This document shows, one piece after another, positions 1 to 64,000 of a DNA stretch of 64,000 nt (positions are counted from its first letter, which is position 1; each line of letters starts with the position of its first letter). The notes beneath the pieces are model-generated. The model saw only the letters and a program-made list of their open reading frames with translations, was not told where the DNA came from and made no database searches. Where the stretch lies: NCBI RefSeq assembly GCF_000024545.1, contig NC_013947.1:186001-250000 (forward strand), read 5' to 3'. The stretch is from Stackebrandtia nassauensis DSM 44728 (lineage in GTDB: Bacteria; Actinomycetota; Actinomycetes; Mycobacteriales; Micromonosporaceae). A program made the translations under genes and the position numbers.

Positions 1-595
1 CGGTGATGTCGGCGACGCGGGACCAGGTGTCCGGTACCGGGGTCTGCCAGTCGGGTTCGTCGGCGGTGTGCTTGGACATTGTGGAGCGTGTCATGTGGCG
101 AAGCCGGTCGGCGACTGAGCCGTCGATGTCGTCGAGGCCGCGATGGGGGCCGGCGGCGAACTCGGTGAACACCTGGATGGAGGTGTCGATGTCCCCGGCT
201 GTCATCGCGGTGTGCCAACGGGTCCAGGTGTCGGTGGTCCACGGGTCGGTGAAGTAGGGCTCGCTGGTGCCGACGCCGCTGACGACGAGGGCCGCGACGA
301 GCTCGGGGTGTTCCAGCGCGGTGTCGACGGCGGTCGCGCCGCCCATCGACACTCCGATGAGGATCGCGGGGCCGGTGTCGAGGTGCCGCAGCAGCCGCGC
401 CACGTCGTCGGTGTGACGGAACGGGCCGGTGGCGTTGGGCGAGCGGCCATGGCCCCGGGCGTCGGGGGCGATGACGCGGTGGTCCTCGCCGAAGCCGGGG
501 AGCTGGTCGTCCCACATGTGGTGGTCGAGGAAGCCGCCGTGCAGGAAGACCAGCGGTCGGCCGCTGCCGGTTTCATAGCGGAACAGATCGCTCAT
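1..595 (-). CDS. alpha/beta-hydrolase (partial, cut by window edge)
   Basis: Read on the minus strand from an ATG at 595 this frame stays open to the left edge, so the C-terminus is missing. The N-terminus reads MSDLFRYETGSGRPLVFLHGG, with the HGG oxyanion-hole motif of alpha/beta-hydrolases. About 80 residues in, a GVSMGG nucleophile elbow supplies the catalytic Ser. The His of the triad would lie beyond the edge. It is divergent from a MarR gene, and the start codon sits inside one of two palindromic operators, so repression by that MarR protein is likely. The substrate cannot be told; carboxylesterase, C-C hydrolase or haloperoxidase-like folds all fit. Family assignment is firm, role is inferred. 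Confidence 0.85.
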   Translation of the reverse strand, partial: MSDLFRYETGSGRPLVFLHGGFLDHHMWDDQLPGFGEDHRVIAPDARGHGRSPNATGPFRHTDDVARLLRHLDTGPAILIGVSMGGATAVDTALEHPELVAALVVSGVGTSEPYFTDPWTTDTWTRWHTAMTAGDIDTSIQVFTEFAAGPHRGLDDIDGSVADRLRHMTRSTMSKHTADEPDWQTPVPDTWSRVADIT

Positions 596-612
596 GACAA
601 CCAGGGTGTCAT
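594..612. promoter_or_regulatory. palindromic operator 1 (probable MarR site)
   Basis: ATGACAACCAGGGTGTCAT has 6-bp arms ATGACA/TGTCAT around 7 bases. It overlaps the start codon of the hydrolase at 595. A near-identical second palindrome lies 31 bp downstream, about three helical turns, which suits two MarR dimers on the same DNA face. Confidence 0.75.
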
Positions 613-623
613 GTTCCGAAGCA

Positions 624-644
624 TATGACAACTCAGGTGTCATA
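624..644. promoter_or_regulatory. palindromic operator 2 (probable MarR site)
   Basis: 7-bp arms TATGACA/TGTCATA surround ACTCAGG. The site ends 8 bases before the GTG start of the MarR gene, so autorepression as well as control of the divergent hydrolase is expected. Confidence 0.75.
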
Positions 645-652
645 CTGGTGGG

Positions 653-1114
653 GTGAATGACAGTCAGCCCGCCGCGTCCGTCGACCGGTTCTTCGAGGTG
701 TTCGACCTGGTGGGGCCGTTGTACCGGCGGATACACCGCAAGGTCGAGCAGGACACCGCCCGGGAGGGGATGTCGGTCGGCGTGCGGGCCGTGCTGGTGA
801 TGCTGCACGACCGGGGACCGATGACCGTGCCGCAGTTGGGGCGGGAACAGGCGTTGAGTCGGCAGTTCGTGCAGCGCATGGTCAACGAGGCCGCGGCGCG
901 CGGGCTGGCCGAGGCCGTCGCCAACCCGGCGCACAAACGCTCGTCGCTGATCCGGCTGACGACGGACGGGCACGCCGTCATCGCCGCGCTCCTGGAGCGG
1001 GAGCGGGCGATGTTGCGCGCGGCCGCCGCCGACCTCAGCGACGCCGACTTCGACGCCTGCGGCCGGGTGCTGTCGCGACTGCTGCGGCTGCTCGACGACG
1101 TGGACGTCGACTGA
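653..1114 (+). CDS. MarR-family transcriptional regulator
   Basis: 153-residue winged-helix regulator with a GTG start. The central part (about residues 45-110) contains the MarR pattern: GPMTVPQLGREQALSRQFV as helix-turn-helix, followed by a wing with NPAHKRSSLIRLT and the terminal dimerisation helices. The length is typical for the family. It is divergent from the hydrolase, and two matched palindromes lie in the 57-bp gap. The likely job is ligand-relieved repression of the hydrolase and of itself; the ligand is not indicated. Its stop codon directly abuts the stop of the convergent NRPS gene with no spacer. Confidence 0.9.
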   Translation: MNDSQPAASVDRFFEVFDLVGPLYRRIHRKVEQDTAREGMSVGVRAVLVMLHDRGPMTVPQLGREQALSRQFVQRMVNEAAARGLAEAVANPAHKRSSLIRLTTDGHAVIAALLERERAMLRAAAADLSDADFDACGRVLSRLLRLLDDVDVD

Positions 1115-4100
1115 TCACGACAGCCGGGAGGCGTCCAGGCGGTGCTTCGATCGGTCGACCCGGCCGATCGCGGGGGTGGCGGGTTCGGTGTCGGTCAGGC
1201 CGTCGAGGTGGCTGGCCAGGTCGCGCAGCCGGGGGTGGGCGAAGATGTCGCGCAGCGCCACGTCGGGGTGGAGGCGTTCCCGGATCCGGGTGACCACGCG
1301 CATCGCCGCCAGCGAGTGGCCGCCGGAGGTGAAGAAGTCGGCATCCCGGGTGGGTGTCGGGGTGCCCAGGACGTCGTGCCAGATCGCGGCCAATGCGAGC
1401 TCGGTGGCGGTGGTGGGCGGCTCCTGGTTCGCGTGCGACGGGCTGGGGTCGGGCAGCGCGCTGACGTCGACCTTTCCGTTGGGGTTCAACGGGAAGGCGT
1501 CGAGGATCGCCCACGCCGACGGCAGCATGTGGGTGGGCAGCGACTCGACGGCACTCGCGTGCAGGGCCGCGGTGTCGAGCCGGTGGCCGGGTTGGGCGAG
1601 GACGTAGGTGACCAGGCGTTTGCCGCCGCTGGGGTCGTCGCGGGTGACGGTGAGGTTGTCGCGGACGCCGGGGAAGTCGCGGACGGTGGCGTCGACCTCG
1701 CCGAGTTCGACCCGGCAGCCGTTGATCTTGACCTGGTTGTCGGTGCGGCCCAGGAACTTGAGGTTGCCGTCGCCGGTCCAGCGGACCAGGTCGCCGGTGT
1801 GGTAGCCGCGGCTGCCGTCGGGGGCGGGCCGGAACCGTTCGGCGGTCAGGTCGGGGCGGTGCAGGTAGCCACGTCCGACGCCCGCGCCGCTGATGACCAG
1901 TTCGCCGGGGACGCCGCGCGGGACGAGCCGTCCGGCGGGGTCGACGACGTGCAGCCGGGTGTTGGCGATGGGACGGCCGATCGAGATGGGAGTGTCGGCC
2001 GTGACCGGGGCGAAACACACCGACACGGTGGTCTCGGTGGGGCCGTAGCCGTGCAGGACGGTGATGCCGAGGTCCAGCAGCGCCTCGGCGAGCGCGTCCG
2101 AAATGGTCTCACCGCCGCAGAACAGCAGCCGCACCGTGTCGGGGAGCTTCGCGGTGTGGCTGGTGTACAGCTTCATGACGCCGGGAGTGGCGCCGAAGTG
2201 GGTGGCGCCCCGGCGAAGCAGCGCGTCGAGTTCGTCGGGGTCGGCGGTGACCTCGGGGGCGATGATGACGCGACCGCCGACGGTCAGTGGCAGCGTCAGT
2301 TCGCGCACGGCCGGGTCGAAGGACAGTGAGGACAGTGCCAGGAGCCGGTCCTCGGGGCCGAAACCGGGGTCGGCGGCGTAGGCGTCGAGCAGATTGACCA
2401 GATTGGAGTGTTCGACCATGACACCCTTGGGGTTGCCGGTCGAACCGGAGGTGTACATGACGTAGGCGAGGTTGGCGCCGGTGATGTCCACATCGGGCCA
2501 GTCAGCGTCGTCGGGGGCGGGGTGCTGGCCGGGCAGGACGATGTCGACGTCGCCCACGTCGAGGGTCGCGGCGGTTTCGGGCGTCGCCAGCAGGACCGTC
2601 GGGCGGCTGTCGGCGATCATGTACTCGAGGCGTTTGCGGGGGTAGGACGGGTCCATCGGGATGAACGCGCCGCCGCACATCCACACCGCCAGCAGGCTGG
2701 CCAGCAGCATCCGGTCGCGGCGCATGCACACGCCGACAAGGGATTCCGGGCCGACGCCGCGTTCGCGCAGTATCACCGACAGGGCGCGGACCTGGTGCAT
2801 GAGCTCGGCGTAGGTCCAGGTGCCGTCGGCGTCCTCGACGGCGACGCGGTCGGGGGGCTGCTCGGCGATCCGGCGGATCTTCCACGGGACGACGGTCGGG
2901 TCGGGGTGGCGGATCGGGCCGGTGCCCAGGGCGGCCAGTTCGGCGCGTTCGGCGGCGGGCAGCAGGTCGATGCCACCGACGCGCTGGTGTGGGTCGTCGG
3001 CTATGGACTCAAGGAGCTGGTTGAACTGGGCGGCGATGCGTTCGACGGTGGCGCGGTCGAACAGTTCGGTGGCGTAGCGCAGTTCGCCGGTCAGGCCGTG
3101 CGCGGTCGGGGTGAGGTGCACGGCGAGATCGAAGGGGGTCGCCCCGACGGTCTCAGGTTGTTCGGTGAGCTCGGCACCGGGCAGGTCCAGCCGCGTCGCG
3201 GGGACGTCCTGGAGGCTGAACAGCACCTGCACCAACGGGTTGTGGGCGAGGCTGCGCTGCGGGTCGAGGTCGTCGACCAGGTCGGCGAACGGGACTTCCT
3301 GGCGCGTGAACGCGGCGAGGCTGGAGCCGGTGACCCGGTCGAGCAGGTCGCCGAAATCGGGGTCGCCGGACAGGTCTGCGGGGAGGACGAGCGTGTTGAC
3401 GAAGAAGCCTAGCGTGGACTCGCTGTCGACTGTGGTGCGGTTGGCGACGGGGGTGCCGACCAGGAAACGCTCCTGGCCACTCCAGCGGTGCAGCAGGACA
3501 TCGCAGGCGGCCAGCAGGGTCATGAAACGGGTGGCGCCGTGTTCGCGGCCAAGGCGTTCCAACTTGTCGGCGACTTCGGCGGGTACGCCGAAGTGGACGG
3601 TGTCGGTGGCGAAGTCGCGTTCAGGTGGGCGGGGGCGGTCGGCGGGCAGTTCCAGCAGCTGCGGGAAGTCCGACAGGGTGGTGACGTACTCGGCGCGGGA
3701 TTGCTTCAGCGCCGACGATGCCATGCGGGCGCGCTGGGCGCGCGCGAAGTCGCCGTACTGCTTGGGGGCGGGGAGGTCGGTGACGGTGCCGGTGGTCCGG
3801 TCGCGGTAGTGACCGGCGACCTCGGCGAGGAACAGTTCGAGGGACCAGCCGTCGGTGATGAGGTGATGCAGCACGATGGCCAGCTGGGTCTCGTCGCCGC
3901 GCATGATCGCCAGGCGCAGCAACGGAAGCGCGGCGACGTCGAAGGGGCGGGTGACGAACGCGGTCACCGCGTCCGGCACGTCGGTGGCCTCGATGAGCTC
4001 GACGCGCGGCTGCCAGGGCGGTGCGATCACCTGGACCGGTTCGTCGTCGAGGACGTCGAAGCGGGTGCGCAGGACCTCGTGGCGGCGCACCGTTTCGGCC

Positions 4101-6031
4101 AGCGCCCACTCCAGCGCGGGGACGTCGATCGAGCCTTCGACGCGGTAGGACTTGAAGACGTTGTTGACGGCGGTACCGGAGGCGAGCTGGCTGGTGAGCC
4201 AGAGTTGTTGCTGCGCGGGCGAAAGCGGGACGGGGGCGTCGGCCTCAGCCGGTGTCGGTGCGGGGTCGTCGGGCGCGGGGCTGTGATTGCCGAGCAGCTG
4301 CGCCAGCGCCGAGGGAGTGGCGGCGGCGAACAGGTCGCGGTACTTGAGTTCGATGCCGAAGCGGTCGCGGATGCGGGCCAGCAGCATGGTCAGCTGGAGC
4401 GAGTGGCCGCCCGCGTCGAAGAAGTCGGTGTCGGTGCCGACGGCCGGGGTGCCGAGGACTTCGGCGAACAGCGAGGTCAGGAGCTCGACAGGGGCGGTGC
4501 CGGACGGGGCCGCGCTCGAGGGCCCGGCGGGACGCTCGTCAGTCAGAGCCTCGAAGCCATGCGGCTCGGGCAGCGCGTCGCGGTCGAGCTTTCCGTTCGC
4601 CGACACCGGCAGCGCGTCCAGCTCCACGAACACGGCCGGGACCATATAGGACGGCAGCAGCTCGGCCAGCGCCTCGCGCAGCCGCGGGGCCTCGCGTCCG
4701 GGTTCGGGCACCACGTAGCTGATGAGCCGTTGCTCGCCGACGGCGTCGGGACGGGCGACGGTGACACAGTCGGCGACGCCGTCCAGCCAGCGCAACGCCG
4801 TGTCGATCTCGCCCAGCTCGACCCGGTAGCCGCGGATCTTGACCTGGTCGTCAACGCGGCCAAGGAAAACCAGACTGCCGTCGGGATTGCGGTGAGCCAG
4901 GTCGCCGGTGCGGTAGGCGCGCTCGCCGTCGGGCCCGGTCACGAACCGCTCGGCGGTCAGTTCGGGGAGACCCAGGTAACCCCGCGCCAGTCCCGCGCCG
5001 CAGATCCAGATCTCGCCGCGCTCGTCCGGCTGACCGTCCTCATTGATCAAATGGATCCGGGTGTTGTCGATGGCCTGCCCGATCGAGGGGACGGCGGCGG
5101 TGTCACCCGGATGCGGCTTCACCACCGTCGAGGTCGCCACGACCGTGCATTCGGTGGGGCCGTAGTTGTTCACGAGTGTGAACGGGTGGTCACCCGGGTG
5201 GAGCCGCAGCCGGTCGCCGCCGGTCAGCAGCACCCGCAACGCCAGCCGGTCGTCGGCGGGACGGCGCAGCAGGTGCTCGGCCATCACGGTGGGCAGGAAC
5301 GCCACCGTGACCGCTTCGGCCGCGCACCAGTCGATCGCCTCGTCGAAGGACTGCCGGATGTCCTCGGGGATGACGTGCAGCGCGGCCCCGTTGGCCAGCG
5401 CCGACCAGATCTCCCACACCGAGGCGTCGAAGCCCGCCGCCGCGATGTGGGAGCAGCGGTCGGCGGTGGTGATGTCGAAGGCCTCGCCGTGCCAGCGCAC
5501 CAGGTTGGTCAGGGCGGCGTGCTCCACCATGACACCCTTGGGTTCCCCTGTGGACCCCGACGTGTAGATGACGTACGCCAGGTCCGACGGCTGCGGGCGG
5601 TGCGGCCATGCGGTGGGTGCCAAGGCGTCCGGGACCGTGTCGGTGTCGATGACCGGGACACCGGACGGCACCGGAACCCGGTCCGCCAGGCCGGTGGTGG
5701 TCAGCAGCGCGGTGAAGCCGCTGTCGGCGGCGAGGTACTCCAGCCGGTGCCGCGGGTAGCTCGGGTCCAGCGGCAGGTAGGCGGCACCGGCCGCCCAGGT
5801 CGCCAGCAGCGCGGCGATGCCGTCGCGGCCGCGCGGCATGCACACCCCCACCAGGTCGCCGGGCCGCACGCCCGCGTCACCCAGTGCGGTGGCCAGCCGG
5901 GACGCGCGGGCCAGCAGTTCGGTGTACGTCCACCGTCCGTCCCCGGCGCTGACCGCGATCCGGTCGGGGTGCGCGTCGGTGTTGGCGCGCAACAGGTCGG
6001 GGACCGTCGCGAGTTCACGAGGCGATGTCAT
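1115..6031 (-). CDS. non-ribosomal peptide synthetase, A(Leu)-T-C-A-T
   Basis: About 1638 residues. The start at 6031 (MTSPRELATVPDLL) follows a strong AAGGAGGA ribosome site, so a longer frame to 6175 is rejected. Domains: A1 about 12-510 (YTSGSTGEPKG, NNYGPTE, GRVDDQVKIRGYRVELGE, NGKLDR), T1 about 525-595 (FFDAGGHSL), C about 605-1035 (HHLITDGWS), A2 about 1055-1545 (YTSGSTGNPKG, GYGPTETT), T2 about 1560-1630 (FFTSGGHSL). By-eye alignment to GrsA gives A1 the code DAWFLGNVVK, identical to a classical leucine code. A2 reads DPRGFGGVSK, which I cannot assign. The absence of an N-terminal C domain suggests a loading protein. There is no thioesterase. It is the last gene of the operon and overlaps the MFS gene by 17 bp. 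Confidence 0.93.
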   Translation of the reverse strand: MTSPRELATVPDLLRANTDAHPDRIAVSAGDGRWTYTELLARASRLATALGDAGVRPGDLVGVCMPRGRDGIAALLATWAAGAAYLPLDPSYPRHRLEYLAADSGFTALLTTTGLADRVPVPSGVPVIDTDTVPDALAPTAWPHRPQPSDLAYVIYTSGSTGEPKGVMVEHAALTNLVRWHGEAFDITTADRCSHIAAAGFDASVWEIWSALANGAALHVIPEDIRQSFDEAIDWCAAEAVTVAFLPTVMAEHLLRRPADDRLALRVLLTGGDRLRLHPGDHPFTLVNNYGPTECTVVATSTVVKPHPGDTAAVPSIGQAIDNTRIHLINEDGQPDERGEIWICGAGLARGYLGLPELTAERFVTGPDGERAYRTGDLAHRNPDGSLVFLGRVDDQVKIRGYRVELGEIDTALRWLDGVADCVTVARPDAVGEQRLISYVVPEPGREAPRLREALAELLPSYMVPAVFVELDALPVSANGKLDRDALPEPHGFEALTDERPAGPSSAAPSGTAPVELLTSLFAEVLGTPAVGTDTDFFDAGGHSLQLTMLLARIRDRFGIELKYRDLFAAATPSALAQLLGNHSPAPDDPAPTPAEADAPVPLSPAQQQLWLTSQLASGTAVNNVFKSYRVEGSIDVPALEWALAETVRRHEVLRTRFDVLDDEPVQVIAPPWQPRVELIEATDVPDAVTAFVTRPFDVAALPLLRLAIMRGDETQLAIVLHHLITDGWSLELFLAEVAGHYRDRTTGTVTDLPAPKQYGDFARAQRARMASSALKQSRAEYVTTLSDFPQLLELPADRPRPPERDFATDTVHFGVPAEVADKLERLGREHGATRFMTLLAACDVLLHRWSGQERFLVGTPVANRTTVDSESTLGFFVNTLVLPADLSGDPDFGDLLDRVTGSSLAAFTRQEVPFADLVDDLDPQRSLAHNPLVQVLFSLQDVPATRLDLPGAELTEQPETVGATPFDLAVHLTPTAHGLTGELRYATELFDRATVERIAAQFNQLLESIADDPHQRVGGIDLLPAAERAELAALGTGPIRHPDPTVVPWKIRRIAEQPPDRVAVEDADGTWTYAELMHQVRALSVILRERGVGPESLVGVCMRRDRMLLASLLAVWMCGGAFIPMDPSYPRKRLEYMIADSRPTVLLATPETAATLDVGDVDIVLPGQHPAPDDADWPDVDITGANLAYVMYTSGSTGNPKGVMVEHSNLVNLLDAYAADPGFGPEDRLLALSSLSFDPAVRELTLPLTVGGRVIIAPEVTADPDELDALLRRGATHFGATPGVMKLYTSHTAKLPDTVRLLFCGGETISDALAEALLDLGITVLHGYGPTETTVSVCFAPVTADTPISIGRPIANTRLHVVDPAGRLVPRGVPGELVISGAGVGRGYLHRPDLTAERFRPAPDGSRGYHTGDLVRWTGDGNLKFLGRTDNQVKINGCRVELGEVDATVRDFPGVRDNLTVTRDDPSGGKRLVTYVLAQPGHRLDTAALHASAVESLPTHMLPSAWAILDAFPLNPNGKVDVSALPDPSPSHANQEPPTTATELALAAIWHDVLGTPTPTRDADFFTSGGHSLAAMRVVTRIRERLHPDVALRDIFAHPRLRDLASHLDGLTDTEPATPAIGRVDRSKHRLDASRLS

Positions 6032-7295
6032 GAGCTTCCTCCTTGGCGGGAGTCGGGGGCTCGCCGTCGGTGACCCGGACGCTGCGCGGCAGCAGCCAGG
6101 CGGCGGCGAGGATGTGGCCGAGCGCGCCGATGACGAGGGTTTCGCGGATGCCGAGGTACTCGCCGCTGACGCCACCGGCGAGCGCGCCCAAGGCGAAGGC
6201 GCCGTAGGTGAGCATGTAGCTGCCCGCGTGCACCCGGCCCTGCATGTTCTCGGGGGTGACCTGCTGCCGGTAGGTCACCTGGGTGGTCATGAACGCGATC
6301 ATCCCGATCACGAAGATGCCGTGCGAGGCGACGAGCAGCAGTGACTTGACGATGGTGTCGCCGCCCGCGAACGGCAGTACGACGCAACCGGCGGCCATCA
6401 CGAGCTGCCCGGCGATCAGGGAACCGCGCACGCCCAGGTGCCGGGTGCCGCGTTCGGTGAAGAACCCGGAGATCAGCGCGGTGCAGCTGGCGACGCTGAG
6501 CAGGATGCCGATCATCAGCGGCGTGAAGTGCAGGACGTTCATGGCGAACAGCAGGTACAGCGACACCATCATGGCGCTGAAGAAGTTGCTGGTCGCGGTG
6601 CACAGCGTGATGGCGCGCAACCGGACGTTGCGCAGGATGAACGTGACGCCGTCCCAGATCCGGGGCTTCTCGTGCTCGGCGCGCTCGGGCGGGTGCCCGG
6701 GTTCGCGGACCCCGGCGACGAACAGCGCCGACACCAGGAAGCTGATCGCGTCGAGGATCAGCGCGATCGGCGCGGTGAGGACCTGTACGACGGCACCGGC
6801 CACCGAACCGCCCGACACCTCGGCGAAGGTGGTGACCTTCTGGAGCTTTCCGTTGGCGTCCAGCAGTTTCGGCTCGGGCACCAGTTTCGGGATGTACGCC
6901 TGCCCGCAGATCGTGGCCAGGACGTTGAACGCACCGAACCCGAACGCGATGACCAGGAACACCGGCAGGCTGAGCAGGCCCACCGCCCACAGGATCACGA
7001 TCACCGCCAGCAGCAGCATCCGGGCCAGGTCGGCGGCGACCAGTATGGAGCGTTTGGCGAACTTGTCGATGATGGCGCCGAAGTGCAGCCCGAACAGCAA
7101 CGCGGGCAGGAACTTGGAGAAGAACAGCAGCCCCTGCTCGAACGCGCCCGCGTCCAGGATCTGGATGGCGATCAGCGGGATCGCCATCGCGCTGATCTCG
7201 TCGCCCAGCAGCGACAGGCTCTGGCCGGAGAAGAAACGGGAGTAGTTGCGCTCCTCGCGGAACCTGAACGTGACGTTCTCAGTTCTGGATGTCAT
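6015..7295 (-). CDS. MFS exporter of the NRPS/PKS cluster
   Basis: 426-residue membrane protein with about 12 hydrophobic segments. It fits the EntS/macrolide-efflux type of major facilitator (N-terminal SRFFSGQSLSLLGDEISAMAIPL; cytosolic GAIIDKFAKRS loop typical of motif A). It overlaps the thioesterase gene upstream and the NRPS gene downstream by 17 bp each, so translation is coupled. The ribosome site AAGGA lies inside the thioesterase gene. The likely role is export of, or self-protection against, the cluster product. Substrate is inferred from position only. Confidence 0.88.
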   Translation of the reverse strand: MTSRTENVTFRFREERNYSRFFSGQSLSLLGDEISAMAIPLIAIQILDAGAFEQGLLFFSKFLPALLFGLHFGAIIDKFAKRSILVAADLARMLLLAVIVILWAVGLLSLPVFLVIAFGFGAFNVLATICGQAYIPKLVPEPKLLDANGKLQKVTTFAEVSGGSVAGAVVQVLTAPIALILDAISFLVSALFVAGVREPGHPPERAEHEKPRIWDGVTFILRNVRLRAITLCTATSNFFSAMMVSLYLLFAMNVLHFTPLMIGILLSVASCTALISGFFTERGTRHLGVRGSLIAGQLVMAAGCVVLPFAGGDTIVKSLLLVASHGIFVIGMIAFMTTQVTYRQQVTPENMQGRVHAGSYMLTYGAFALGALAGGVSGEYLGIRETLVIGALGHILAAAWLLPRSVRVTDGEPPTPAKEEAHDIAS

Positions 7296-8028
7296 GCAGC
7301 GGTTCCTTCGTGAGGGTGTCCTCCAGCAGCGCCGAGACGACCTGGAAGTCGTCGAAGGGGAAGAAGTGGCCGCCGGGGAAGGTGCGCAGGACGTGGTCGC
7401 CGGTCACCGATTTGGTCCACTTGCGAGCCTCTATGGGCGCGATTCCGGAGTCCTGGTCGCCGAAGTACACCCGCAGCGGACGGTCCAGCGGTTCGGCGCG
7501 GGTGTCGCGGTAGCGTTCCGACAGCCGGATCTCGTCGCGCAGCCGTCCCAGCAGCAGGTCCAGCAGTTCGGGTTCGGCGAACACCTCCTCGGGGGTGCCG
7601 CCCATGTCGCGCAGGAACCGCAGCAGCCGGTCGTCGCCGAGGTGGCTGATCCGTTCGGGCGCCGGGGTCGTGGGTGCCCGCTGCGCCATGGCGACGAGGC
7701 CGGCGAGCCGGTCGCCGTGGCGGCCCTCGTCCAGCTGCCGCGCGGTCTCGTAGGCGAGCAGGGCCCCGAAACTGTGTCCGGCCAACACGAACCGGGAGTC
7801 GCTGACGGCCAGTTCGGGAAGCAGCAGCGACGCCAGGTCGGGCAGCGAGTCGACCTCGGCGGCCTGCGCGGCGAAGTAAAGCGACCATGGGTCGACGACG
7901 CTGAGCCGGATCCACGGGCCCAGCGCGGAGTCCCAGCGCCGGAAGTGGGTCTGCGAGCCACCGGCGCCGGGGAAGCCGATCAGGTGGACCCGGGCGGCGG
8001 GTTTGGGGGTGACGGTGCGGATGTGCAT
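7279..8028 (-). CDS. type II thioesterase
   Basis: 249 residues. Start MHIRTVTPKPAARVHLIGFP at 8028 with GAGGA six bases upstream; the longer frame to 8109 is rejected. Alpha/beta-hydrolase features of stand-alone NRPS/PKS thioesterases: GFPGAGG near residue 22, nucleophile elbow GHSFGA near residue 90, and catalytic His in GGHFFPFDD near the C-terminus. Such enzymes hydrolyse misprimed or stalled acyl groups from carrier domains. Since none of the three NRPS proteins ends in an integrated thioesterase, it could also take part in product release; that is inference. It begins 10 bp after the NRPS C-A-T stop. Confidence 0.92.
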   Translation of the reverse strand: MHIRTVTPKPAARVHLIGFPGAGGSQTHFRRWDSALGPWIRLSVVDPWSLYFAAQAAEVDSLPDLASLLLPELAVSDSRFVLAGHSFGALLAYETARQLDEGRHGDRLAGLVAMAQRAPTTPAPERISHLGDDRLLRFLRDMGGTPEEVFAEPELLDLLLGRLRDEIRLSERYRDTRAEPLDRPLRVYFGDQDSGIAPIEARKWTKSVTGDHVLRTFPGGHFFPFDDFQVVSALLEDTLTKEPLHDIQN

Positions 8029-8038
8029 GGTGCGTCCT

Positions 8039-11000
8039 CTATGTCCTGCCGCGACGGCGTTCGCGGCGACGGGCCGCGTCCGGATGGGGGACGCGGCGCC
8101 GGGCGGCACCGCGCTTGGCTCCGACGGCCGGCCGGGGCTCGACGCCGAGGCTAGCGGCCAGGGCGGCGATGGTGGGGTGGGTGAAGAACGCGGTCAACGG
8201 CAGGTCGAGGCCGTGCCGGACGCGCAGCTCCTGCCGCACCTTCACAATGGACATCGAGGTGGCGCCGAGGTCGAACAGGTTGGCGGTGACGCTGACGGCG
8301 GGCAGCTGGAGCACCTCGCACCAGACCTCGTGGAGGCGGAGCTGCGCGTCGTCGGCGGGCAGTGCGCGGTCGGGGGCGGTATCGGGGGGCGCGGCCAGTG
8401 CGGCGACGGCCTTGCGGTCGCCCTTTCCGCTGGGGGTCAACGGGAGTGCGGCCACGGCGGTGATCTGGCTGGGGACCATGTGGGCCGGGAGCTGCCGGGC
8501 GGCCCAGCGCTTGGCCTCGCTGGCGAGCCAGTCGGTGCTGGTCGGCTCGCGGCCTGGCTGGCCGCCGGGAGCGACAGCAGCACCGGCGGCCGAGCCGGTG
8601 ACGGCGGCCACCAGCTGCTTCTCGCCGCCGGGGGCGGTGCGGACCGCGACGAGCGCGTCGCGGACGTCGGGGTGTTCGCGCAGCACCGCCTCGATCTCGC
8701 CGAGTTCGATGCGGTGGCCCCGGATCTTGACCTGATCGTCGACGCGGCCCAGGAAGTCGAGGCTGCCGTCGCGGTTCCAGCGGGCCAGGTCGCCGGTGCG
8801 AAACGCCCGGGTGCCGTCGGGCGCGGTCACGAACCGTTCGGCGGACAGGTCGGCGCGGCCCTGGTAGGAGCGGGCGACGCCCGTCCCGGCGATCCACAGT
8901 TCACCGGCGGCGCCGGTGGGCGCCAGCCGACCGTGGCTGTCCATGATGAACATTCGCAGGCCGGGGATCGGTCGGCCCACCGTGATCCGGCCAGGGTCGG
9001 TGATGTGGGCGCTGGTCGCCCATACCGTGGTCTCGGTGGGGCCGTAGACGTTGTGGACTTCGAGGCCGAGCCACAGCAGCGACTCGGCAAGGTCACTCGA
9101 CAGTGCCTCGCCGCCGGTGAGGATGCGGCGCAGTCGGGGCGGTGCGTCCTTGGCGTGGTCGGTGTACAGCTTCCAGGTCGACGGCGTGGCCTGGGCGACG
9201 GTGACGCCGTGCTCGGTCAGCGCCTCGTCCAGCCGCTCGGGATCGCCCGCCATCGTGTTGTCCAGCATCACCACCGTCCCGCCGGTGACCAGCGGGACGA
9301 ACAGCTCGATGAACACGGGGTCGAAGGACATGGACGTCAGGCCCGCCATGCGATCCTCGGCGGTGAACCCGAGCAGGTCGGCGAACGCGTCGATCTGGTT
9401 GGCGATGCCTCGGTGTTCTATCTGGACACCCTTGGGGCGGCCGGTGGAGCCGGAGGTGTAGATCGTGTAGGCCAGCCGGTCGGCGGGAACCTCCACAGCC
9501 GACGGTTCCAGAGTCGGATTGTCCGGCAGCTCGTCCACGTGGATGACGGGCGTGCCCTCGGCGATCGGCAGCGACGCGGCCAGTTCGCGGGTGGACAGCA
9601 CCGCCACGGCGCCGCTGTCGGCGAGCATGAACTCCAGCCGCGCGGCCGGGTAGCCGGGGTCCAGCGGCACGAACGCCGCGTCCGCCGCCCAGACACCGAG
9701 CAGAGTGGACAACATGAAGCGGTTGCGGGGCAGGCAGACCGCGACCAGTGACTCAGGTTCCAGTCCGAGTTCCCGCAGCGCCGCCGCCACGGTGTCGGCG
9801 TGTCGGCACAACCACTCGTAGCTGACCTCGCCGTCGGTGTCGATGACCGCGACCCGGTCAGGCTCGGACGCGGCGCGGTCCCTGATCCGGGTCAGCGCCG
9901 GCGTCAGATCACCCGACGGTGCCCCGGTTCCGGTGCGCAGCAGGTGCTCGCGCTCCTCGGCGGCCAGGATCTCGATGCCGGACACCGGCCGGTCCGGTGC
10001 GTCGACCATCGCCGCCACCGCGTTGCCGAAGTGGACGGCGAAACGGTGCGCGGTTTCCGGATCGAAAAGGGCGGTGGAGTACTGCACCACCCCGTCGAGC
10101 CCGGAGGCGCCGGGCGCCAACTCCAGCGTCATGTCGAACATGGACGTTCCGCCGTAGACGTCGAGACGCTCCAGCCGCGCCCCCGGCAGTTTCAGCTCGT
10201 CGCCGGGGGTGTTCTGGTACGAGAACATCGCCTGGACCAGCGGATGGTGGATGAGGCTGCGTTCCGGTGCCAGTCCCTCGACGAGCCATTCGAACGGGAC
10301 GTCCTCGTTGGCGAAGGCCGCCAGGCTCGCGTCCCGGGTGCGGGCCACCAGTTCGGCGACGGTCGGGTCGCCGGACACGTCGCCGCGCAGCACCACCGTG
10401 TTGACGAAGAACCCGATCAGCGCCTCGGTCTCGCTGCGGCCCCGGCCCGCCGACGGCGTGGCCACCAGCAGGTCCCGCTGACCAGTCCAGCGCGACAGCA
10501 CCAGGAAGTACGCGCTCAACAGTGTCATGTAGACGGTGGAGCCGCAGCGGGTGGCGAGCCGTTCGACGGCGGCCATGGTCTCGTCGGGGATCGTGAACTC
10601 GGTGGTGGCGCCCTCGTGGCGTGGCTCGTCCGGACGGAGCCGGTCGCCGGGCAGCTCCAGCAGTTGTGGCGCACCCGAAAGCGCGGCCACGTAGTCGCGG
10701 TGCCGGGCCGCCACGGCCTCCGACTTCACCGCTTCGGCCTGCCAGAGCGTGTAGTCGACGTACTGGAGTCGCAGCGGCGGCAGGTGCGGCTTGGTCCCGC
10801 CCAGGTACGCCAGGTAACAGCTGCCGATCTCGTCGGCGAGCACGCCCAGCGACCAGCCGTCGGCGATGATGTGGTGCAGCACGAACGTCAGCACGGTGTC
10901 GCCGCCGCCACGGATCAGCGCGACCCGCAGCAGCGGCGCCTCGTCGAGCCGGAACGGCCGCTCGATGACCTCGCGCAGCGCGGCCGGGGCGTCGCCGGTC

Positions 11001-11254
11001 TCGATGACCTCGACCGGCACCGCGACGGTCGACACGATCACCTGGACCGGGCTGCCGTCCACGACACCGAAGCGGGTGCGCAGCGACTCGTGCCGGGCCA
11101 CGACGGTGTCGACAGCGGACTGAAGCGCCGCGACGTCGACGGTGCCGTGCACGCGGCGGGTCAGGTCCACATGCTGCCGGGCACCGCCGGGTGTCAGCTG
11201 TTCGGCGAACCACAGCCGCCGCTGCGCGAACGAGACCGGATAGACCTCATTCAT
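8039..11254 (-). CDS. non-ribosomal peptide synthetase, C-A-T (glycine-like code)
   Basis: 1071 residues. The ATG start has AGAGGAAA upstream and overlaps the preceding NRPS stop by 8 bp. C domain about 1-430 (FAQRRLWFAEQL; HHIIADGWS intact). A domain about 445-935 (YTSGSTGRPKG, VYGPTETT, GRVDDQVKIRGHRIELGE, PSGKGDRK). T domain about 960-1035 with the attachment Ser in DLGATSMS, an unusual variant of the GGxS motif. The by-eye specificity code is DPIQLGVVWK, close to the glycine code DILQLGLIWK, so Gly or another small residue is the best guess. The C-terminal tail past 1035 is Arg-rich and low complexity. No epimerisation or release domain. Confidence 0.93.
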   Translation of the reverse strand: MNEVYPVSFAQRRLWFAEQLTPGGARQHVDLTRRVHGTVDVAALQSAVDTVVARHESLRTRFGVVDGSPVQVIVSTVAVPVEVIETGDAPAALREVIERPFRLDEAPLLRVALIRGGGDTVLTFVLHHIIADGWSLGVLADEIGSCYLAYLGGTKPHLPPLRLQYVDYTLWQAEAVKSEAVAARHRDYVAALSGAPQLLELPGDRLRPDEPRHEGATTEFTIPDETMAAVERLATRCGSTVYMTLLSAYFLVLSRWTGQRDLLVATPSAGRGRSETEALIGFFVNTVVLRGDVSGDPTVAELVARTRDASLAAFANEDVPFEWLVEGLAPERSLIHHPLVQAMFSYQNTPGDELKLPGARLERLDVYGGTSMFDMTLELAPGASGLDGVVQYSTALFDPETAHRFAVHFGNAVAAMVDAPDRPVSGIEILAAEEREHLLRTGTGAPSGDLTPALTRIRDRAASEPDRVAVIDTDGEVSYEWLCRHADTVAAALRELGLEPESLVAVCLPRNRFMLSTLLGVWAADAAFVPLDPGYPAARLEFMLADSGAVAVLSTRELAASLPIAEGTPVIHVDELPDNPTLEPSAVEVPADRLAYTIYTSGSTGRPKGVQIEHRGIANQIDAFADLLGFTAEDRMAGLTSMSFDPVFIELFVPLVTGGTVVMLDNTMAGDPERLDEALTEHGVTVAQATPSTWKLYTDHAKDAPPRLRRILTGGEALSSDLAESLLWLGLEVHNVYGPTETTVWATSAHITDPGRITVGRPIPGLRMFIMDSHGRLAPTGAAGELWIAGTGVARSYQGRADLSAERFVTAPDGTRAFRTGDLARWNRDGSLDFLGRVDDQVKIRGHRIELGEIEAVLREHPDVRDALVAVRTAPGGEKQLVAAVTGSAAGAAVAPGGQPGREPTSTDWLASEAKRWAARQLPAHMVPSQITAVAALPLTPSGKGDRKAVAALAAPPDTAPDRALPADDAQLRLHEVWCEVLQLPAVSVTANLFDLGATSMSIVKVRQELRVRHGLDLPLTAFFTHPTIAALAASLGVEPRPAVGAKRGAARRRVPHPDAARRRERRRGRT

Positions 11255-14200
11255 CGGTTTCCTCTTTCCGTTGCGGGGCTTCGGCGTTGAGCACCATCGC
11301 CGTGACCAGGCCGTCGGTGTCGAGCAATGGCGGCACCGCCACGTCGGCGTCCAGGACGGTGCTCATCGGACGGTCGACAGCCGCCGCGTCCATGGCGATG
11401 ACACCGCTGGCCAACAACGCCAGGTATTCCCGCAGCCGCGCGGGCGGCTCGTAGCCGGACAGGCTGAGGTGCAGCCGCCCCTCGAACGGGAACACGTCGA
11501 GCCGCAGCCGGTGCTCCTGCTGCGAGTACGCCGCCGGGGTCTCGTCGATGAGTTCGAAGCCCTGCTCGTGTTCGTCCTCGCCGGTGTCGGCGCTGGGCGC
11601 ATTCTGGAACACCAGATAGGTGTCGAACAGGGCCTCGCCCTCGTTTAGGCCCGCCATTCGGACCAGCTCGGGTTGCGGGATCATGCCGTGGTCGATCAGG
11701 TCGAGCGAACTTTCGGCCGCGCCTGTCATCCAGTCGCGGACGGCATCGGCGGGCCCGGCCCGCCAGGTCGTCGGCAGCGTGTTCATGAACATGCCCAGCG
11801 CGGTCTCGATGCCGGGCAGTTCGGCGGGACGCCCCGCCGTGGTCAGCCCGAACCGCGGCGCGGCGTGGCCGTCGAGGCGCTGGGTCACCGCTCCCCACAG
11901 CGCTTGTACGCCCGCGGCTGCGGTGACACCGGCCGCGCGGCAGGCGGCGTGGAAACCGCGCGCGGCTTGGGCGTCCACCGTGGTGATGAGGACGTTGAAG
12001 TCGCGGTGCGACAGCCGGTTCGCGGGTGGCACCGGGATCGGCGACATCGACGTCAACCGCTCCCGCCACCAGTCCGCGACGCTGCCGTCGCGCATCCGCT
12101 CTTCTCGCCACTCCACATACGACGCGTAGTCGAAGGGTGCTCGCCGCTTGGCCCCCGTTTCGCCGGGTCGGTGGTACGCGGCCAGGAAGTCGCCCAGGTA
12201 GGTGGTGAAGCTCCAGCCGTCGAGGCGCCGGTAGTCCATGCTGATCACCCAGCAGCCGTGCCGCTCGCCCAGCCGGATGAACGCGAACCGGGTCGGCAGA
12301 CTGGTGGCGGGGTCGAATCCGGTTTCCCGGTCGGTGCGCAGGAACTCGGCGATGGCCTCGGTCTTGGCGTCGTCGTCGAGACCGGACCAGTCCAGTGCGG
12401 TGATCGAACCGTCCACGTTGGCTTCGGGGCTCTGCGTGAAACCGTCACCGCTTCGGCGCAGCACGGTGCGCAGGAACGGCGTGGCGGCCACCGTGGCGTG
12501 CCACGCCTCGCGGGCGGCGTCGGGGTCGAACTCGCCCTGGTAACGCAGAACCCGTTGCACCACATACATTCCGTTGGACGTCCGCTCCGGCGCGACGCTC
12601 ATCATGTGTTCCTGGAGCGGCGAGGCGGGGAAGCTGCCGCTGGGCAGGTCGCGGACCCGCGCGGGCGAGGCCGCCACAGTTGGTGCGGTCGTGTCGGTGT
12701 CCAGGAACGTCGCCAGCAGTTCCACGGTCTGGTTGGCGAAGATCGACCGGATCATCACCGGATGCCCGGCGTCGCGTAGCCGCACCGCGACCTGGGTGAT
12801 CTTGATGCTGTCGCCGCCCAGATCGAAGAAATTGTCCTCGCAGGTCACCTCGGGGACGTTCAGGACGGCGGCGAAGATCTCGGCGACCAGCCGCTCGGTG
12901 GCCGTCCTGGGTGGAGTGTGTCCGCGCGAGATCTGCCGCAGGTCGGGGATCCGCTCCAGCACCGAACGATCCACCTTGCCGGTGGCGCTGACCGGCATGC
13001 GCCGCAACGGAACCAGCATCGACGGAACCATGTAGTCGGGCAGGATGTCGCGCAGCCGCTGCCGCAGCGCGCGCGGCAGGTCCCGCCATGCCCAACCCGA
13101 CGCGGGGGTGTTGGTGTCGGGTTCGTCGCTGACGTGCGGGACGGTGACCCGCGTGCCCGGGTGGTGGTAGACGACGGCCAGACTGCCCGGCGCGCCGCTC
13201 GGCGACCAGGTGACGAGGGCTTCCAGGCCGGTGCCCTCGGCCAGTTCCCGCAGTCTCGCGGGCTGGACGCCGTCGGGGTGAAGCCGCGCGTTGGGGATTC
13301 CCGCAACCGCGAGGTAGTCGCCGTCCACACCGGACGCGAGCTGTTCGGTCAGTCGGTCGAGGTTCTCCCAGTGGCCGAACTCGGTGACGGGGATCGGTTC
13401 GCCCTCGGTGTGCAGCGTGACGTCGTAGCGGTAGCGGACCAGCTGGTTGTCGCCGTGCGAGTACTTGACGCTGGTCTCGGCCCAGCGCAGTCCCGGGATG
13501 CGTTGTGGGAGCGTGGTGAAGTAGGCCGGGTGGATGAGCAGTTCGGTCTCCTCGGCGAACTGCCGTTCGGCCCGCGCGGTCAGAACGGCCTCGTCGGTGT
13601 CGGGGTTTTGGTGCCGCACCACGGAATCGTGGAACATCGCGGTGATGCCGAGGTTGCGGATGTCGCCCAGGAATATCGTCCCCTCCGGTGCCAGGAGCGT
13701 GGCGGCGGACGCCAGCACCGCGTCCAGGTAGTCGCGGTCGGGGAAGTACTGCGCCACCGAGTTGATGACGACGCAGTCGAAGGTCTGACCGTCCAGTGCC
13801 GACAGTTCGTCGGCGGCCAGCCGGTGCAGCGACACCTTGTCGGTCAAGCCGAGCTTCGGCAGCTGCGCGGCGATGTAGTCAAGGCCCTCGGCCGAGACGT
13901 CGATACCGGTGTAGTGCTCGCAGCCGCGCGCCAGCTTGAACGCGAAAAGCCCGGTGCCGCAACCGATCTCGAGGATGCGGCGCGGCCGGGTGGCGGTGAT
14001 CTTCGCGACCGCGTCGGCGTGCCACGCCGACATCTCGTCCACCGGGATCGGTTTCTTGCTGTAGCTGGACTGCCAGCCCTTCAGGTTGAACTCGGGGTCC
14101 TCGGGGTCGTCGCCGTCGGTGTAGGCCTGGTCGAAGACGTCCGACCACGGGACGGTCGCCTCGCCGGTGTCCAGGTGCCCGGCGTCGGGGACCACGAAGC

Positions 14201-16991
14201 CCAGCAGCTGCTTGTCGCCGGACGCGTCCACGCGACACAGCACCGCGGCCTCGGCGACCTCGGGCTGCCGGTTCAGGGCCGCCTCCACCTCGCCGAGCTC
14301 GATACGGAAACCACGGACCTTGACCTGATCGTCGATGCGGCCCAGGAAGTCCAGCGCGCCGTCGGCGCGGCGCCGCACCAGGTCACCGGTGCGATAGACG
14401 CGCTCACCGTCGCCGCCGAACGGGTCGGGGCGGAATCGCTCGGCGGTCAGGTCGGGACGGTTCAGGTAGCCTCGCGCGACCTGCACGCCGCCGATCCACA
14501 GTTCCCCCGGGACACCCACGGGGAGCTCGTTGCCGTGTTCGTCGACGACATGCGCGCGGGTGTTGGCCACCGGATGCCCGATCGGCGGCGGACCGGCGAC
14601 GTCGGGCCGCCAGGCCCAGTAGGTGACGTCGATGGCGCATTCGGTGGGGCCGTAGAGGTTGTCGATCGCGATGCCGCAGTCAGCCTCGACGCGTTCGCAC
14701 AGGTCGCGCGGCAGGGCGTCGCCGCTGGTGAAGATCCGGCGCAACGAGGATTCGGCGAGGCTGCCGTGCGCCAGCAGTGCCGACAACGCCGTCGGTACGA
14801 AGTGGATATGGGTGACGCGGTGCCGGGTGATCTCGTCGAGCAGCCGCTCCGGTTCCCGGTGCGCGTCCGGGGTGGCCAGCACGATCGCGGCGCCGTGCAT
14901 CAAGGGCCACAGGAATTCCCACACCGACACGTCGAAGGTGTAGGTGGTCTTCTGCATCACCCGGTCGCTCTCGGCGAGCCGGTACTCGCGCTGCATCCAG
15001 TTGATCCGGTTCATCGCCGCGCGGTGCTCGACCATGACGCCCTTGGGGGTTCCGGTGGAGCCGGAGGTGTGGATGACGTAGGCGAGGTCGCGGTCGGATG
15101 CGGCGACCTGCGGCCAGCCGGTGTCTTGTTCCGCGAGGGCGGCGATCGTGGCCGGGGCGTCGAGGCTCAGGACGGTCACGGTGTCGGGCAGGTCCACCAG
15201 CGCGCCACGATCGTCCTCAGTGGTCACGACGATGCCGATGCCGCCGTCGCGGACCATCTGCGCGACCCGCGCGGGTGGCTGCTCGGGATCGAAGGGCACA
15301 TAGGCGCCACCGGAGGCCAGCGTGCCCAGGATGGACGGCACGAGATGCGGGCCCCGTCGCAGACAGAGCCCCACCAGGCCGTCGGAGTCGATGCCGATGC
15401 CGCGCAACAGGTTCGCGATGCGCCCGGCGGCATCGGACAGCTCTCCCCGAGTGAGGTGGACGCCGTCACCCGACACGGCGATCGCGTCGGGCTGCTCACG
15501 CACCCGGTCGGCGACGACATCGGTGATCCGCCGCCCCAGTTCGGTGTCGGCCTCGGTCGCGTTCCAGGCCGCGAGCTGTTCCCGCTCCGAAGCCGACAGC
15601 ATCGGTGCCGTGGCCACCGATCCATGCGGGTCGGCGAGCATCGCCCGCAACATCTGGTCATAGTGGACGGCAAGTCGCTCGGCGGTGGCCGCGTCGAACA
15701 GGTCGGTGGCGTACTCGATGACCCCCGTGTAGCCCGCCGCCGCGGGGAAGAACTCCATCGTGACGTCGAACTTCGTCGTGCCGGTCTCGGTGTCGATCGA
15801 CTCCAGCGACGCGCCCGCCAGATCCAGGTCACCGGCCGGAGCGCTCTGCAGGATGAACATCACCTGCGCCAACGGATTGTGCGACAGCGTCCGATCCAGC
15901 GACAGCGCGTCCACCAGCTGCTCGAACGGCAGCTCCTGCCGCGAGAACGAATCCAGGCACACCCGCTTGACCCGGTCCAGCAACTCGGCGAACGACGGCT
16001 CACCGGTGAGATCCATCGGCAGCACCACCGTGTTGACGAAGAACCCGATCACCGACTCGGTCTCCACCCGGGAACGGTTGGCCACCGGGGTGGCGCAGTT
16101 CAACCGCCGCTCACCGCTCCAGCGGCGCAGCACCGCGCTGAAAGCCGTCAGCAGCACCGCGAACGGCGTGGTCGCGTGCTCGCGGGCCAGCCGCTCCACG
16201 TCCGCGCGCACCGCCGCCGACACCGCGAACCGGTGCCGGGACCCGTTGAAGGTCTGCACGGCGGGACGCGGCCGGTCGGTGGGCAGCTCCAGCACCTTCG
16301 GGTTGTGCGACAACGCCTCCATCCACCACGACAGCTGCTCCTTGTGCTCCGGAGTGCCCTCCCGGGACCGCTGCCACAGTGAATAGTCCACATAGCTGAT
16401 CGGGATCGGCTTCAGGTCGGCGTCGGTGCCGTGCAGGTGCTGTCGGTACACGGCGGTGAACTCGCCGATGAACACGCCCAGCGACCAGCCGTCGGCGATG
16501 ATGTGATGGATCGCGATCGACAGCACCGCCTCGCCCGGCCCAGTCCTGGTGAGCAGCACCCGCAGCAGCGGTCCGGTCTCCAGGTCGAACAACTCCCGTC
16601 CGAACGCGTCGAGCCGGACGTCCAGCTCGCCCTCGTCGGCGGTGTCCAGCCGCACCTTCACGACCGCCTGCGGCTCCACCACCTGTGCCGGAGTGTCACC
16701 GTCCACGATGAACCGGGTGCGCAGCGACGCGTGCCGCGCCACCAACGTGTCCACTGTCTTCTGCAGCGCGGTGAGGGATACCTCGCCGCGCACCCGGTAG
16801 CTTCCCACGATGTTGTAAGCGCTGGTGTCGGGCAGGAACCGCGACAGGAACCAGATCCGCTGCTGCCCGGCCGACAGCGCGGCGCGGGTGGCGCCGGTGG
16901 GTTTGATGCCCTCCGGCCGCGCCCCGGCCTTGCCCGCGCGCAGCGCGGCCAGCCGGGAACGCTGTTCCTCGGTGAGTGCGGAGATGTCCAC
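11247..16991 (-). CDS. NRPS, C-A(Ser)-N-methyltransferase-T-C* with non-canonical terminal C domain
   Basis: 1914 residues, GTG start with GGAAGGAAA upstream. A short helical N-terminus precedes C (about 35-470, HHIIADGWS). A (about 485-950; HTSGSTGTPKG, LYGPTECAI) has the by-eye code DVWHFSLIDK, a serine-type code. An N-methyltransferase (about 955-1290; SAM motif ILEIGCGTG near 13970) is inserted before A10 (SATGKVDR), implying N-methylserine. T about 1365-1435 (FFDLGGDSI). A second C domain (about 1445-1895) starts with FPASPLQEHM and has GRPAELPGIE and GMFMNTLP. Its active-site motif at about 12218-12236 reads DYRRLDGWS, replacing both His of HHxxxDG. It ends without a thioesterase. Confidence 0.94.
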   Translation of the reverse strand: MDISALTEEQRSRLAALRAGKAGARPEGIKPTGATRAALSAGQQRIWFLSRFLPDTSAYNIVGSYRVRGEVSLTALQKTVDTLVARHASLRTRFIVDGDTPAQVVEPQAVVKVRLDTADEGELDVRLDAFGRELFDLETGPLLRVLLTRTGPGEAVLSIAIHHIIADGWSLGVFIGEFTAVYRQHLHGTDADLKPIPISYVDYSLWQRSREGTPEHKEQLSWWMEALSHNPKVLELPTDRPRPAVQTFNGSRHRFAVSAAVRADVERLAREHATTPFAVLLTAFSAVLRRWSGERRLNCATPVANRSRVETESVIGFFVNTVVLPMDLTGEPSFAELLDRVKRVCLDSFSRQELPFEQLVDALSLDRTLSHNPLAQVMFILQSAPAGDLDLAGASLESIDTETGTTKFDVTMEFFPAAAGYTGVIEYATDLFDAATAERLAVHYDQMLRAMLADPHGSVATAPMLSASEREQLAAWNATEADTELGRRITDVVADRVREQPDAIAVSGDGVHLTRGELSDAAGRIANLLRGIGIDSDGLVGLCLRRGPHLVPSILGTLASGGAYVPFDPEQPPARVAQMVRDGGIGIVVTTEDDRGALVDLPDTVTVLSLDAPATIAALAEQDTGWPQVAASDRDLAYVIHTSGSTGTPKGVMVEHRAAMNRINWMQREYRLAESDRVMQKTTYTFDVSVWEFLWPLMHGAAIVLATPDAHREPERLLDEITRHRVTHIHFVPTALSALLAHGSLAESSLRRIFTSGDALPRDLCERVEADCGIAIDNLYGPTECAIDVTYWAWRPDVAGPPPIGHPVANTRAHVVDEHGNELPVGVPGELWIGGVQVARGYLNRPDLTAERFRPDPFGGDGERVYRTGDLVRRRADGALDFLGRIDDQVKVRGFRIELGEVEAALNRQPEVAEAAVLCRVDASGDKQLLGFVVPDAGHLDTGEATVPWSDVFDQAYTDGDDPEDPEFNLKGWQSSYSKKPIPVDEMSAWHADAVAKITATRPRRILEIGCGTGLFAFKLARGCEHYTGIDVSAEGLDYIAAQLPKLGLTDKVSLHRLAADELSALDGQTFDCVVINSVAQYFPDRDYLDAVLASAATLLAPEGTIFLGDIRNLGITAMFHDSVVRHQNPDTDEAVLTARAERQFAEETELLIHPAYFTTLPQRIPGLRWAETSVKYSHGDNQLVRYRYDVTLHTEGEPIPVTEFGHWENLDRLTEQLASGVDGDYLAVAGIPNARLHPDGVQPARLRELAEGTGLEALVTWSPSGAPGSLAVVYHHPGTRVTVPHVSDEPDTNTPASGWAWRDLPRALRQRLRDILPDYMVPSMLVPLRRMPVSATGKVDRSVLERIPDLRQISRGHTPPRTATERLVAEIFAAVLNVPEVTCEDNFFDLGGDSIKITQVAVRLRDAGHPVMIRSIFANQTVELLATFLDTDTTAPTVAASPARVRDLPSGSFPASPLQEHMMSVAPERTSNGMYVVQRVLRYQGEFDPDAAREAWHATVAATPFLRTVLRRSGDGFTQSPEANVDGSITALDWSGLDDDAKTEAIAEFLRTDRETGFDPATSLPTRFAFIRLGERHGCWVISMDYRRLDGWSFTTYLGDFLAAYHRPGETGAKRRAPFDYASYVEWREERMRDGSVADWWRERLTSMSPIPVPPANRLSHRDFNVLITTVDAQAARGFHAACRAAGVTAAAGVQALWGAVTQRLDGHAAPRFGLTTAGRPAELPGIETALGMFMNTLPTTWRAGPADAVRDWMTGAAESSLDLIDHGMIPQPELVRMAGLNEGEALFDTYLVFQNAPSADTGEDEHEQGFELIDETPAAYSQQEHRLRLDVFPFEGRLHLSLSGYEPPARLREYLALLASGVIAMDAAAVDRPMSTVLDADVAVPPLLDTDGLVTAMVLNAEAPQRKEETDE

Positions 16992-17016
16992 GGGGTTTCC
17001 TTCCAGCAGTGAGGGA

Positions 17017-20000
17017 TCAGTCCTGCAATACGGCGGCGATCAGCAGCTCGTCGACGGCCCTGGCGAGCTCGCGCGGCGACGTCGCTACCAGCGGCAGGTG
17101 CACCGGGATCGCGACGTCGAACCGGGACCGAAGCCGGGCCACGATCTGCCCGGCGGCGATGGAGTCACCACCGGAGGCGAAGAAATCGTCATCGGGAGCG
17201 GGCATGGCTCCCAGCGTCTCGGCCCAGCATTCGCACACGGGGCCGAGCAGCGGGACGTCCTCGGCTTCGGGCGAAGGGGTTGCCGGTGCGGGTGTGTTGT
17301 CTAGATCGGACGGGTCGATGCCGGGGGTACGGCCGCGCAGCGCCGGGTGCAGTACGGGGGTTGTCAGCAGCGGCCGGGGCGGGGCGGCGGTGCGCAGGCC
17401 GCGATCGTGCTCGGCGTAGGCGTTCCAGTCGACGGGGACGCCGTGCTGCCACAGCGCGCCGATGGCGGCGGGCAGGGTCATGCGGGCGTCGCCGTCGGGC
17501 AGCATCGCGATGCCCGTGTCGGCAGTGGTTTCCCGGATGACGGGGGTCCCGGCATTGGGCCGCATGGGGACGGCTTCCCGGATGGCGGCCAGCAGATGGG
17601 TACCGGCGCCGAGCTGCACGGGGACGGCGTTGGGGTGGGCCGCCACCACGGCGCGCAGGCCGGAGACGAAGTCGACGGGCTCGCGCAGCTGTCGTCCCCA
17701 GTAGACGGGGTCAGTGGCTTGACTCGCTTCGAGCCAGGTGCCGGTGGGGCAGGACAGCAGTGGGATTCGCGGGGGTCGCAGCGATATGCCGCGCATCCGT
17801 TTGGTGAAGGCTTCGGCGGCGTCGGCCATGGAGGCGTGGTGGAACGCGTGTGAGGTGCCCAGGCGGCGGTAGCGCAGGGCGCGGGCGTCGAGCCAGTTCC
17901 GCAGCGGTTCACCGGCGGTTGTGGATAGAACTGTGGACGATGGAGTGTTGCGGACGGAGATCTCGGTGCCGTCGGGAAGGTCGGCCAGGAGCGCGGGGGT
18001 GGCTCGGACGGCGTACATCTCGCCGGGCGGCATCGCGGCCATCGCGGCGCCTCGGTGGCATACGGCGGTGGTGGCTTCGGCGAAGTCGAGGACTCCGGCG
18101 AGTTGGGCGGCGGTGATCTCGGCGACGCTGTGCCCGGCCAGCGCGGTGGGTTGGATGCCAAGTCGCTCAAGGACTGTCGCGACACCAGCGGCCAGAAGAT
18201 GAAGGACGGGCTGGGCGACTTCGGTGTCATCGGTGAGGGTGCCGAGGACGAACGCGTTGCGGACGCGGGCGAAGGTGCGGGGGTCGGCGACGTCCTCGAC
18301 GATGTCGAGGCCGGTGTCGACGGTGGCGGTGAACCAGGGTTCGGACTGGTAGAGCTGGTGGGCGGCGGCCGACGAGCGGCCGCCCTGGCCGGGGAGCAGG
18401 TACACAAGCGACGGTGGCTCGGCCGAGGGTGAGCGGAACGATGAGGCGGTCGGCCAAACGGCGGTCGTTGCCGTGGCCGCTTGGCCTTCGACGGCCGCCG
18501 CGCCCTGGGCAGCCGACGCCGCCATGTCGGCGGTTTCGCGCTCGGCCTTGGCTACGGCCGAACCTTGGCCAGCGGTCGAGGCCGCTTGGCCTTCAGCAGC
18601 GGCCGGGGCCGTTCGGCCTTCGACGGCCGCCGCGCACTGGGCAGCCGACGCCGCCATGTCGGCGGCCTCGTGCTCGGCCTCGGTCGCGGTGGCCGCGTCC
18701 TCGACGGGGAGCATTGCCACGGCGCGGACCGCGAGCTCCGGCCGCCCCAGTCTCAGCGTGTGGCCCAGATCGTGCCGCTCGTCCGACGTGGCTTCCGACG
18801 CTGCTTGCCTTGTCGCCGTGACGGTCTCGGTCAGCCGCTGCGCATCGTCCGCCGACAGCGGCAGCACTTGCCAGCTGCGACGGGCACCGCGCCTGGCCAC
18901 CTCGTCGGGGTCGCCCAGGATGATGTGGGCGTTGGTGCCGCCCAGGCCGAACGAGCTGATCGCCGCGAAACGGGGCTCGGGGCCGCGCCGCCACGGTTCG
19001 AGCCGGTCGGTGAGCCGGAACGGGGTGTGGGACAGGTCGATCGCGGACGCGCCCTCGGTGAGCGGCAGGTTCGGCGGGATCGCCTCGTTGCGCAGGGCCA
19101 GCAGGCTCGCGATGACCCCCGCCGCTCCGGCCGCCGACGTGAGGTGGCCGATGTTGGCCTTGATCGTGCCGAGTCGCAGGCCGTCGCCGGTCATTCCGGC
19201 TTCGCGGTAGGCGAGGGTGGCGGCCTCGATCTCCAGCGGGTCGCCCACGGATGTGCCGGTGCCGTGCGTCTCGAACAGTCCGATGTGGTCCGGGGTGAGC
19301 TCGGCGACGTCCAGGGCCTCGCCGATCACCGACGACTGGCCGCTCACACTCGGCGCCGTGAAGCCGACCCGGTCGCGGCCGTCGTTGTTCACCGCCGTGC
19401 CCGCGACGACAGCGAGGATCGGGTCGCCGTCGGCCAACGCGAGATCCAGGCGGCGCAGGAACACCGACGCCACCCCGTTTCCGTCCACTGTGCCGTCCGC
19501 CGTGGTGGTGAACGGCTGGCAGCGGCCGCGCGGGGAGAACACGCCGCCCTCGGGACACAGGTAGCCCGCGTCCTCGATGTCGATCGCGACGCCCCCGGCC
19601 ACCGCCGAGTCGCACTCCCCGGCCAGGATCGCCTGGACGGCGAGGTGGATCGCGACCGCCGAGGTGGAACACGTGGTCTGGACGCTGATCGTGGGGCCGC
19701 CCAGGCCGAACGTGTAGGACAGTCGCGCGGCCAGGTAGTCGGAGTAGCTTCCCGTGACGAGCTTCGTCTCGTCGATGTCGGCCCCGGTGGCGCGCAACAG
19801 GACCGCGTGCAAGCCCGGCCGGGCCCCGACGTAGACGCCCACCGTGTCGGCCAGCGACGCGATGTGGTGCCCGGAGCTCTCCACCGCGCGGTAGGCGCTC
19901 TCCAGCATGGCGCGGTGCTGCGGGTCCATCAGTTCGGCCTCGGCGGGGCTGATGGCGAAGGCCGCCGCGTCGAAGCCCGCCGGGTTCGCCAACGGGAACG

Positions 20001-20181
20001 AGACCGGGACGAACCGGGGATCGGCGAACCGGACGCCGGGCACCCCGCGCCGCTCCAGCTCCGCGCGGTCGAACTCGCGGCGCCCGCCGCGTCCGTCGGC
20101 GAGCAGCCGCCAGAACCCGGCGGTGTCAACGGCTCCGGCGGTGCGAATGGCCGCCCCGACGATGGCGACTCGATCGGTCAT
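17017..20181 (-). CDS. type I polyketide synthase module, KS-AT-carrier protein
   Basis: About 1054 residues. The start MTDRVAIVGAAIRTAGA at 20181 is the usual ketosynthase N-terminus; a frame open to 20325 is not used. KS about 1-440 has the catalytic triad in TTCSTSA, ETHGTGT and IKANIGHL. AT about 590-900 has LLPGQGG, GHSVAE and HAFHHASM. The HAFH motif points to malonyl-CoA. The carrier domain about 975-1045 has FFASGGDSI, closer to peptidyl than acyl carriers. No ketoreductase, dehydratase or enoylreductase, so a beta-keto unit is expected. The KS-AT linker holds a 44-residue Ala-rich repeat. Start codon overlaps a 29-codon ORF. Confidence 0.93.
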   Translation of the reverse strand: MTDRVAIVGAAIRTAGAVDTAGFWRLLADGRGGRREFDRAELERRGVPGVRFADPRFVPVSFPLANPAGFDAAAFAISPAEAELMDPQHRAMLESAYRAVESSGHHIASLADTVGVYVGARPGLHAVLLRATGADIDETKLVTGSYSDYLAARLSYTFGLGGPTISVQTTCSTSAVAIHLAVQAILAGECDSAVAGGVAIDIEDAGYLCPEGGVFSPRGRCQPFTTTADGTVDGNGVASVFLRRLDLALADGDPILAVVAGTAVNNDGRDRVGFTAPSVSGQSSVIGEALDVAELTPDHIGLFETHGTGTSVGDPLEIEAATLAYREAGMTGDGLRLGTIKANIGHLTSAAGAAGVIASLLALRNEAIPPNLPLTEGASAIDLSHTPFRLTDRLEPWRRGPEPRFAAISSFGLGGTNAHIILGDPDEVARRGARRSWQVLPLSADDAQRLTETVTATRQAASEATSDERHDLGHTLRLGRPELAVRAVAMLPVEDAATATEAEHEAADMAASAAQCAAAVEGRTAPAAAEGQAASTAGQGSAVAKAERETADMAASAAQGAAAVEGQAATATTAVWPTASSFRSPSAEPPSLVYLLPGQGGRSSAAAHQLYQSEPWFTATVDTGLDIVEDVADPRTFARVRNAFVLGTLTDDTEVAQPVLHLLAAGVATVLERLGIQPTALAGHSVAEITAAQLAGVLDFAEATTAVCHRGAAMAAMPPGEMYAVRATPALLADLPDGTEISVRNTPSSTVLSTTAGEPLRNWLDARALRYRRLGTSHAFHHASMADAAEAFTKRMRGISLRPPRIPLLSCPTGTWLEASQATDPVYWGRQLREPVDFVSGLRAVVAAHPNAVPVQLGAGTHLLAAIREAVPMRPNAGTPVIRETTADTGIAMLPDGDARMTLPAAIGALWQHGVPVDWNAYAEHDRGLRTAAPPRPLLTTPVLHPALRGRTPGIDPSDLDNTPAPATPSPEAEDVPLLGPVCECWAETLGAMPAPDDDFFASGGDSIAAGQIVARLRSRFDVAIPVHLPLVATSPRELARAVDELLIAAVLQD
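18483..18665. repeat. 132-bp-offset direct repeat in the KS-AT linker
   Basis: The 51 bases 18483-18533 recur at 18615-18665 with one mismatch, an in-frame offset of 132 bp (44 residues). The protein repeat centres on ADMAASAAQxAAAVEG. It is Ala/Gly-rich linker sequence, probably from slippage or unequal exchange, and need not affect catalysis. Confidence 0.85.
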
Positions 20182-20267
20182 GCCGGCCCGCTCTCGGTGG
20201 GGCTGAACGGCGCTGCCGTTCGGTCGATCCGGCTGGCCACGCTCGCACTGGCGACTCGATCGGTCAT
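20163..20267. repeat. 19-bp direct repeat of the PKS start region
   Basis: The same 19 bases occur at 20163-20181 and 20249-20267. Read on the minus strand each begins ATGACCGATCGAGTCGCC, the first six codons of the PKS gene. The upstream copy forms the start of a separate 29-codon ORF. Confidence 0.85.
20178..20267 (-). CDS. 29-codon ORF bridging ATP-grasp and PKS genes (possible coupling peptide)
   Basis: Starting at 20267 this frame begins MTDRVA, the same six residues as the PKS, and runs 29 codons to a TGA at 20178-20180. Its ATG overlaps the stop of the ATP-grasp gene (ATGA), and its TGA overlaps the ATG of the PKS gene (again ATGA). It could couple translation across the gap, or be a by-product of the 19-bp duplication. 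No conserved motif is visible. Whether the peptide is made is unknown. Confidence 0.35.
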   Translation of the reverse strand: MTDRVASASVASRIDRTAAPFSPTESGPA

Positions 20268-21523
20268 CGGCACATCCGTTCGGCGGCGCGCTCGGCGGCC
20301 GCGTTGATCGCGAGAAGCTCCTCATGCGACTCGGTCAGGCCGACGACGGTGGCCAGCATGTCGCGTTCGCCGCGTCGGGAGTCGACGCGATCGCCGGGGC
20401 GCACCCGTTGGTTGCAGAACACGACACCGGGCAGTCCCCGCAACTCGGCAAGCGGCTTAACCGAAACCACCTCGCTGACGCCCAGTGGTGGTGGTACCGC
20501 GCGGTTGAACGCCACCCCGCGCCACGACGGCGGCGGCACCTCGACCCGCTGGCCGAGCGCCACCAGCAGCCCCATCCGGACCACGTCGATCCCCAGTGCC
20601 AGCTTCGTCAGGTGCCCGATCGGGCCGCCCAGCCGGGCGTTGACCTCGATGAGGCGGGGACCGTCGGCGGTCAGCTTGAACTCGGTGTGGCTCAAGCCAT
20701 CCCGCACGCCGAGCGCCCGCAGGATCGCCCGCTCCAGCGCCACCACCCGCTCGGCTTCGGCGTCCGGCAGCGCGGCGGGCACGATCATGCCGGTCTCGCG
20801 CATCGGCGGGGCCATCGGGAACCGGCCGGTGACGCACAACGTGGTGATCCCGCCGTCCTGGCTCAGCGACTCCACCGACACGTAGTCGGCGTGCACCTCG
20901 TCGCGGATGCCGATCCCGGTCAGTGCCTCCTCCAGCAGCAGTCCGCGGGTCTCCTCGCCGTGCACCTCCGTCACCGCGAGTTCGCAGTCCGCTTCGGACT
21001 CCACCAGCCGGGTGTTGCGGGCACCGTTGCCGCGCCGGGGTTTCAGGACGGCGGGGAACCCGACCTCGGCCGCCGCCGCGGCGACGTCCCCGGGCCCCGC
21101 GATCGCCGCGAACCGGGTCGCCTCCACCCCCGCCTCGGTGAGGCGGCGGCGCTGGCACAGCTTGTCGGTGACCACCTCCACTGTGTCCTCGGAATGTCCG
21201 ACGACGCCGCACGCCCGCGCCAGCCGCGCGGCCAGTTCCACCTTGTCGTCGGCGAACGTGGTGACCCCGGACGGCGCGAGTGCGGTGACCTCGCCGAGGA
21301 CCTCGGCCTCGTCGCGGTCGGTGGCGTCGATGACGCTTGCGAGTTCCAGCATCAACGGGAACTGTTCGGCCACATAGGGTTCCGAGCGGTCTGCGAGCAG
21401 CACGATGTCACACAGCCCGCGCGCCGCCGCGACGATCTGGGTCGCGGAGGCCGACCCGAAGGCGTAGACGACCACGAGGGTGGGAAGCGACTTCTGTCCA
21501 TTGCGGTCGTTGGGGTTTGGCAT
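20264..21523 (-). CDS. ATP-grasp ligase
   Basis: 419 residues. Start MPNPNDRNGQKSLPT at 21523 with GGAG 8 bases upstream; an upstream TTG at 21643 is rejected. N-terminal Rossmann-like domain (about 10-110), then an ATP-grasp domain with AVLKPRRGNGARNTR near residue 170 (ATP-binding Lys) and the metal/catalytic LIEVNARLGGP near 310. This is the layout of carboxylate-amine ligases of the amino-acid-ligase/carboxylase group. It leads the biosynthetic operon. Plausible roles are forming an amide between an amino acid (for instance beta-alanine from the neighbouring PanD) and the growing product, or making a dipeptide precursor. Family is firm; substrate is not known. Confidence 0.85.
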   Translation of the reverse strand: MPNPNDRNGQKSLPTLVVVYAFGSASATQIVAAARGLCDIVLLADRSEPYVAEQFPLMLELASVIDATDRDEAEVLGEVTALAPSGVTTFADDKVELAARLARACGVVGHSEDTVEVVTDKLCQRRRLTEAGVEATRFAAIAGPGDVAAAAAEVGFPAVLKPRRGNGARNTRLVESEADCELAVTEVHGEETRGLLLEEALTGIGIRDEVHADYVSVESLSQDGGITTLCVTGRFPMAPPMRETGMIVPAALPDAEAERVVALERAILRALGVRDGLSHTEFKLTADGPRLIEVNARLGGPIGHLTKLALGIDVVRMGLLVALGQRVEVPPPSWRGVAFNRAVPPPLGVSEVVSVKPLAELRGLPGVVFCNQRVRPGDRVDSRRGERDMLATVVGLTESHEELLAINAAAERAAERMCR

Positions 21524-21599
21524 CGCGTGTGCTCCATTGGCTGGACAACCCGCTGTCACCTCGACGTCGCGGGATTCCGATCGGCGGTCTGCGCCGGTG

Positions 21600-21653
21600 A
21601 CGCTAGCGCCGTTGTCTTGCGGAGACCTTGTGTGCCGAGCCAAAAGTCTTACG
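21600..21653 (-). promoter_or_regulatory. putative SARP-dependent promoter of the ligase-PKS-NRPS operon
   Basis: Minus-strand direct repeats of the type (T/C)AAGnC occur at three places within 21612-21653 (AAG triplets 21 and 11 bp apart). They are followed by TAGCGT at 21600-21605 as a -10 candidate. The 34-bp block 21620-21653 matches, at identical spacing, a block before panD. Repeats at helical-turn spacing just upstream of a -10 are the known SARP binding pattern. A transcript would start near 21593, about 70 bases before the ligase ATG. Confidence 0.6.
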
Positions 21654-21764
21654 TACCAGGTGATGCGGCCCCGGACGGAACGCGTGTGCTGCGCAATCTC
21701 CGCAAAGGAGACAAAAATCCGCCCGCTACGGCGTCGAGTACATCAGACGTTCAGCCAGTTTCGA

Positions 21765-22190
21765 TCAGGCGGGTTTGGCCAGCGGGCTGCGTCGCGGCTC
21801 GCCCGCGACCCCGGGCGCGACGGCGGCGGGGTCGACGTCGAGGTCGATGATCTCGTTGTCGCCGTTCACATGCACGATCTTCGGGGCGTAGCCGCGCGAG
21901 TGCTCCTCGTCCATGACCGCGTACGCGATCAGGATCACCAGGTCACCCGGTTTCACCAGATGGGCGGCGGCGCCGTTGATCCCGATGACGCCGGTACCGG
22001 GCTGACCGGGGATCACATAGGTCTCCAGCCGGGCACCGTTGGTGATGTCCACAACGGCCACCTGCTCACCGGGAAGGAGGTCGGCGGCCTCCATGAGGTT
22101 CTCGTCCACGGTGAGTGACCCGACATAGTGGAGGTCGGCGTGGGTGACGGTGGCACGGTGGATTTTGGACTTCAGCATGGTTCGGAACAT
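21765..22190 (-). CDS. panD: aspartate 1-decarboxylase (pyruvoyl enzyme)
   Basis: 141 residues, starting [20 protein letters not shown]. Gly24-Ser25 in [10 protein letters not shown] is the self-cleavage site that generates the pyruvoyl cofactor; Lys9 and the INGAAAHLV core are also present. It converts L-aspartate to beta-alanine. It is normally a pantothenate enzyme, but here it stands between a SARP regulator and the NRPS/PKS operon and shares their promoter element, so beta-alanine is probably a precursor of the product. Alternatively it boosts CoA and phosphopantetheine supply. No good ribosome site is visible, and the -10 lies 6 bases from the ATG, so the transcript may be leaderless. 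Confidence 0.93.
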
Positions 22191-22196
22191 GCGGCG

Positions 22197-22250
22197 ACCA
22201 TAACGGCGTTTTCGTACGGAGATCTTGTGCCGGACACCGGAAGTCTTGCG
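22197..22250 (-). promoter_or_regulatory. putative SARP-dependent promoter of panD
   Basis: On the minus strand CGCAAGACTTCC and CACAAGATCTCC are direct repeats 21 bp apart within 22217-22250, followed by TATGGT at 22197-22202. Spacing of both repeats and of the TAnnGT hexamer is identical to that at 21600-21653. Initiation would fall at or next to the panD ATG. Confidence 0.6.
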
Positions 22251-22264
22251 CGGACCCGGTTGTC

Positions 22265-25114
22265 TCAGTCCCCGGACGGGTCGAGCCGCCCGGCCAGCCG
22301 GCCCCGCACCCGCTCGGCGTCGGGGTGCTTCAGTGCCTCCAGGATCGACAGCGCCCGCTGCCAGGTCTCGCGGGCCGCGTCGGTCTCGCCCTGCAGGAAC
22401 CGGACGTCCCCGCACCCGACCAGCGCGGAGGCGAACCCCAGCCGGTTGCCGATCGCCAGCTCGTCGTCCACGGCCCGCCGGAAGCAGTGCATCGCCTGGT
22501 CCAGGCAACCCCGACGGCGGTGGATATGGCCCAGGCTGTCCCAGATGCCGCCCTTGATCTGCTGGTAGCCGATCTTGTCGGCCAGCACCATCGCCCGCTG
22601 GCAGTGCGACAGTGCCTCCGACTGATCGCCCAGTTGCGACAGATGCCAGCCGATGGCGTTGTGCCCGATGGCCTGCGCGACCAGGTCACCGGCGAGTTCA
22701 CCCAGCTCGACCGCGCGGGTGGCGGCCGTGAGGGCCTCCCGGTGCCGTCCCCGCATCGCGTTGAGCACCGACGCCTGGTGCTGGACCCGCGCCTGCCCGC
22801 CCAGGTCGCCCAGCTGCTCGAACTGCCGCAGCGCCTCGGTTATTCGCTGTTCGGCCTCGTCGAAGCGCCCCAGCCGGGAGTAGGCGCGGCTGAGGTCGCG
22901 GTGCACCCCGGCGATCGCCCGCGGGTCGCCGAGCCGCTGCGCCGCCGCCAGCGCCTTCTCCTGGGTGGCGACCATGACGCCCCACATGCCGTGCAGGTCA
23001 AGGCAGATCAGCATCGCGGCCGCGATCCGCAGCGTCCGTGAGTCCCAGCCGTCGGCGATCGACAGCTCCATACTGGCCAACAGCGCCTCGTGTTCGGTGC
23101 GCAGCCAGGCCATCGCGGCCTGCCGGTCGGCGGGTTTCTCCGGGGTGACGCCGGGACAGCGCGATGGCTCGGGCGGCAGGTCGTGCATCGGATGCACCAG
23201 CCGCGCCGCCGCGTGGGCGGTGTGGGTGTAGTGGTCGACGACGCGCCGCAGACCCTCGCGCAGCCCCTCCCACTCCGCCAGTGTGTCCAGTTCGGACGCG
23301 TAGGAGCGCAGCAGGTCGTGGCACACGAACCGGCCCGGACGGCGCTCGGTCACCAGGTGCACCCGCAGCAGTTCACCCAGCAGCGCCCGCGCCCTCGGCA
23401 GCGGCACCCCCGCCAGCGACGCGGCGGCGGCCGTGGAGATGTCGGGACCGGGATGGTGGCCCAGCAGGATGAAGAAGTGCGCGGCCTCGGCGCCCAGCAG
23501 CCGGTAGGACCACGAGAACACCGCCCGGATGTCGGTCGACACGTCGCTCATCACGAACGGTTCCAGATCCCCGGTGGCGCCGCGCAACTCCGCCGCCGAC
23601 TGCTCCAGCTGCACCTGCGGCATCGTGGCCGCCCGCGCCGCCACCACGGCCAGCGCCAGCGGCAGTCCGGCGCAGGTGGCGATGATCGTGTCGGCGGCCT
23701 GCGGTTCGGCCGCCAGCTGCCCCTCGCCCAACCGGCTCCGCAGAAACCGGCGCGACTCCTCCGGGGTGAACTCCGACAGCGGCATCGGCACCGCCCCGTG
23801 GCTGGCCGTCAACCCGGTGAGCCGGTTGCGACTGGTGACGATCGTCAGGCACTCCGGCGTCCCCGGCAGCAGGTCCCGCACCTGCTTCTCCTCGCCCGCG
23901 TTGTCGAGCAGGATCAACATCTTGCGGTCCGCCACCAGGCTGCGGTACAGCCCGATCTGCGCGTCCGGCGACACCGGGATGCTGTGCGGCGGAACGGCCA
24001 GCGCGTCCAGGAACCCCCGGATCACGTCGGCCGGTTCGGTCGGTTGCCCGGACGGATCGAAGCCACGCAGGTTCACGTACAGCTGCCCGTCGGGGAACCG
24101 GGACGCGATCCGCTGCGCCCAGTGCACCGCCAGCGCCGTCTTGCCGACCCCGGCCATGCCGGAGATCGTCACCAGCGACGCGGACGGCAGCTGCGCGTCC
24201 AGCGTCTCCAGCTGCGCCTCCCGGTTGATGAACCCCGACACCCGGGCGGGCAGCTGTGCGGGCACCGGCGCCGGTGCCGGTGACACCGCGGCGGGCGCGG
24301 CCTCGCGCCGCTCGGTCGCGGGCGCCCGCAACAGTTCCGGTTCCTGGCGCAGGATCCGCTGGTACAGCGTCCGCAGCCGCTCCCCGGGGTCGTTGCCCAG
24401 CGTCTTGCGCAGCTGGCGGCGGGTGTCGGTGTAACGGTTGAGCGCGTCCATCGTCCGACCGCAGCGGTACAGCGCCAACAGCAACGGCGCCACCAGGTTC
24501 TCCACCAACGGATGATGCTCCACAATGGGTTCGAGGTTGCCGACGACGGCCTCGTGCTGCCCCAACTGGAGAAGGCACTCGCTCCAACCCGCCGCCGCCG
24601 CGAGGTAGTCGTTGCGCAGCCGACGGCTGGTGCGGGCGCTCCACTCGGTCTTGATGCCCGCCAGCGCCGGGCCGCGCCACTGCTCGACCGCGCCGCGCCA
24701 CAACTCCGCCGCCGTCGTCATGTCGCCACCGGCCTGCACCGCCCGCGCCTTGCCCGCCAGGTCGCGCATGCGCCACGCGTCCACCAGTTCCGGCTCGATG
24801 TCCAATTGGTACTCCGAGGTGCCCATGCGCCGCAGCCGGACCTCGTCGTGCGGTTTAAGCAACTGCCGCAGCCGGGTGACGTGGCCGTAGATGATGTTGC
24901 GGGTCTCGGTGGGATGCGGGCCGTCCCAGACGCGGTGCGCCAGTGTCTCGATGCTCACCGCGGTGCCGGGGGACAGCGCCAGACAGGCCAGCACGCACGC
25001 CTGTTTCGGCGCCCCGCCCCGCTGCCAGCCGTCCTCACCGGCGATCTCGACCGGACCGAGCAGCCTGACCAGCACCGGCCGGAGTTCGCTGGGGAGTGTG
25101 ATGTGACTGTCCAT
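22265..25114 (-). CDS. SARP-family transcriptional activator with NB-ARC and TPR domains
   Basis: About 949 residues from ATG 25114 ([20 protein letters not shown]); an in-frame ATG at 25168 is possible, and neither has a good ribosome site. The N-terminal OmpR-like winged helix (about 15-100; [30 protein letters not shown]) is followed by the bacterial transcriptional activator domain (about 105-255). An NB-ARC ATPase follows (about 290-560, P-loop [11 protein letters not shown], Walker [10 protein letters not shown]). C-terminal TPR-like helices start at about 690. This is the large AfsR-like architecture. Its position at the head of the cluster, together with paired repeat elements before panD and the ligase operon, makes it the likely pathway activator. 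Confidence 0.92.
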
Positions 25115-25219
25115 GGGGATTTTCGGTGCGGATTCGAATGCGCTGGACGGCCCGAGGGGGAGGCTCATCCCGGGACGTAACGGTAGCTCGGAATCCGCTT
25201 TCCCGCTGGTAGCACAGCG

Positions 25220-26170
25220 TTACCGGGGTTCGCGCTCCGAGGCCACATGCGACGGAAGCAGTCCCCGTCCGAAGTCGTCGCCGGGACGCCGCAGGACGGT
25301 GTGGACGTGGTTGGCGTCGTTCTGGGTGTTGTCGTACTCGATGAGCAGCCGCGGCGACTGCAGCCGGTAGTAGTGGCCGCCGCCGCGTTCGGCCGAACCC
25401 TCCCAGGCGAAGTGGATCGCGTCGGGTTCGATGACGGCCCGTTCGGCGGCGGCCAGCGACGGCGGCAGCCGGTCCAGGTACACGTCGATGAGCCGGTCCA
25501 GGATCTCGGCGTTGCCGCGCGACAGGTCGGCGGCCCGCAGTCCCGGCCACCGGTCGATGTCGGTGATGTCGCGGGCGTTGCCGGTGCGGATGTCGGACGG
25601 CGCGACCGGCGACACGATCGCCTGGGCGCGCTGCCGGTCGGGCAACCGCGCCAACAGATCCCGCGCCAGCTCCTCCTCAATGGCCAATGGACGCACCACC
25701 GGCGTCCCCCGGTAGTCGACGCTGGCGGGGTTGGCGCCCAGGAACACCGGCGTCGGACTGACCTCCTCGGCCACGACCGTCATGCTGACCGAGACGTGGT
25801 GCCCCTCGAACCGCCACGCCCACGCCTCGTCCTCGGGCGAACCGAACACGGCGATCCAGAAGTCGTCGCTGTGACGGCCCCGCCGCCAGGACTCGGCGCG
25901 GTCGAGCACCTCCTCCAGGCCCATGATCGTCGTGATCTGCGCGAAGGCGTGCGGGCTCATCGCGGTGGCCAGCAGCTGGTGCGCGCGTTTGCGGCCGGTG
26001 AGCCCGAACTCGCCGATACACGCGCCGGGACGGGGCCGGGGACGGTAGTCCCACCGCGTCCGGTCCGCGTCGGCGAACGGGTGGAAGGCGGCGTCGGCCT
26101 GCTCGTCGGTGAGGGCCTCGCGCAGTCGCCGCGCGGCCTGGCGCATCTCTTCCGCGATCACGCCTCTCAC
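25220..26170 (-). CDS. DUF3500 family protein
   Basis: 316 residues, GTG start. Conserved-looking blocks are FWIAVFGSPEDEAWAWRFEGHHVSVSMTV split over about residues 105-135, and LLIEYDNTQNDANHVHTVLR near the C-terminus, matching DUF3500 as I know it. No signal peptide or membrane segment. Biochemical function of the family is not established to my knowledge. It lies upstream of the SARP on the same strand and divergent from the YCII gene; a link to the metabolite cluster is not supported by anything else. Confidence 0.75.
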   Translation of the reverse strand: MRGVIAEEMRQAARRLREALTDEQADAAFHPFADADRTRWDYRPRPRPGACIGEFGLTGRKRAHQLLATAMSPHAFAQITTIMGLEEVLDRAESWRRGRHSDDFWIAVFGSPEDEAWAWRFEGHHVSVSMTVVAEEVSPTPVFLGANPASVDYRGTPVVRPLAIEEELARDLLARLPDRQRAQAIVSPVAPSDIRTGNARDITDIDRWPGLRAADLSRGNAEILDRLIDVYLDRLPPSLAAAERAVIEPDAIHFAWEGSAERGGGHYYRLQSPRLLIEYDNTQNDANHVHTVLRRPGDDFGRGLLPSHVASEREPR

Positions 26171-26235
26171 GGTAGTCGCTGGCCGCTCAAGGCCAAGGTA
26201 CGAGACTGTTGATCCGTGACGAAAGATGGAGCGCG

Positions 26236-26586
26236 ATGCGATACATGCTGTTGATCTACGGCTGCGACCGCCCCGAGCCGGACGATCCGAAATTCGCCGA
26301 GGCGATGGCCTCGATCAACGCCTTCGCCGAGGAGTGCCGCCGCCGCGGCGTCCTGGAGGCGGGCGAACCGCTGAAACGACCCGAGACCGCCACCACGGTG
26401 CGAGTGCGCGAGGGCCAGACCCTGATGACCGACGGACCCTTCGCCGAGACCCACGAACACCTCGGCGGCTACTACATCATCGACTGCCAGAACCTGGACG
26501 AGGCGCTGGAACTGGCCGCGATGTGCCCGTTCGCGGCCGAGGGCACCATCGAGGTCCGCCCGCTTGAGGCTGACGTCGCCCCATGA
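26236..26586 (+). CDS. YCII-related (DGPF) protein
   Basis: 116 residues. Start MRYMLLIYG at 26236 after GGAG; an upstream ATG at 26209 is less likely. It carries the YCII/DGPF signature: [21 protein letters not shown] in the middle, followed by the CPFA segment. Members are small dimeric ferredoxin-like proteins of unclear activity that commonly accompany ECF42 sigma factors. It overlaps the sigma gene by ATGA, so the two are made together. Confidence 0.9.
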
Positions 26587-27800
26587 CCGCCGCGGACACG
26601 GTCGAGCGGGTGTACCGCGAGCAGCGCACCCGGATGCTCGCCGCGCTGGTGCGGGCGTTCGGCGACATCGAGCTCGCCGAGGAGACCCTGCACGAGGCCT
26701 GCGCGCAGGCGATGGACAGCTGGGCGGCGGGTGTCCCGGACGACCCGGTGGGTTGGCTGGTCACGGTGGCGCGCAATCGCGGCGTGGACTGGATCCGCCG
26801 CGCCCGGGTGGGTCGCGAGAAGGCGGAGCTGGCCGGGGCGCGCGCCGAGACGGTGGACATCGAGCCCGATCCGAACAGCCTGGTGGACGTCGGCGACGAC
26901 CGGCTGAGCCTGGTCTTCGCCTGCTGTCACCCGGACCTGGAGCTGCGGGCCCGGGTCGCGCTGACCCTCCAGGTGGTCGCGGGGCTGACCGCCGCGCAGA
27001 TCGCGCGGGTCTTCCTGCTCACCGAGTCCGGGTTGGCGCAACGACTGGTGCGTGCCAAACGCAAGCTGCGGGACACGGGCGCGTCCTTCGAGGTGCCGCC
27101 CGATCACCGACTGCCCGAGCGGCTGAGCGGGGTGCTCGCGGTGGTGTACCTGATCTTCACGCAGGGCTACACGGCCGAGCCCGGCTCGCGGGACCACGGT
27201 GAACTGCGGGACGAGGCGATCCGACTGGGGACGCTGATCGCGACACTGTTCCCGGACGAGCCAGAGGTGTTGGGGCTGTTGGCGTTGATGCTGCTGCACG
27301 ACGCCCGCAGCGCCGCGCGCTACGACCCGTCCGGTGAGTTGGTCCTGCACGCCGACCAGGATCGTTCCACATGGGACCACGAACAGATCGCCGAGGGCGT
27401 CGCCCTGCTCGGCCGTGCCCTGCGGCACGGCGCGGCCGGTCCGTACCTGCTGCGGGCGACGATCGCGGCGCTCCACACCCGACCGACCACCGACTGGCCC
27501 CACATCGTCGGTCTGTATCGGACGTTGATGGACGTCGACGACTCCCCGGTCGTGGCCCTCAACCACGCGGTCGCGGTGGCCATGGACCAGGGCCCCGCCG
27601 TGGGCCTGGCCCTCGTTGACGAACTCGACCTGCCGACATTCCATCTCTTCCACGCCACCCGCGCCGATCTGCTCCGCCGCCTCGACCGCCGCGACGAGGC
27701 CGCCACGGCATATCGCCGCGCGTCCGAACTGGCCACCAACCCCGCCGACCGGCGCTTTCTCGACCGCCGCCTGCGCGAGCTGGGCCCCGACCACGGTTGA
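26583..27800 (+). CDS. ECF42-type RNA polymerase sigma factor
   Basis: 405 residues, far longer than a minimal ECF sigma factor. Region sigma-2 is about 10-80 ([41 protein letters not shown]) and sigma-4 about 110-165 ([21 protein letters not shown]). A long C-terminal TPR-like extension follows ([20 protein letters not shown], ending in repeated helices). This extension and the coupled YCII gene define ECF42. No anti-sigma factor is seen; the extension is thought to control activity in this group. Targets typically include the neighbouring DGPF gene. Confidence 0.9.
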
Positions 27801-27832
27801 GGACCAACGGGCGCGCGGGCGACGGTCGGTGG

Positions 27833-28423
27833 CTACGAAGCCAGGTGCTGGCCCGGCCTGCGGCCGAGGTAGGCCAGCAGGCGGTCCTGATCATCGGCGT
27901 CCGCCTCCGGTGTGACCTCGGGGCCGAACAGTGCCGCAGACCGGGAGACGTACTTCCTCGACCACTCCATCGAACCGGGCAGCAGCTCGGCGTCCAGGCG
28001 CACGTCCTGCCCCGCCGCGTGGCCGATGTCCCACGAGTGTCCGAGCAGGTCGGTGGTCAGCAGTTCGGCCACGCCGATCACCGGTATGTCACCGACCGGG
28101 CCTCCGATGGTGACGACCCGGGCGAGCGTCTCGTCGGTCAGCGCCTCGTCGGCCGCCGCGCGGGCGGTGCGCCAGGTCGCCAGCGGGTCGTCGGCGGCCA
28201 GCTCACCCGGCTTCGAGGATCCGGGAAATCCGGTCGGCGACTCGTACTCTTCGCCGACCGCCCAGGCGCGCAGTTGCCGCTGGCCCCAGATCACGTGCCC
28301 GGCCACGTCCCGAATGGTCCACTCCGCACAGGTCGACGGCCGGTCCCACTGTTCGTCGCCAACGGCCGCCATGACCTGGTCAAAGCCGTCCTGGGCCCGC
28401 CGGTACGCCGTCATCGTCTCCAT
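27833..28423 (-). CDS. TIGR03086-type metal-binding DinB/mycothiol-dependent protein
   Basis: 196 residues. Start METMTAYRRAQDGFDQVM at 28423 behind a perfect AAGGAG; the longer frame to 28498 is rejected. The helical DinB-like fold is seen in WTIRDVAGHVIWGQRQL (first metal His) and LLTTDLLGHSWDIGHA (second His cluster). Family members resemble mycothiol-dependent maleylpyruvate isomerase and are common in mycothiol-making actinobacteria. It is convergent with the ECF42 gene. Substrate is unknown. Confidence 0.85.
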   Translation of the reverse strand: METMTAYRRAQDGFDQVMAAVGDEQWDRPSTCAEWTIRDVAGHVIWGQRQLRAWAVGEEYESPTGFPGSSKPGELAADDPLATWRTARAAADEALTDETLARVVTIGGPVGDIPVIGVAELLTTDLLGHSWDIGHAAGQDVRLDAELLPGSMEWSRKYVSRSAALFGPEVTPEADADDQDRLLAYLGRRPGQHLAS

Positions 28424-28440
28424 GTTCGCTCCTTGAATCG

Positions 28441-28458
28441 TTGGACTTGACAGTCCAA
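28441..28458. promoter_or_regulatory. inverted repeat upstream of the DinB-type gene
   Basis: TTGGACT-TGAC-AGTCCAA is an 18-bp repeat with perfect 7-bp arms. It lies 17 bases before the ATG at 28423 and just upstream of the ribosome site. It could be an operator or a small 5-prime hairpin; no regulator gene is adjacent apart from LacI. Confidence 0.45.
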
Positions 28459-28529
28459 GGACGAACGGAAGCCGGCCGACTCGACACAGGTGCGCCAAGA
28501 ATCGGCGACGCGGACGAAGTCGGTGGCTC

Positions 28530-29558
28530 TCAGGCGACCGGTTCGGCCCCGGCCGTGGATTCCCGCACCACGAGTTCGTAACCCACGTAGCTCTCCCGGG
28601 GCGGTCCCTTCAGGTCGCCGCTGAGCCGCTGCGCCAACATGTCCACCGACAGCGCGCCGATGCGGGCCTTGTCGGGGCGGATGGTCGTCAGCGTCGGCGT
28701 GGAGAACCTGCCGTCCTCGATGTCGTCGAAGCCGACCAGGGCGACGTCCTCGGGCACCCGGATGCCGCGTTGCAGCAGGGTTCGCAGCGCCCCCAGCGCC
28801 AGCAGGTCGTTGAAGCAGAACACCGCGTCGGGTGGGTCGTCGCGTTCCAGCAGCCGGGCCATCGCCTCGGCGCCGTGGGCGCGGCGGTACTGGGAGGCGC
28901 CCTGGATCAGGGTGTCGTCGGTGGCGACGTCCGCCTGCCGCAGCGCCTGCCGGTAGCCGCGCAGCCGCAGCCGCGCGGTGACGCCCGCCGGGGTGCGCTG
29001 GGCGCCGATGGCCGCGATCCGGCGGCGACCCAGGCCCAGCAGGTGCTCGGTGGCCTCGCGGGCGGCGGCGACGTTGTCGACGAGCACGTGGTCGGCGATC
29101 GGCGGCGAACCGGTGATGCGTTCGCCCAGCAGCACCATCGGGGTGGAGTCGGTGCGTTCGGCGAGGTCCTCGGCGGTCAGCGCCAGCGGGCTGAAGATCA
29201 GGCCGTCGATGAGTTCGCTGCGGATGCCGCCGGTGACGACGCGTTCGCGCTCCCGCGAGCCCTCGGTCTGGTCGATGAGGACGGTCCAGCCGTGTTCCTC
29301 GGCCTCGGCGACGACGTGCCGGGCCAGCTCGGCGAAATAAGGTGCGTCCATTTCGGGCAGTGCCAGCGCGATGACACCGGAGCGCGCGGCCCGCAGGCTG
29401 CGCGCGGACAGGTTGGGGCGGTACTGGAGATCGGCGATCGCCTGCTCCACCCGCTGCCGGGTGTCGGCGCGGACGTGCTGATATCCGTGAACCACATTGG
29501 ACACGGTCTTGATCGAGACGCCGGCCCGCTGGGCCACGTCCTTCAGGCGCGATCGCAT
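28530..29558 (-). CDS. LacI-family repressor of the arabinoside operon
   Basis: 342 residues. Start MRSRLKDVAQRAGVSIKTVS at 29558 after AAGGGGA; the frame to 29729 is rejected. The N-terminal LacI helix-turn-helix (about 5-25) has the hinge helix NLSARSLRAARSG near residue 55. The periplasmic-binding-like effector domain (about 60-335) contains GLIFSPLAL, PDAVFCFNDLLALGAL and VGFDDIEDG. It is divergent from the GH51 operon, with a perfect 16-bp LacI-type palindrome between them. Expected effector: an arabinose-containing sugar, inferred from the enzymes. Confidence 0.93.
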   Translation of the reverse strand: MRSRLKDVAQRAGVSIKTVSNVVHGYQHVRADTRQRVEQAIADLQYRPNLSARSLRAARSGVIALALPEMDAPYFAELARHVVAEAEEHGWTVLIDQTEGSRERERVVTGGIRSELIDGLIFSPLALTAEDLAERTDSTPMVLLGERITGSPPIADHVLVDNVAAAREATEHLLGLGRRRIAAIGAQRTPAGVTARLRLRGYRQALRQADVATDDTLIQGASQYRRAHGAEAMARLLERDDPPDAVFCFNDLLALGALRTLLQRGIRVPEDVALVGFDDIEDGRFSTPTLTTIRPDKARIGALSVDMLAQRLSGDLKGPPRESYVGYELVVRESTAGAEPVA

Positions 29559-29645
29559 CGGTGTCCCCTTGGTCTCATTCGGTCGATACATCGTGACACA
29601 CGGACATCGATCGGGAATTGGCGAACGTCGATTTCGCCTCCGCTC

Positions 29646-29661
29646 TTTACAACGTTGTAAA
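29646..29661. promoter_or_regulatory. LacI-type operator
   Basis: TTTACAACGTTGTAAA is a perfect 16-bp palindrome with the central CG typical of LacI-family operators. It is AT-rich against GC-rich surroundings and lies 53 bp before the GH51 start and 87 bp before the repressor start. Confidence 0.88.
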
Positions 29662-29714
29662 ACCGGCGTAAAAAGTATCCCAAGTCCAAGATCGCGTAAC
29701 GGCAGGGAGGCCAG

Positions 29715-31232
29715 ATGGACAACCGGCACAAGGCGAGCGTCGTGCTAGACCCGGCGTTCGCGGTGGCCCCCGTCGACCGGCGGCTGTTCGGGTCGTTCGT
29801 CGAACACATGGGGCGGTGCGTGTACGGCGGGATCTACGACCCCGGCCATCCGTCCGCCGACGAGCACGGCCTGCGCACCGACGTCATCGACCTGGTGCGG
29901 GAACTGGGCGTGTCGGTGGTGCGCTACCCCGGTGGCAACTTCGTGTCCAGCTACCGCTGGGAGGACGGCATCGGACCGGTCGCCGACCGGCCCCGGCGGC
30001 TCAACCTGGCCTGGCGGTGCCTCGAGACCAACGAATTCGGGCTCGGCGAGTTCATGACCTGGGCGAGACTGGCCGTCGTGGAACCCATGATGACGGTCAA
30101 CCTCGGCACCCGGGGCGTCGCCGAGGCCTGCGACATGATCGAGTACTGCAACCACCCCGGCGGCACCGCGCTGTCCGACCTGCGCCGCAAACACGGCTCG
30201 GCCGATCCCTACGACATCAAACTGTGGTGCCTGGGCAACGAGATGGACGGACCCTGGCAGGTGGGCCAGAAGACCGCCGCCGAATACGGACGCATCGCCG
30301 CCGAGACCGGCAAGGCAATGCGCATCGTGGACCCGTCCATCGAACTGGTCGCCGCGGGCAGCTCCAACTCCCAGATGCCGACCTTCGGCGACTGGGAGGC
30401 CACTCTTCTGGAACACGCCTACGACCAGGTCGACTACCTGTCGTTGCACCACTATTTCGACCCCGCCAACCAGGACCGCGACAGCTTCCTGGCCTCGGGC
30501 ACCGTCATGGACCGTTTCATCGACGACGTCGTGTCCACGTGCGACCACATCGGCGCCAAACGCCGCAGCCGCAAGAAGATCAAGCTCAGCTTCGACGAGT
30601 GGAACGTGTGGTACCAAAGCCGCTTCACCGAACCCGGTGACCGGGAGTGGATCGAGTCGCCGCCGCTGATCGAGGACGACTACGACGCCACCGACGCCGT
30701 GGTCGTCGGCGACCTGCTCATCACGCTGCTGCGGCACGCCGACCGGGTCTCGATCGCCAACCAGGCCCAGCTCGTCAACGTCATCGCCCCCATCCGCACC
30801 GCCCCGGACGGACCGGCCTGGCGGCAGTCGATCTTCCACCCGTTCGCGCTGACCTCCCGGCTGGCCCGCGGCACCGTGCTGCGCACCGAGACCGCGGGCC
30901 CCCGGCACGAAACCCCGCGCCACGGCGAGGTGCCGACCCTGAGCACCACCGCCACCCACGACGCCGCCACCGGCCAGACCGTCCTGTTCGCCGTGAACCG
31001 CGCCGAGCACCCGGTGGAACTGGCGGTGGACGCGCGCGCCCTGTCCGGCGTCCGGCTCGCCGAACACCTCACGATCGCCGAAGACGACCCCACGGCGATC
31101 AACACCCCCGCCGACCCCGACCGGGTCGGACCCCGTCGACTACCACCATCCGTTATGGACAACGGACGCTGTCTGGTGCGGCTGCCCGCGCTGTCCTGGA
31201 ACGCCCTGCGTTTGAGTGAAGAGAAAGAGTGA
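29715..31232 (+). CDS. abfA: alpha-L-arabinofuranosidase, GH51
   Basis: 505 residues without a signal peptide, hence intracellular. The GH51 signature regions are present: acid/base Glu in WCLGNEMDGPW near residue 175 and nucleophile Glu in KLSFDEWNVWYQ near residue 295, with the C-terminal beta domain following. It removes terminal arabinofuranosyl units from oligosaccharides imported by the downstream transporter. GGGAGG precedes the ATG. First gene of an operon of five; next gene begins within or just after its stop. Confidence 0.95.
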   Translation: MDNRHKASVVLDPAFAVAPVDRRLFGSFVEHMGRCVYGGIYDPGHPSADEHGLRTDVIDLVRELGVSVVRYPGGNFVSSYRWEDGIGPVADRPRRLNLAWRCLETNEFGLGEFMTWARLAVVEPMMTVNLGTRGVAEACDMIEYCNHPGGTALSDLRRKHGSADPYDIKLWCLGNEMDGPWQVGQKTAAEYGRIAAETGKAMRIVDPSIELVAAGSSNSQMPTFGDWEATLLEHAYDQVDYLSLHHYFDPANQDRDSFLASGTVMDRFIDDVVSTCDHIGAKRRSRKKIKLSFDEWNVWYQSRFTEPGDREWIESPPLIEDDYDATDAVVVGDLLITLLRHADRVSIANQAQLVNVIAPIRTAPDGPAWRQSIFHPFALTSRLARGTVLRTETAGPRHETPRHGEVPTLSTTATHDAATGQTVLFAVNRAEHPVELAVDARALSGVRLAEHLTIAEDDPTAINTPADPDRVGPRRLPPSVMDNGRCLVRLPALSWNALRLSEEKE

Positions 31233-31237
31233 TCGTC

Positions 31238-32563
31238 ATGCCCCTTCCCGACTCCGGCCCCTTTTCCCGCCGCGCCCTGCTCGGCCTCGCCGCCGGATCC
31301 ACCGCCGCCATCGCCCTGTCGGCCTGCGGCGGCGGCTCCGACACCGCCGAGGACGGCAGCCAGGGCGGCACCAAGTACGACGGCCCCAAAGTGGACCTCG
31401 ACTTCTGGAACGGCTTCACCGGTGGCGACGGCCCCATCATGAAGCAGCTGGTCAAGGACTTCAACGCCGAGCACGACAACATCAAGGTCAAGATGACCAC
31501 CTACGAGTGGGAGTCGTACTACGAGAAGGTGCCCGCCGCCGTGCGCAGCGGCAAGGCGCCCGACATCGGCATCATGCACGTCGACAGCCTGGCCACCAAC
31601 GCCGCCCGCGGCGTGATCCTGCCGCTCGACGACGTCGCCGACGCCCTGAAACTGTCCAAAGGTGACTTCGTCGAGCCGGTGTGGAACGCCGGTGTCTACG
31701 ACAAGAAGCGCTACGGCATCCCGCTGGACGTCCACCCCGAGGGCAACTTCTACAACAAGAAGCTGCTCGACGAGGCCGGACTCGACCCGGACAATCCGCC
31801 CGCCACCGGCGACGACTACGCCGACGCCCTCGACAAGCTCAAGAAGGCCAAGATCAAGGGCATGTGGATGACGCCGTTCCCGTTCACCGGCTCCCACACC
31901 TTCCAGTCGCTGCTGTGGCAGTTCGGCGGCGACCTGTTCAGCTCCGACGCCAAGGACCCCGCCTTCGCCGAGGACGCGGGCGTCAAGGCGCTGACCTGGA
32001 TGGTCGACCTGGTCAAGGACGGCCACAGCCCCAAGGACGTCGGCCAGGACGCCGACGCGGTGGCGTTCCAGAACGGCAAGACCGCTTTCAACTGGAACGG
32101 CATCTGGAGCATCAACACCTTCAACGACGTCGACGGCCTCGAATGGGGCGTGGCGCCGCTGCCGCAGATCGGTGAGCAAAAGGCCGCCTGGGCCGGTTCC
32201 CACAACTTCGTGCTGCTCAAGCAGCGCACCGTCGACACCAACAAGCAGGCCGCGTCCAAGGTGTTCGTCAACTGGATCAGCGGCAAGTCGGTGGAATGGG
32301 CCAAGGGCGGGCAGGTCCCGGCCCGCAACAGCGTCCGCGATTCCAAGGAGTTCGGCAAGCTCACCGAGCAGTCGGTGTTCGCCGAGCAGGTCGACTACCT
32401 GCACTTCCCGCCCGCCGTGCCGGGCATCGGCGACGCGATGCCGCAGGTCGACAAGGCCGTCAACCAGGCGGTGCTGCTGAAGAAGAAGCCCGCCGACGCG
32501 CTGGCCGACGCGGCCGACAAGGCGGCCAAGATCCTGGCCGAGAACCGGAAGAAGTACGGCTGA
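31238..32563 (+). CDS. CUT1 sugar ABC transporter solute-binding lipoprotein
   Basis: 441 residues from ATG 31238; a GTG at 31229 overlapping the GH51 stop is the alternative. The N-terminus has SRRALLGLAAGSTAAIALSAC: twin arginines suggest Tat export, and the LSAC lipobox gives a lipidated Cys. The mature part is a family-1 binding protein (DLDFWNGFTGGDGPIMKQL near residue 50; PLDVHPEGNFYNKKLLDEAG near 165). It captures the oligosaccharide outside the membrane and delivers it to the two permeases. An arabino-oligosaccharide ligand is inferred from the flanking GH51 and GH43. Confidence 0.93.
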   Translation: MPLPDSGPFSRRALLGLAAGSTAAIALSACGGGSDTAEDGSQGGTKYDGPKVDLDFWNGFTGGDGPIMKQLVKDFNAEHDNIKVKMTTYEWESYYEKVPAAVRSGKAPDIGIMHVDSLATNAARGVILPLDDVADALKLSKGDFVEPVWNAGVYDKKRYGIPLDVHPEGNFYNKKLLDEAGLDPDNPPATGDDYADALDKLKKAKIKGMWMTPFPFTGSHTFQSLLWQFGGDLFSSDAKDPAFAEDAGVKALTWMVDLVKDGHSPKDVGQDADAVAFQNGKTAFNWNGIWSINTFNDVDGLEWGVAPLPQIGEQKAAWAGSHNFVLLKQRTVDTNKQAASKVFVNWISGKSVEWAKGGQVPARNSVRDSKEFGKLTEQSVFAEQVDYLHFPPAVPGIGDAMPQVDKAVNQAVLLKKKPADALADAADKAAKILAENRKKYG

Positions 32564-32567
32564 ACCC

Positions 32568-33467
32568 ATGGCGCGCAACCCGACCAAGGCCCACACGAGG
32601 TGGTTCACCCCGTACGTCTTCCTGGCGCCGTACCTGGTGCTGTTCTCCGTCTTCGTGCTGGCGCCGGCGGTGTACGGGCTGTGGATCAGCCTGCACGAAT
32701 GGGACTACATGCTGCCCAGCCAGCCGTGGGTCGGCCTGGACAACTATGTGGACCTGTTCGACTCGGAGTCGCTGGTGTTCGGCGACTTCTGGTCCAGCAT
32801 GAGCGCGACCGGGATCTTCACCGTCGCCAGTGTCCCGTTCCTGGTGGTGATCCCGCTGGGAATCGCGCTGCTGCTGAACCGGAAGTTCCCGGGCCGCAAC
32901 GTGTTCCGCGCCATCTACTTCGCCCCGTACGTGCTGGGCGTCGCCGTCGTCGGTCTGCTGTGGCGGTTCCTGCTCGACCCCAACATCGGCGGCGTCAACT
33001 ACCTGCTCGGCCTGCTCGGGCTGCCCGACGACATCGCCTGGGTCAACTCGCTGCCGTGGGGCTGGATCGCGCTGGTGGGCATGACGGTGTGGTGGACGCT
33101 CGGCTTCAACGCCGTCATCTACCTGGCCGGGTTGCAGGACGTGCCCCGGCACCTGTACGAGGCGGCCGAGCTCGACGGCGCCACGGCCTGGCAGCGGTTC
33201 TGGCACGTCACGCTGCCGGGCCTGCGTCCGGTGACCGCCTTCGTCGTCACCGTCACGATCCTGGCCTCCGCCAACATGTTCGGACAGTCCTATCTGGTCA
33301 CCCAGGGCGCGCCGGGCGACGACACCCGCACCGCGATCATGTACATCGCCGAGGAGGGCCTGCGGGCCTTCCGGATGGGCAACGCCGCGGCCATGGGTTT
33401 CGTGCTGGCCCTGATCCTCGGGGTGATCAGCGTCCTGAACTTCCGGCTGCTGCGGTACAAGGAGTAA
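32568..33467 (+). CDS. CUT1 sugar ABC transporter permease (MalF-type)
   Basis: 299 residues, about six membrane helices. The cytosolic EAA loop is YEAAELDGATAWQRFWHVTL (about 195-215), which contacts the ATPase. It starts 4 bp after the binding-protein stop and ends 6 bp before the second permease, as expected for an operon. Confidence 0.93.
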   Translation: MARNPTKAHTRWFTPYVFLAPYLVLFSVFVLAPAVYGLWISLHEWDYMLPSQPWVGLDNYVDLFDSESLVFGDFWSSMSATGIFTVASVPFLVVIPLGIALLLNRKFPGRNVFRAIYFAPYVLGVAVVGLLWRFLLDPNIGGVNYLLGLLGLPDDIAWVNSLPWGWIALVGMTVWWTLGFNAVIYLAGLQDVPRHLYEAAELDGATAWQRFWHVTLPGLRPVTAFVVTVTILASANMFGQSYLVTQGAPGDDTRTAIMYIAEEGLRAFRMGNAAAMGFVLALILGVISVLNFRLLRYKE

Positions 33468-33473
33468 GCGCCC

Positions 33474-34313
33474 ATGGCAAGTTCCACGTCGAAACGTCCC
33501 GGCATCGCCTGGTACACGATGCTGATCGGACTGTCGCTGGTGTTCGTCGCGCCGCTGGTGTGGATGTTCCTGACGTCCTTCAAGACCCGCAACGAGGCGC
33601 TGGCGATTCCGCCGACGTTCCTGCCGGAGGAGTTCTCCACCAAGGGTTACCAGACGATCCTGGGTGACGACTCGCAGGCGCCGGTGCTGACCTGGTTCCT
33701 CAACAGCCTGCTGGCGGCGGTGGGGCACACCGTCCTGGTGCTGGCCGTGGCCTCGGGCGCCGCCTACGCCCTGGCCCGGATGGAGTTTCCCGGCAAGAAG
33801 CTGATCTTCGGCGTCATCATCTCGACCCTGCTGATACCCAGCTTCGTGCTGCTGATCCCCAACTACCTGATCGTCGACTCCCTGCAATGGATAGACACAC
33901 CGCTGGCGCTGATCGTGCCCGGCGCGGCCGGTGCCTTCGGCGTTTTCTTCCTGCGGCAGTTCTTCACGTCGCTGCCCCCCGACCTGGAGGAGGCGGCGGT
34001 CCTGGACGGCGCCAACCACTTCCAGATCTTCGTCAAGATCGTGCTACCACTGTCCAAACCGGCCCTGGCGACGCTGGCGGTGCTGTCGTTCCTGTCCAAC
34101 TGGAACGACTTCATCTGGCCGATCTACGTCATGTTCAGTCCCGAGAACATGACCCTGCCGCCGGGACTGGCCACATTGCAGGGTGCCTACGGCATCGACT
34201 ACCACGTGCTGATGGCCGGAGCCGTGATCACCGCGGTGCCGGTGCTGGCGCTGTTCCTGTTCACCCAGCGATACGTCATCGAGGGCGTCTCGCGCAGCGG
34301 ACTGAAGGGCTGA
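33474..34313 (+). CDS. CUT1 sugar ABC transporter permease (MalG-type)
   Basis: 279 residues, six predicted helices, EAA loop EEAAVLDGANHFQIFVKIVL at about 170-190. Ends with the FTQRYVIEGVSRSGLKG tail usual for MalG-type permeases. No ATPase gene follows; in actinobacteria a shared MsiK-type ATPase encoded elsewhere normally energises such transporters. Confidence 0.93.
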   Translation: MASSTSKRPGIAWYTMLIGLSLVFVAPLVWMFLTSFKTRNEALAIPPTFLPEEFSTKGYQTILGDDSQAPVLTWFLNSLLAAVGHTVLVLAVASGAAYALARMEFPGKKLIFGVIISTLLIPSFVLLIPNYLIVDSLQWIDTPLALIVPGAAGAFGVFFLRQFFTSLPPDLEEAAVLDGANHFQIFVKIVLPLSKPALATLAVLSFLSNWNDFIWPIYVMFSPENMTLPPGLATLQGAYGIDYHVLMAGAVITAVPVLALFLFTQRYVIEGVSRSGLKG

Positions 34314-34314
34314 C

Positions 34315-35229
34315 ATGACGTTCACCAATCCCGTGCACGACCACAACTTCCCCGACCCGGGAGCGCTGAGGGTCGGCGACGTCTACTACGTCTACGGCAC
34401 CAACGACGGCGTCCACAATGTGCCGCTGTTGATCTCGATGGACCTGGTGGAGTGGACCCTGGTGGGTGACGCGCTGCCCGAACTGGGGCGGTGGGCCGAG
34501 TCCGGCCGCACCTGGGCCCCGGAGGTGCTGCGCACCGACTCCGGCTACGTCATGTACTACACCGCCAGGTCCCCGAAGGACGATCTGCAGTGCCTGGGCC
34601 TGGCGGTGTCGACGTCTCCGGGAGGCCCCTTCGTCGACACGGCGGAGCGGCCGTTCATCGCCCAGACCGACGAGGGCGGCTCCATCGACGCCAGTCCGTT
34701 CACCGACGCCGACGGGCAGGTCTACCTGCACTGGAAGAACGACGGCAACCACGTCGGTGTCGCCACGCACCTGTATGGACAGCGACTGTCGTCCGACGGC
34801 CGCGAGCTGCTTGGCGAACCGGTACGGCTGCTGACCAACCGCGAACCGTGGCACGGCCACGTGATTGAGGCGCCCCAGATGTTCCTGCGCGACGGCCAGC
34901 ACTACCTGTTCTACTCGGCGGGCGCCTTCGACTCCGACGGCTACGCCGTCGGGTACGCCCGCTGCGACTCGCCACTGGGACCCGTGCACGACGCTCCCGA
35001 GAACCCGATCCTCACCAGCGGTCCGGGCGCCGCCGGGCCGGGGCACTGCTCCATAGTGATCGGACCCGACGGGGACAGCACCTGGATGCTGTACCACGCC
35101 TGGCCACCCGACGCGATCGGCAGCGGCGTCTCGGCCCGAGGCCGCAGGCTGTGGCTGGACCGGGTCGAGTGGCGTGACGGCTCACCCGTCGTCCACGGGC
35201 CCACCGCGAACCCGCAACCCGAACCCTGA
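34315..35229 (+). CDS. glycoside hydrolase family 43
   Basis: 304 residues, starting one base after the permease stop. The five-bladed propeller of GH43 is indicated by NPVHDHNFPDPGAL (general base Asp near residue 14), GGSIDASPF (pKa-modulating Asp near 125) and HVIEAPQM (acid Glu near 185). No signal peptide. It probably acts on imported arabino- or xylo-oligosaccharides with GH51. Exact specificity (arabinofuranosidase, xylosidase or arabinanase) cannot be read from sequence. Last gene of the operon. Confidence 0.9.
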   Translation: MTFTNPVHDHNFPDPGALRVGDVYYVYGTNDGVHNVPLLISMDLVEWTLVGDALPELGRWAESGRTWAPEVLRTDSGYVMYYTARSPKDDLQCLGLAVSTSPGGPFVDTAERPFIAQTDEGGSIDASPFTDADGQVYLHWKNDGNHVGVATHLYGQRLSSDGRELLGEPVRLLTNREPWHGHVIEAPQMFLRDGQHYLFYSAGAFDSDGYAVGYARCDSPLGPVHDAPENPILTSGPGAAGPGHCSIVIGPDGDSTWMLYHAWPPDAIGSGVSARGRRLWLDRVEWRDGSPVVHGPTANPQPEP

Positions 35230-35245
35230 CTCACGAAATCACACT

Positions 35246-35268
35246 TATCCTACCGGAAACATAGGATA
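35246..35268. promoter_or_regulatory. inverted repeat upstream of orphan winged-helix regulator
   Basis: TATCCTA and TAGGATA are perfect 7-bp arms around 9 bases. The right arm contains TAGGAT, a good -10 match, so the site may be an operator overlapping the promoter of the gene at 35384, with a leader of about 110 bases. Confidence 0.55.
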
Positions 35269-35383
35269 CAATCGTCCCATGCTCCCCGTCGACGGCACCG
35301 CAACGCCGAACACCCGATGTCGCTGAGCCCGTGACACCGGCTCGGTCCCCGTTCGGCTTCCCGCGATCCCAAGGAGCACCACC

Positions 35384-35926
35384 ATGTCCACCTCGACGAT
35401 CACCCATGCCCGCCCGCCCCGACCGGCCCGCCGCCTGGCGGTCACCGTCGAGTTCCCCCGGGGCACCGACGGCCTCGGCGACCAGATGCTGTCGGTCCTG
35501 GCGACCCTCAAGGAACTCGTCGGCCAGGGCGGCACCGTCACCGTCGCCTCCGACCCACCGCAGGCCCCGGTTCCGCTGCTGCCCAAGAAATCCCACGCCG
35601 CGGCCCCGCCCGACGGCGGCATCCGCGTCTTCCCCGAGACCCGGATCGTCACCGACGGCCCGCGCCCGGTGCCATTGAGCCGCCTCGAGTTCGACCTGCT
35701 GCACTTCCTCATCGCCCGCCCCGACCGCGTCCACACCCGCCAGCAACTGCTGGAAGTGGTGTGGGGCGTCGGCCGTGGCGACATCGGCCAGCGCACCGTC
35801 GACGTCCACGTTCGCCGCCTGCGCGCCAAGATGCCCCGGCTGGCCGAAGCGCTCGTCACCGTGCGCGGTGTCGGCTATCGCTTCGACAGCACCGACACCG
35901 TCGCGTTGATCAGCATCCGCGACTGA
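35384..35926 (+). CDS. orphan OmpR-type winged-helix protein without receiver domain
   Basis: 180 residues. AAGGAG precedes the ATG. The C-terminal half (about 85-175) is a trans_reg_C winged helix: PLSRLEFDLLHFLIARPDRV, RTVDVHVRRLRAKM and VRGVGYRF are the classic elements. The N-terminal 80 residues are not a response-regulator receiver; no phosphorylatable Asp pocket or family is recognised, and a Pro-rich stretch links the parts. A stand-alone winged helix could respond to a ligand or simply to its own level. An inverted repeat upstream suggests autoregulation. Confidence 0.85.
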   Translation: MSTSTITHARPPRPARRLAVTVEFPRGTDGLGDQMLSVLATLKELVGQGGTVTVASDPPQAPVPLLPKKSHAAAPPDGGIRVFPETRIVTDGPRPVPLSRLEFDLLHFLIARPDRVHTRQQLLEVVWGVGRGDIGQRTVDVHVRRLRAKMPRLAEALVTVRGVGYRFDSTDTVALISIRD

Positions 35927-35993
35927 GAACCCGGCCGCCGACGCGGGGGTGCTCCGGTCGCCCCGCGGCCATCGCGGCCCGCTTCGGCAGGTC

Positions 35994-36027
35994 GGTGACG
36001 CCGCGACGCGATCGCCGCGGCGTCACC
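35994..36027. terminator. hairpin between convergent genes
   Basis: A 12-bp perfect stem (GGTGACGCCGCG pairs with CGCGGCGTCACC) with a 10-base loop lies between the winged-helix gene and the convergent DHA2 exporter. No T-tract follows; probably a bidirectional transcription barrier. Confidence 0.6.
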
Positions 36028-36034
36028 GCTGTTC

Positions 36035-37459
36035 CTAGTGCGCGGGCAGGTGCGCTCCCGCGCCCGAACCCGTCGGCTGCTTGCCGGGCGTCAGGAAACC
36101 GGCGATGACGGCGGCGACCGCCGCGGCACTCGCGATCACCACGAACCCGTCGGTGAACCCGGAGAGCGTGTCGCCGATCAGGCTGGCCGCCGCGACACTG
36201 GAGACCACGGCGGCACCCACCGAGGCGCCGAACTCGTGGAAGGTACTGACGATCCCGGAGGCGACACCGGCCTCCTGCGGGCTCACCTGCCCCAGTGCCG
36301 TGGCCGAGGCGACGACGAACAGCGCACCGGTTCCGGCGGCGGCGATCGCCACGCCCACCACGACGACCACCGGACTCATCACCACGACGGGAGCGGCCAG
36401 GCCCAGCGCGGCCAGCAGCAACCCCGCGATCGCCAGCGTGCGCGCCCCGAACCGGCCCAGGGCGCGGCCGGTGAGATTCGCGCCGAGCATCGTGGCCACC
36501 GCGATCGGCAGGAACAACAGACCCGTGTGCAGGGCGCTGTAGTCGCGAGCCCGCTGGAAGTAGAAGGTGCCCAGGAAGAACACCGCGATCATCAGGGCGG
36601 TCGCCACCAGGATGAGGAAGGTGCCGGTGGCCACCGGGCGGCGGGCCAGCAGCCGGACGTCCATGAGGGGCGAGTGGGAACGCTTCTGCCACCACACGAA
36701 AGCGGTGTAGCCCGCGATCGCCAGCAACGCCAGCACCCCGTTGGCGACGGTGAGCCAACCGGCCTCGCCCGCGCTGATGAGCGCGTAGATGACGGCGCCC
36801 GACGACGCGGTGACCAGCAGCGCGCCGAGGATGTCCAGCCGTCCGCGAACAGCAGCCGAACCCGTGCGCGGCAACAGCTTGGCGAGCACGACGATGATCA
36901 CCGCGCCCACCGGCACGTTGACGTAGAACACCCACGACCAGCCCGGTCCGGTGGTCAGCAGCCCGCCGACGAGCACCCCGAGCGCGGCGCCACCGCCGCC
37001 GAGGGCGGACCACACGCCGAGCGCCTTGTCGCGCTCGCGGCCGTCGAACAGCGTCACCACCAGTGACAACGCCGCCGGTGACAGCATCGCGGCGCCGACC
37101 CCCTGGGCCACCCGGCCGCCGAGCAGGACGGCGCCGTCGGTCGCCAGGCCGGTCACCAGTGACGCGGCGGTGAAGGTCAGCAGCCCGGCCAGCACGATCC
37201 GCTTGGCGCCCCACAGGTCGGCCAGCCTTCCGCCCAGCAGCATCAGCCCGCCGAAGGCCAGCGGGTAGGCGCTCACCGTCCAGGTCAGTGCTTCGCGGCT
37301 CAGGTCGAGGTCGGTCTCGATGTGCGGCAGCGCGATGGCCACGACGGTGACGTCCAGGATCAGCATCAGCTGGGCGATGCCCAGGAAGCCGAGAATCCGC
37401 CAGCGCCACGGATGTGGCGCGACGCGAGGGCTCTCGGTCGAGGGGGTTTCGGTAGTCAT
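36035..37459 (-). CDS. DHA2-family drug:H+ antiporter (EmrB/QacA type)
   Basis: 474 residues. Start MTTETPSTESPRVAPHPWRW at 37459 with GGAGG seven bases upstream; the frame to 37636 is rejected. About 14 hydrophobic helices. Motifs of DHA2 exporters include LDVTVVAIALPHIETDL in helix 1, GGRLADLWGAKR (motif A) and the GWSWVFYVNVPVG block (motif C side). It exports hydrophobic compounds, substrate unknown. Divergent from a TetR gene with two matched palindromes in the 92-bp gap. Confidence 0.93.
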   Translation of the reverse strand: MTTETPSTESPRVAPHPWRWRILGFLGIAQLMLILDVTVVAIALPHIETDLDLSREALTWTVSAYPLAFGGLMLLGGRLADLWGAKRIVLAGLLTFTAASLVTGLATDGAVLLGGRVAQGVGAAMLSPAALSLVVTLFDGRERDKALGVWSALGGGGAALGVLVGGLLTTGPGWSWVFYVNVPVGAVIIVVLAKLLPRTGSAAVRGRLDILGALLVTASSGAVIYALISAGEAGWLTVANGVLALLAIAGYTAFVWWQKRSHSPLMDVRLLARRPVATGTFLILVATALMIAVFFLGTFYFQRARDYSALHTGLLFLPIAVATMLGANLTGRALGRFGARTLAIAGLLLAALGLAAPVVVMSPVVVVVGVAIAAAGTGALFVVASATALGQVSPQEAGVASGIVSTFHEFGASVGAAVVSSVAAASLIGDTLSGFTDGFVVIASAAAVAAVIAGFLTPGKQPTGSGAGAHLPAH

Positions 37460-37477
37460 CGGGGAACCTCCAGTCGG

Positions 37478-37503
37478 TAACTCGTACACACAAGTACGAG
37501 TTA
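37478..37503. promoter_or_regulatory. TetR operator, site 1
   Basis: 10-bp perfect arms TAACTCGTAC and GTACGAGTTA flank ACACAA. It lies 19 bases before the exporter start, over the expected promoter region. Confidence 0.88.
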
Positions 37504-37518
37504 GAACCGCCACCTTAT

Positions 37519-37538
37519 CTCGTACATTCCCGTACGAG
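37519..37538. promoter_or_regulatory. TetR operator, site 2
   Basis: CTCGTAC and GTACGAG arms with the same 6-base spacing as site 1, centred 38 bp from it and ending 13 bases before the TetR ATG. Provides autorepression. Confidence 0.85.
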
Positions 37539-37551
37539 TTATGGTGGTGGC

Positions 37552-38139
37552 ATGACCTCGTCCGACTCCCGGCCCCGCCGCCGCGCCGACGCCGAGCGCA
37601 GCATCGCCCGCATCGTCGCCGCGGCCCGCACCACACTCGGTGACAACCCGGACGCCACGATCGACGACATCGCCAAAGCCGCCGGAGTCGGAAGGATGAC
37701 CCTCTACGGGCACTTCAAGAACCGGGCCGACCTGGTCGAGGCGGCTCTGGTCGACGCCCTGCGCGCGGGCGAGGAGCGGCTGTCCGCCGTCGACCTGTCC
37801 GGCGACGCCCGCGACGCGCTGGCCCGGCTGCTGGCCTCAAGCTGGTCCCTTGTGGCCGAATCGAACGCCCTTCTGGAAGCGGCCCAGCCGATCCTTCCCA
37901 CCGAACGCATCCGCCAACTGCACGCCGCACCCGCCGAACGGGTCGAGGGCCTCATCCGACGCGGCCAGAGCCAAGGGGTGTTCCGTACCGACCTGCCGAA
38001 CACCTGGCTGGTCAACGCCGTGTTCTACCTGGTGCACGGCGCCGCCGACGAGAACCGGGCCGGACGGCTCGCCGGCACCGAGGCGGCGGCCGTCATCACC
38101 GGCACCGTCCAGTCCATGCTGGCCACCCCGAATCCCTGA
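37552..38139 (+). CDS. TetR-family repressor of the exporter
   Basis: 195 residues. The N-terminal TetR DNA-binding domain (about 15-60) includes ATIDDIAKAAGVGRMTLYGHFKNRADLVEAAL, the diagnostic helix-turn-helix with the GHFKNR turn. The C-terminal ligand-binding part is divergent. Two near-identical palindromes precede it, shared with the DHA2 exporter. The expected behaviour is drug-relieved repression of both genes. Confidence 0.93.
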   Translation: MTSSDSRPRRRADAERSIARIVAAARTTLGDNPDATIDDIAKAAGVGRMTLYGHFKNRADLVEAALVDALRAGEERLSAVDLSGDARDALARLLASSWSLVAESNALLEAAQPILPTERIRQLHAAPAERVEGLIRRGQSQGVFRTDLPNTWLVNAVFYLVHGAADENRAGRLAGTEAAAVITGTVQSMLATPNP

Positions 38140-38207
38140 CGTGCTCGCGGTCGCCAGGTTCGTTCCACCCCAAGGCATCGAGGCCGCATCGGGCCGCTCG
38201 CGGTCGG

Positions 38208-39224
38208 CTACCCCGGTTCGATGATCGTGATGCCGGGGCCCGCCATCTCCGCCAATGCTCGCGGGGCCTCGTCCAGGCCGATCGTGCCGGTGATGAGCCG
38301 GTCGGGTCGCAGCCTGCCGTCCGCGACCATGTCCATCATGGGCGGATAAGCGGCGGCGGCCATGCCGTGGCTGCCCAGAAGCCGCAGCTCCCAACCGATG
38401 ACCCGGGCCATCGGCAGCGGCGGGTCTTTCGGCAACAGTCCCACCTGGACGTGCCGTCCGCCGCGCCGCAGGCCGTTGATGGACGCGGCACAGGTCGTCG
38501 CGCTCCCCAGCGCGTCCAACGACAGGTGCGCCCCGCCGTCAGTGATGTCCATGACCCGCTCGGCCGTGCCCTCGGCCGCGTCGACACAGGCCGTGGCCCC
38601 GAACTGCCGCGCCAACTCCAGAGCCGCCGCCGAGATATCCACGGCGACGACCCGGGCCCCGCATGCCGCCGCGATCATCACCGCCGACAGCCCGACCCCG
38701 CCGCAGCCGTGCACCGCGACCCACTCGCCGCCCCGCACCGCTCCCTGGTGGACGACCGCCCGAAACGCGGTGGCGAACCGGCAACCCAGACTCGCCGCGG
38801 TCGCGAAGGTCATGCCCTCCGGAACCGCCACCAGGTTGACGTCCGCGTTGTCGATCGCCACGAACTCGGCGAACGAACCCCAACCGGTGAAGCCCGGCTG
38901 CGTCTGGTTCGCGCACACCTGGCCGTTCCCGGCGGCGCAGTCGCGGCACCGGCCGCACGCGCACACGAACGGCACCGTCACCGCGTCGCCGCTCCGCCAG
39001 TCGCGCACCCCGGTGCCGACCGCTTCGACCACACCGGACAGTTCGTGGCCCGGTACGTGCGGCAGTGTGATGTCGGGATCGTGCCCCAGCCAGCCGTGCC
39101 AGTCACTGCGGCACAGCCCGGTGGCCTCAACCCGGATCACCACCCCGTCCGGGGACGGCTCGGGATCCGGCACCCGCCGGACCTCGGGCAGCACCCCGAA
39201 CTCCTCGAACACCACCGCACGCAT
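38208..39224 (-). CDS. zinc-dependent alcohol dehydrogenase
   Basis: 338 residues. Start [15 protein letters not shown] at 39224 with GGAG upstream; the frame to 39476 is rejected. Catalytic zinc ligands lie in [10 protein letters not shown] (Cys near 37) and GHELSG (His near 59), with structural zinc in [17 protein letters not shown] (about 90-107). The cofactor-binding turn [14 protein letters not shown] is near 165. Medium-chain dehydrogenase of the NAD(P) zinc type; its substrate is not evident. It lies 13 bp downstream of the SRPBCC gene, possibly in one transcript with the ArsR gene. Confidence 0.92.
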
Positions 39225-39237
39225 CGCCACGCTCCAC

Positions 39238-40020
39238 TCAGGCCGGTTGTGCCTGCGGCGCCTCGGAGGGCGGGAAGACCTCGTTGATCCACCGCTGCCA
39301 GCGCTCGGTCCACTCGGCCGGGTCCACATCGGTCCCGTAACGGTAGTGGAAGGCGTTGACCATGCCCCAGGCGTCGGCACCCTGACCGCCGAAACGGTAC
39401 AGGCCGTCCTCGGTGCGAACGCCGAGCACGGCACCCGGCACGGCGATGTCGACGGTGCCCTTGATCGGCTCCACACCCTTGGGCGTCAGCTCGACGAGGT
39501 CACCCACGGCCAGGTCGCGATTCGCGCCCAGCGCCGCGTACATCCGCTCCCACACCGTCTTGGCATCCACAGTGGTGAACGACATGACCAGTGCGTTGGC
39601 CACCGGCTTGCCCCGGAAGTACTCCAGGTACTCCCGCAGGTTCTGGAAGAACAGGTCCCAGCCCTTGGAGTGGTACTCCATCTCCCAGTCCTCGCCCTGG
39701 GCCCCGCTCTGCACCAGCCGCAACACGGTGCTGCCGCTGTCCTTGCCCTCGACGAGGAACTCCAGCACCTGGGTGCTGTCGCTGCTGTAGTTGCCGAACT
39801 TCACCCGCCGCTTGGGTTCCCACTCCAGCAGCCGACCCTGATCGGTGTTGCCGGAACCGAAGTCGCCCTCGGCGACCACGGGAACCCCGTTCTCGTCGGT
39901 CTTGATGTCGTGCGGCACGAACCAGGTGGCGAATCCCTGCCCGGTCGACACAGCCTCCCAGACCTCGTCGACGCTGGCGTCGAGCTCGATCTCCTTCTCC
40001 AGCCGTTTGCCCTCGGTCAT
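39238..40020 (-). CDS. SRPBCC (AHSA1-like) domain protein
   Basis: 260 residues. An excellent GGAGGAG lies five bases before the ATG. The N-terminal half is a START/AHSA1 lipid-pocket domain ([40 protein letters not shown]). The second half (about 155-250) is a separate alpha/beta segment with [14 protein letters not shown] and looks like a degenerate relative. Its start overlaps the ArsR stop by four bases. ArsR plus AHSA1 pairs are frequent in actinobacteria; ligand unknown. Confidence 0.85.
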
Positions 40021-40622
40021 GACTCCTCCGAATCGTTGTTCTCGTTGGGTGGCACGGCATGCAGCGCCACCACGATGCGGTGGTCGCGGCCCGCCGGTGC
40101 CGCTTCGTCGTGATACCTGGCGACCAGCGCGGTCACCGTTTCGGTCAGCTCGGCGGTGAAAGCGGCCCGCTCGGCCGCCGAGGCGAACCGGATCGTGCCC
40201 TCCACCGCGTAACTGGCCACCCGCTTGCGTTCCCGGGCGGCGCCGGTGATCAACTCACCGACCTCGCGCACCAGCCGCGACGCGACCGCCAGCAACCACC
40301 GCGCCGACAACTGATCGGGCGACCGGGCCGGATCGGGCTCGACCCCACCCAGCACCCGGGGCGAGATCACATAGGAGCGGGCGGTCGCCCGCACCAAGCG
40401 CTCCATGACGTTGCCCTTGCGCCGCTCGTCCACCTGCTCCACCAACCCGTGCCGCTCCAGCGACCGCAGGTGGTAGTTGATCTTCTGGCGCGGCTGCTCC
40501 AGCCTGCGCGCCAGCGCGGCGGCGGTGGCGGGTTCGGCGAGCTCGGCCAACAGCCGGGCCCGCACCGGATCGAGCGAATCCGCGGCAGCCCGCGGGTCCT
40601 CGATGACAGCGATCTCGTCCAT
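40017..40622 (-). CDS. ArsR-family winged-helix regulator
   Basis: 201 residues. Start MDEIAVIEDPRAAADSLDPV at 40622 behind GGGGA; a frame open to 41786 is a shadow of the carboxyltransferase gene. Helix-turn-helix at about 25-75: LAELAEPATAAALARRLEQP, QKINYHLRSLERHGLVE. No metal-binding Cys cluster is visible in this domain, so an organic ligand or protein partner is likelier than a metal. It is translationally coupled to the SRPBCC gene. Confidence 0.88.
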   Translation of the reverse strand: MDEIAVIEDPRAAADSLDPVRARLLAELAEPATAAALARRLEQPRQKINYHLRSLERHGLVEQVDERRKGNVMERLVRATARSYVISPRVLGGVEPDPARSPDQLSARWLLAVASRLVREVGELITGAARERKRVASYAVEGTIRFASAAERAAFTAELTETVTALVARYHDEAAPAGRDHRIVVALHAVPPNENNDSEES

Positions 40623-40629
40623 GTCCCCG

Positions 40630-40658
40630 ACTCTGTCACCGAAAAATAAAATTGTCAA
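40630..40658 (-). promoter_or_regulatory. candidate promoter of the ArsR-SRPBCC operon
   Basis: On the minus strand a consensus TTGACA (40653-40658) is followed 17 bases later by CAGAGT, a poor -10. The block is strikingly AT-rich for this genome and overlaps the last codon of the upstream carboxyltransferase gene. Confidence 0.45.
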
Positions 40659-42013
40659 GGAAAAAGTGTTATTCGTAACGCGATGCCTCGGATGATGCCC
40701 AGGGCGAGCAGGTCCTGGGGGCGCAGCCGCAGTTGTTCGGCGACCTCGGGGGTGGCTCCGGGTGGGTGTTTGAGGATCGAGGTGGCCGCTTCGGGTGCGA
40801 TGACGGCGAAGTAGCTGTCGGGGGTGGCCCAGGTGTTGGACGGGGAGGCGAGGGCCATCGCGCCGCCGGAGCCGCCTTCGCCGATGAGCAGGGTCGTCAT
40901 CGGGATGGTGACCTCGGCGATGGTGGTGAACAGTTCCGCGATCGCGGCGGCGGTTCCGGCGCGTTCGGAGGCGGCGTCGTTGGCCGCGCCCGGGGTGTCG
41001 ATGAGTGTGAGGACGGGGATGCCGAGTCGGTCGGCGGTGCGGATGAGGCGGGAGGCGGTGCGGAAGCCGGACGGGGTGGTGCGGCTGCCGGTTTGGGCGG
41101 CGTAGGCGATGGTGACGCCGGAGCGGGAGCCGAAGCCGCACAGCAGACCCGGATCGGTGTCCCCGAGCCGGTCGCCGCTGACGGGTTCGCGGGCGTCGAA
41201 GTAGGCGTCGAGATAGGACACTGCCCGGGGGCGGTGGGCAGCGCGGGCGGCGGTGACGGCCTGCCAGCCGGTGACCGGCAGTTCGGGGGAGGCGAGGGCG
41301 GCGGGGACCTCGGCGGGTTCGGCGGCGGGGGTGGTGAGGAGGTGTAGCCAGTGGCTGAGCTTGTCGCGCAAGGCTTCCAGCGGGACGATGGCGTCGATGT
41401 GGCCGTGGGCAAGCTGGCTCTCGGCGGTGTAGGCCGACGGGTCGGCGTCGGCGGGACGGACCCGGGAACCGGCGAAACCCACCTGGGCGTTCGGCAGCGC
41501 CAGGATCACGTCGGCGCTGGGGCCCAGGACGGCCCAGCCGCCGCCGGTGGCGGGGTCGCGGAGCACCGCGAGCTGGGGCAGCCCGGCCTGGCGGGTGAGG
41601 GCGGCTTGGCGGACGATGCGTTGCAGTTGGGCGAGGGCGCGCATGCCCTCCTGCATCCGGCTGCCGCCCGTGGCGATCAGGGAGAGGACGGGGAGTCGGT
41701 GGCGGCGGGCGTGGATGTGGGCCGCCTCGATGCGGGCGCCGGTCCGTTCGCCGATCGAGCCGCCGAGGAAACCGAACTCGAAGCACAGGACGACGGCCCG
41801 GGTGGCTCCGATGTGGGCGGTGCCGCAGACGACCGACTCGTCCTCGCCGGTGCGCTGCCGGGCCCGCTGTCGGGCGGCACCGTAACCGGGCCAGCCGATC
41901 GGGCCGTCGTCGGCGGGGCTGCTGGCCGAGGCCGTCGGCGGCTCGGCGGGCAGCTCGGTGAAGTCGTCGGTGAGCAGCGCGAGGAACTCACGGGCCGAGT
42001 GGCGGTCGCTCAC
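40655..42013 (-). CDS. fused AccD/AccA-like acyl-CoA carboxyltransferase
   Basis: 452 residues, GTG start overlapping the MatB stop (GTGA). Two crotonase-like halves: an AccD-like N-half (VLCFEFGFLGGSIGERTG, SLIATGGSRMQEGMRALAQL) and an AccA-like C-half (LTLIDTPGAANDAASERAG, LLIGEGGSGGAMAL). It transfers carboxyl groups between a CoA thioester and carboxybiotin. In a mat-type operon it sits where malonyl-CoA decarboxylase usually is. It may make malonyl-CoA from acetyl-CoA or run in reverse to decarboxylate malonyl-CoA; direction cannot be read. No biotin carrier is encoded here. The eighth codon from the end is a rare TTA. Confidence 0.88.
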   Translation of the reverse strand: MSDRHSAREFLALLTDDFTELPAEPPTASASSPADDGPIGWPGYGAARQRARQRTGEDESVVCGTAHIGATRAVVLCFEFGFLGGSIGERTGARIEAAHIHARRHRLPVLSLIATGGSRMQEGMRALAQLQRIVRQAALTRQAGLPQLAVLRDPATGGGWAVLGPSADVILALPNAQVGFAGSRVRPADADPSAYTAESQLAHGHIDAIVPLEALRDKLSHWLHLLTTPAAEPAEVPAALASPELPVTGWQAVTAARAAHRPRAVSYLDAYFDAREPVSGDRLGDTDPGLLCGFGSRSGVTIAYAAQTGSRTTPSGFRTASRLIRTADRLGIPVLTLIDTPGAANDAASERAGTAAAIAELFTTIAEVTIPMTTLLIGEGGSGGAMALASPSNTWATPDSYFAVIAPEAATSILKHPPGATPEVAEQLRLRPQDLLALGIIRGIALRITLFP

Positions 42014-43446
42014 TTCAGGGCTCGCTTCATGATCTTGCCCATGTCGTTGCGGGGCAGGCTTTCGCGGAAGTGGACGACTCGGGGTCGCTTGTGCGGGGCG
42101 AGCTTGACGGCCACGTGGTCGGCCAGCGCTTCGGTGGTGGGCGGACGGTGTGGGTCGGCGGGGACGATCCAGGCGACCACGCGTTCGCCGAGGTCGGGGT
42201 CGGCTTCGCCGGTGACCGCCGCCTCGGTGACGTCCGGGTGGTCCAGCAGCGCGTTCTCGATCTCGCCCGCGCCGATCTTGAAACCGCCGCTCTTGATCAG
42301 GTCGGTGGACTGGCGGCCGACGATGCGCAGGTCACCGTCACCGTCTCTTGTGGCCATGTCGCCGGTGCGGAACCAGCCGTCGGTGAACGCGGCGGCGGTG
42401 GCCTCGGGACGGTTCAGGTATTCGGTGAAGAGGTTCGGCCCGCGCACCTGGATCTCGCCGATGGTCTCGCCGTCGGAGTCGGTGATCACCCCGCCATTGT
42501 CGTCGACGAGCCGCAGCTCGACGCCCGGAAGCGGGATTCCCACGGTGCCCGGTTTGGGTTCGGCATCGATGCGGACGCTGGTGTTCATGAGCGTCTCGGT
42601 CATGCCGTAGCGCTCGACGACGCGCTGGCCGGTGGCCGCGGTGAGCCGCTCGTGGTCGGGCAGCGACAGCGCCGCCGAGCCGGAGACCAGCAGCCGGGCC
42701 CGCGACAGCGCGGCGGCCAGCGCCGTGTCGGTGTCGACGGTCTCGGCGAGCCGGTGGTACATGGTGGGCACTCCGAACAGGATGGTGCCGTCGCCTTCGA
42801 GCGCCTGTGTCACCGCCGACGGGGAGAACCTGCCCAGGTGGTGGGCGGTGCCGCCGCGCCGCAGCGGCCCGAGGATCCCCAGGACCAGCCCGTGCACGTG
42901 GAACAGCGGCAGTCCGTGCACCACGACGTCGTCGCCGGTCCAGCGCCAGGCTTCGGCGAGTCCGTCCAGGGTCGCGGTGATCGCCCGGCGCGGCAGTACC
43001 GCGCCCTTCGGCGGGCCGGTGGTGCCGGAGGTGTAAACGATCAGCGCGGGCGCGGCTTCGTCCGGTTCGGACGGCTGCGCCGCCGGGCCATCCGTGTCGA
43101 GTGCGATGTCGACGCGAGGCAAGGACCGCAACGCTTCCGGCATCGCCGCGCCCGGCGCCGCCAGCACCAGGCCGGGCGCCGAGTCGGCGAGGATGTGCTC
43201 CAGTTCCCGCTCCCCGATCTTCGGGTTGATCGGCACCACGGGCACCCCGGCCAGCAGCGCGGCGACCGTCGCGACCGCCGTGGTCAGCTCCGGCTCGGCC
43301 CACAGCGCGACCCGCGACTCGGTCCGCAGCCGGTCCGCCAGCGCGCTCGCGACGGCGGCCAGCCGCGGATAGTCGAGCTCGCGGTCACCGAACCGCAGCG
43401 CCGTCTTGCGTTCACCGGTCCACAGTGACGGGAACAGGGAATCCAC
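42010..43446 (-). CDS. matB: malonyl-CoA synthetase (MatB-type)
   Basis: 478 residues. GTG 43446 is preferred, five bases after AAGGAG; GTG 43452 overlaps that ribosome site. ANL-superfamily adenylating enzyme: IVYTSGTTGPPKGA near residue 145 (P-loop), ERYGMTETLMN near 280, GWFRTGDMA near 360, and DLIKSGGFKIGAGEIE near 385, with catalytic Lys in NDMGKIMKR at the end. Sequence features and the adjacent MatC and GntR genes fit activation of malonate with ATP and CoA. The malonyl-CoA could serve the PKS in this window. Confidence 0.88.
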   Translation of the reverse strand: MDSLFPSLWTGERKTALRFGDRELDYPRLAAVASALADRLRTESRVALWAEPELTTAVATVAALLAGVPVVPINPKIGERELEHILADSAPGLVLAAPGAAMPEALRSLPRVDIALDTDGPAAQPSEPDEAAPALIVYTSGTTGPPKGAVLPRRAITATLDGLAEAWRWTGDDVVVHGLPLFHVHGLVLGILGPLRRGGTAHHLGRFSPSAVTQALEGDGTILFGVPTMYHRLAETVDTDTALAAALSRARLLVSGSAALSLPDHERLTAATGQRVVERYGMTETLMNTSVRIDAEPKPGTVGIPLPGVELRLVDDNGGVITDSDGETIGEIQVRGPNLFTEYLNRPEATAAAFTDGWFRTGDMATRDGDGDLRIVGRQSTDLIKSGGFKIGAGEIENALLDHPDVTEAAVTGEADPDLGERVVAWIVPADPHRPPTTEALADHVAVKLAPHKRPRVVHFRESLPRNDMGKIMKRALK

Positions 43447-43470
43447 GAGCACTCCTTCGTTGCTGGTTCG

Positions 43471-44718
43471 TCAGCCGAAGCCCGGCACGACGAGGGCGAG
43501 CCACACTATCGGCGGCACCGCGGCGACCACGATGCCTCCATAGATCATCAACTGCCGGAAGAACCGCTCCCGGTCGACCTCGGCGGCACTGGCCAGTACC
43601 AGGGCCCCGTTGGTGGAGAACGGACTCACATCAACCACAGTGGACGAGATCGCGAGCGCGGTGACCATCCCGATCGCGCCGATGTCGCCCAGCGCCAAGA
43701 ACGGGATCGCCAGCGGTATCAACGCGCCCATGATCCCCACCGAGGACGCGAACGCCGACACCAGCGCGCCGATGTAGCAGATCAGCAGCGCCCCCAGCAG
43801 CGGAACGCCGATCTGGCTGACGCTGGTGCCCGCGTAGTCGATGGTCCCCATCTGCTCCAGTACCGCCACATAGGTCAGTACCCCGCAGATGAGCAGGACG
43901 GTGGGCCAGGTGATCTGGCCGACGGCGTCCCGGCTGGACTTGGGCCACACGACGCTCAGCGCGGCGGCCAGCGTGATGGCGGTCAGTCCGGCGTCCAGGT
44001 TGAAGCCGAGCACCGCGACGACCAGCGCCGCCAGCGCGAACAGCGTGGTGATCCGGGCCGGGTTGAGCGCGTCGCGTTCGGGATCGGCGGCCTCGTCCTT
44101 CGCCGCGACGTGCCGGGGCAGCTTCAAGCCGCCACACAGGACGAACAGGATCGCGGCGATGACGAGGTTGACGAGCAGGCTGGCCAGGAACAGCACGATC
44201 GGGCTGCCGGGCAGGTCCTCCTTGTCGACGATGCCGTTGACGATGGCGCCGTAGACGCTGATCGGCGAGAAGCCGCCGCCCTGCGCCCCGTGCACCACCA
44301 TGACGCCCATCAGCAGCGGGCTGATCTGGTACCGGCTGGCGAAGCCCAGCGCGATGGGGGCGACGATCGCGACCGCCGCCGGGCTGACGGCGCCGATCGC
44401 GGTGAGCAGACCGGTGACGGCGAACATCATCCACGGGATCAGCGCGACCCGGCCGCCGACCAGCCGCACGGCGCCGTGCACCAGCCAGTCGGTGGTGCCG
44501 TTGGCGCGGGCGAGCGCGAACAGGTAGGTGACGCCGACGAGGACGACGAACAGGTCGCCGGGGAATCCGGCGAAGATGCCCTCGGCGTCGAGTCCGGCGA
44601 CCAGGGTGCCGACGGCGAAGGCGGCGGTGAACGACAGCGCGCCCATGTTGACGGAACGGGTGGTGGCGATGGCGAAGACGGCCACCAGGACGAGGATGGA
44701 GATGAGTTCGGCTGACAT
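43471..44718 (-). CDS. matC: MatC-type malonate/dicarboxylate transporter
   Basis: 415 residues. Start MSAELISILVLVAVF at 44718 with GGGAG upstream. About 12 hydrophobic segments; the N-terminal dicarboxylate carrier MatC domain is recognisable (GTLVAGLDAEGIFAGFPGDL, VHGAQGGGFSPISVYGAIVN, VDVSPFSTNGALVLA near the end). It imports malonate or a similar dicarboxylate for MatB. First gene of the minus-strand operon matC-matB-carboxyltransferase. Confidence 0.88.
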   Translation of the reverse strand: MSAELISILVLVAVFAIATTRSVNMGALSFTAAFAVGTLVAGLDAEGIFAGFPGDLFVVLVGVTYLFALARANGTTDWLVHGAVRLVGGRVALIPWMMFAVTGLLTAIGAVSPAAVAIVAPIALGFASRYQISPLLMGVMVVHGAQGGGFSPISVYGAIVNGIVDKEDLPGSPIVLFLASLLVNLVIAAILFVLCGGLKLPRHVAAKDEAADPERDALNPARITTLFALAALVVAVLGFNLDAGLTAITLAAALSVVWPKSSRDAVGQITWPTVLLICGVLTYVAVLEQMGTIDYAGTSVSQIGVPLLGALLICYIGALVSAFASSVGIMGALIPLAIPFLALGDIGAIGMVTALAISSTVVDVSPFSTNGALVLASAAEVDRERFFRQLMIYGGIVVAAVPPIVWLALVVPGFG

Positions 44719-44772
44719 TGCGGTGGCTCCCGACTGTGGGTGCCGCACCGGAGTAAGGGGCGGGGAGTGGCT

Positions 44773-44786
44773 AAGTGGCTGAGCCA
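44773..44786. promoter_or_regulatory. GntR operator, site 1
   Basis: AAGTGGCTGAGCCA contains the palindrome TGGCTGAGCCA. The same 14 bases occur inverted at 44832-44845. Lies 55 bases before the matC start. Confidence 0.75.
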
Positions 44787-44831
44787 GATTATGTGACCGT
44801 GATCTCTCCGGTCAATAGTTTCGGCGAAAAT

Positions 44832-44845
44832 TGGCTCAGCCACTT
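44832..44845. promoter_or_regulatory. GntR operator, site 2
   Basis: TGGCTCAGCCACTT, the exact reverse complement of site 1, spaced 59 bp centre to centre. TGGC-N3-GCCA symmetry fits FadR-subfamily GntR regulators. Confidence 0.75.
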
Positions 44846-44918
44846 CTCCAGTAGTCCACCTGACCACGCGGTGTTAAGCTCACGCCAGTCAGTTTCCGAC
44901 GACCTCCCGAGGATTCGC

Positions 44919-45626
44919 ATGCCCGATGCGTTGCGCCCCATGTCTCGTCGACGCCTGTACGAACAGGTCCTCGACCGGCTGCGCGACTACGGCACCGAGG
45001 CTGGGCTGAAGGCCGGTGACCGGCTGCCGCCCGAACGCGAACTCGCGCAACGACTCGGCGTCAGCCGCGCCTCCGTCAAACAGGCCATCGTGGTGTTGGA
45101 GGTGCAGGGCCTCGTCGAGGTCCGCCACGGCGGCGGAACCTACCTGCTCACCGACCGGCTCGACACCGAACCCGTCGACAGTCTCGTGGAACGCCGGGGC
45201 CGCCTGCCCGACGTGCTCGACGCCCGCGAGGCCCTGGAGACCCGGCTGGCCGCGCTGGCCGCCGAACGCCGCACCGACGCCGACCTGACCGCGATCGAGC
45301 AGGCCCTGGAGTTCATGGCCGCCGAGATCGACAACGGCGAATACGGCGTCGAGGGGGACCGTCGCTTCCACGCCTCGGTGACCGCCGCCGCGCACAGCCC
45401 GCTGCTGGCGCAGTTCATGAAGTCGATAGCCGAGAAGATCACCGAGAGCCGCAACGAGTCGCTGCGCCAGCCCGGCCGTCCCCGCAAGTCACTGGCCCAG
45501 CACCACCGCATCCTGGACGCCATCGCCGAACAGGCACCCGGCAAGGCCGCCGAGGCGATGCGCCGCCACGTCCGCACCGTCGCCAAGGTGCGGCTGCTCG
45601 ACTGGGACCCCGACAGCGCCGAGTGA
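44919..45626 (+). CDS. matR: GntR (FadR subfamily) regulator of the malonate genes
   Basis: 235 residues. Start MPDALRPMSRRRLYEQVL at 44919 after GAGG; an ATG at 44775 lies inside the operator region and is rejected. N-terminal GntR winged helix (about 8-75: LKAGDRLPPERELAQRLGVS, VKQAIVVLEVQGLVEVRHGG). C-terminal FCD ligand domain (about 95-225) with metal-type residues in DRRFHASV and QHHRILDAI. Divergent from matC with two inverted copies of TGGCTGAGCCA between them. The effector is probably malonate or malonyl-CoA, by analogy with the mat system. Confidence 0.88.
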   Translation: MPDALRPMSRRRLYEQVLDRLRDYGTEAGLKAGDRLPPERELAQRLGVSRASVKQAIVVLEVQGLVEVRHGGGTYLLTDRLDTEPVDSLVERRGRLPDVLDAREALETRLAALAAERRTDADLTAIEQALEFMAAEIDNGEYGVEGDRRFHASVTAAAHSPLLAQFMKSIAEKITESRNESLRQPGRPRKSLAQHHRILDAIAEQAPGKAAEAMRRHVRTVAKVRLLDWDPDSAE

Positions 45627-45662
45627 ATCCGCCCGGTCGCACGCGTGTGGCAGTCTCGGACG

Positions 45663-46898
45663 GTGAACGAGACACGGACCCCGGAAGAACTCGGACGCGG
45701 CGGCCTGGACTGGCTGCTGACCACCGCCCGCCAGACCGACGACGGACTGGCCTGGCCGGTACAGCCGTCCGCCGACAACGTCGACCACATGCTCTACTGG
45801 GGCACCCCCGGCATCGTCGTGGCGATGCTGGAAGGCCAGCGGCACTTCGGCGACGACCGCTACGGCGACGCGGCGGCGCGCGGCGCCACGGCGATGGCCG
45901 CCGCGATCACCGACTGCGAGGGCAGTTCGCTGTACACCGGCACCACCGGTCTGGCCGTGACCCTGCACGCGGTCGGTGAACAACTCGGCGACGACGAGTA
46001 CACGGCCGCCGCGACCCGGGCGCTGAAACTGACCCGGTCCCGCTTCGACGGCACCCGCTGGGGCGAACTGTTCGAACTGCTGCTCGGCAACGCCGGGATC
46101 GCGTTGGGCGCCAAGTACTGCGGCGACCTCGACCTCGCCGTGGACGCGCTGGAGCCCTACCTGCGCACCGCCGAGCCCACCGAACACGGCGTCCAATGGG
46201 AACACCGTCCCGGCGCCGAGTCCCGCATGCACCACTTCTCGCACGGGACCCTCGGCATCGCCCACGCGCTGGCCGAGATCGGCGCGGCCGCGAACCGGCC
46301 CGACTTCACCGAACTGGCGCTGGCGGGCGTCGCCGACGTCGTGGCCCGCGACGAGGCCGGACCCGACGGATTCCTGGTGCCCCACTCCGATCCGTGGGAC
46401 GACACCCGACAGGCCAGCCGCTACAACTACGGCTGGTGCCACGGCCCCGCCGGGGACGCCCACGTGTTCCGGCTGCTGCGCGACCTCACCGGCGACCCCC
46501 AGTGGACGGCGTTGGCCGACCGGTGCTGGCACACCATCACCCACTCCGGACTGCCGCGACGGACGCGGCCCGGCTTCTGGGACAACAACGGCCGCTGCTG
46601 CGGCACCGCCAGCGTCCTGGCCCTGGCCAACGACCGGCTCGTCGAACGCGACGACGACCCCGCCTTCGCGCAAGTACTCGTCGACGACCTCGCCCAGCGC
46701 GCCACCGTCACCGACACGGGGGTGTGCTGGTCGAACGTGGAACACAGCGCCGACCCCAGCGAACTGGAACCCCAGACCGGCTGGGCGATGGGCAACGCCG
46801 GAATCGTCCGGGAACTGTTGCGGTACAGCCGAATCCGCTCCGGTGGCCAGTCCGGCTACGCCGTCGGCCTCCCCGACCAGCCCGCCGCCCGAACCTGA
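45663..46898 (+). CDS. stand-alone LanC-like cyclase-fold protein with CCG zinc motif
   Basis: 411 residues from GTG 45663; GTG 45645 is also possible, neither with a good ribosome site. Repeated GxxG-type helical hairpins of the LanC alpha/alpha toroid are visible (SLYTGTTGLAVTLHA, SHGTLGIAHALAE, WAMGNAGIVREL). Zinc ligands: Cys in YNYGWCHGPAGD near residue 260, and NGRCCGTASVL near 315 where canonical LanC has Cys-His-Gly. The Cys-Cys-Gly form is known from ProcM-type LanM cyclases. No precursor peptide or dehydratase gene lies nearby, so a lanthipeptide role is unproven. Confidence 0.88.
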   Translation: MNETRTPEELGRGGLDWLLTTARQTDDGLAWPVQPSADNVDHMLYWGTPGIVVAMLEGQRHFGDDRYGDAAARGATAMAAAITDCEGSSLYTGTTGLAVTLHAVGEQLGDDEYTAAATRALKLTRSRFDGTRWGELFELLLGNAGIALGAKYCGDLDLAVDALEPYLRTAEPTEHGVQWEHRPGAESRMHHFSHGTLGIAHALAEIGAAANRPDFTELALAGVADVVARDEAGPDGFLVPHSDPWDDTRQASRYNYGWCHGPAGDAHVFRLLRDLTGDPQWTALADRCWHTITHSGLPRRTRPGFWDNNGRCCGTASVLALANDRLVERDDDPAFAQVLVDDLAQRATVTDTGVCWSNVEHSADPSELEPQTGWAMGNAGIVRELLRYSRIRSGGQSGYAVGLPDQPAART

Positions 46899-46912
46899 GC
46901 GGCACGGGTTCC

Positions 46913-46927
46913 TCTGCTGACAGCAGA
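46913..46927. promoter_or_regulatory. palindrome upstream of clpP pair (probable PopR/ClgR-like site)
   Basis: TCTGCTGACAGCAGA is a perfect palindrome around A46920. The half-sites TCTGC and GCAGA are 5 bases apart, the same arrangement as the PopR box (TTCTGCC-N3-GGCAGAA) described for clpP3-clpP4 in Streptomyces. A ClgR/PopR-like regulator gene lies 2.4 kb away. Confidence 0.7.
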
Positions 46928-47004
46928 TTGTCTTGGTTCCGCCGTCCTCGCAGGTCAGTGTTGACCGTGACGGGCACATCGGACCCGAGACGAGGAGGAG
47001 ACCC

Positions 47005-47619
47005 ATGCCAAGCGCCACCGAGACCCCACCGATCGGGACGGCCGACGACCAGCTGAGCGCCCGCCTGCTGCGGCAGCGCATCATCGTACTCGGCACCGAA
47101 GTGGACGATCAGGTCGCCAACCGGCTGTGCGCCCAACTGCTGCTGCTGTCGGCCGAGAACTCGCGCGACGACATCAGCCTCTACATCAACTCACCCGGTG
47201 GCTCCGTCAGCGCCGGAATGGCCATCTACGACACGATGCGACTGATCCCCAACGACGTCCGCACCGTCGCGATGGGACTGGCCGCGAGTATGGGCCAGGT
47301 GCTGCTGTGCGCCGGAACCGCCGGGAAGCGTTACAGCCTGCCCAACTCGCATGTGTTGCTGCACCAGGGTTCGGCGGGCTTCGGCGGCACCGCGGCCGAC
47401 GTCGAGATCTACGCCGGGCACCTGGAACGCGTGAGCGCCAGGATGACCGAACTCGTCGCCCGCCACACCGGACAGCCGGTCGAGAAGGTCGAGAAGGACA
47501 GCCTGCGCGACCGCTGGTTCGACGCGGCCGAAGCCCTCGAATACGGGTTCATCGACCACATCGTGGAGCGGATGGACGACGTCAGCCCCCTGGCCGGAAC
47601 CACGACGGAAGGACAGTGA
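47005..47619 (+). CDS. clpP: ATP-dependent Clp protease proteolytic subunit
   Basis: 204 residues. Start [20 protein letters not shown] at 47005 after GAGGAGGAG. Catalytic Ser in [11 protein letters not shown] (near residue 98), His in [10 protein letters not shown] (near 123), with the Asp supplied from the C-terminal handle region. [19 protein letters not shown] is the family hallmark. It forms barrel-shaped heptamers fed by Clp ATPases. Followed by a second clpP after one base, as in the clpP3-clpP4 type of stress-induced pair. Confidence 0.95.
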
Positions 47620-47620
47620 C

Positions 47621-48241
47621 ATGAGCCAGTACACGATCCCCACCGTGGTGGAGAAGACCGCGGGCGGCGAACGCGCCTTCGACATCTACTCACGACTGCT
47701 GTCGGACCGGATCATCTTCATCGGCACCGAGATCGACGACGGTGTCGCCAACGTGGTGATGGCCCAACTGCTGCACCTGGAATCAGTGTCGCCGGACCTG
47801 CAGATCGGCCTGTACATCAACTCGCCCGGCGGCAGCTTCAGCGCGCTCACCGCGATCTACGACACCATGGAGTTCATCCGGCCCGACATCGCGACCACCT
47901 GCATGGGCCACGCCTCGTCCGCGGCGGCGGTGCTGCTGGCGGCGGGCACGCCGGGCAAACGCTCGATGCTGCGGCACGCCAAGGTGATGCTGCACCAGCC
48001 GTCCAGCCAGGCCCAGGGAACCCTGCCGGACCTGGCGATCCAGGCCAAGGAGGTGGCGAAGGTGCGGGCGGAGATGGACGAGATCCTCAGCCACCACACC
48101 GGACACCCGGTGGCGAAGATCCGCGAGGACACTGATCGCAACAAGACCTTCAGCGCCCAGGAGGCTGTCGAGTATGGACTGGTGGACCAGATCATCACCA
48201 GTCGCAAGGCGAGCCCGGTGAAGGCCCTCGTGGCGGCGTGA
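47621..48241 (+). CDS. clpP: second ATP-dependent Clp protease proteolytic subunit
   Basis: 206 residues, ATG one base after the first clpP stop. Catalytic Ser in [11 protein letters not shown] (near residue 94) and His in [12 protein letters not shown] (near 119). The two paralogues differ in the strand around the active Ser and probably assemble into a mixed tetradecamer, as with paired actinobacterial ClpPs. Its stop abuts the stop of the convergent unknown gene. Confidence 0.95.
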
Positions 48242-49288
48242 TCAGTCGCTCGGGGACGTCAGGTCGGTGAGCATCGCCCGCAGCTCCGTTATCGGGGTCA
48301 GCAGGTCGTGGCCACTGTCGATGAGCTCGTCGACGTACTCCGGCAGCTGCGAGATCTGCCTGGACCTGGTCCACGCCAAGGTGTTGACCAGGCCGGGCAG
48401 ATCGTCCGGGGCGTAGTTGCCGAGGTTCTCGTCGGCGCGCAGCTGGCGGCCGGTCTTGAGGCGCAGCCAGTCGGCGGCCAGGTAAGCCGCTTGCGAGCGG
48501 ACGTGCATATCGGGGTCCTGGTCCTCGGACTCGCCGAGCGCGAAGCTGGTCAGGTGATAGTGGACGGCGTCGGCCTCGTCGCCGTCGTCGGGTGTATCGC
48601 CGCTCGCCAGCCGCCGGAACCGTTCGACGGCTTCGGCGGTCTCCATCTCGGGTTCGTCCATGAACTCGCGGTTCTCCCACGCGACTTCGTCCAGCAGCGG
48701 GGATATCCACGCGTACAACACATCGAGCCGCTTGGCCGAGTCCAGCTTCGACAGTTCCGCCACGACGGCTTCGAGCGCGCGGTCGTAGTGCTCGCCTGAG
48801 ACCGCCGGTCGGTGCGCGTCGTGAAACCCGGTTTCGTCGACGGCCGCCATCACTTCACGGAAGTCCTTGCCCAGCCGGGGCAGCGCCAGCACGTTGACCA
48901 GCCCACCGAACCGCCACAGCGGATCGCTTCCAGCTTCAGTGCGCAGGTGGCGTCCCACCTTGACGCTCAACCACGCCGCGACCAGCCACACGATCCGCGC
49001 GGTGATCGCGTCGTCGTGGTCCCCGGTCTCCTCCAGCTCCTCGGCCCAGCCGGTCAGCAGCTCGTGCGCCGTATCGGCATCGGCCCGCCCACCGGCGGCG
49101 ATGGTCCGCACCGCCTCGATCGCCTCGGCGAGATCGGGATCGTCCTCGATGTCATCGGCGAGGACGTTCAGCTGCGGCTCCAACAGCGCGTAAAGCTCAC
49201 CGATCAGCTCGGTCTCACGGCTCAGCCGAGACGGGGACAGGTAGACATCGCGGCTCGCGGACGACAAGTCGAGAACGGGGTGCGGCAT
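48242..49288 (-). CDS. unknown acidic helical protein
   Basis: 348 residues from ATG 49288 (MPHPVLDLSSASRDVYLSPS); ATG 49318 is possible. I do not recognise a family. It is strongly acidic, almost entirely helical in appearance, without Cys clusters, signal peptide or membrane segments. WLVAAWLSVKVGRHLRTEAG near residue 100 and YLAADWLRLKTGRQLRADEN near 275 are alike, followed by similar GLVN(V/T)LA segments, so the protein looks like an internal duplication. It is the downstream gene after a ClgR/PopR-like regulator and convergent with the clpP pair. Confidence 0.75.
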   Translation of the reverse strand: MPHPVLDLSSASRDVYLSPSRLSRETELIGELYALLEPQLNVLADDIEDDPDLAEAIEAVRTIAAGGRADADTAHELLTGWAEELEETGDHDDAITARIVWLVAAWLSVKVGRHLRTEAGSDPLWRFGGLVNVLALPRLGKDFREVMAAVDETGFHDAHRPAVSGEHYDRALEAVVAELSKLDSAKRLDVLYAWISPLLDEVAWENREFMDEPEMETAEAVERFRRLASGDTPDDGDEADAVHYHLTSFALGESEDQDPDMHVRSQAAYLAADWLRLKTGRQLRADENLGNYAPDDLPGLVNTLAWTRSRQISQLPEYVDELIDSGHDLLTPITELRAMLTDLTSPSD

Positions 49289-49355
49289 GCGCGACACCCT
49301 AGGCGCCGCCGCCGACATCGCGCCAACGAGCCGGACGCCGCCGCCAAGCTCGGGA

Positions 49356-49703
49356 TCAGGCGGCCAGCGCGTAAGCCTGCGGGCTCGAAGCGCGCGTCGC
49401 AGCGGTCTGCCGCGCCACCGAAATGCTGGCGTGCCGGACCCGCTGCGCCATCATGACCCGTCCGACCTCGGCCAGCACGTCCGACAGCTCCACGCGCAGC
49501 GCCTCGCAGACGGCGGCCAGGATCTCGGACGAGGCCTCCTTGCGGCCGCGCTCCAGCTCCGACAGGTACTGCATCGAGACCCGCGCGGCGTCGGCCACAT
49601 CGGACAGTGTGCGTCCCTGGTGGCGCCGGATGCCGCGCAGCACGCCGCCGAGGATGGTGCGCAGCAGCGGCCTGGGGGTGTGCGGGATCGCGTTCACGTC
49701 CAT
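49356..49703 (-). CDS. XRE-family ClgR/PopR-like regulator
   Basis: 115 residues. HTH at about 25-80: [56 protein letters not shown]. The [11 protein letters not shown] core is characteristic of ClgR/PopR regulators that activate clpP genes and are themselves Clp substrates. The C-terminus ends in small hydrophobic residues (YALAA), which resembles the AA degrons of such regulators. No ribosome site; TAGTCT six bases before the ATG suggests a leaderless transcript. Probably controls the clpP pair through the palindrome at 46913. Confidence 0.85.
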
Positions 49704-49771
49704 CTTTGGAGACTATCCGCGCCACGACGCCAGGCGGCCGATTTTCGCCGTCAGCGGAACCCGTCTGGTCG

Positions 49772-52528
49772 TCACGCCCCGGGCTCGTCGGGCCGTCGGT
49801 ACCCGGCCAGTTGGGTGCGGGTCTGGATGCCCAGCTTGCGGTAGATCCGCGTCAGGCTCGCCTCGACGGTCTTGACGCTGACGTCCAGCGTCGAGGCCAC
49901 CTGCCGGTTGGTCGCCCCCTCGGCCACCAGCCGCACCACCCGGCTCTCACCCGCCGTCAGCGCCGCGATCTCGTCCGGCGCCCCATGCCGCTGGTGCTCC
50001 AGCTGCGCGCGAGCCGTCTCGGCCTGCCGTCGCCACGGGGTGGCCTGGCATTCGGCGAACAGGGTCGCGGCCTCGGTCAGCAGCTCCCGGGCGCGGGCGC
50101 GTTTGCGGCGGCGGCGTTCCAGCGACGCGGTGGCCAGCAGTGTCCGGCCCCGCTCCAGTTGGAGTCCATAGTGGGTGAACTCCGTGAGCGCCCGCTTCAA
50201 CAGCACCGCGGCCGCCTGGTGATCGCCCACGGCGATGCGGTGCGCCGATTCCGCCAGGTCCAGCCGCGGCAGCACGCTGTGCCTGCCCAGTCGGGTGGCG
50301 GTGTCGCGGGCCCGGTTCAGCACCGCGAGCGCCGCCTCGTTCTGTCCGGTGTGGACGAGCGCTTCGGCGAGGTCGCCGTGGAACGGCAGCGGCGACGGAT
50401 CGGTGACCCCGCACCGGTCGTCGAGCGCGGCGGTCTCCCGCAGGCTGCGCACCGCCGCCTCGGCGTGCCCCCGGTACAGCCGCAGCAGCCCGAGCACGTA
50501 CTCGTTGCGGGCGGTGAACACGACGTCGTTGTCCTCGCGGGCCGAGGCGAGGCCCTGCCGGGCCAGGATCATCGCCCGGTCCCGGTCCCCGGCGTGGGTC
50601 TCCACCAGCGCGGCCACGTACCAGACCGGGCTGGGCGACAGATCGCTTCCGGCCAGCAGGTCCATGGCGCGGGCGATGTGCGCGCGGGCGGCCTGGCAGT
50701 CGCCGCCCCGTAGCTCGACCTCGGCCAGGCTGCGCAGCACCTCGGTGAGGCTCTTGAGTTCCCCCAACCGTTCCGCCAGCGACAGCAGTTCGGTGAACTG
50801 TTCCCGGGCGGTGTCGAGCCGGTCGTCGAACAGCGCGTGCCGGGCCCGCAGGAAGTTCGCCGAACCGGCGACGTCGCGGACCGGCAGCGGGGCCACGGCG
50901 ACGGCCCGGCGCAGCGTGGTCTCGTCCCCGGGCAGCCCCAGGAACCGCTGCATCCGGGCCACCATCGTCAACGCCTGCATGTGGACCAGCGAGTTCCCGC
51001 CCCGTTCGGCCAGTACCGCCGCCCGGCGCGACAGCGACAGCACTTCGGACGGATTGGTGTCGCAGACGTAGGTGCGCCAAGCCATCCAGGTCAGCAGTTC
51101 CGCGTGCAGGCCGGGATCGGTGCGGTTGTCGCCGCGCGCCTCGGACTCGGCGGCGGCGAAGGTCTGGCGCACCTTCCCGAAGTCCTGCCCGACCGCGTCG
51201 ATGACCGCCATCCGGGCCCGGAGCCGGTCGTTGGGGTCCTCCGACAGGTCGCACACGGCCTTGGCGGCGCGTTCCACCCAGTCGACCCGACCGGCCGAAC
51301 CCGCGTGCTGGCAGGCGCTCAGCCAGCGCCGGATCAGGGCGGCGGTGTCGTCGGACGGCGTCAGCTCGGCGGCCATCAGCGCCAGCTCCGCAGCCAGCGC
51401 CACCTCGCCGGTGCGCTGCGCGACCGGCACGGTCTTGTCCAGTTCGGACGCCAGCTCCGGTTGCCGACGGTCCGCCGCCAGCGCGCGGTGCCGCACCGAG
51501 GCCACCGGGTCGGTCACCACCTGCGCCAGTGTCCGGTGGACGCGCCGGATGGTGCGCTCGGATGCCTTGGCCACCAACGCGTCCCGAATCGCCTCGGCGT
51601 GGAAGGCGACCTCGCCGGTTTCGGTGAGCTCGACCAGGCCGAGCCGGACCGCCTCGGCGAGGTCGCGATGCGCCGACCCGCAACCGGCCTGCCGCAACTG
51701 CCGCTCGGTGGCGTGGGTGGCCAGCGCCGCGACCAGGGTCGTGTTGCGGGCGCGCGGTGACAGCTCGGTGAGCAGTTCGCCGGTGACGGCCTCGGCCAGC
51801 GGCAGGATCGCCGTGCGGTGGTCGGCCGCGTCGCCCGGCGCGGCGGCCAGGGCCTCGCCGATCCGGCTCGCCAGCCCCGGCAGTCCGCCGCTGGCCCGGC
51901 ACACCTGCGAGACCTGCCGGTGCGGCAACGCCAGCGGAGCGAGCAGCTCCCGGATCTCGGTGCTGCTCCACAGTGGGACGGCGATCTCGCGCGCGCCGGT
52001 TCCGGCCAGCCGCCCCGACAGTTCGGCGTCGCGTGTGGACAGCAGCACCCGCACACGGTGCGCGGGAAGATGGCGCCACAGGCCGATGAGCAGGTCCAGG
52101 CTCTGCTCGTCGCAACGCTCGGCGGCGTCGACGACGAACCACACCCGGTTCGCGGCGGTGACGCGCCGCAGCAGTTCCCGCAGCGCCAGCCGCAGTCCGA
52201 TCAGGTCCAGTCCGCTCTCGGGCGCCTCCCGCAACCGCAGCAGCGTCTCGACGGCGGCCCGTCGCGGCGGCGTCAGTGCGTCGAGCCAACCGGCTTCGAC
52301 GTCGGCGAACAGCTCCGCCAGCGTCGCGAACGGCACACCGGTGCGACCCGGGTACGCCGCCAGCACCACGTCACCGTCCCATTCGGACTTAAGTCGGTCG
52401 AGCAGCACCGACTTGCCGACCCCCGCCGGGCCGCGCACGACCACCCGATGGTGCCGCTCCAGGGTGGAGCGGAGTTCGGCCAGGACGTCGGCGCGCGGCG
52501 GCGCCGAAGCCGGTGCTGGGGTGGCCAT
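49772..52528 (-). CDS. large LuxR-family (LAL) regulator with AAA/NACHT-like ATPase
   Basis: 918 residues. Start MATPAPASAPPRADVLAELR at 52528 with AAGGAG; the frame to 52642 is rejected. ATPase domain from about 25 (Walker A VVVRGPAGVGKSVLL; Walker B VWFVVDAAERCDEQS). A long TPR-like helical middle follows (about 360-840). The C-terminal LuxR HTH (about 855-910) has LTAGESRVVRLVAEGATNRQ, VASTLDVSVKTVEASLTRIY and RKLGIQTRTQL. It activates targets after nucleotide and signal binding. Targets are unknown; the divergent subtilisin gene is the obvious candidate. Confidence 0.92.
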   Translation of the reverse strand: MATPAPASAPPRADVLAELRSTLERHHRVVVRGPAGVGKSVLLDRLKSEWDGDVVLAAYPGRTGVPFATLAELFADVEAGWLDALTPPRRAAVETLLRLREAPESGLDLIGLRLALRELLRRVTAANRVWFVVDAAERCDEQSLDLLIGLWRHLPAHRVRVLLSTRDAELSGRLAGTGAREIAVPLWSSTEIRELLAPLALPHRQVSQVCRASGGLPGLASRIGEALAAAPGDAADHRTAILPLAEAVTGELLTELSPRARNTTLVAALATHATERQLRQAGCGSAHRDLAEAVRLGLVELTETGEVAFHAEAIRDALVAKASERTIRRVHRTLAQVVTDPVASVRHRALAADRRQPELASELDKTVPVAQRTGEVALAAELALMAAELTPSDDTAALIRRWLSACQHAGSAGRVDWVERAAKAVCDLSEDPNDRLRARMAVIDAVGQDFGKVRQTFAAAESEARGDNRTDPGLHAELLTWMAWRTYVCDTNPSEVLSLSRRAAVLAERGGNSLVHMQALTMVARMQRFLGLPGDETTLRRAVAVAPLPVRDVAGSANFLRARHALFDDRLDTAREQFTELLSLAERLGELKSLTEVLRSLAEVELRGGDCQAARAHIARAMDLLAGSDLSPSPVWYVAALVETHAGDRDRAMILARQGLASAREDNDVVFTARNEYVLGLLRLYRGHAEAAVRSLRETAALDDRCGVTDPSPLPFHGDLAEALVHTGQNEAALAVLNRARDTATRLGRHSVLPRLDLAESAHRIAVGDHQAAAVLLKRALTEFTHYGLQLERGRTLLATASLERRRRKRARARELLTEAATLFAECQATPWRRQAETARAQLEHQRHGAPDEIAALTAGESRVVRLVAEGATNRQVASTLDVSVKTVEASLTRIYRKLGIQTRTQLAGYRRPDEPGA

Positions 52529-52769
52529 GGGCGGTCTCCTTGTCCGAGTCGATGCTATGCGGCCGAAGCCCTCCGGTGGGGAAACCGAGGGCCGACCCTG
52601 TACCGCGAGGCCCCCTACCCTCGGCCCGGCGGGGCGCGGCAAGGAATTTCCCTCGTAGCGACGGCCGGGTCCGGACCCCTACCTTTTGCATCGAACCATC
52701 GATGGATATCGAATCCTGGTTCGGTTTCACGAGCGTCGCCCGCCCACGGCGCGTTGAAAGGAATGCCCC

Positions 52770-54560
52770 ATGAAGCTCCCACCCGCCCGGCGCCTCCTGG
52801 TGGCCGTCGGCACGGTCACGGCCATCACGGCCACCACCGTGCTCGCCGGCGCCCCGGCCGCGCACGCGGCCGAAGCCGAGATCGTCAACAGCGACGCATC
52901 CGGCGTCATCGAGGACCGCTACATCGCGGTCCTGCGCGACAGCGCGGTCAAAGCCACCCAGAAGTCGGTCGACGCCAAGGCCGAAACGCTCGCCGACAAG
53001 TACCACGGTGAGATCGACCGCACCTACCACGCCACCATCCGCGGTTTCGCCACCACCATGGACGAATCCGACGCGAAGCGGCTGGCGGCCGACCCGGTCG
53101 TCGACTACGTCGAGACCGTCCGCGAGGTCAAACTGGCCGAGGACCAGACCAACCCGCCCAGCTGGGGTCTGGACCGCGTCGACCAGAACAACCTGCCGCT
53201 GGACAAGAAGTTCAGCTACCCGACCCAGGCCGGAGACGGCGTCACGGTCTACGTCCTCGACACCGGGGTTCGACTGAGCCACCAGACTTTCGGCGGCCGC
53301 GCGAAGTCGGGCTACGACTTCATCGACAACGACGCCAACGCCTCCGACTGCCACGGACACGGCACCCACGTCGCCGGAACGACCGCCGGAAGCCAGTATG
53401 GTCTCGCCAAGAAGGCCGACGTCGTGTCGGTACGGGTCCTCGACTGCCAGGGCTTCGGCGACAACGCCCTCATCGCCGACGGCATCGACTGGGTCACCGA
53501 GCACGCCGTCAAACCGGCGGTCGCCAACATGAGCCTCGGTGACACCCAGCCCAGCCCGGTCATGGAGGACGCCGTGCAGCGTTCCATCGACGCCGGGATC
53601 CAGTACTCGCTGGCGGCCGGGAACAACAGCGGCGACGCCTGCAGTTTCTCCCCGGCGCGGCTGCCCGCGGCCGTGACCGTCGGATCAACCGCTGAATCCG
53701 ACGGCCGCAGCTCGTTCAGCAACTACGGCCGCTGCCTCGACCTGTTCGCGCCCGGCTCGAACATCGTGTCCTCGGCCAACTCCGGCGACTCCGGCCAGGC
53801 CACCATGAGCGGCACCTCGATGGCCGCGCCACACGTGGCCGGGGCGATCGCGCTCTACCTGGGACAGAACCCGAACGCGACCCCGCAACAGGTTCGCGAC
53901 GCCATCGTCACCAACGGCACCGCCGGAAAGGTCACCAACCCGGGCTCGGGTTCGCCGAATGTCCTGCTGTACAGCGGTTTCATCAACGAACCACCCGCCG
54001 AGCACGACTTCAGCATCGCCGCCGACCCCGGCTCGGCGACCGTCGAACCCGGACAGTCGGCCAAGACCACGGTGTCCACGAAGGTCACCAAGGGACAGGC
54101 CCAGCAGCTGAAACTCTCCGCCACCGGACTGCCGTCCGGCGCCCAGGCCAGCTTCGACCCGGCCGCCATCGCCTCCGGCGAGAGCTCACAACTGTCGATC
54201 GCGACCTCGTCCGGCACCCCCAAGGGCTCGTACCCGGTGACCATCACCGCCGAAGGCACCGAAGCCACCCGCACCGCGAGCTTCACGCTCCAGGTAGGAG
54301 CCGACGGCGGCAACAAACAACCGATCGCCGACTTCACCTCGAACTGCTTCGCCGGTATCGGCTACTGCTTCTTCGACGGCAACGGCTCCTCCGACCCGGA
54401 CGGCTCCGTCGCCAGCTACAAGTGGAACTTCGGTGACGGCACCACCGGCACCGGAGCCGCACCCTTCCACCGCTACTCACCCGGAACCTACAAGGTGACC
54501 CTCACGGTCACCGACAACAAGGGAGCGACCGGATCGGTCACCAAGACCGTCACAGTCTGA
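52770..54560 (+). CDS. secreted subtilisin-like (S8) serine protease with PKD domain
   Basis: 596 residues. AAAGGAA precedes the ATG. Signal peptide about 1-33 (ending AAHA). Inhibitor I9 propeptide about 45-125 ([18 protein letters not shown]). S8 domain about 135-405 of the proteinase-K type: Asp in VYVLDTGVR, His in HGHGTHVAG, oxyanion Asn in AAGNNSGD, Ser in [14 protein letters not shown] beta domain at about 412-505 and a PKD domain at about 512-596 ([20 protein letters not shown]) probably bind substrate or cell wall. Divergent from the LuxR gene across 241 bp. Confidence 0.96.
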
Positions 54561-54576
54561 TCTCACCGGCCCACAC

Positions 54577-54618
54577 CATGGCCTCCGGACAACCGTCATG
54601 TGTTGTCCGGAGGCCATG
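54577..54618. terminator. strong hairpin after the subtilisin gene
   Basis: A perfect 17-bp stem (54577-54593 with 54602-54618) and 8-base loop begins 17 bases after the protease stop. No T-tract, but the stem is long and GC-rich. Confidence 0.8.
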
Positions 54619-54658
54619 TCGGCTGAGCATCGCATCGAAATGCGCTAATGTCTGCCGT

Positions 54659-55699
54659 GTGATTCGATCCGTACGTCACGTCACCGGCCGGGCCGTGACC
54701 CGCGGCTGCCTGGTCCCGCTCGTCGTCACCGCGCTGGCTTCGCCCGGCGTCGCGTGGGGCGCCGACTTCGAGGACAACCCGTGGCTGGAGCAGCGGGTCA
54801 TGGACATGGCCCACTCCGGCGGCGAGATCGAAGCACCCACCAACACCATGTACGCCTTCAAACGCGCGGTCGGGCTCGGCGCCGACATGATCGAGTTGGA
54901 CGTACAGTCCACAGCGGACGACGAACTCGTCGTGCTGCACAACGCGACCGTCGACGACACCACCAATGGCTCCGGCGAGGTCGCGGACCTGAGCACCGAC
55001 GAGATGCGCGCCCTGGACGCCGCCCACAACTTCGTCCCCGGCACCGGAACCGCACCGGGACGACCCGAGGAGGACTACCCGCTGCGGGGCGTGCGCACCG
55101 GCCAGATCCCACCGCCCGACGGCTACACCGCCGACGACTTCGCGATCCCCACCCTCGCCGAGGTCTTCGCGACCTTCCCCGAAGTTCCCATCAACATCGA
55201 GATCAAGGGCCGAGCCGACACCGACCTGCTGTCGTTCCGCCACAACGCGAAACTGCTCGCCGCGTTCCTCGAGGACTCCGGGCGCACCGACGTCATCGTG
55301 ACCTCCTTCAACGACGCCGCCCTGGCCACGTTCCACCATCGAGCCCCCGAAGTGCCGCTGGCACCGGGGATGGCGGGCATCGCGGCCTACTTCTTCGCGG
55401 GCGTCAAACCCCAGCCCGGCACGGTCGCGCTGCAGATCCCGGTGACGTTCAACGGCATCCGGGTGGCCACCCCGGCCTTCATCGAACGCGCCCACCGCGA
55501 CGGTTACGCCGTCCACATCTGGTTCTCCGGCTCCGCGCCCGAAACCGAGGCCACCTACAACGAACTCATCGACGCCTGCGCCGACGCGCTCATGCCCGCG
55601 CGACCGTCGCTGCTGGAGGAGATCCTCGACGAACGCGGCATCGTCCGCCCCGGCCGCCCCGGCATCGATCCCTGTTTCGAGTCCGGGGCGCCCGGGTAG
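54659..55699 (+). CDS. secreted glycerophosphodiester phosphodiesterase
   Basis: 346 residues from GTG 54659 (MIRSVRHVTGRAVTRGCLVP); longer frames would run through the upstream hairpin. A signal peptide of about 35 residues ends near GVAWGAD. GDPD TIM barrel: MAHSGGEIEAPTNT near residue 44 (catalytic His, in a variant of the HRG motif), IELDVQ (metal Glu and Asp), LVVLHNATVDDTTNG (second His), NIEIKG. It hydrolyses deacylated phospholipids or teichoic-acid glycerophosphodiesters outside the cell. TAATGT 10 bases upstream of the GTG may be a -10 of a near-leaderless transcript. Confidence 0.9.
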   Translation: MIRSVRHVTGRAVTRGCLVPLVVTALASPGVAWGADFEDNPWLEQRVMDMAHSGGEIEAPTNTMYAFKRAVGLGADMIELDVQSTADDELVVLHNATVDDTTNGSGEVADLSTDEMRALDAAHNFVPGTGTAPGRPEEDYPLRGVRTGQIPPPDGYTADDFAIPTLAEVFATFPEVPINIEIKGRADTDLLSFRHNAKLLAAFLEDSGRTDVIVTSFNDAALATFHHRAPEVPLAPGMAGIAAYFFAGVKPQPGTVALQIPVTFNGIRVATPAFIERAHRDGYAVHIWFSGSAPETEATYNELIDACADALMPARPSLLEEILDERGIVRPGRPGIDPCFESGAPG

Positions 55700-55708
55700 T
55701 AACACCCC

Positions 55709-55891
55709 ATGTTCGCAGCCAGCAGGAAATCCAAGGCCGTGTCGAAGCGGGCCAAGGACGCGCCCGCGAACGGGGGCACCATGATCGGCCGGATCCCGAA
55801 ACCCGTGTGGACCCTGATCACGACCGCGGTCACCGCCGGGGTCGGCATGTTCATGAAGTGGCTGCGCGACCGGCCCGGTAAAGCCCGCTGA
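55709..55891 (+). CDS. small membrane-associated protein, 60 aa
   Basis: Begins 9 bases after the GDPD stop. A basic N-terminal third (RKSKAVSKRAKD) is followed by one hydrophobic segment, VWTLITTAVTAGVGMFMKWL, and a basic tail. No ribosome site is visible, and the frame may be chance, but its composition and position before a terminator are those of a small membrane peptide. No family recognised. Confidence 0.5.
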   Translation: MFAASRKSKAVSKRAKDAPANGGTMIGRIPKPVWTLITTAVTAGVGMFMKWLRDRPGKAR

Positions 55892-55901
55892 CAGTCGAGG
55901 G

Positions 55902-55938
55902 CAATCCGGCCGGCCGCAACCGGCGGCCGTCCGGATTG
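55902..55938. terminator. bidirectional hairpin terminator
   Basis: CAATCCGG-CGGCCG pairs with CGGCCG-CCGGATTG around a short loop, with one unpaired or mismatched base per arm. It lies between the convergent small ORF/GDPD unit and the SMP-30 gene. Confidence 0.75.
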
Positions 55939-55943
55939 TCGAT

Positions 55944-56828
55944 CTACGGCCAACCGACGCCCGCCGCCGGGGCCGGGACCGCCAGCAGCTGACCGGTGCG
56001 GCCACCGAACGGGTTCTCCGGATTCCAGGTGGCCGCGACGACGTACAGCGTGCGCCGTTCGGGACCGCCCAGCATGCACGCGAACGGGGACCTGTCGAAG
56101 TCGACCCGGTCCAGGATCTCGCCGCCCTCGGCCACCCGCACGCAGTCGGTCTCGCCGCTGGAGGTCCACACCGCGCCGTCCGCGTCGCGGCAGATGCCGT
56201 CGGGCCCAAGGCCTTCGGCCCACACCCGCCGCCCGGACAGTCCGCCGTCGGCGGCCACGTCGAAGGCGGAAAGCCTGCCCGCGAACGACTCCGAGATGAT
56301 CAGCGTCGCGTTGTCCGGCGTGACCAGCATGCCGTTGGGGAAGGCGATGTCCTCGGCGACGATCCGGGAACGACCGTCCGGTGTGATCAGTGCGATGAAA
56401 CCGGGCACGAAGCCCGGCCGCAGGTGCAGCGGCCGCTGATCAGTGTGGTCTAGTGTGGATATGAACGACAGGAAGTCGAAGTCGGCGCCGTTGACGTAGA
56501 CGTTGCCGCGTCCGTCCACGACGATCTCGTTGAAACCACTGGGAAGCCCCGACAGGTCGGCGTGCGAGACGATGTCGCCGTTGGGTTCCCGGCGCAACAG
56601 CCTGCCGCGCTCGGTGTTCTTCGGGACGATCAGCATCCGGCCGTCCGGCAGCCAGTCGATCGAATGCGGATCCACCTCGGCGTCGCGCAGCACCACTTCG
56701 GCGTTCCCGTCGGGATCGACGGCGATGATCTCGTGGGCACCCCAGTTGCAGAACCACAACCGGCCCTCGTGCCAGCGGGGCGACTCCCCGACGACCAGAT
56801 CCGACAGCACCACTTTCGGTTCGTCCAT
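55944..56828 (-). CDS. SMP-30/gluconolactonase-family protein
   Basis: 294 residues. Six-bladed propeller hydrolase: metal Glu in VVGESPRWHEG (residue about 15), Asn/Asp metal ligands in SGFNEIVVDGRGNVYVN, FPNGMLVTPD and GLGPDGICRDADG. Members hydrolyse sugar lactones such as gluconolactone. Monocistronic in appearance, after AGGAGGAAG before the ATG. The actual substrate is not known. Confidence 0.9.
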   Translation of the reverse strand: MDEPKVVLSDLVVGESPRWHEGRLWFCNWGAHEIIAVDPDGNAEVVLRDAEVDPHSIDWLPDGRMLIVPKNTERGRLLRREPNGDIVSHADLSGLPSGFNEIVVDGRGNVYVNGADFDFLSFISTLDHTDQRPLHLRPGFVPGFIALITPDGRSRIVAEDIAFPNGMLVTPDNATLIISESFAGRLSAFDVAADGGLSGRRVWAEGLGPDGICRDADGAVWTSSGETDCVRVAEGGEILDRVDFDRSPFACMLGGPERRTLYVVAATWNPENPFGGRTGQLLAVPAPAAGVGWP

Positions 56829-56894
56829 GTCTTCCTCCTCTGCTCACCCTTTATACGAACGGCGCGCCCGGATATCGACAGTCCGCCGAAAACC

Positions 56895-57806
56895 TCAGTC
56901 CCCGACGACGGCCAGCTCCAGTTCCGCCAACCGCGCCGGGTCGGCGACGACGTCGATGCCGGTGATGCGCTCGCCGTCGAAACCGAACCGCAGCACCAGC
57001 CGCAGCCGTCCGCCAGGCGCCATGAGCAGGCCGACCGCGCCGTCGATGAGCACCAGCCCCGTGAACCGGGCCCGGCCGGTGGCCGCCATCGCCGTCTCGG
57101 CGACCGTGGTGGCGCCGCTGATCGTGATGGGCCGCGCGCTGGGAACCACGTGACGGTCGGCGCGCAGCGTCACGCTCGGGTCCAGCAGTGCCACCAGGGC
57201 CTCCAGGTCGGCGCCGCGCACCGCGGTGAGGAACGCGTCGACGACCGGCCGCTGCCGGTCCAGTTCGGCGCGCGACACCGCGGCACCGCCCTTGACCCGG
57301 CGCCGGGCCCGGCTGGCCAGCTGCCGGGTCGCGGCCGCCGACCGGTCCACCAGCGGCGCGATCTCCTCGAACGGCACCGTGAACATGTCGTGCAGCACGA
57401 ACGCCAGCCGTTCGCCGGGACTGAGCGTGTCCAGCAGCACCAGCAGCGCCAGCCCGACCGAGTCGGCCATCACCGCCTCCCGCTCCGGATCGGCGTCGGT
57501 GGCCGGGTGCCGCTCCAGCTCGGTGTCCGCGCCGCGCCGCCCGTCGTCGGTCACGGCGTCGATGGACACCTCACGCCGGGTCCGCCTGGCCCGCAACATG
57601 TTGAGGCACACCCGTCCCGTGACCGTGGTCAGCCAGCCGGGCAGGTTCGCCACCTCGGCGGTGTCGGCGCGGCTGTAGCGCAGCCAGGTCTCCTGGACGG
57701 CGTCCTCGGCCTCGGCCAGCGAACCGAGCATCCGGTAGGCGACCGCCCGCAGCCGGGCCCGGTTCTCCTCGAACCGCCGAGCGGCCTCGCCGAGTTCGTC
57801 AACCAC
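56895..57806 (-). CDS. ECF41-type (SigJ-like) sigma factor with SnoaL-like C-terminal domain
   Basis: 303 residues, GTG start behind GAGGA. Sigma-2 about 10-80 (YRMLGSLAEAEDAVQETWLR, LTTVTGRVCLNMLRARR), sigma-4 about 125-180 (LSPGERLAFVLHDMFTVPFE, EIAPLVDRSAAATRQLASRA). The C-terminal 110 residues are SnoaL-like (VDAFLTAVRGADLEALVALL, DPSVTLRAD). In the ECF41 group this domain replaces an anti-sigma factor in modulating activity. Group members lie beside an oxidoreductase or carboxymuconolactone-type gene they control; here a divergent NAD(P)-binding protein fills that role. Confidence 0.92.
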   Translation of the reverse strand: MVDELGEAARRFEENRARLRAVAYRMLGSLAEAEDAVQETWLRYSRADTAEVANLPGWLTTVTGRVCLNMLRARRTRREVSIDAVTDDGRRGADTELERHPATDADPEREAVMADSVGLALLVLLDTLSPGERLAFVLHDMFTVPFEEIAPLVDRSAAATRQLASRARRRVKGGAAVSRAELDRQRPVVDAFLTAVRGADLEALVALLDPSVTLRADRHVVPSARPITISGATTVAETAMAATGRARFTGLVLIDGAVGLLMAPGGRLRLVLRFGFDGERITGIDVVADPARLAELELAVVGD

Positions 57807-57919
57807 GTCACATTCCTCTTCGCGCCGTCACAACCGAGGGCCGCCGGGTTTCACACCGGCAAGACCGAAACCTAACCGACCGGAACCCCCGGCCGGTTGC
57901 CGAACGGAGGAAAGCCGAC

Positions 57920-58687
57920 ATGAGCGCATCGATTCTGGTCACCGGCGGAACCGGCACCCTGGGCCGCCTGGTCACCCCGCTGCTGCGCGACACCGGGGCG
58001 AGGCTGCGGGTGCTCAGCCGTGGCAGCCGCGCGACCGAGCCGGGCGTCGAACACGTCACCGGCGACCTGCTCAAGAACGAGGGTCTGACCGCCGCCGTCG
58101 CCGGGGTCGACACGATCCTGCACCTGGCGGGCGGGGCCAAGGGCGACGCCGAGGCCACCGCCAACCTGGTGAGGGCCGCCCACCGGGCCGGAACGGTCCG
58201 CCACCTGGTGCATATCTCCGTCATCGGCGCCGACCGGATGCCGCTGGCCTGGTTCGCCAACCAGCGCGGCGCCGAACAGGCCGTCACCGAATCCGGACTG
58301 CCGTGGACGATGCTGCGGGCGGCCCAGTTCCACGACCTGGTGCTCACCATGGTGCGCGGTATGTCCAAACTGCCACTGATCCCCGCCCCCGGCGGCCTGC
58401 GCTTCCAACCGGTCGCCACCGCCGACGTCGCGTCCCGGCTGGCCGAACTCACCCTCGGCGACCCCGCCGGACTCGTGCCCGACCTCGCCGGACCGACCGT
58501 CTACACACTCGACGAACTGGTGCGCGGCTACCTGTCCGCCAACGGCAGGCGACGGCTGTTCCTGCCCATCCGGATCCCCGGCAAAGCGGGCCGCGCCTAC
58601 CGGGCGGGCCACAACCTCAACCTGGACACCGCCGTCACCGGCGAGCACACCTGGGAGGACTTCCTCGCCGACCGCGTCCCCGCCTGA
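57920..58687 (+). CDS. NAD(P)-binding, NmrA/atypical SDR family protein
   Basis: 255 residues, GGAGGAAAG upstream. N-terminal dinucleotide motif ILVTGGTGTLGRLV (TGGxGxxG), then VEHVTGDLL and HLVHISVIGADR. It lacks the YxxxK catalytic pair of classical short-chain dehydrogenases, so it is an atypical SDR, possibly a redox sensor or quinone/flavin reductase. Divergent from an ECF41 sigma factor across 113 bp, a known pairing in which the sigma factor controls this gene. Confidence 0.88.
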   Translation: MSASILVTGGTGTLGRLVTPLLRDTGARLRVLSRGSRATEPGVEHVTGDLLKNEGLTAAVAGVDTILHLAGGAKGDAEATANLVRAAHRAGTVRHLVHISVIGADRMPLAWFANQRGAEQAVTESGLPWTMLRAAQFHDLVLTMVRGMSKLPLIPAPGGLRFQPVATADVASRLAELTLGDPAGLVPDLAGPTVYTLDELVRGYLSANGRRRLFLPIRIPGKAGRAYRAGHNLNLDTAVTGEHTWEDFLADRVPA

Positions 58688-58698
58688 CGAACACGCCA

Positions 58699-58728
58699 AC
58701 GGCCCCCGGCCAACAATCCGGGGGCCGT
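58699..58728. terminator. hairpin between convergent genes
   Basis: A perfect 11-bp stem (ACGGCCCCCGG with CCGGGGGCCGT) and 8-base loop, 12 bases after the SDR stop and 12 before the VOC stop; acts in both directions. Confidence 0.85.
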
Positions 58729-58740
58729 CGCGCGTCTCGG

Positions 58741-59148
58741 CTACTCCTGCGGCATCGCGGAGAGGTCCATGAACATGACCTCCCAGTGGTGGCCGTCCAG
58801 GTCGAAGAAGGCCCGCCCGTACATGAAGCCCTCGTCCTTGGCCTCACCGGCTTCCTTGCCACCGGCGGCGATCGCGGCGTCGACAAGCTCGTCAACCTTG
58901 CCGCGGCTCTCGACACCCAGCGCGTGGACCGATTCCACGGTGGTGGCGGTGTCGGCGATCGTGCGGCTGTCGAAGGTGGAGAAGAACTCCTCGCGCAGCA
59001 GCATGACGACGATGTTCTCCGCGATCACAATGCTGGCGGCGTTGTCGTCGCTGAAGTCCTTGTTCAGTTCGAATCCCAGCGCGGTGTAGAACTTCTTCGC
59101 GGCTTCCAGGTCCTTGACCGGCAGGTTCGGGAAGATCATGATGCTCAT
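58741..59148 (-). CDS. VOC-family (glyoxalase/bleomycin-resistance-like) protein
   Basis: 135 residues. N-terminal IMIFPNLPVKDLEAAKKFY and C-terminal GRAFFDLDGHHWEVMFMD are the paired beta-alpha-beta-beta-beta modules of the vicinal-oxygen-chelate fold; the closing DGHHWEV supplies a metal ligand Glu. Probably a small dimeric enzyme or binding protein, substrate unknown. Divergent from the RibD-like gene. Confidence 0.88.
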   Translation of the reverse strand: MSIMIFPNLPVKDLEAAKKFYTALGFELNKDFSDDNAASIVIAENIVVMLLREEFFSTFDSRTIADTATTVESVHALGVESRGKVDELVDAAIAAGGKEAGEAKDEGFMYGRAFFDLDGHHWEVMFMDLSAMPQE

Positions 59149-59291
59149 TGGTGTGGCCTTTCAGGTCTCAGTTTGTCGTTGTCGGTATAGACGACACGAC
59201 CGCGGTGAACTCATCGCTGCCGGACCGAGGAATTCGAAATTCTTTTCCGGTGAAACCTACACTCGGCTCTACAACGATGAAAGGGCTTGAC

Positions 59292-59846
59292 ATGGCCAGA
59301 TTGGTCTATTCCGCGATCATGTCACTGGACGGCTACATAGCCGACGAGAACGGGGAATTCGGCTGGGCGATGCCCTCCGACGAGGTTCACGGCTTCATCA
59401 ACGACCGCATGCGTTCCATCGGCACCCACCTGTACGGCCGGGTGCTCTACGAGACGATGACCGGCTGGGAGACCGACCCGTCCCTGGCCGAACAACCGCT
59501 GGGCCGTGACTTCGCCGAGCAGTGGCAGGCCGCGGACAAGATCGTCTACTCCACCACCCTCGACAAGCCCGTCACCGCGAAGACCCGCATCGAGCGCGAG
59601 TTCGACCCGGTGGTGGTCCAGGGCCTGAAGGACACCGCCGAAGCCGACCTCCTCATCGGCGGCCCGGTACTTGCCGCCCATGCCTTCGCGGCCGGACTGG
59701 TCGACGTGTGCGAGCTGTACGTCGTCCCGGTGATCGTCGGCGGCGGCCACCTGGGCCTGCCGGAGGGCCTGTTCCTGAACCTGGAACTGCTGGAGGAACG
59801 ACGCTTCGCGAACGGTTTCGTGCTGTTGCGCTACAAGGTGGGCTGA
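59292..59846 (+). CDS. RibD C-terminal/dihydrofolate-reductase-like protein
   Basis: 184 residues. Start MARLVYSAIMSLDGYIADEN at 59292 behind AAAGGG; an ATG 15 bases earlier is possible. SLDGYIADENGEFGWAMPSD and LYGRVLYETMTGWETDP are typical of the YyaP/YwjB-like group, and LLIGGPVLAAHAFAAGLVD is the NADPH-binding part. Resembles NADPH-dependent pteridine or pyrimidine reductases, though these homologues mostly lack a known substrate. Confidence 0.88.
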   Translation: MARLVYSAIMSLDGYIADENGEFGWAMPSDEVHGFINDRMRSIGTHLYGRVLYETMTGWETDPSLAEQPLGRDFAEQWQAADKIVYSTTLDKPVTAKTRIEREFDPVVVQGLKDTAEADLLIGGPVLAAHAFAAGLVDVCELYVVPVIVGGGHLGLPEGLFLNLELLEERRFANGFVLLRYKVG

Positions 59847-59883
59847 GCGAGTCCGCCGCCACCGACGGGTCCCGGAGACGAAC

Positions 59884-59924
59884 GGACGGGGGTTATCCAC
59901 AACAGTTGTGGATAACCCCCGTCC
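59884..59924. repeat. 41-bp perfect palindrome with two DnaA boxes
   Basis: 20-bp perfect arms around a single central A (59904). Each arm contains TTATCCACA, the consensus DnaA box (59893-59901 and, inverted, 59907-59915). It lies between the convergent RibD-like gene and glyA, so transcription termination is one function; there is no T-tract. Confidence 0.9.
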
Positions 59925-59945
59925 TGTGGAAAATCTACTGAGGAC

Positions 59946-61209
<1,264 letters not shown>

Positions 61210-61217
<8 letters not shown>

Positions 61218-61668
61218 CAGTACGTCCGCCCTCTCGCGTCAGAACACCATTCAACGCTGAGGCTAGCCGTCGGTCTAAGGCCAGCGGATCCCGGCTGTAC
61301 AGCAGCTCAAGGATCGAACGGGCAGTCGAACTCCACCTGTCCAGCCATTCCTGGGACGGCGGCGCGGTGCGTGGCGGCAGCTCCTGCAGCAATCCGCGAA
61401 ATAGTGGGTGCGAGGCCATCGAGCGGGCGGTTTCCTCGTACTCGTCGGTGGTCTGCTCGCGGTGGTGGCGTTGCACCGGCGGACGTTCGTTGCGGAACAC
61501 GGTCTGCGGGAAGTCGCCGCCCCGCGGGCCCCGGCCGAAATCGGCGGGATCGGCGACTCGGCGGCCGTCGGTCATGAGGCCCCGGGGGTTCTGGCGGGGG
61601 TCGAAGCCGTCGGGCGGTTGCGGCTGACCGTTGTCATCGGGTTGATTCACCCCGACAGGGTGCCGCAT
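61210..61668 (-). CDS. hypothetical protein, helical C-terminus
   Basis: 152 residues from ATG 61668, or 147 from GTG 61653. The first 60 residues are Pro/Gly/Arg-rich and look disordered (DDNGQPQPPDGFDPRQNPRG). The last 75 form helices (SMASHPLFRGLLQELPPRTA, SILELLYSRDPLALDRRLA). No family recognised. Overlap with glyA suggests co-expression. Confidence 0.7.
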
Positions 61669-61789
61669 ACCGGCGCCCGGCGCGGGGTATTCGGTACACG
61701 CCGCGCGTTTTCCTCACCCGCGCGGGCGAACCCATCACTGCCAGTTGAGATCTTTGCCACTCGACTCGCAAACCCATAGGCTCTCATCC

Positions 61790-63253
61790 ATGTCTAAATC
61801 AACACCCGTGAACGCGATAGGCACGGCCTTCGCTGTCGCGGTCCTGGCCGCCCTCGCCCAACTGGGCCTCGCCACGGGTCTGGCCATCCTCATCTGGCGC
61901 TCCGGCTCGGCCGCGGAATGGGCGGCCCAGCTTTCCTGGGGAGCGTTCCTGGCCGCAGTGGCCACCATCGCCGGTGGCCTGGTCGCCGGACGCCTCATCA
62001 CCGACACCGGGCCGCGCATCACCGCGGTGCTGGCGTCGGGCATCGGCGCGTTCACCCTGGCGCCGCTGATCGCGGTGCCCGCCATGCGATTCGAGGACGC
62101 CCCGATCGCCACCGCGCCGTTCGCGGCCGTCGGCATCGGCGTCCTGGCCGGGCTGCTCCTGTCCGGACTGGCACTGGCCTGGCGCGCGATCAAGATCTCG
62201 GTGCTGGCCACCATCGCGCTGACCTGGGTCCTGGCGATCCTGGCCGCCTTCGTGCCGGTCGACGACGCCTCCCGCATCGTCAAGGTGGCGGTGTGGGGCG
62301 AGTGGAAGGGCCTGTCGGCCTCGGCGCCCATCGTCCCGGCACTGCTGGTGGGCACGCTGCTGATCGGCATGATCACCGCCTGGGTCATGACCTCTCCCGA
62401 CGCCGTCGGCGACCACCGCATCACCGCCATCTCCGGCGCCGTCGGACCGCTGCTGCTGGTCGCCGCCTACGCGGCCGCCGGACAGGACGACGTCCGCGTC
62501 GATCCACAGTGGCACGGCATGGGCGTCGGCACCGGCGCCGTCGTGGCCGGTCTGCTGGGTGGCCTGCTGGTGACGGCACTGCGCCGCGCCCCCTCGCCCG
62601 CCCCGGCCGTCGACACGGCGTTGACCCCCACCGCGACCGCCACCGCCAGCGTCGAACCCGGCAGCCTCGGCGACCCGTCCGAGGACGACCGCACCCAGAC
62701 CGTCCCCGCGATGCCGCGCGCCGACCAGACCTACGAGGTCCCCGCCGCCCCGCCGCCGTTCCCGCCCCCGCCCGCCGAGAACCTCGACCCCTACGTGAGC
62801 GCCGAGTACGACGAGGCCCAGCTCACCCAGTACGTCGACGCCACCGCCGCCGCGGGGCACCAGGCCGAGGTGCGCGGCACCGAGTTCGACGAACCCGAGC
62901 CGCCGCCACCGCCGCCCGCCCCGGAACCCGAACCCCAACCCGAACCGGCGAAGAAGACCGCCAAGAAGGCCCGCAAGACCGCGAAACCCAAGCCCAAACC
63001 CGAACCGGCCCCCGAGCCCGAGGCCGAGCAGGCCCTGTTCCCACCCCCGGAACCGGAGTCCGACCCGGGCAAGACCAAGGCGATGCCCGCCGCCAAACCC
63101 GACGAGACCGACCCCGACGAGAACTGGTACTCGGAGCTGCGCGACGAGAACGCCTTCATCAACGACCACAACGAAACCCCCGACTCGGCTCCCGAACCCG
63201 AGGCCGCCCCGCAGAAGAAACGCCGTTGGGGCCGCAAGAAGAAGGAAGACTGA
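61790..63253 (+). CDS. membrane protein with Pro/Lys-rich cytosolic tail
   Basis: 487 residues from ATG 61790 (MSKSTPVNAIGTAFAVAVLA). Residues 1-270 contain about 7-8 hydrophobic segments. Residues 280-487 are a low-complexity tail with PPPFPPPPAENLDPYVSAEY, alternating PEPEP runs, Lys/Ala stretches (KKTAKKARKTAKPKPKPEP) and a basic end (KKRRWGRKKKED). No catalytic motif. Such tails occur in actinobacterial cell-envelope proteins, but the function is not known. Followed by a textbook terminator. Confidence 0.85.
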   Translation: MSKSTPVNAIGTAFAVAVLAALAQLGLATGLAILIWRSGSAAEWAAQLSWGAFLAAVATIAGGLVAGRLITDTGPRITAVLASGIGAFTLAPLIAVPAMRFEDAPIATAPFAAVGIGVLAGLLLSGLALAWRAIKISVLATIALTWVLAILAAFVPVDDASRIVKVAVWGEWKGLSASAPIVPALLVGTLLIGMITAWVMTSPDAVGDHRITAISGAVGPLLLVAAYAAAGQDDVRVDPQWHGMGVGTGAVVAGLLGGLLVTALRRAPSPAPAVDTALTPTATATASVEPGSLGDPSEDDRTQTVPAMPRADQTYEVPAAPPPFPPPPAENLDPYVSAEYDEAQLTQYVDATAAAGHQAEVRGTEFDEPEPPPPPPAPEPEPQPEPAKKTAKKARKTAKPKPKPEPAPEPEAEQALFPPPEPESDPGKTKAMPAAKPDETDPDENWYSELRDENAFINDHNETPDSAPEPEAAPQKKRRWGRKKKED

Positions 63254-63271
63254 GCCACTTCGACAGCTCAG

Positions 63272-63314
63272 CGGCTCGTCCCGGTCACCAGGCCGGGGCG
63301 AGCCGCGATTTTTT
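63272..63314 (+). terminator. Rho-independent terminator
   Basis: A 13-bp stem (63272-63284 with 63293-63305, one G-T pair) and 8-base loop, followed by CGATTTTTT. The T-run makes this the clearest intrinsic terminator in the window. Confidence 0.92.
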
Positions 63315-63335
63315 GCGCGCCAACGCCCAACGCGT

Positions 63336-63364
63336 TTGCCAACAAACTGCGTCTAGTGGATACT
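63336..63364 (+). promoter_or_regulatory. promoter of the right-edge gene (leaderless)
   Basis: TTGCCA (63336-63341), 17 bases, then GATACT (63359-63364). The ATG follows 6 bases later, so transcription would start at the initiation codon. GTTTG-CCAA-CAAAC (63334-63347) over the -35 may be a small operator. Confidence 0.7.
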
Positions 63365-63370
63365 GTTTCC

Positions 63371-64000
63371 ATGAGACGCAATAATGGATCGTTGCCCCCG
63401 GCGATAAGCCTCTTCTTCCTCACCCCCGTCATCGCGGAATTCCTGCCCGGCTACCTGTCGCTCGACAGCCTCGTCACCGCCCTCGTGCTCGCCCCGATGT
63501 ACGGCGGCGGCGCACTGCTGATCCGCGAGCTCACCCGGCGCGCGGGACGCGGCTGGTGGACGATCCTGATCCTCGGCCTCGCCTACGGCGTCGTCGAGGA
63601 GGGATTCGGCACCCAGTCGCTGTTCAACCCGCACTACGCCGATCTGGAACTGCTGCAACCGGCGCACCTGCCCGGCCTCGGCATGGGCGCCTGGTGGACG
63701 GTGTTCGTCGTCGCGCTGCACGCGGTGTGGAGCATCGCCCTTCCCATCGCCATCGTGGAGGCGTTCACCGCTTCGCGCCCAAGGCAACCGTGGCTCGGCC
63801 GGATCGGGCTCACCGTCACCGCGCTGGTCTTCGCGCTCGGCGTCGCCGTGATCGCGTCCTTCACCATGGCCGGGGACGACTTCCGCGCCACACCCGGACA
63901 GTTCATCGGCGCCGCCGTCGCGGTAGTCCTACTAGCGACCCTGGCCCTGACACTCGGCGGAAAGCTGGACGCCCAAACCCTCGCCGAGCGCGCCGCACCA
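63371..64000 (+). CDS. multi-pass membrane protein (partial, cut by window edge)
   Basis: ATG at 63371 and open for 210 codons to the right edge with no stop. N-terminus MRRNNGSLPPAISLFFLTPV. At least five hydrophobic segments; a conserved-looking acidic motif YGVVEEGFGTQSLFNP near residue 75 lies between helices. I do not recognise the family. There is no ribosome site, and a good promoter ends 6 bases before the ATG, so translation is probably leaderless. Confidence 0.8.
   Translation, partial: MRRNNGSLPPAISLFFLTPVIAEFLPGYLSLDSLVTALVLAPMYGGGALLIRELTRRAGRGWWTILILGLAYGVVEEGFGTQSLFNPHYADLELLQPAHLPGLGMGAWWTVFVVALHAVWSIALPIAIVEAFTASRPRQPWLGRIGLTVTALVFALGVAVIASFTMAGDDFRATPGQFIGAAVAVVLLATLALTLGGKLDAQTLAERAAP

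What the first reader, a model, noticed from the sequence alone, without database searches (positions are those of the whole stretch)
1115..25114. Uncharacterised-looking SARP-controlled NRPS/PKS cluster with its own PanD and ATP-grasp ligase
Seen: SARP, aspartate 1-decarboxylase, ATP-grasp, KS-AT-T, C-A(Ser)-NMT-T-C*, C-A-T, type II TE, MFS and A(Leu)-T-C-A-T on one strand with overlaps. Known: PanD makes beta-alanine; beta-alanine-type A codes start with V rather than D. All four A domains here keep the initial Asp, so none looks beta-alanine specific. Inference: beta-alanine may enter through the ATP-grasp ligase, and building blocks would be Leu, an unassigned residue, malonate, N-methylserine, a Gly-like residue and beta-alanine. 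I cannot match this to a known compound.
Basis: partly seen in the sequence, partly recalled or inferred. Interest (0 to 1): 0.85.

Follow-up and report, generated by a model that had tools for sequence, protein, structure and literature searches.

The report
Orphan peptide-polyketide cluster with beta-alanine supply
An unnamed, probably actinobacterial genome carries a compact set of genes for a peptide-polyketide natural product that I could not match to a known compound, including its own copy of the enzyme that makes beta-alanine; the most likely use of that beta-alanine is loading by one of the cluster's own assembly-line modules, much as in the known antibiotic kirromycin.

Summary
In detail: nine same-strand genes (window 1115-25168) encode SARP, PanD, ATP-grasp ligase, KS-AT-T, C-A(Ser)-NMT-T-C*, C-A-T, thioesterase, MFS and A(Leu)-T-C-A-T. 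PanD is a second copy with its catalytic positions intact; the presumed housekeeping panD lies elsewhere. The signature is also close to the glycine code, so this is likely, not shown. The ATP-grasp is L-amino acid ligase-like by sequence and predicted fold; its substrate is unknown. C* has lost the catalytic His (DYRRLDG). Searches with single proteins found no orthologous cluster: ATP-grasp and KS in 354 family genomes (own included), KS in a class-wide draw of 325. MIBiG could not be checked. Verdict: a real orphan hybrid cluster of a known kind.

The parts
22265..25168 (-). SARP/AfsR-like regulator (BTAD, NB-ARC, TPR)
   Evidence: Pfam and NCBIfam hits; below the NCBIfam AfsR equivalog cut-off (416.5 of 1430 bits)
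21765..22190 (-). PanD, aspartate 1-decarboxylase, second copy; Lys9, Gly24-Ser25, Arg54, Thr57 and Tyr58 present
   Evidence: PF02261 4.7e-49, TIGR00223 above cut-off, alignment to PanD chain 2c45; other copy at G000:C1:97478-97885, 73% identical. Which residues are catalytic is recalled
20264..21523 (-). ATP-grasp, L-amino acid ligase-like
   Evidence: PF13535 above cut-off, PF18603 LAL_C2 below its cut-off; best PDB sequence hits are L-amino acid ligases; predicted fold, mean pLDDT 84.4, six best PDB matches all L-amino acid ligases
17017..20181 (-). PKS KS-AT-T, no reductive domain; KS Cys and His motifs present; AT motifs GHSVAE and HAFHH (malonyl-like)
   Evidence: Pfam; motifs read (their meaning recalled)
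11247..16991 (-). NRPS-B: C-A(Ser, DVWHFSLID)-N-MT-T-C*
   Evidence: Pfam; code
11250..12674 (-). C*: C-terminal condensation-like domain with motif DYRRLDG (catalytic His to Tyr)
8039..11254 (-). NRPS-C: C-A-T, pocket DPIQLGVVW; proposed beta-alanine module
7279..8028 (-). stand-alone thioesterase (GHSFG), type II-like
   Evidence: PF00975 3e-34; motif read
6015..7295 (-). MFS transporter
   Evidence: PF07690 1.6e-29
1115..6031 (-). NRPS-D: A(Leu, DAWFLGNVV)-T-C-A(DPRGFGGVS)-T, no N-terminal C domain, no thioesterase domain

Best explanation
This is an orphan hybrid NRPS/PKS cluster. PanD decarboxylates L-aspartate to beta-alanine dedicated to the pathway, and the stand-alone C-A-T enzyme (NRPS-C) activates and loads it, as KirD and KirB are stated to do in kirromycin. 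NRPS-D, which lacks an N-terminal C domain, starts the chain with Leu and adds a second residue (X). An arrangement that uses every module once with fitting junctions is NRPS-D (Leu-X), NRPS-C (beta-Ala), PKS (one malonate, keto group left), NRPS-B (N-methyl-Ser), with release at or after C*. The thioesterase edits or frees the chain, the ATP-grasp ligase adds one more amide-linked building block, and the MFS protein exports the product. Shown: gene content, domains, pocket codes, loss of the C* His, second PanD copy. Inferred: beta-alanine as substrate of NRPS-C (about 0.6), module order (about 0.3), roles of the ATP-grasp, thioesterase, MFS protein and C*.
For: PanD is a second copy with the catalytic positions kept, while another panD lies at G000:C1:97478-97885 in a stretch that also holds a type III pantothenate kinase. 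Aurodox AurB is reported to have DTLQLGVIWK and to incorporate beta-alanine presumably made by the PanD AurD (passages of PMC9361827); KirB/KirD of kirromycin likewise, without a code (passages of PMC5818483). NRPS-C reads DPIQLGVVW: 6 of 9 positions the same, of the other three I/L and V/I conservative. Locus L136 in a family member has C-A-T, O-methyltransferase, tandem AT, PanD, methyltransferase in the published order aurB, aurM*, aurCI, (aurOII), aurD, aurM, and carries DTLQLGVIW. Among fetched loci with an A domain, D.[LI]Q.G.[VI]W occurs in 6 of 19 with PanD and 4 of 62 without (Fisher p=0.009; limits under evidence against).
Against: The signature is also close to the glycine code DILQLGLIW (recalled; 5 of 9 the same), so glycine is a real alternative. 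The nearest A-domain relatives of NRPS-C outside the window (L046, L048, 50%; DILQWGVIW) lie in clusters with no PanD match in the 33-40 kb read; NRPS-C is only 45% identical to the L136 domain. The code of AurB rests on one sentence of one paper and on L136. The Fisher test was framed after the codes were seen, counts the window itself and related loci, joins loci from different searches, takes PanD places from a capped list, includes PanDs that are the only match of their genome, and leaves out the short loci L031-L039, one of which (L033) has DILQLGVIW. No TE-I domain, reductase or Dieckmann cyclase was recognised, so release is unexplained.
Confidence: 0.55

Rival explanations
1. One reading: beta-alanine enters through the ATP-grasp ligase, and NRPS-C loads glycine or another small amino acid.
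For: The enzyme is L-amino acid ligase-like by sequence and predicted fold. In 2 of 55 other family places with this ATP-grasp, G017 and G090, a PanD lies 4-7 kb away, in clusters with further pantothenate-pathway genes.
Against: In 53 of the 55 places no PanD was found in the stretch read (some stretches end at contig ends), so the ligase family is not tied to beta-alanine. The premise that no A domain here can take beta-alanine is wrong.
Confidence: 0.2
2. PanD is a self-resistance copy: the product inhibits PanD or CoA synthesis and the cluster copy is the tolerant form.
For: In the tree of 59 PanD rows the cluster PanD falls with the presumed housekeeping PanDs of the family (33 rows, support 96/91) and not with PanDs found in other clusters, on a long branch of 0.51, as a diverged target copy could.
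Against: The tool warns that the place of such a long row is unsure. A supply copy would look the same. KirD and AurD are stated to supply beta-alanine, and a candidate beta-alanine module is present.
Confidence: 0.1
3. PanD only boosts CoA or phosphopantetheine supply for the carrier domains; no beta-alanine in the product.
For: Two relatives (L079, L080) carry PanD together with pantothenate kinase and other CoA-pathway genes in clusters with the ligase and carrier domains.
Against: No other CoA-pathway gene was seen among the nine genes; hybrid clusters do not usually need one (general knowledge).
Confidence: 0.1

Closest known systems
Kirromycin/aurodox cluster (KirB + KirD, AurB + AurD)
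   Same: PanD in the cluster; C-A-T module with a D..QLGV.W pocket; no TE-I domain
   Different: No stand-alone AT, P450 or Dieckmann cyclase recognised among the nine genes; one PKS module with its own AT; extra Leu, X and N-methyl-Ser modules and an ATP-grasp ligase
L-amino acid ligases (BacD/YwfE, BL00235, RizA)
   Same: ATP-grasp; the six best PDB matches of the predicted structure are chains of these three enzymes
   Different: 16-21% identity in that comparison; sits in an NRPS/PKS cluster; substrate unknown
Glycopeptide X domain
   Same: Condensation-like domain with the catalytic His replaced
   Different: Tyr here, Arg there (PMC1894796, passages); no P450 among the nine genes to recruit
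G022/G019 hybrid clusters (unnamed family members)
   Same: KS 58-59% and a C-A-T 41-42% identical, in adjacent genes
   Different: AT only a fragment in the one scanned, G022; other PKS/NRPS genes around; no PanD or ATP-grasp match in the 33-40 kb read

Membership tests
Kirromycin-type PanD-fed beta-alanine module | PanD encoded in the cluster | tested here: met
Kirromycin-type PanD-fed beta-alanine module | A-domain pocket DTLQLGVIWK | tested here: inconclusive
   DPIQLGVVW, 6 of 9 the same; close to the glycine code too
Kirromycin-type PanD-fed beta-alanine module | Beta-alanine found in the product | not testable with these tools
   needs chemistry
Kirromycin family cluster as a whole | stand-alone acyltransferases, P450, Dieckmann cyclase (listed in PMC9361827) | tested here: not met
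   none recognised in Pfam scans of the nine genes
L-amino acid ligase (ATP-grasp) | ATP-grasp fold closest to L-amino acid ligases | tested here: met
L-amino acid ligase (ATP-grasp) | ATP-dependent amide formation between amino acids | not testable with these tools
   needs an enzyme assay
Canonical condensation domain (C*) | second His of HHxxxDG | tested here: not met
   DYRRLDG; 61 of 71 C-like domains aligned keep His in this column, C* is the only Tyr, nine others also differ
Glycopeptide X domain (C*) | second His replaced by Arg; P450s to recruit | tested here: not met
   Tyr instead of Arg; no P450 among the nine genes
Dehydrating condensation domain (C*) | sits after a Ser/Thr carrier and forms a dehydro residue | tested here: inconclusive
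   Position after A(Ser)-NMT-T fits; best PDB sequence matches are PvdL and other condensation domains, AmbE scores lower; activity not testable
Known compound in MIBiG | close match of the gene set | not testable with these tools
   MIBiG/antiSMASH not available

The most novel reading that the evidence does not exclude
C* is a condensation-like domain that has given up peptide bond formation (His to Tyr) for another job on the N-methyl-seryl chain: either dehydration alone to N-methyl-dehydroalanine, with the separate C domain of another NRPS making the bond, or ring-closing release of the beta-keto-acyl-N-methyl-seryl chain as a tetramic acid.
Probability: 0.12. Interest if true: 0.6.

Novelty: new member of a known kind. 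Interest (0 to 1): 0.4.

Why it matters
If the model holds, it gives a second, D-leading pocket type to look for when a PanD sits in a cluster, which would correct specificity calls that now read 'glycine'. It also points to an orphan pathway whose product can be sought by simple beta-alanine or aspartate labelling. The unusual C* domain is a testable side question on how condensation-like domains are reused.

Tried and rejected
Genus synteny: the congener with a DUF3500 relative (G345) matched, in the 40 kb compared, only DUF3500 (63%) and one response-regulator-like flank protein (42%), so no empty site could be defined. Whole-cluster relatives: the KS search at E<=1e-115 found 3 of 354 family genomes, the own one, G022 and G019, and 1 of 325, the own one, in a class-wide draw. 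The GTDB scan with the ATP-grasp, which works through six short exact peptide patterns, found 8 loci, all Streptomyces or Kitasatospora, with identities of 33-43% and no PanD match in the stretch held. These searches used single proteins; the whole cluster was not searched for as a unit. Kasichelin as a guide to beta-alanine codes: its paper only proposes pyrimidine breakdown as a source and gives no usable code in the passages seen (PMC12305651). PARAS paper: nothing usable in the passages seen (PMC13126170). Papers: five searches for the gene combination, N-methylserine with beta-alanine, and pantothenate genes in clusters showed no description of this cluster in their listings (first 9-20 rows each; one search gave none); nothing wider is claimed. 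Tetramate papers PMC10161427 and PMC10956176 were seen as abstracts only and gave no case of a C domain as a Dieckmann cyclase. A first alignment and a regular-expression reading of pocket codes misread some positions and were replaced; these two still differ at one position for L132 and L138 (DMWNLGLIN, DMENLGLIN). Rfam: no match in the window. Plasmid collection with the ATP-grasp: 5 weak relatives, none followed. Dieckmann role for the thioesterase: considered; its GHSFG serine motif by recall fits a type II thioesterase better.

Full report
What is there. Nine genes on the minus strand, window 1115-25168, were read and matched to Pfam and, for seven of the nine, NCBIfam. Likely starts were inspected. 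A convergent MarR gene ends at 1114; DUF3500, two ORFs without a Pfam match and then sugar-uptake genes lie beyond the SARP, so the cluster is bounded.

Genome and kin. The window is position 186001-250000 of a 6.84 Mb single-contig genome; no tool names the organism. Another panD lies at 97478-97885, in a stretch that also holds a type III pantothenate kinase and a DUF2520 protein; I take it as the housekeeping copy. The cluster PanD is 73% identical to it. In one search, 26 of 150 family genomes, counted by eye from the table and the own genome included, have two or more PanD matches, so a second PanD is not rare. In a tree of 59 PanD rows the cluster copy falls among 33 rows that are mostly the best-scoring and presumed housekeeping PanDs of the family, on a long branch whose place the tool calls unsure, and not with PanDs from other clusters.

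Adenylation codes. Pocket residues were taken from MAFFT alignments of the A domains found in the fetched loci: DAWFLGNVV, DPRGFGGVS, DVWHFSLID and DPIQLGVVW. The tenth position (Lys) was not extracted. By recalled tables the first and third are Leu and Ser. The second is unassigned; its best-scoring relative is NRPS-C itself (51%). The fourth is the important one. The aurodox paper says that AurB has 'the conserved DTLQLGVIWK motif' and incorporates beta-alanine presumably made by the PanD AurD (passages seen, PMC9361827). The kirromycin paper states that KirB incorporates beta-alanine made by KirD (passages seen, PMC5818483). So a leading Asp does not rule out beta-alanine. As a check inside the present data, locus L136, fetched only because it holds a PanD, has C-A-T, O-methyltransferase, tandem AT, PanD and a second methyltransferase, matching aurB, aurM*, aurCI, aurD, aurM, and the code DTLQLGVIW; a P450 lies further on, not between AT and PanD as aurOII does.

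How strong is this? In one search, 29 loci hold a PanD; 19 of them have an A domain, and 6 of the 19 carry D.[LI]Q.G.[VI]W, against 4 of 62 loci without PanD (Fisher p=0.009). Ten PanD loci without an A domain were left out. The pattern was written after the codes had been seen. The window is one of the six; four others (L132, L138, L146, L148) look alike, and L132 has hydroxamate-siderophore genes. The PanD places were picked from a capped list, some are the only PanD match of their genome, and the short loci L031-L039 were not included; one of these, L033, has DILQLGVIW. The test is only indicative. The glycine code is nearly the same, and the closest relatives of this A domain outside the window (L046, L048) lie in clusters where no PanD was matched. 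I put beta-alanine at NRPS-C at about 0.6.

ATP-grasp. By sequence the best solved relatives are L-amino acid ligases, and the predicted structure (mean pLDDT 84.4, nine sequences) has L-amino acid ligase chains as its six best PDB matches. In 354 family genomes, 49, the own one included, have a match at E<=1e-40, 56 places in all. The 55 places other than the window's were read with up to about 10 kb on either side, less at contig ends; PanD was found in 2 of 55, G017 and G090. Both hold further pantothenate-pathway genes. The ligase family is therefore a general cluster enzyme; it may or may not handle beta-alanine here.

C*. The C-terminal domain of NRPS-B best matches condensation domains of PvdL, which I read as DCL type from recalled motifs. 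Its motif is DYRRLDG. Among 71 C-like domains aligned, 61 have His at the catalytic column; C* is the only Tyr, and nine others have Leu, Asn, Ala, Arg or a gap, some perhaps by misalignment. Two of these nine are C domains of the G022 and G019 relatives (HAIVADA, HRIVADA), so loss of this His is not unique to the window. The second His is described as seemingly essential, and in glycopeptide X* it is Arg (passages of PMC1894796). C* thus is not a normal condensation domain. A(Ser)-NMT-T followed by a condensation-like domain recalls microcystin synthetase A (recalled). The review PMC10880069 (passages) says that mutating the corresponding His of the dehydrating domain AmbE-C2 harms it, which speaks against simple dehydration by C*. 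Its role is open.

Assembly order. NRPS-D lacks an N-terminal C domain and is taken as the start. Leu-X, beta-Ala, malonate, N-methyl-Ser uses each module once with fitting junctions, but a route in which C* serves the Leu module of NRPS-D is not excluded. No TE-I, reductase or Dieckmann cyclase was recognised; release is unknown.

Distribution and novelty. No orthologous cluster was seen. The KS search in 354 family genomes found two relatives at 59%, in other clusters; the class-wide draw of 325 genomes, which holds the own genome and at least two family members, gave none besides the own genome. None of the four congeners has the ligase or the KS at the thresholds used. MIBiG could not be searched. 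The listings of five paper searches showed no description. I therefore call it a new member of a known kind, interest 0.4.

Noticed in passing
L079 (G017:C1:2981000-3000999) and L080 (G090:C1:265000-284999): Two clusters combine PanD, type III pantothenate kinase, carrier-thioesterase, A domain, class III aminotransferase and the ATP-grasp ligase; L080 also has ketopantoate hydroxymethyltransferase and L079 a CoaB-like domain. They may make a pantothenate-derived compound or carry CoA-pathway resistance copies.
   Followed up: partly
L136 (G313:C1:3390500-3410499): Kirromycin/aurodox-type cluster in a family member, with DTLQLGVIW NRPS, tandem AT, methyltransferases, P450 and PanD.
   Followed up: partly
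L132, L138, L146, L148: PanD within about 10 kb of NRPS with DILQLGLVW, in three of the four also DMENLGLIN; L132 has ornithine/lysine monooxygenase, formyltransferase and periplasmic binding protein. Possible siderophores with beta-alanine rather than glycine.
   Followed up: partly
L045-L048 (G022, G019): Hybrid clusters with a KS 58-59% like the window's, an AT fragment (scanned in G022 only) and an NRPS with two A domains that has a C domain also lacking the catalytic His.
   Followed up: partly
L084, L085, L092: Condensation-like domains with His-Asn in place of His-His, following an A domain with a Ser-like code.
   Followed up: no
window 18480-18690: Alanine-rich, partly duplicated linker between KS and AT of the PKS, read; coordinates approximate.
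   Followed up: no
window 45645-46898 and 47621-48241: LanC-like protein and a Clp protease near one another, outside the cluster.
   Followed up: no
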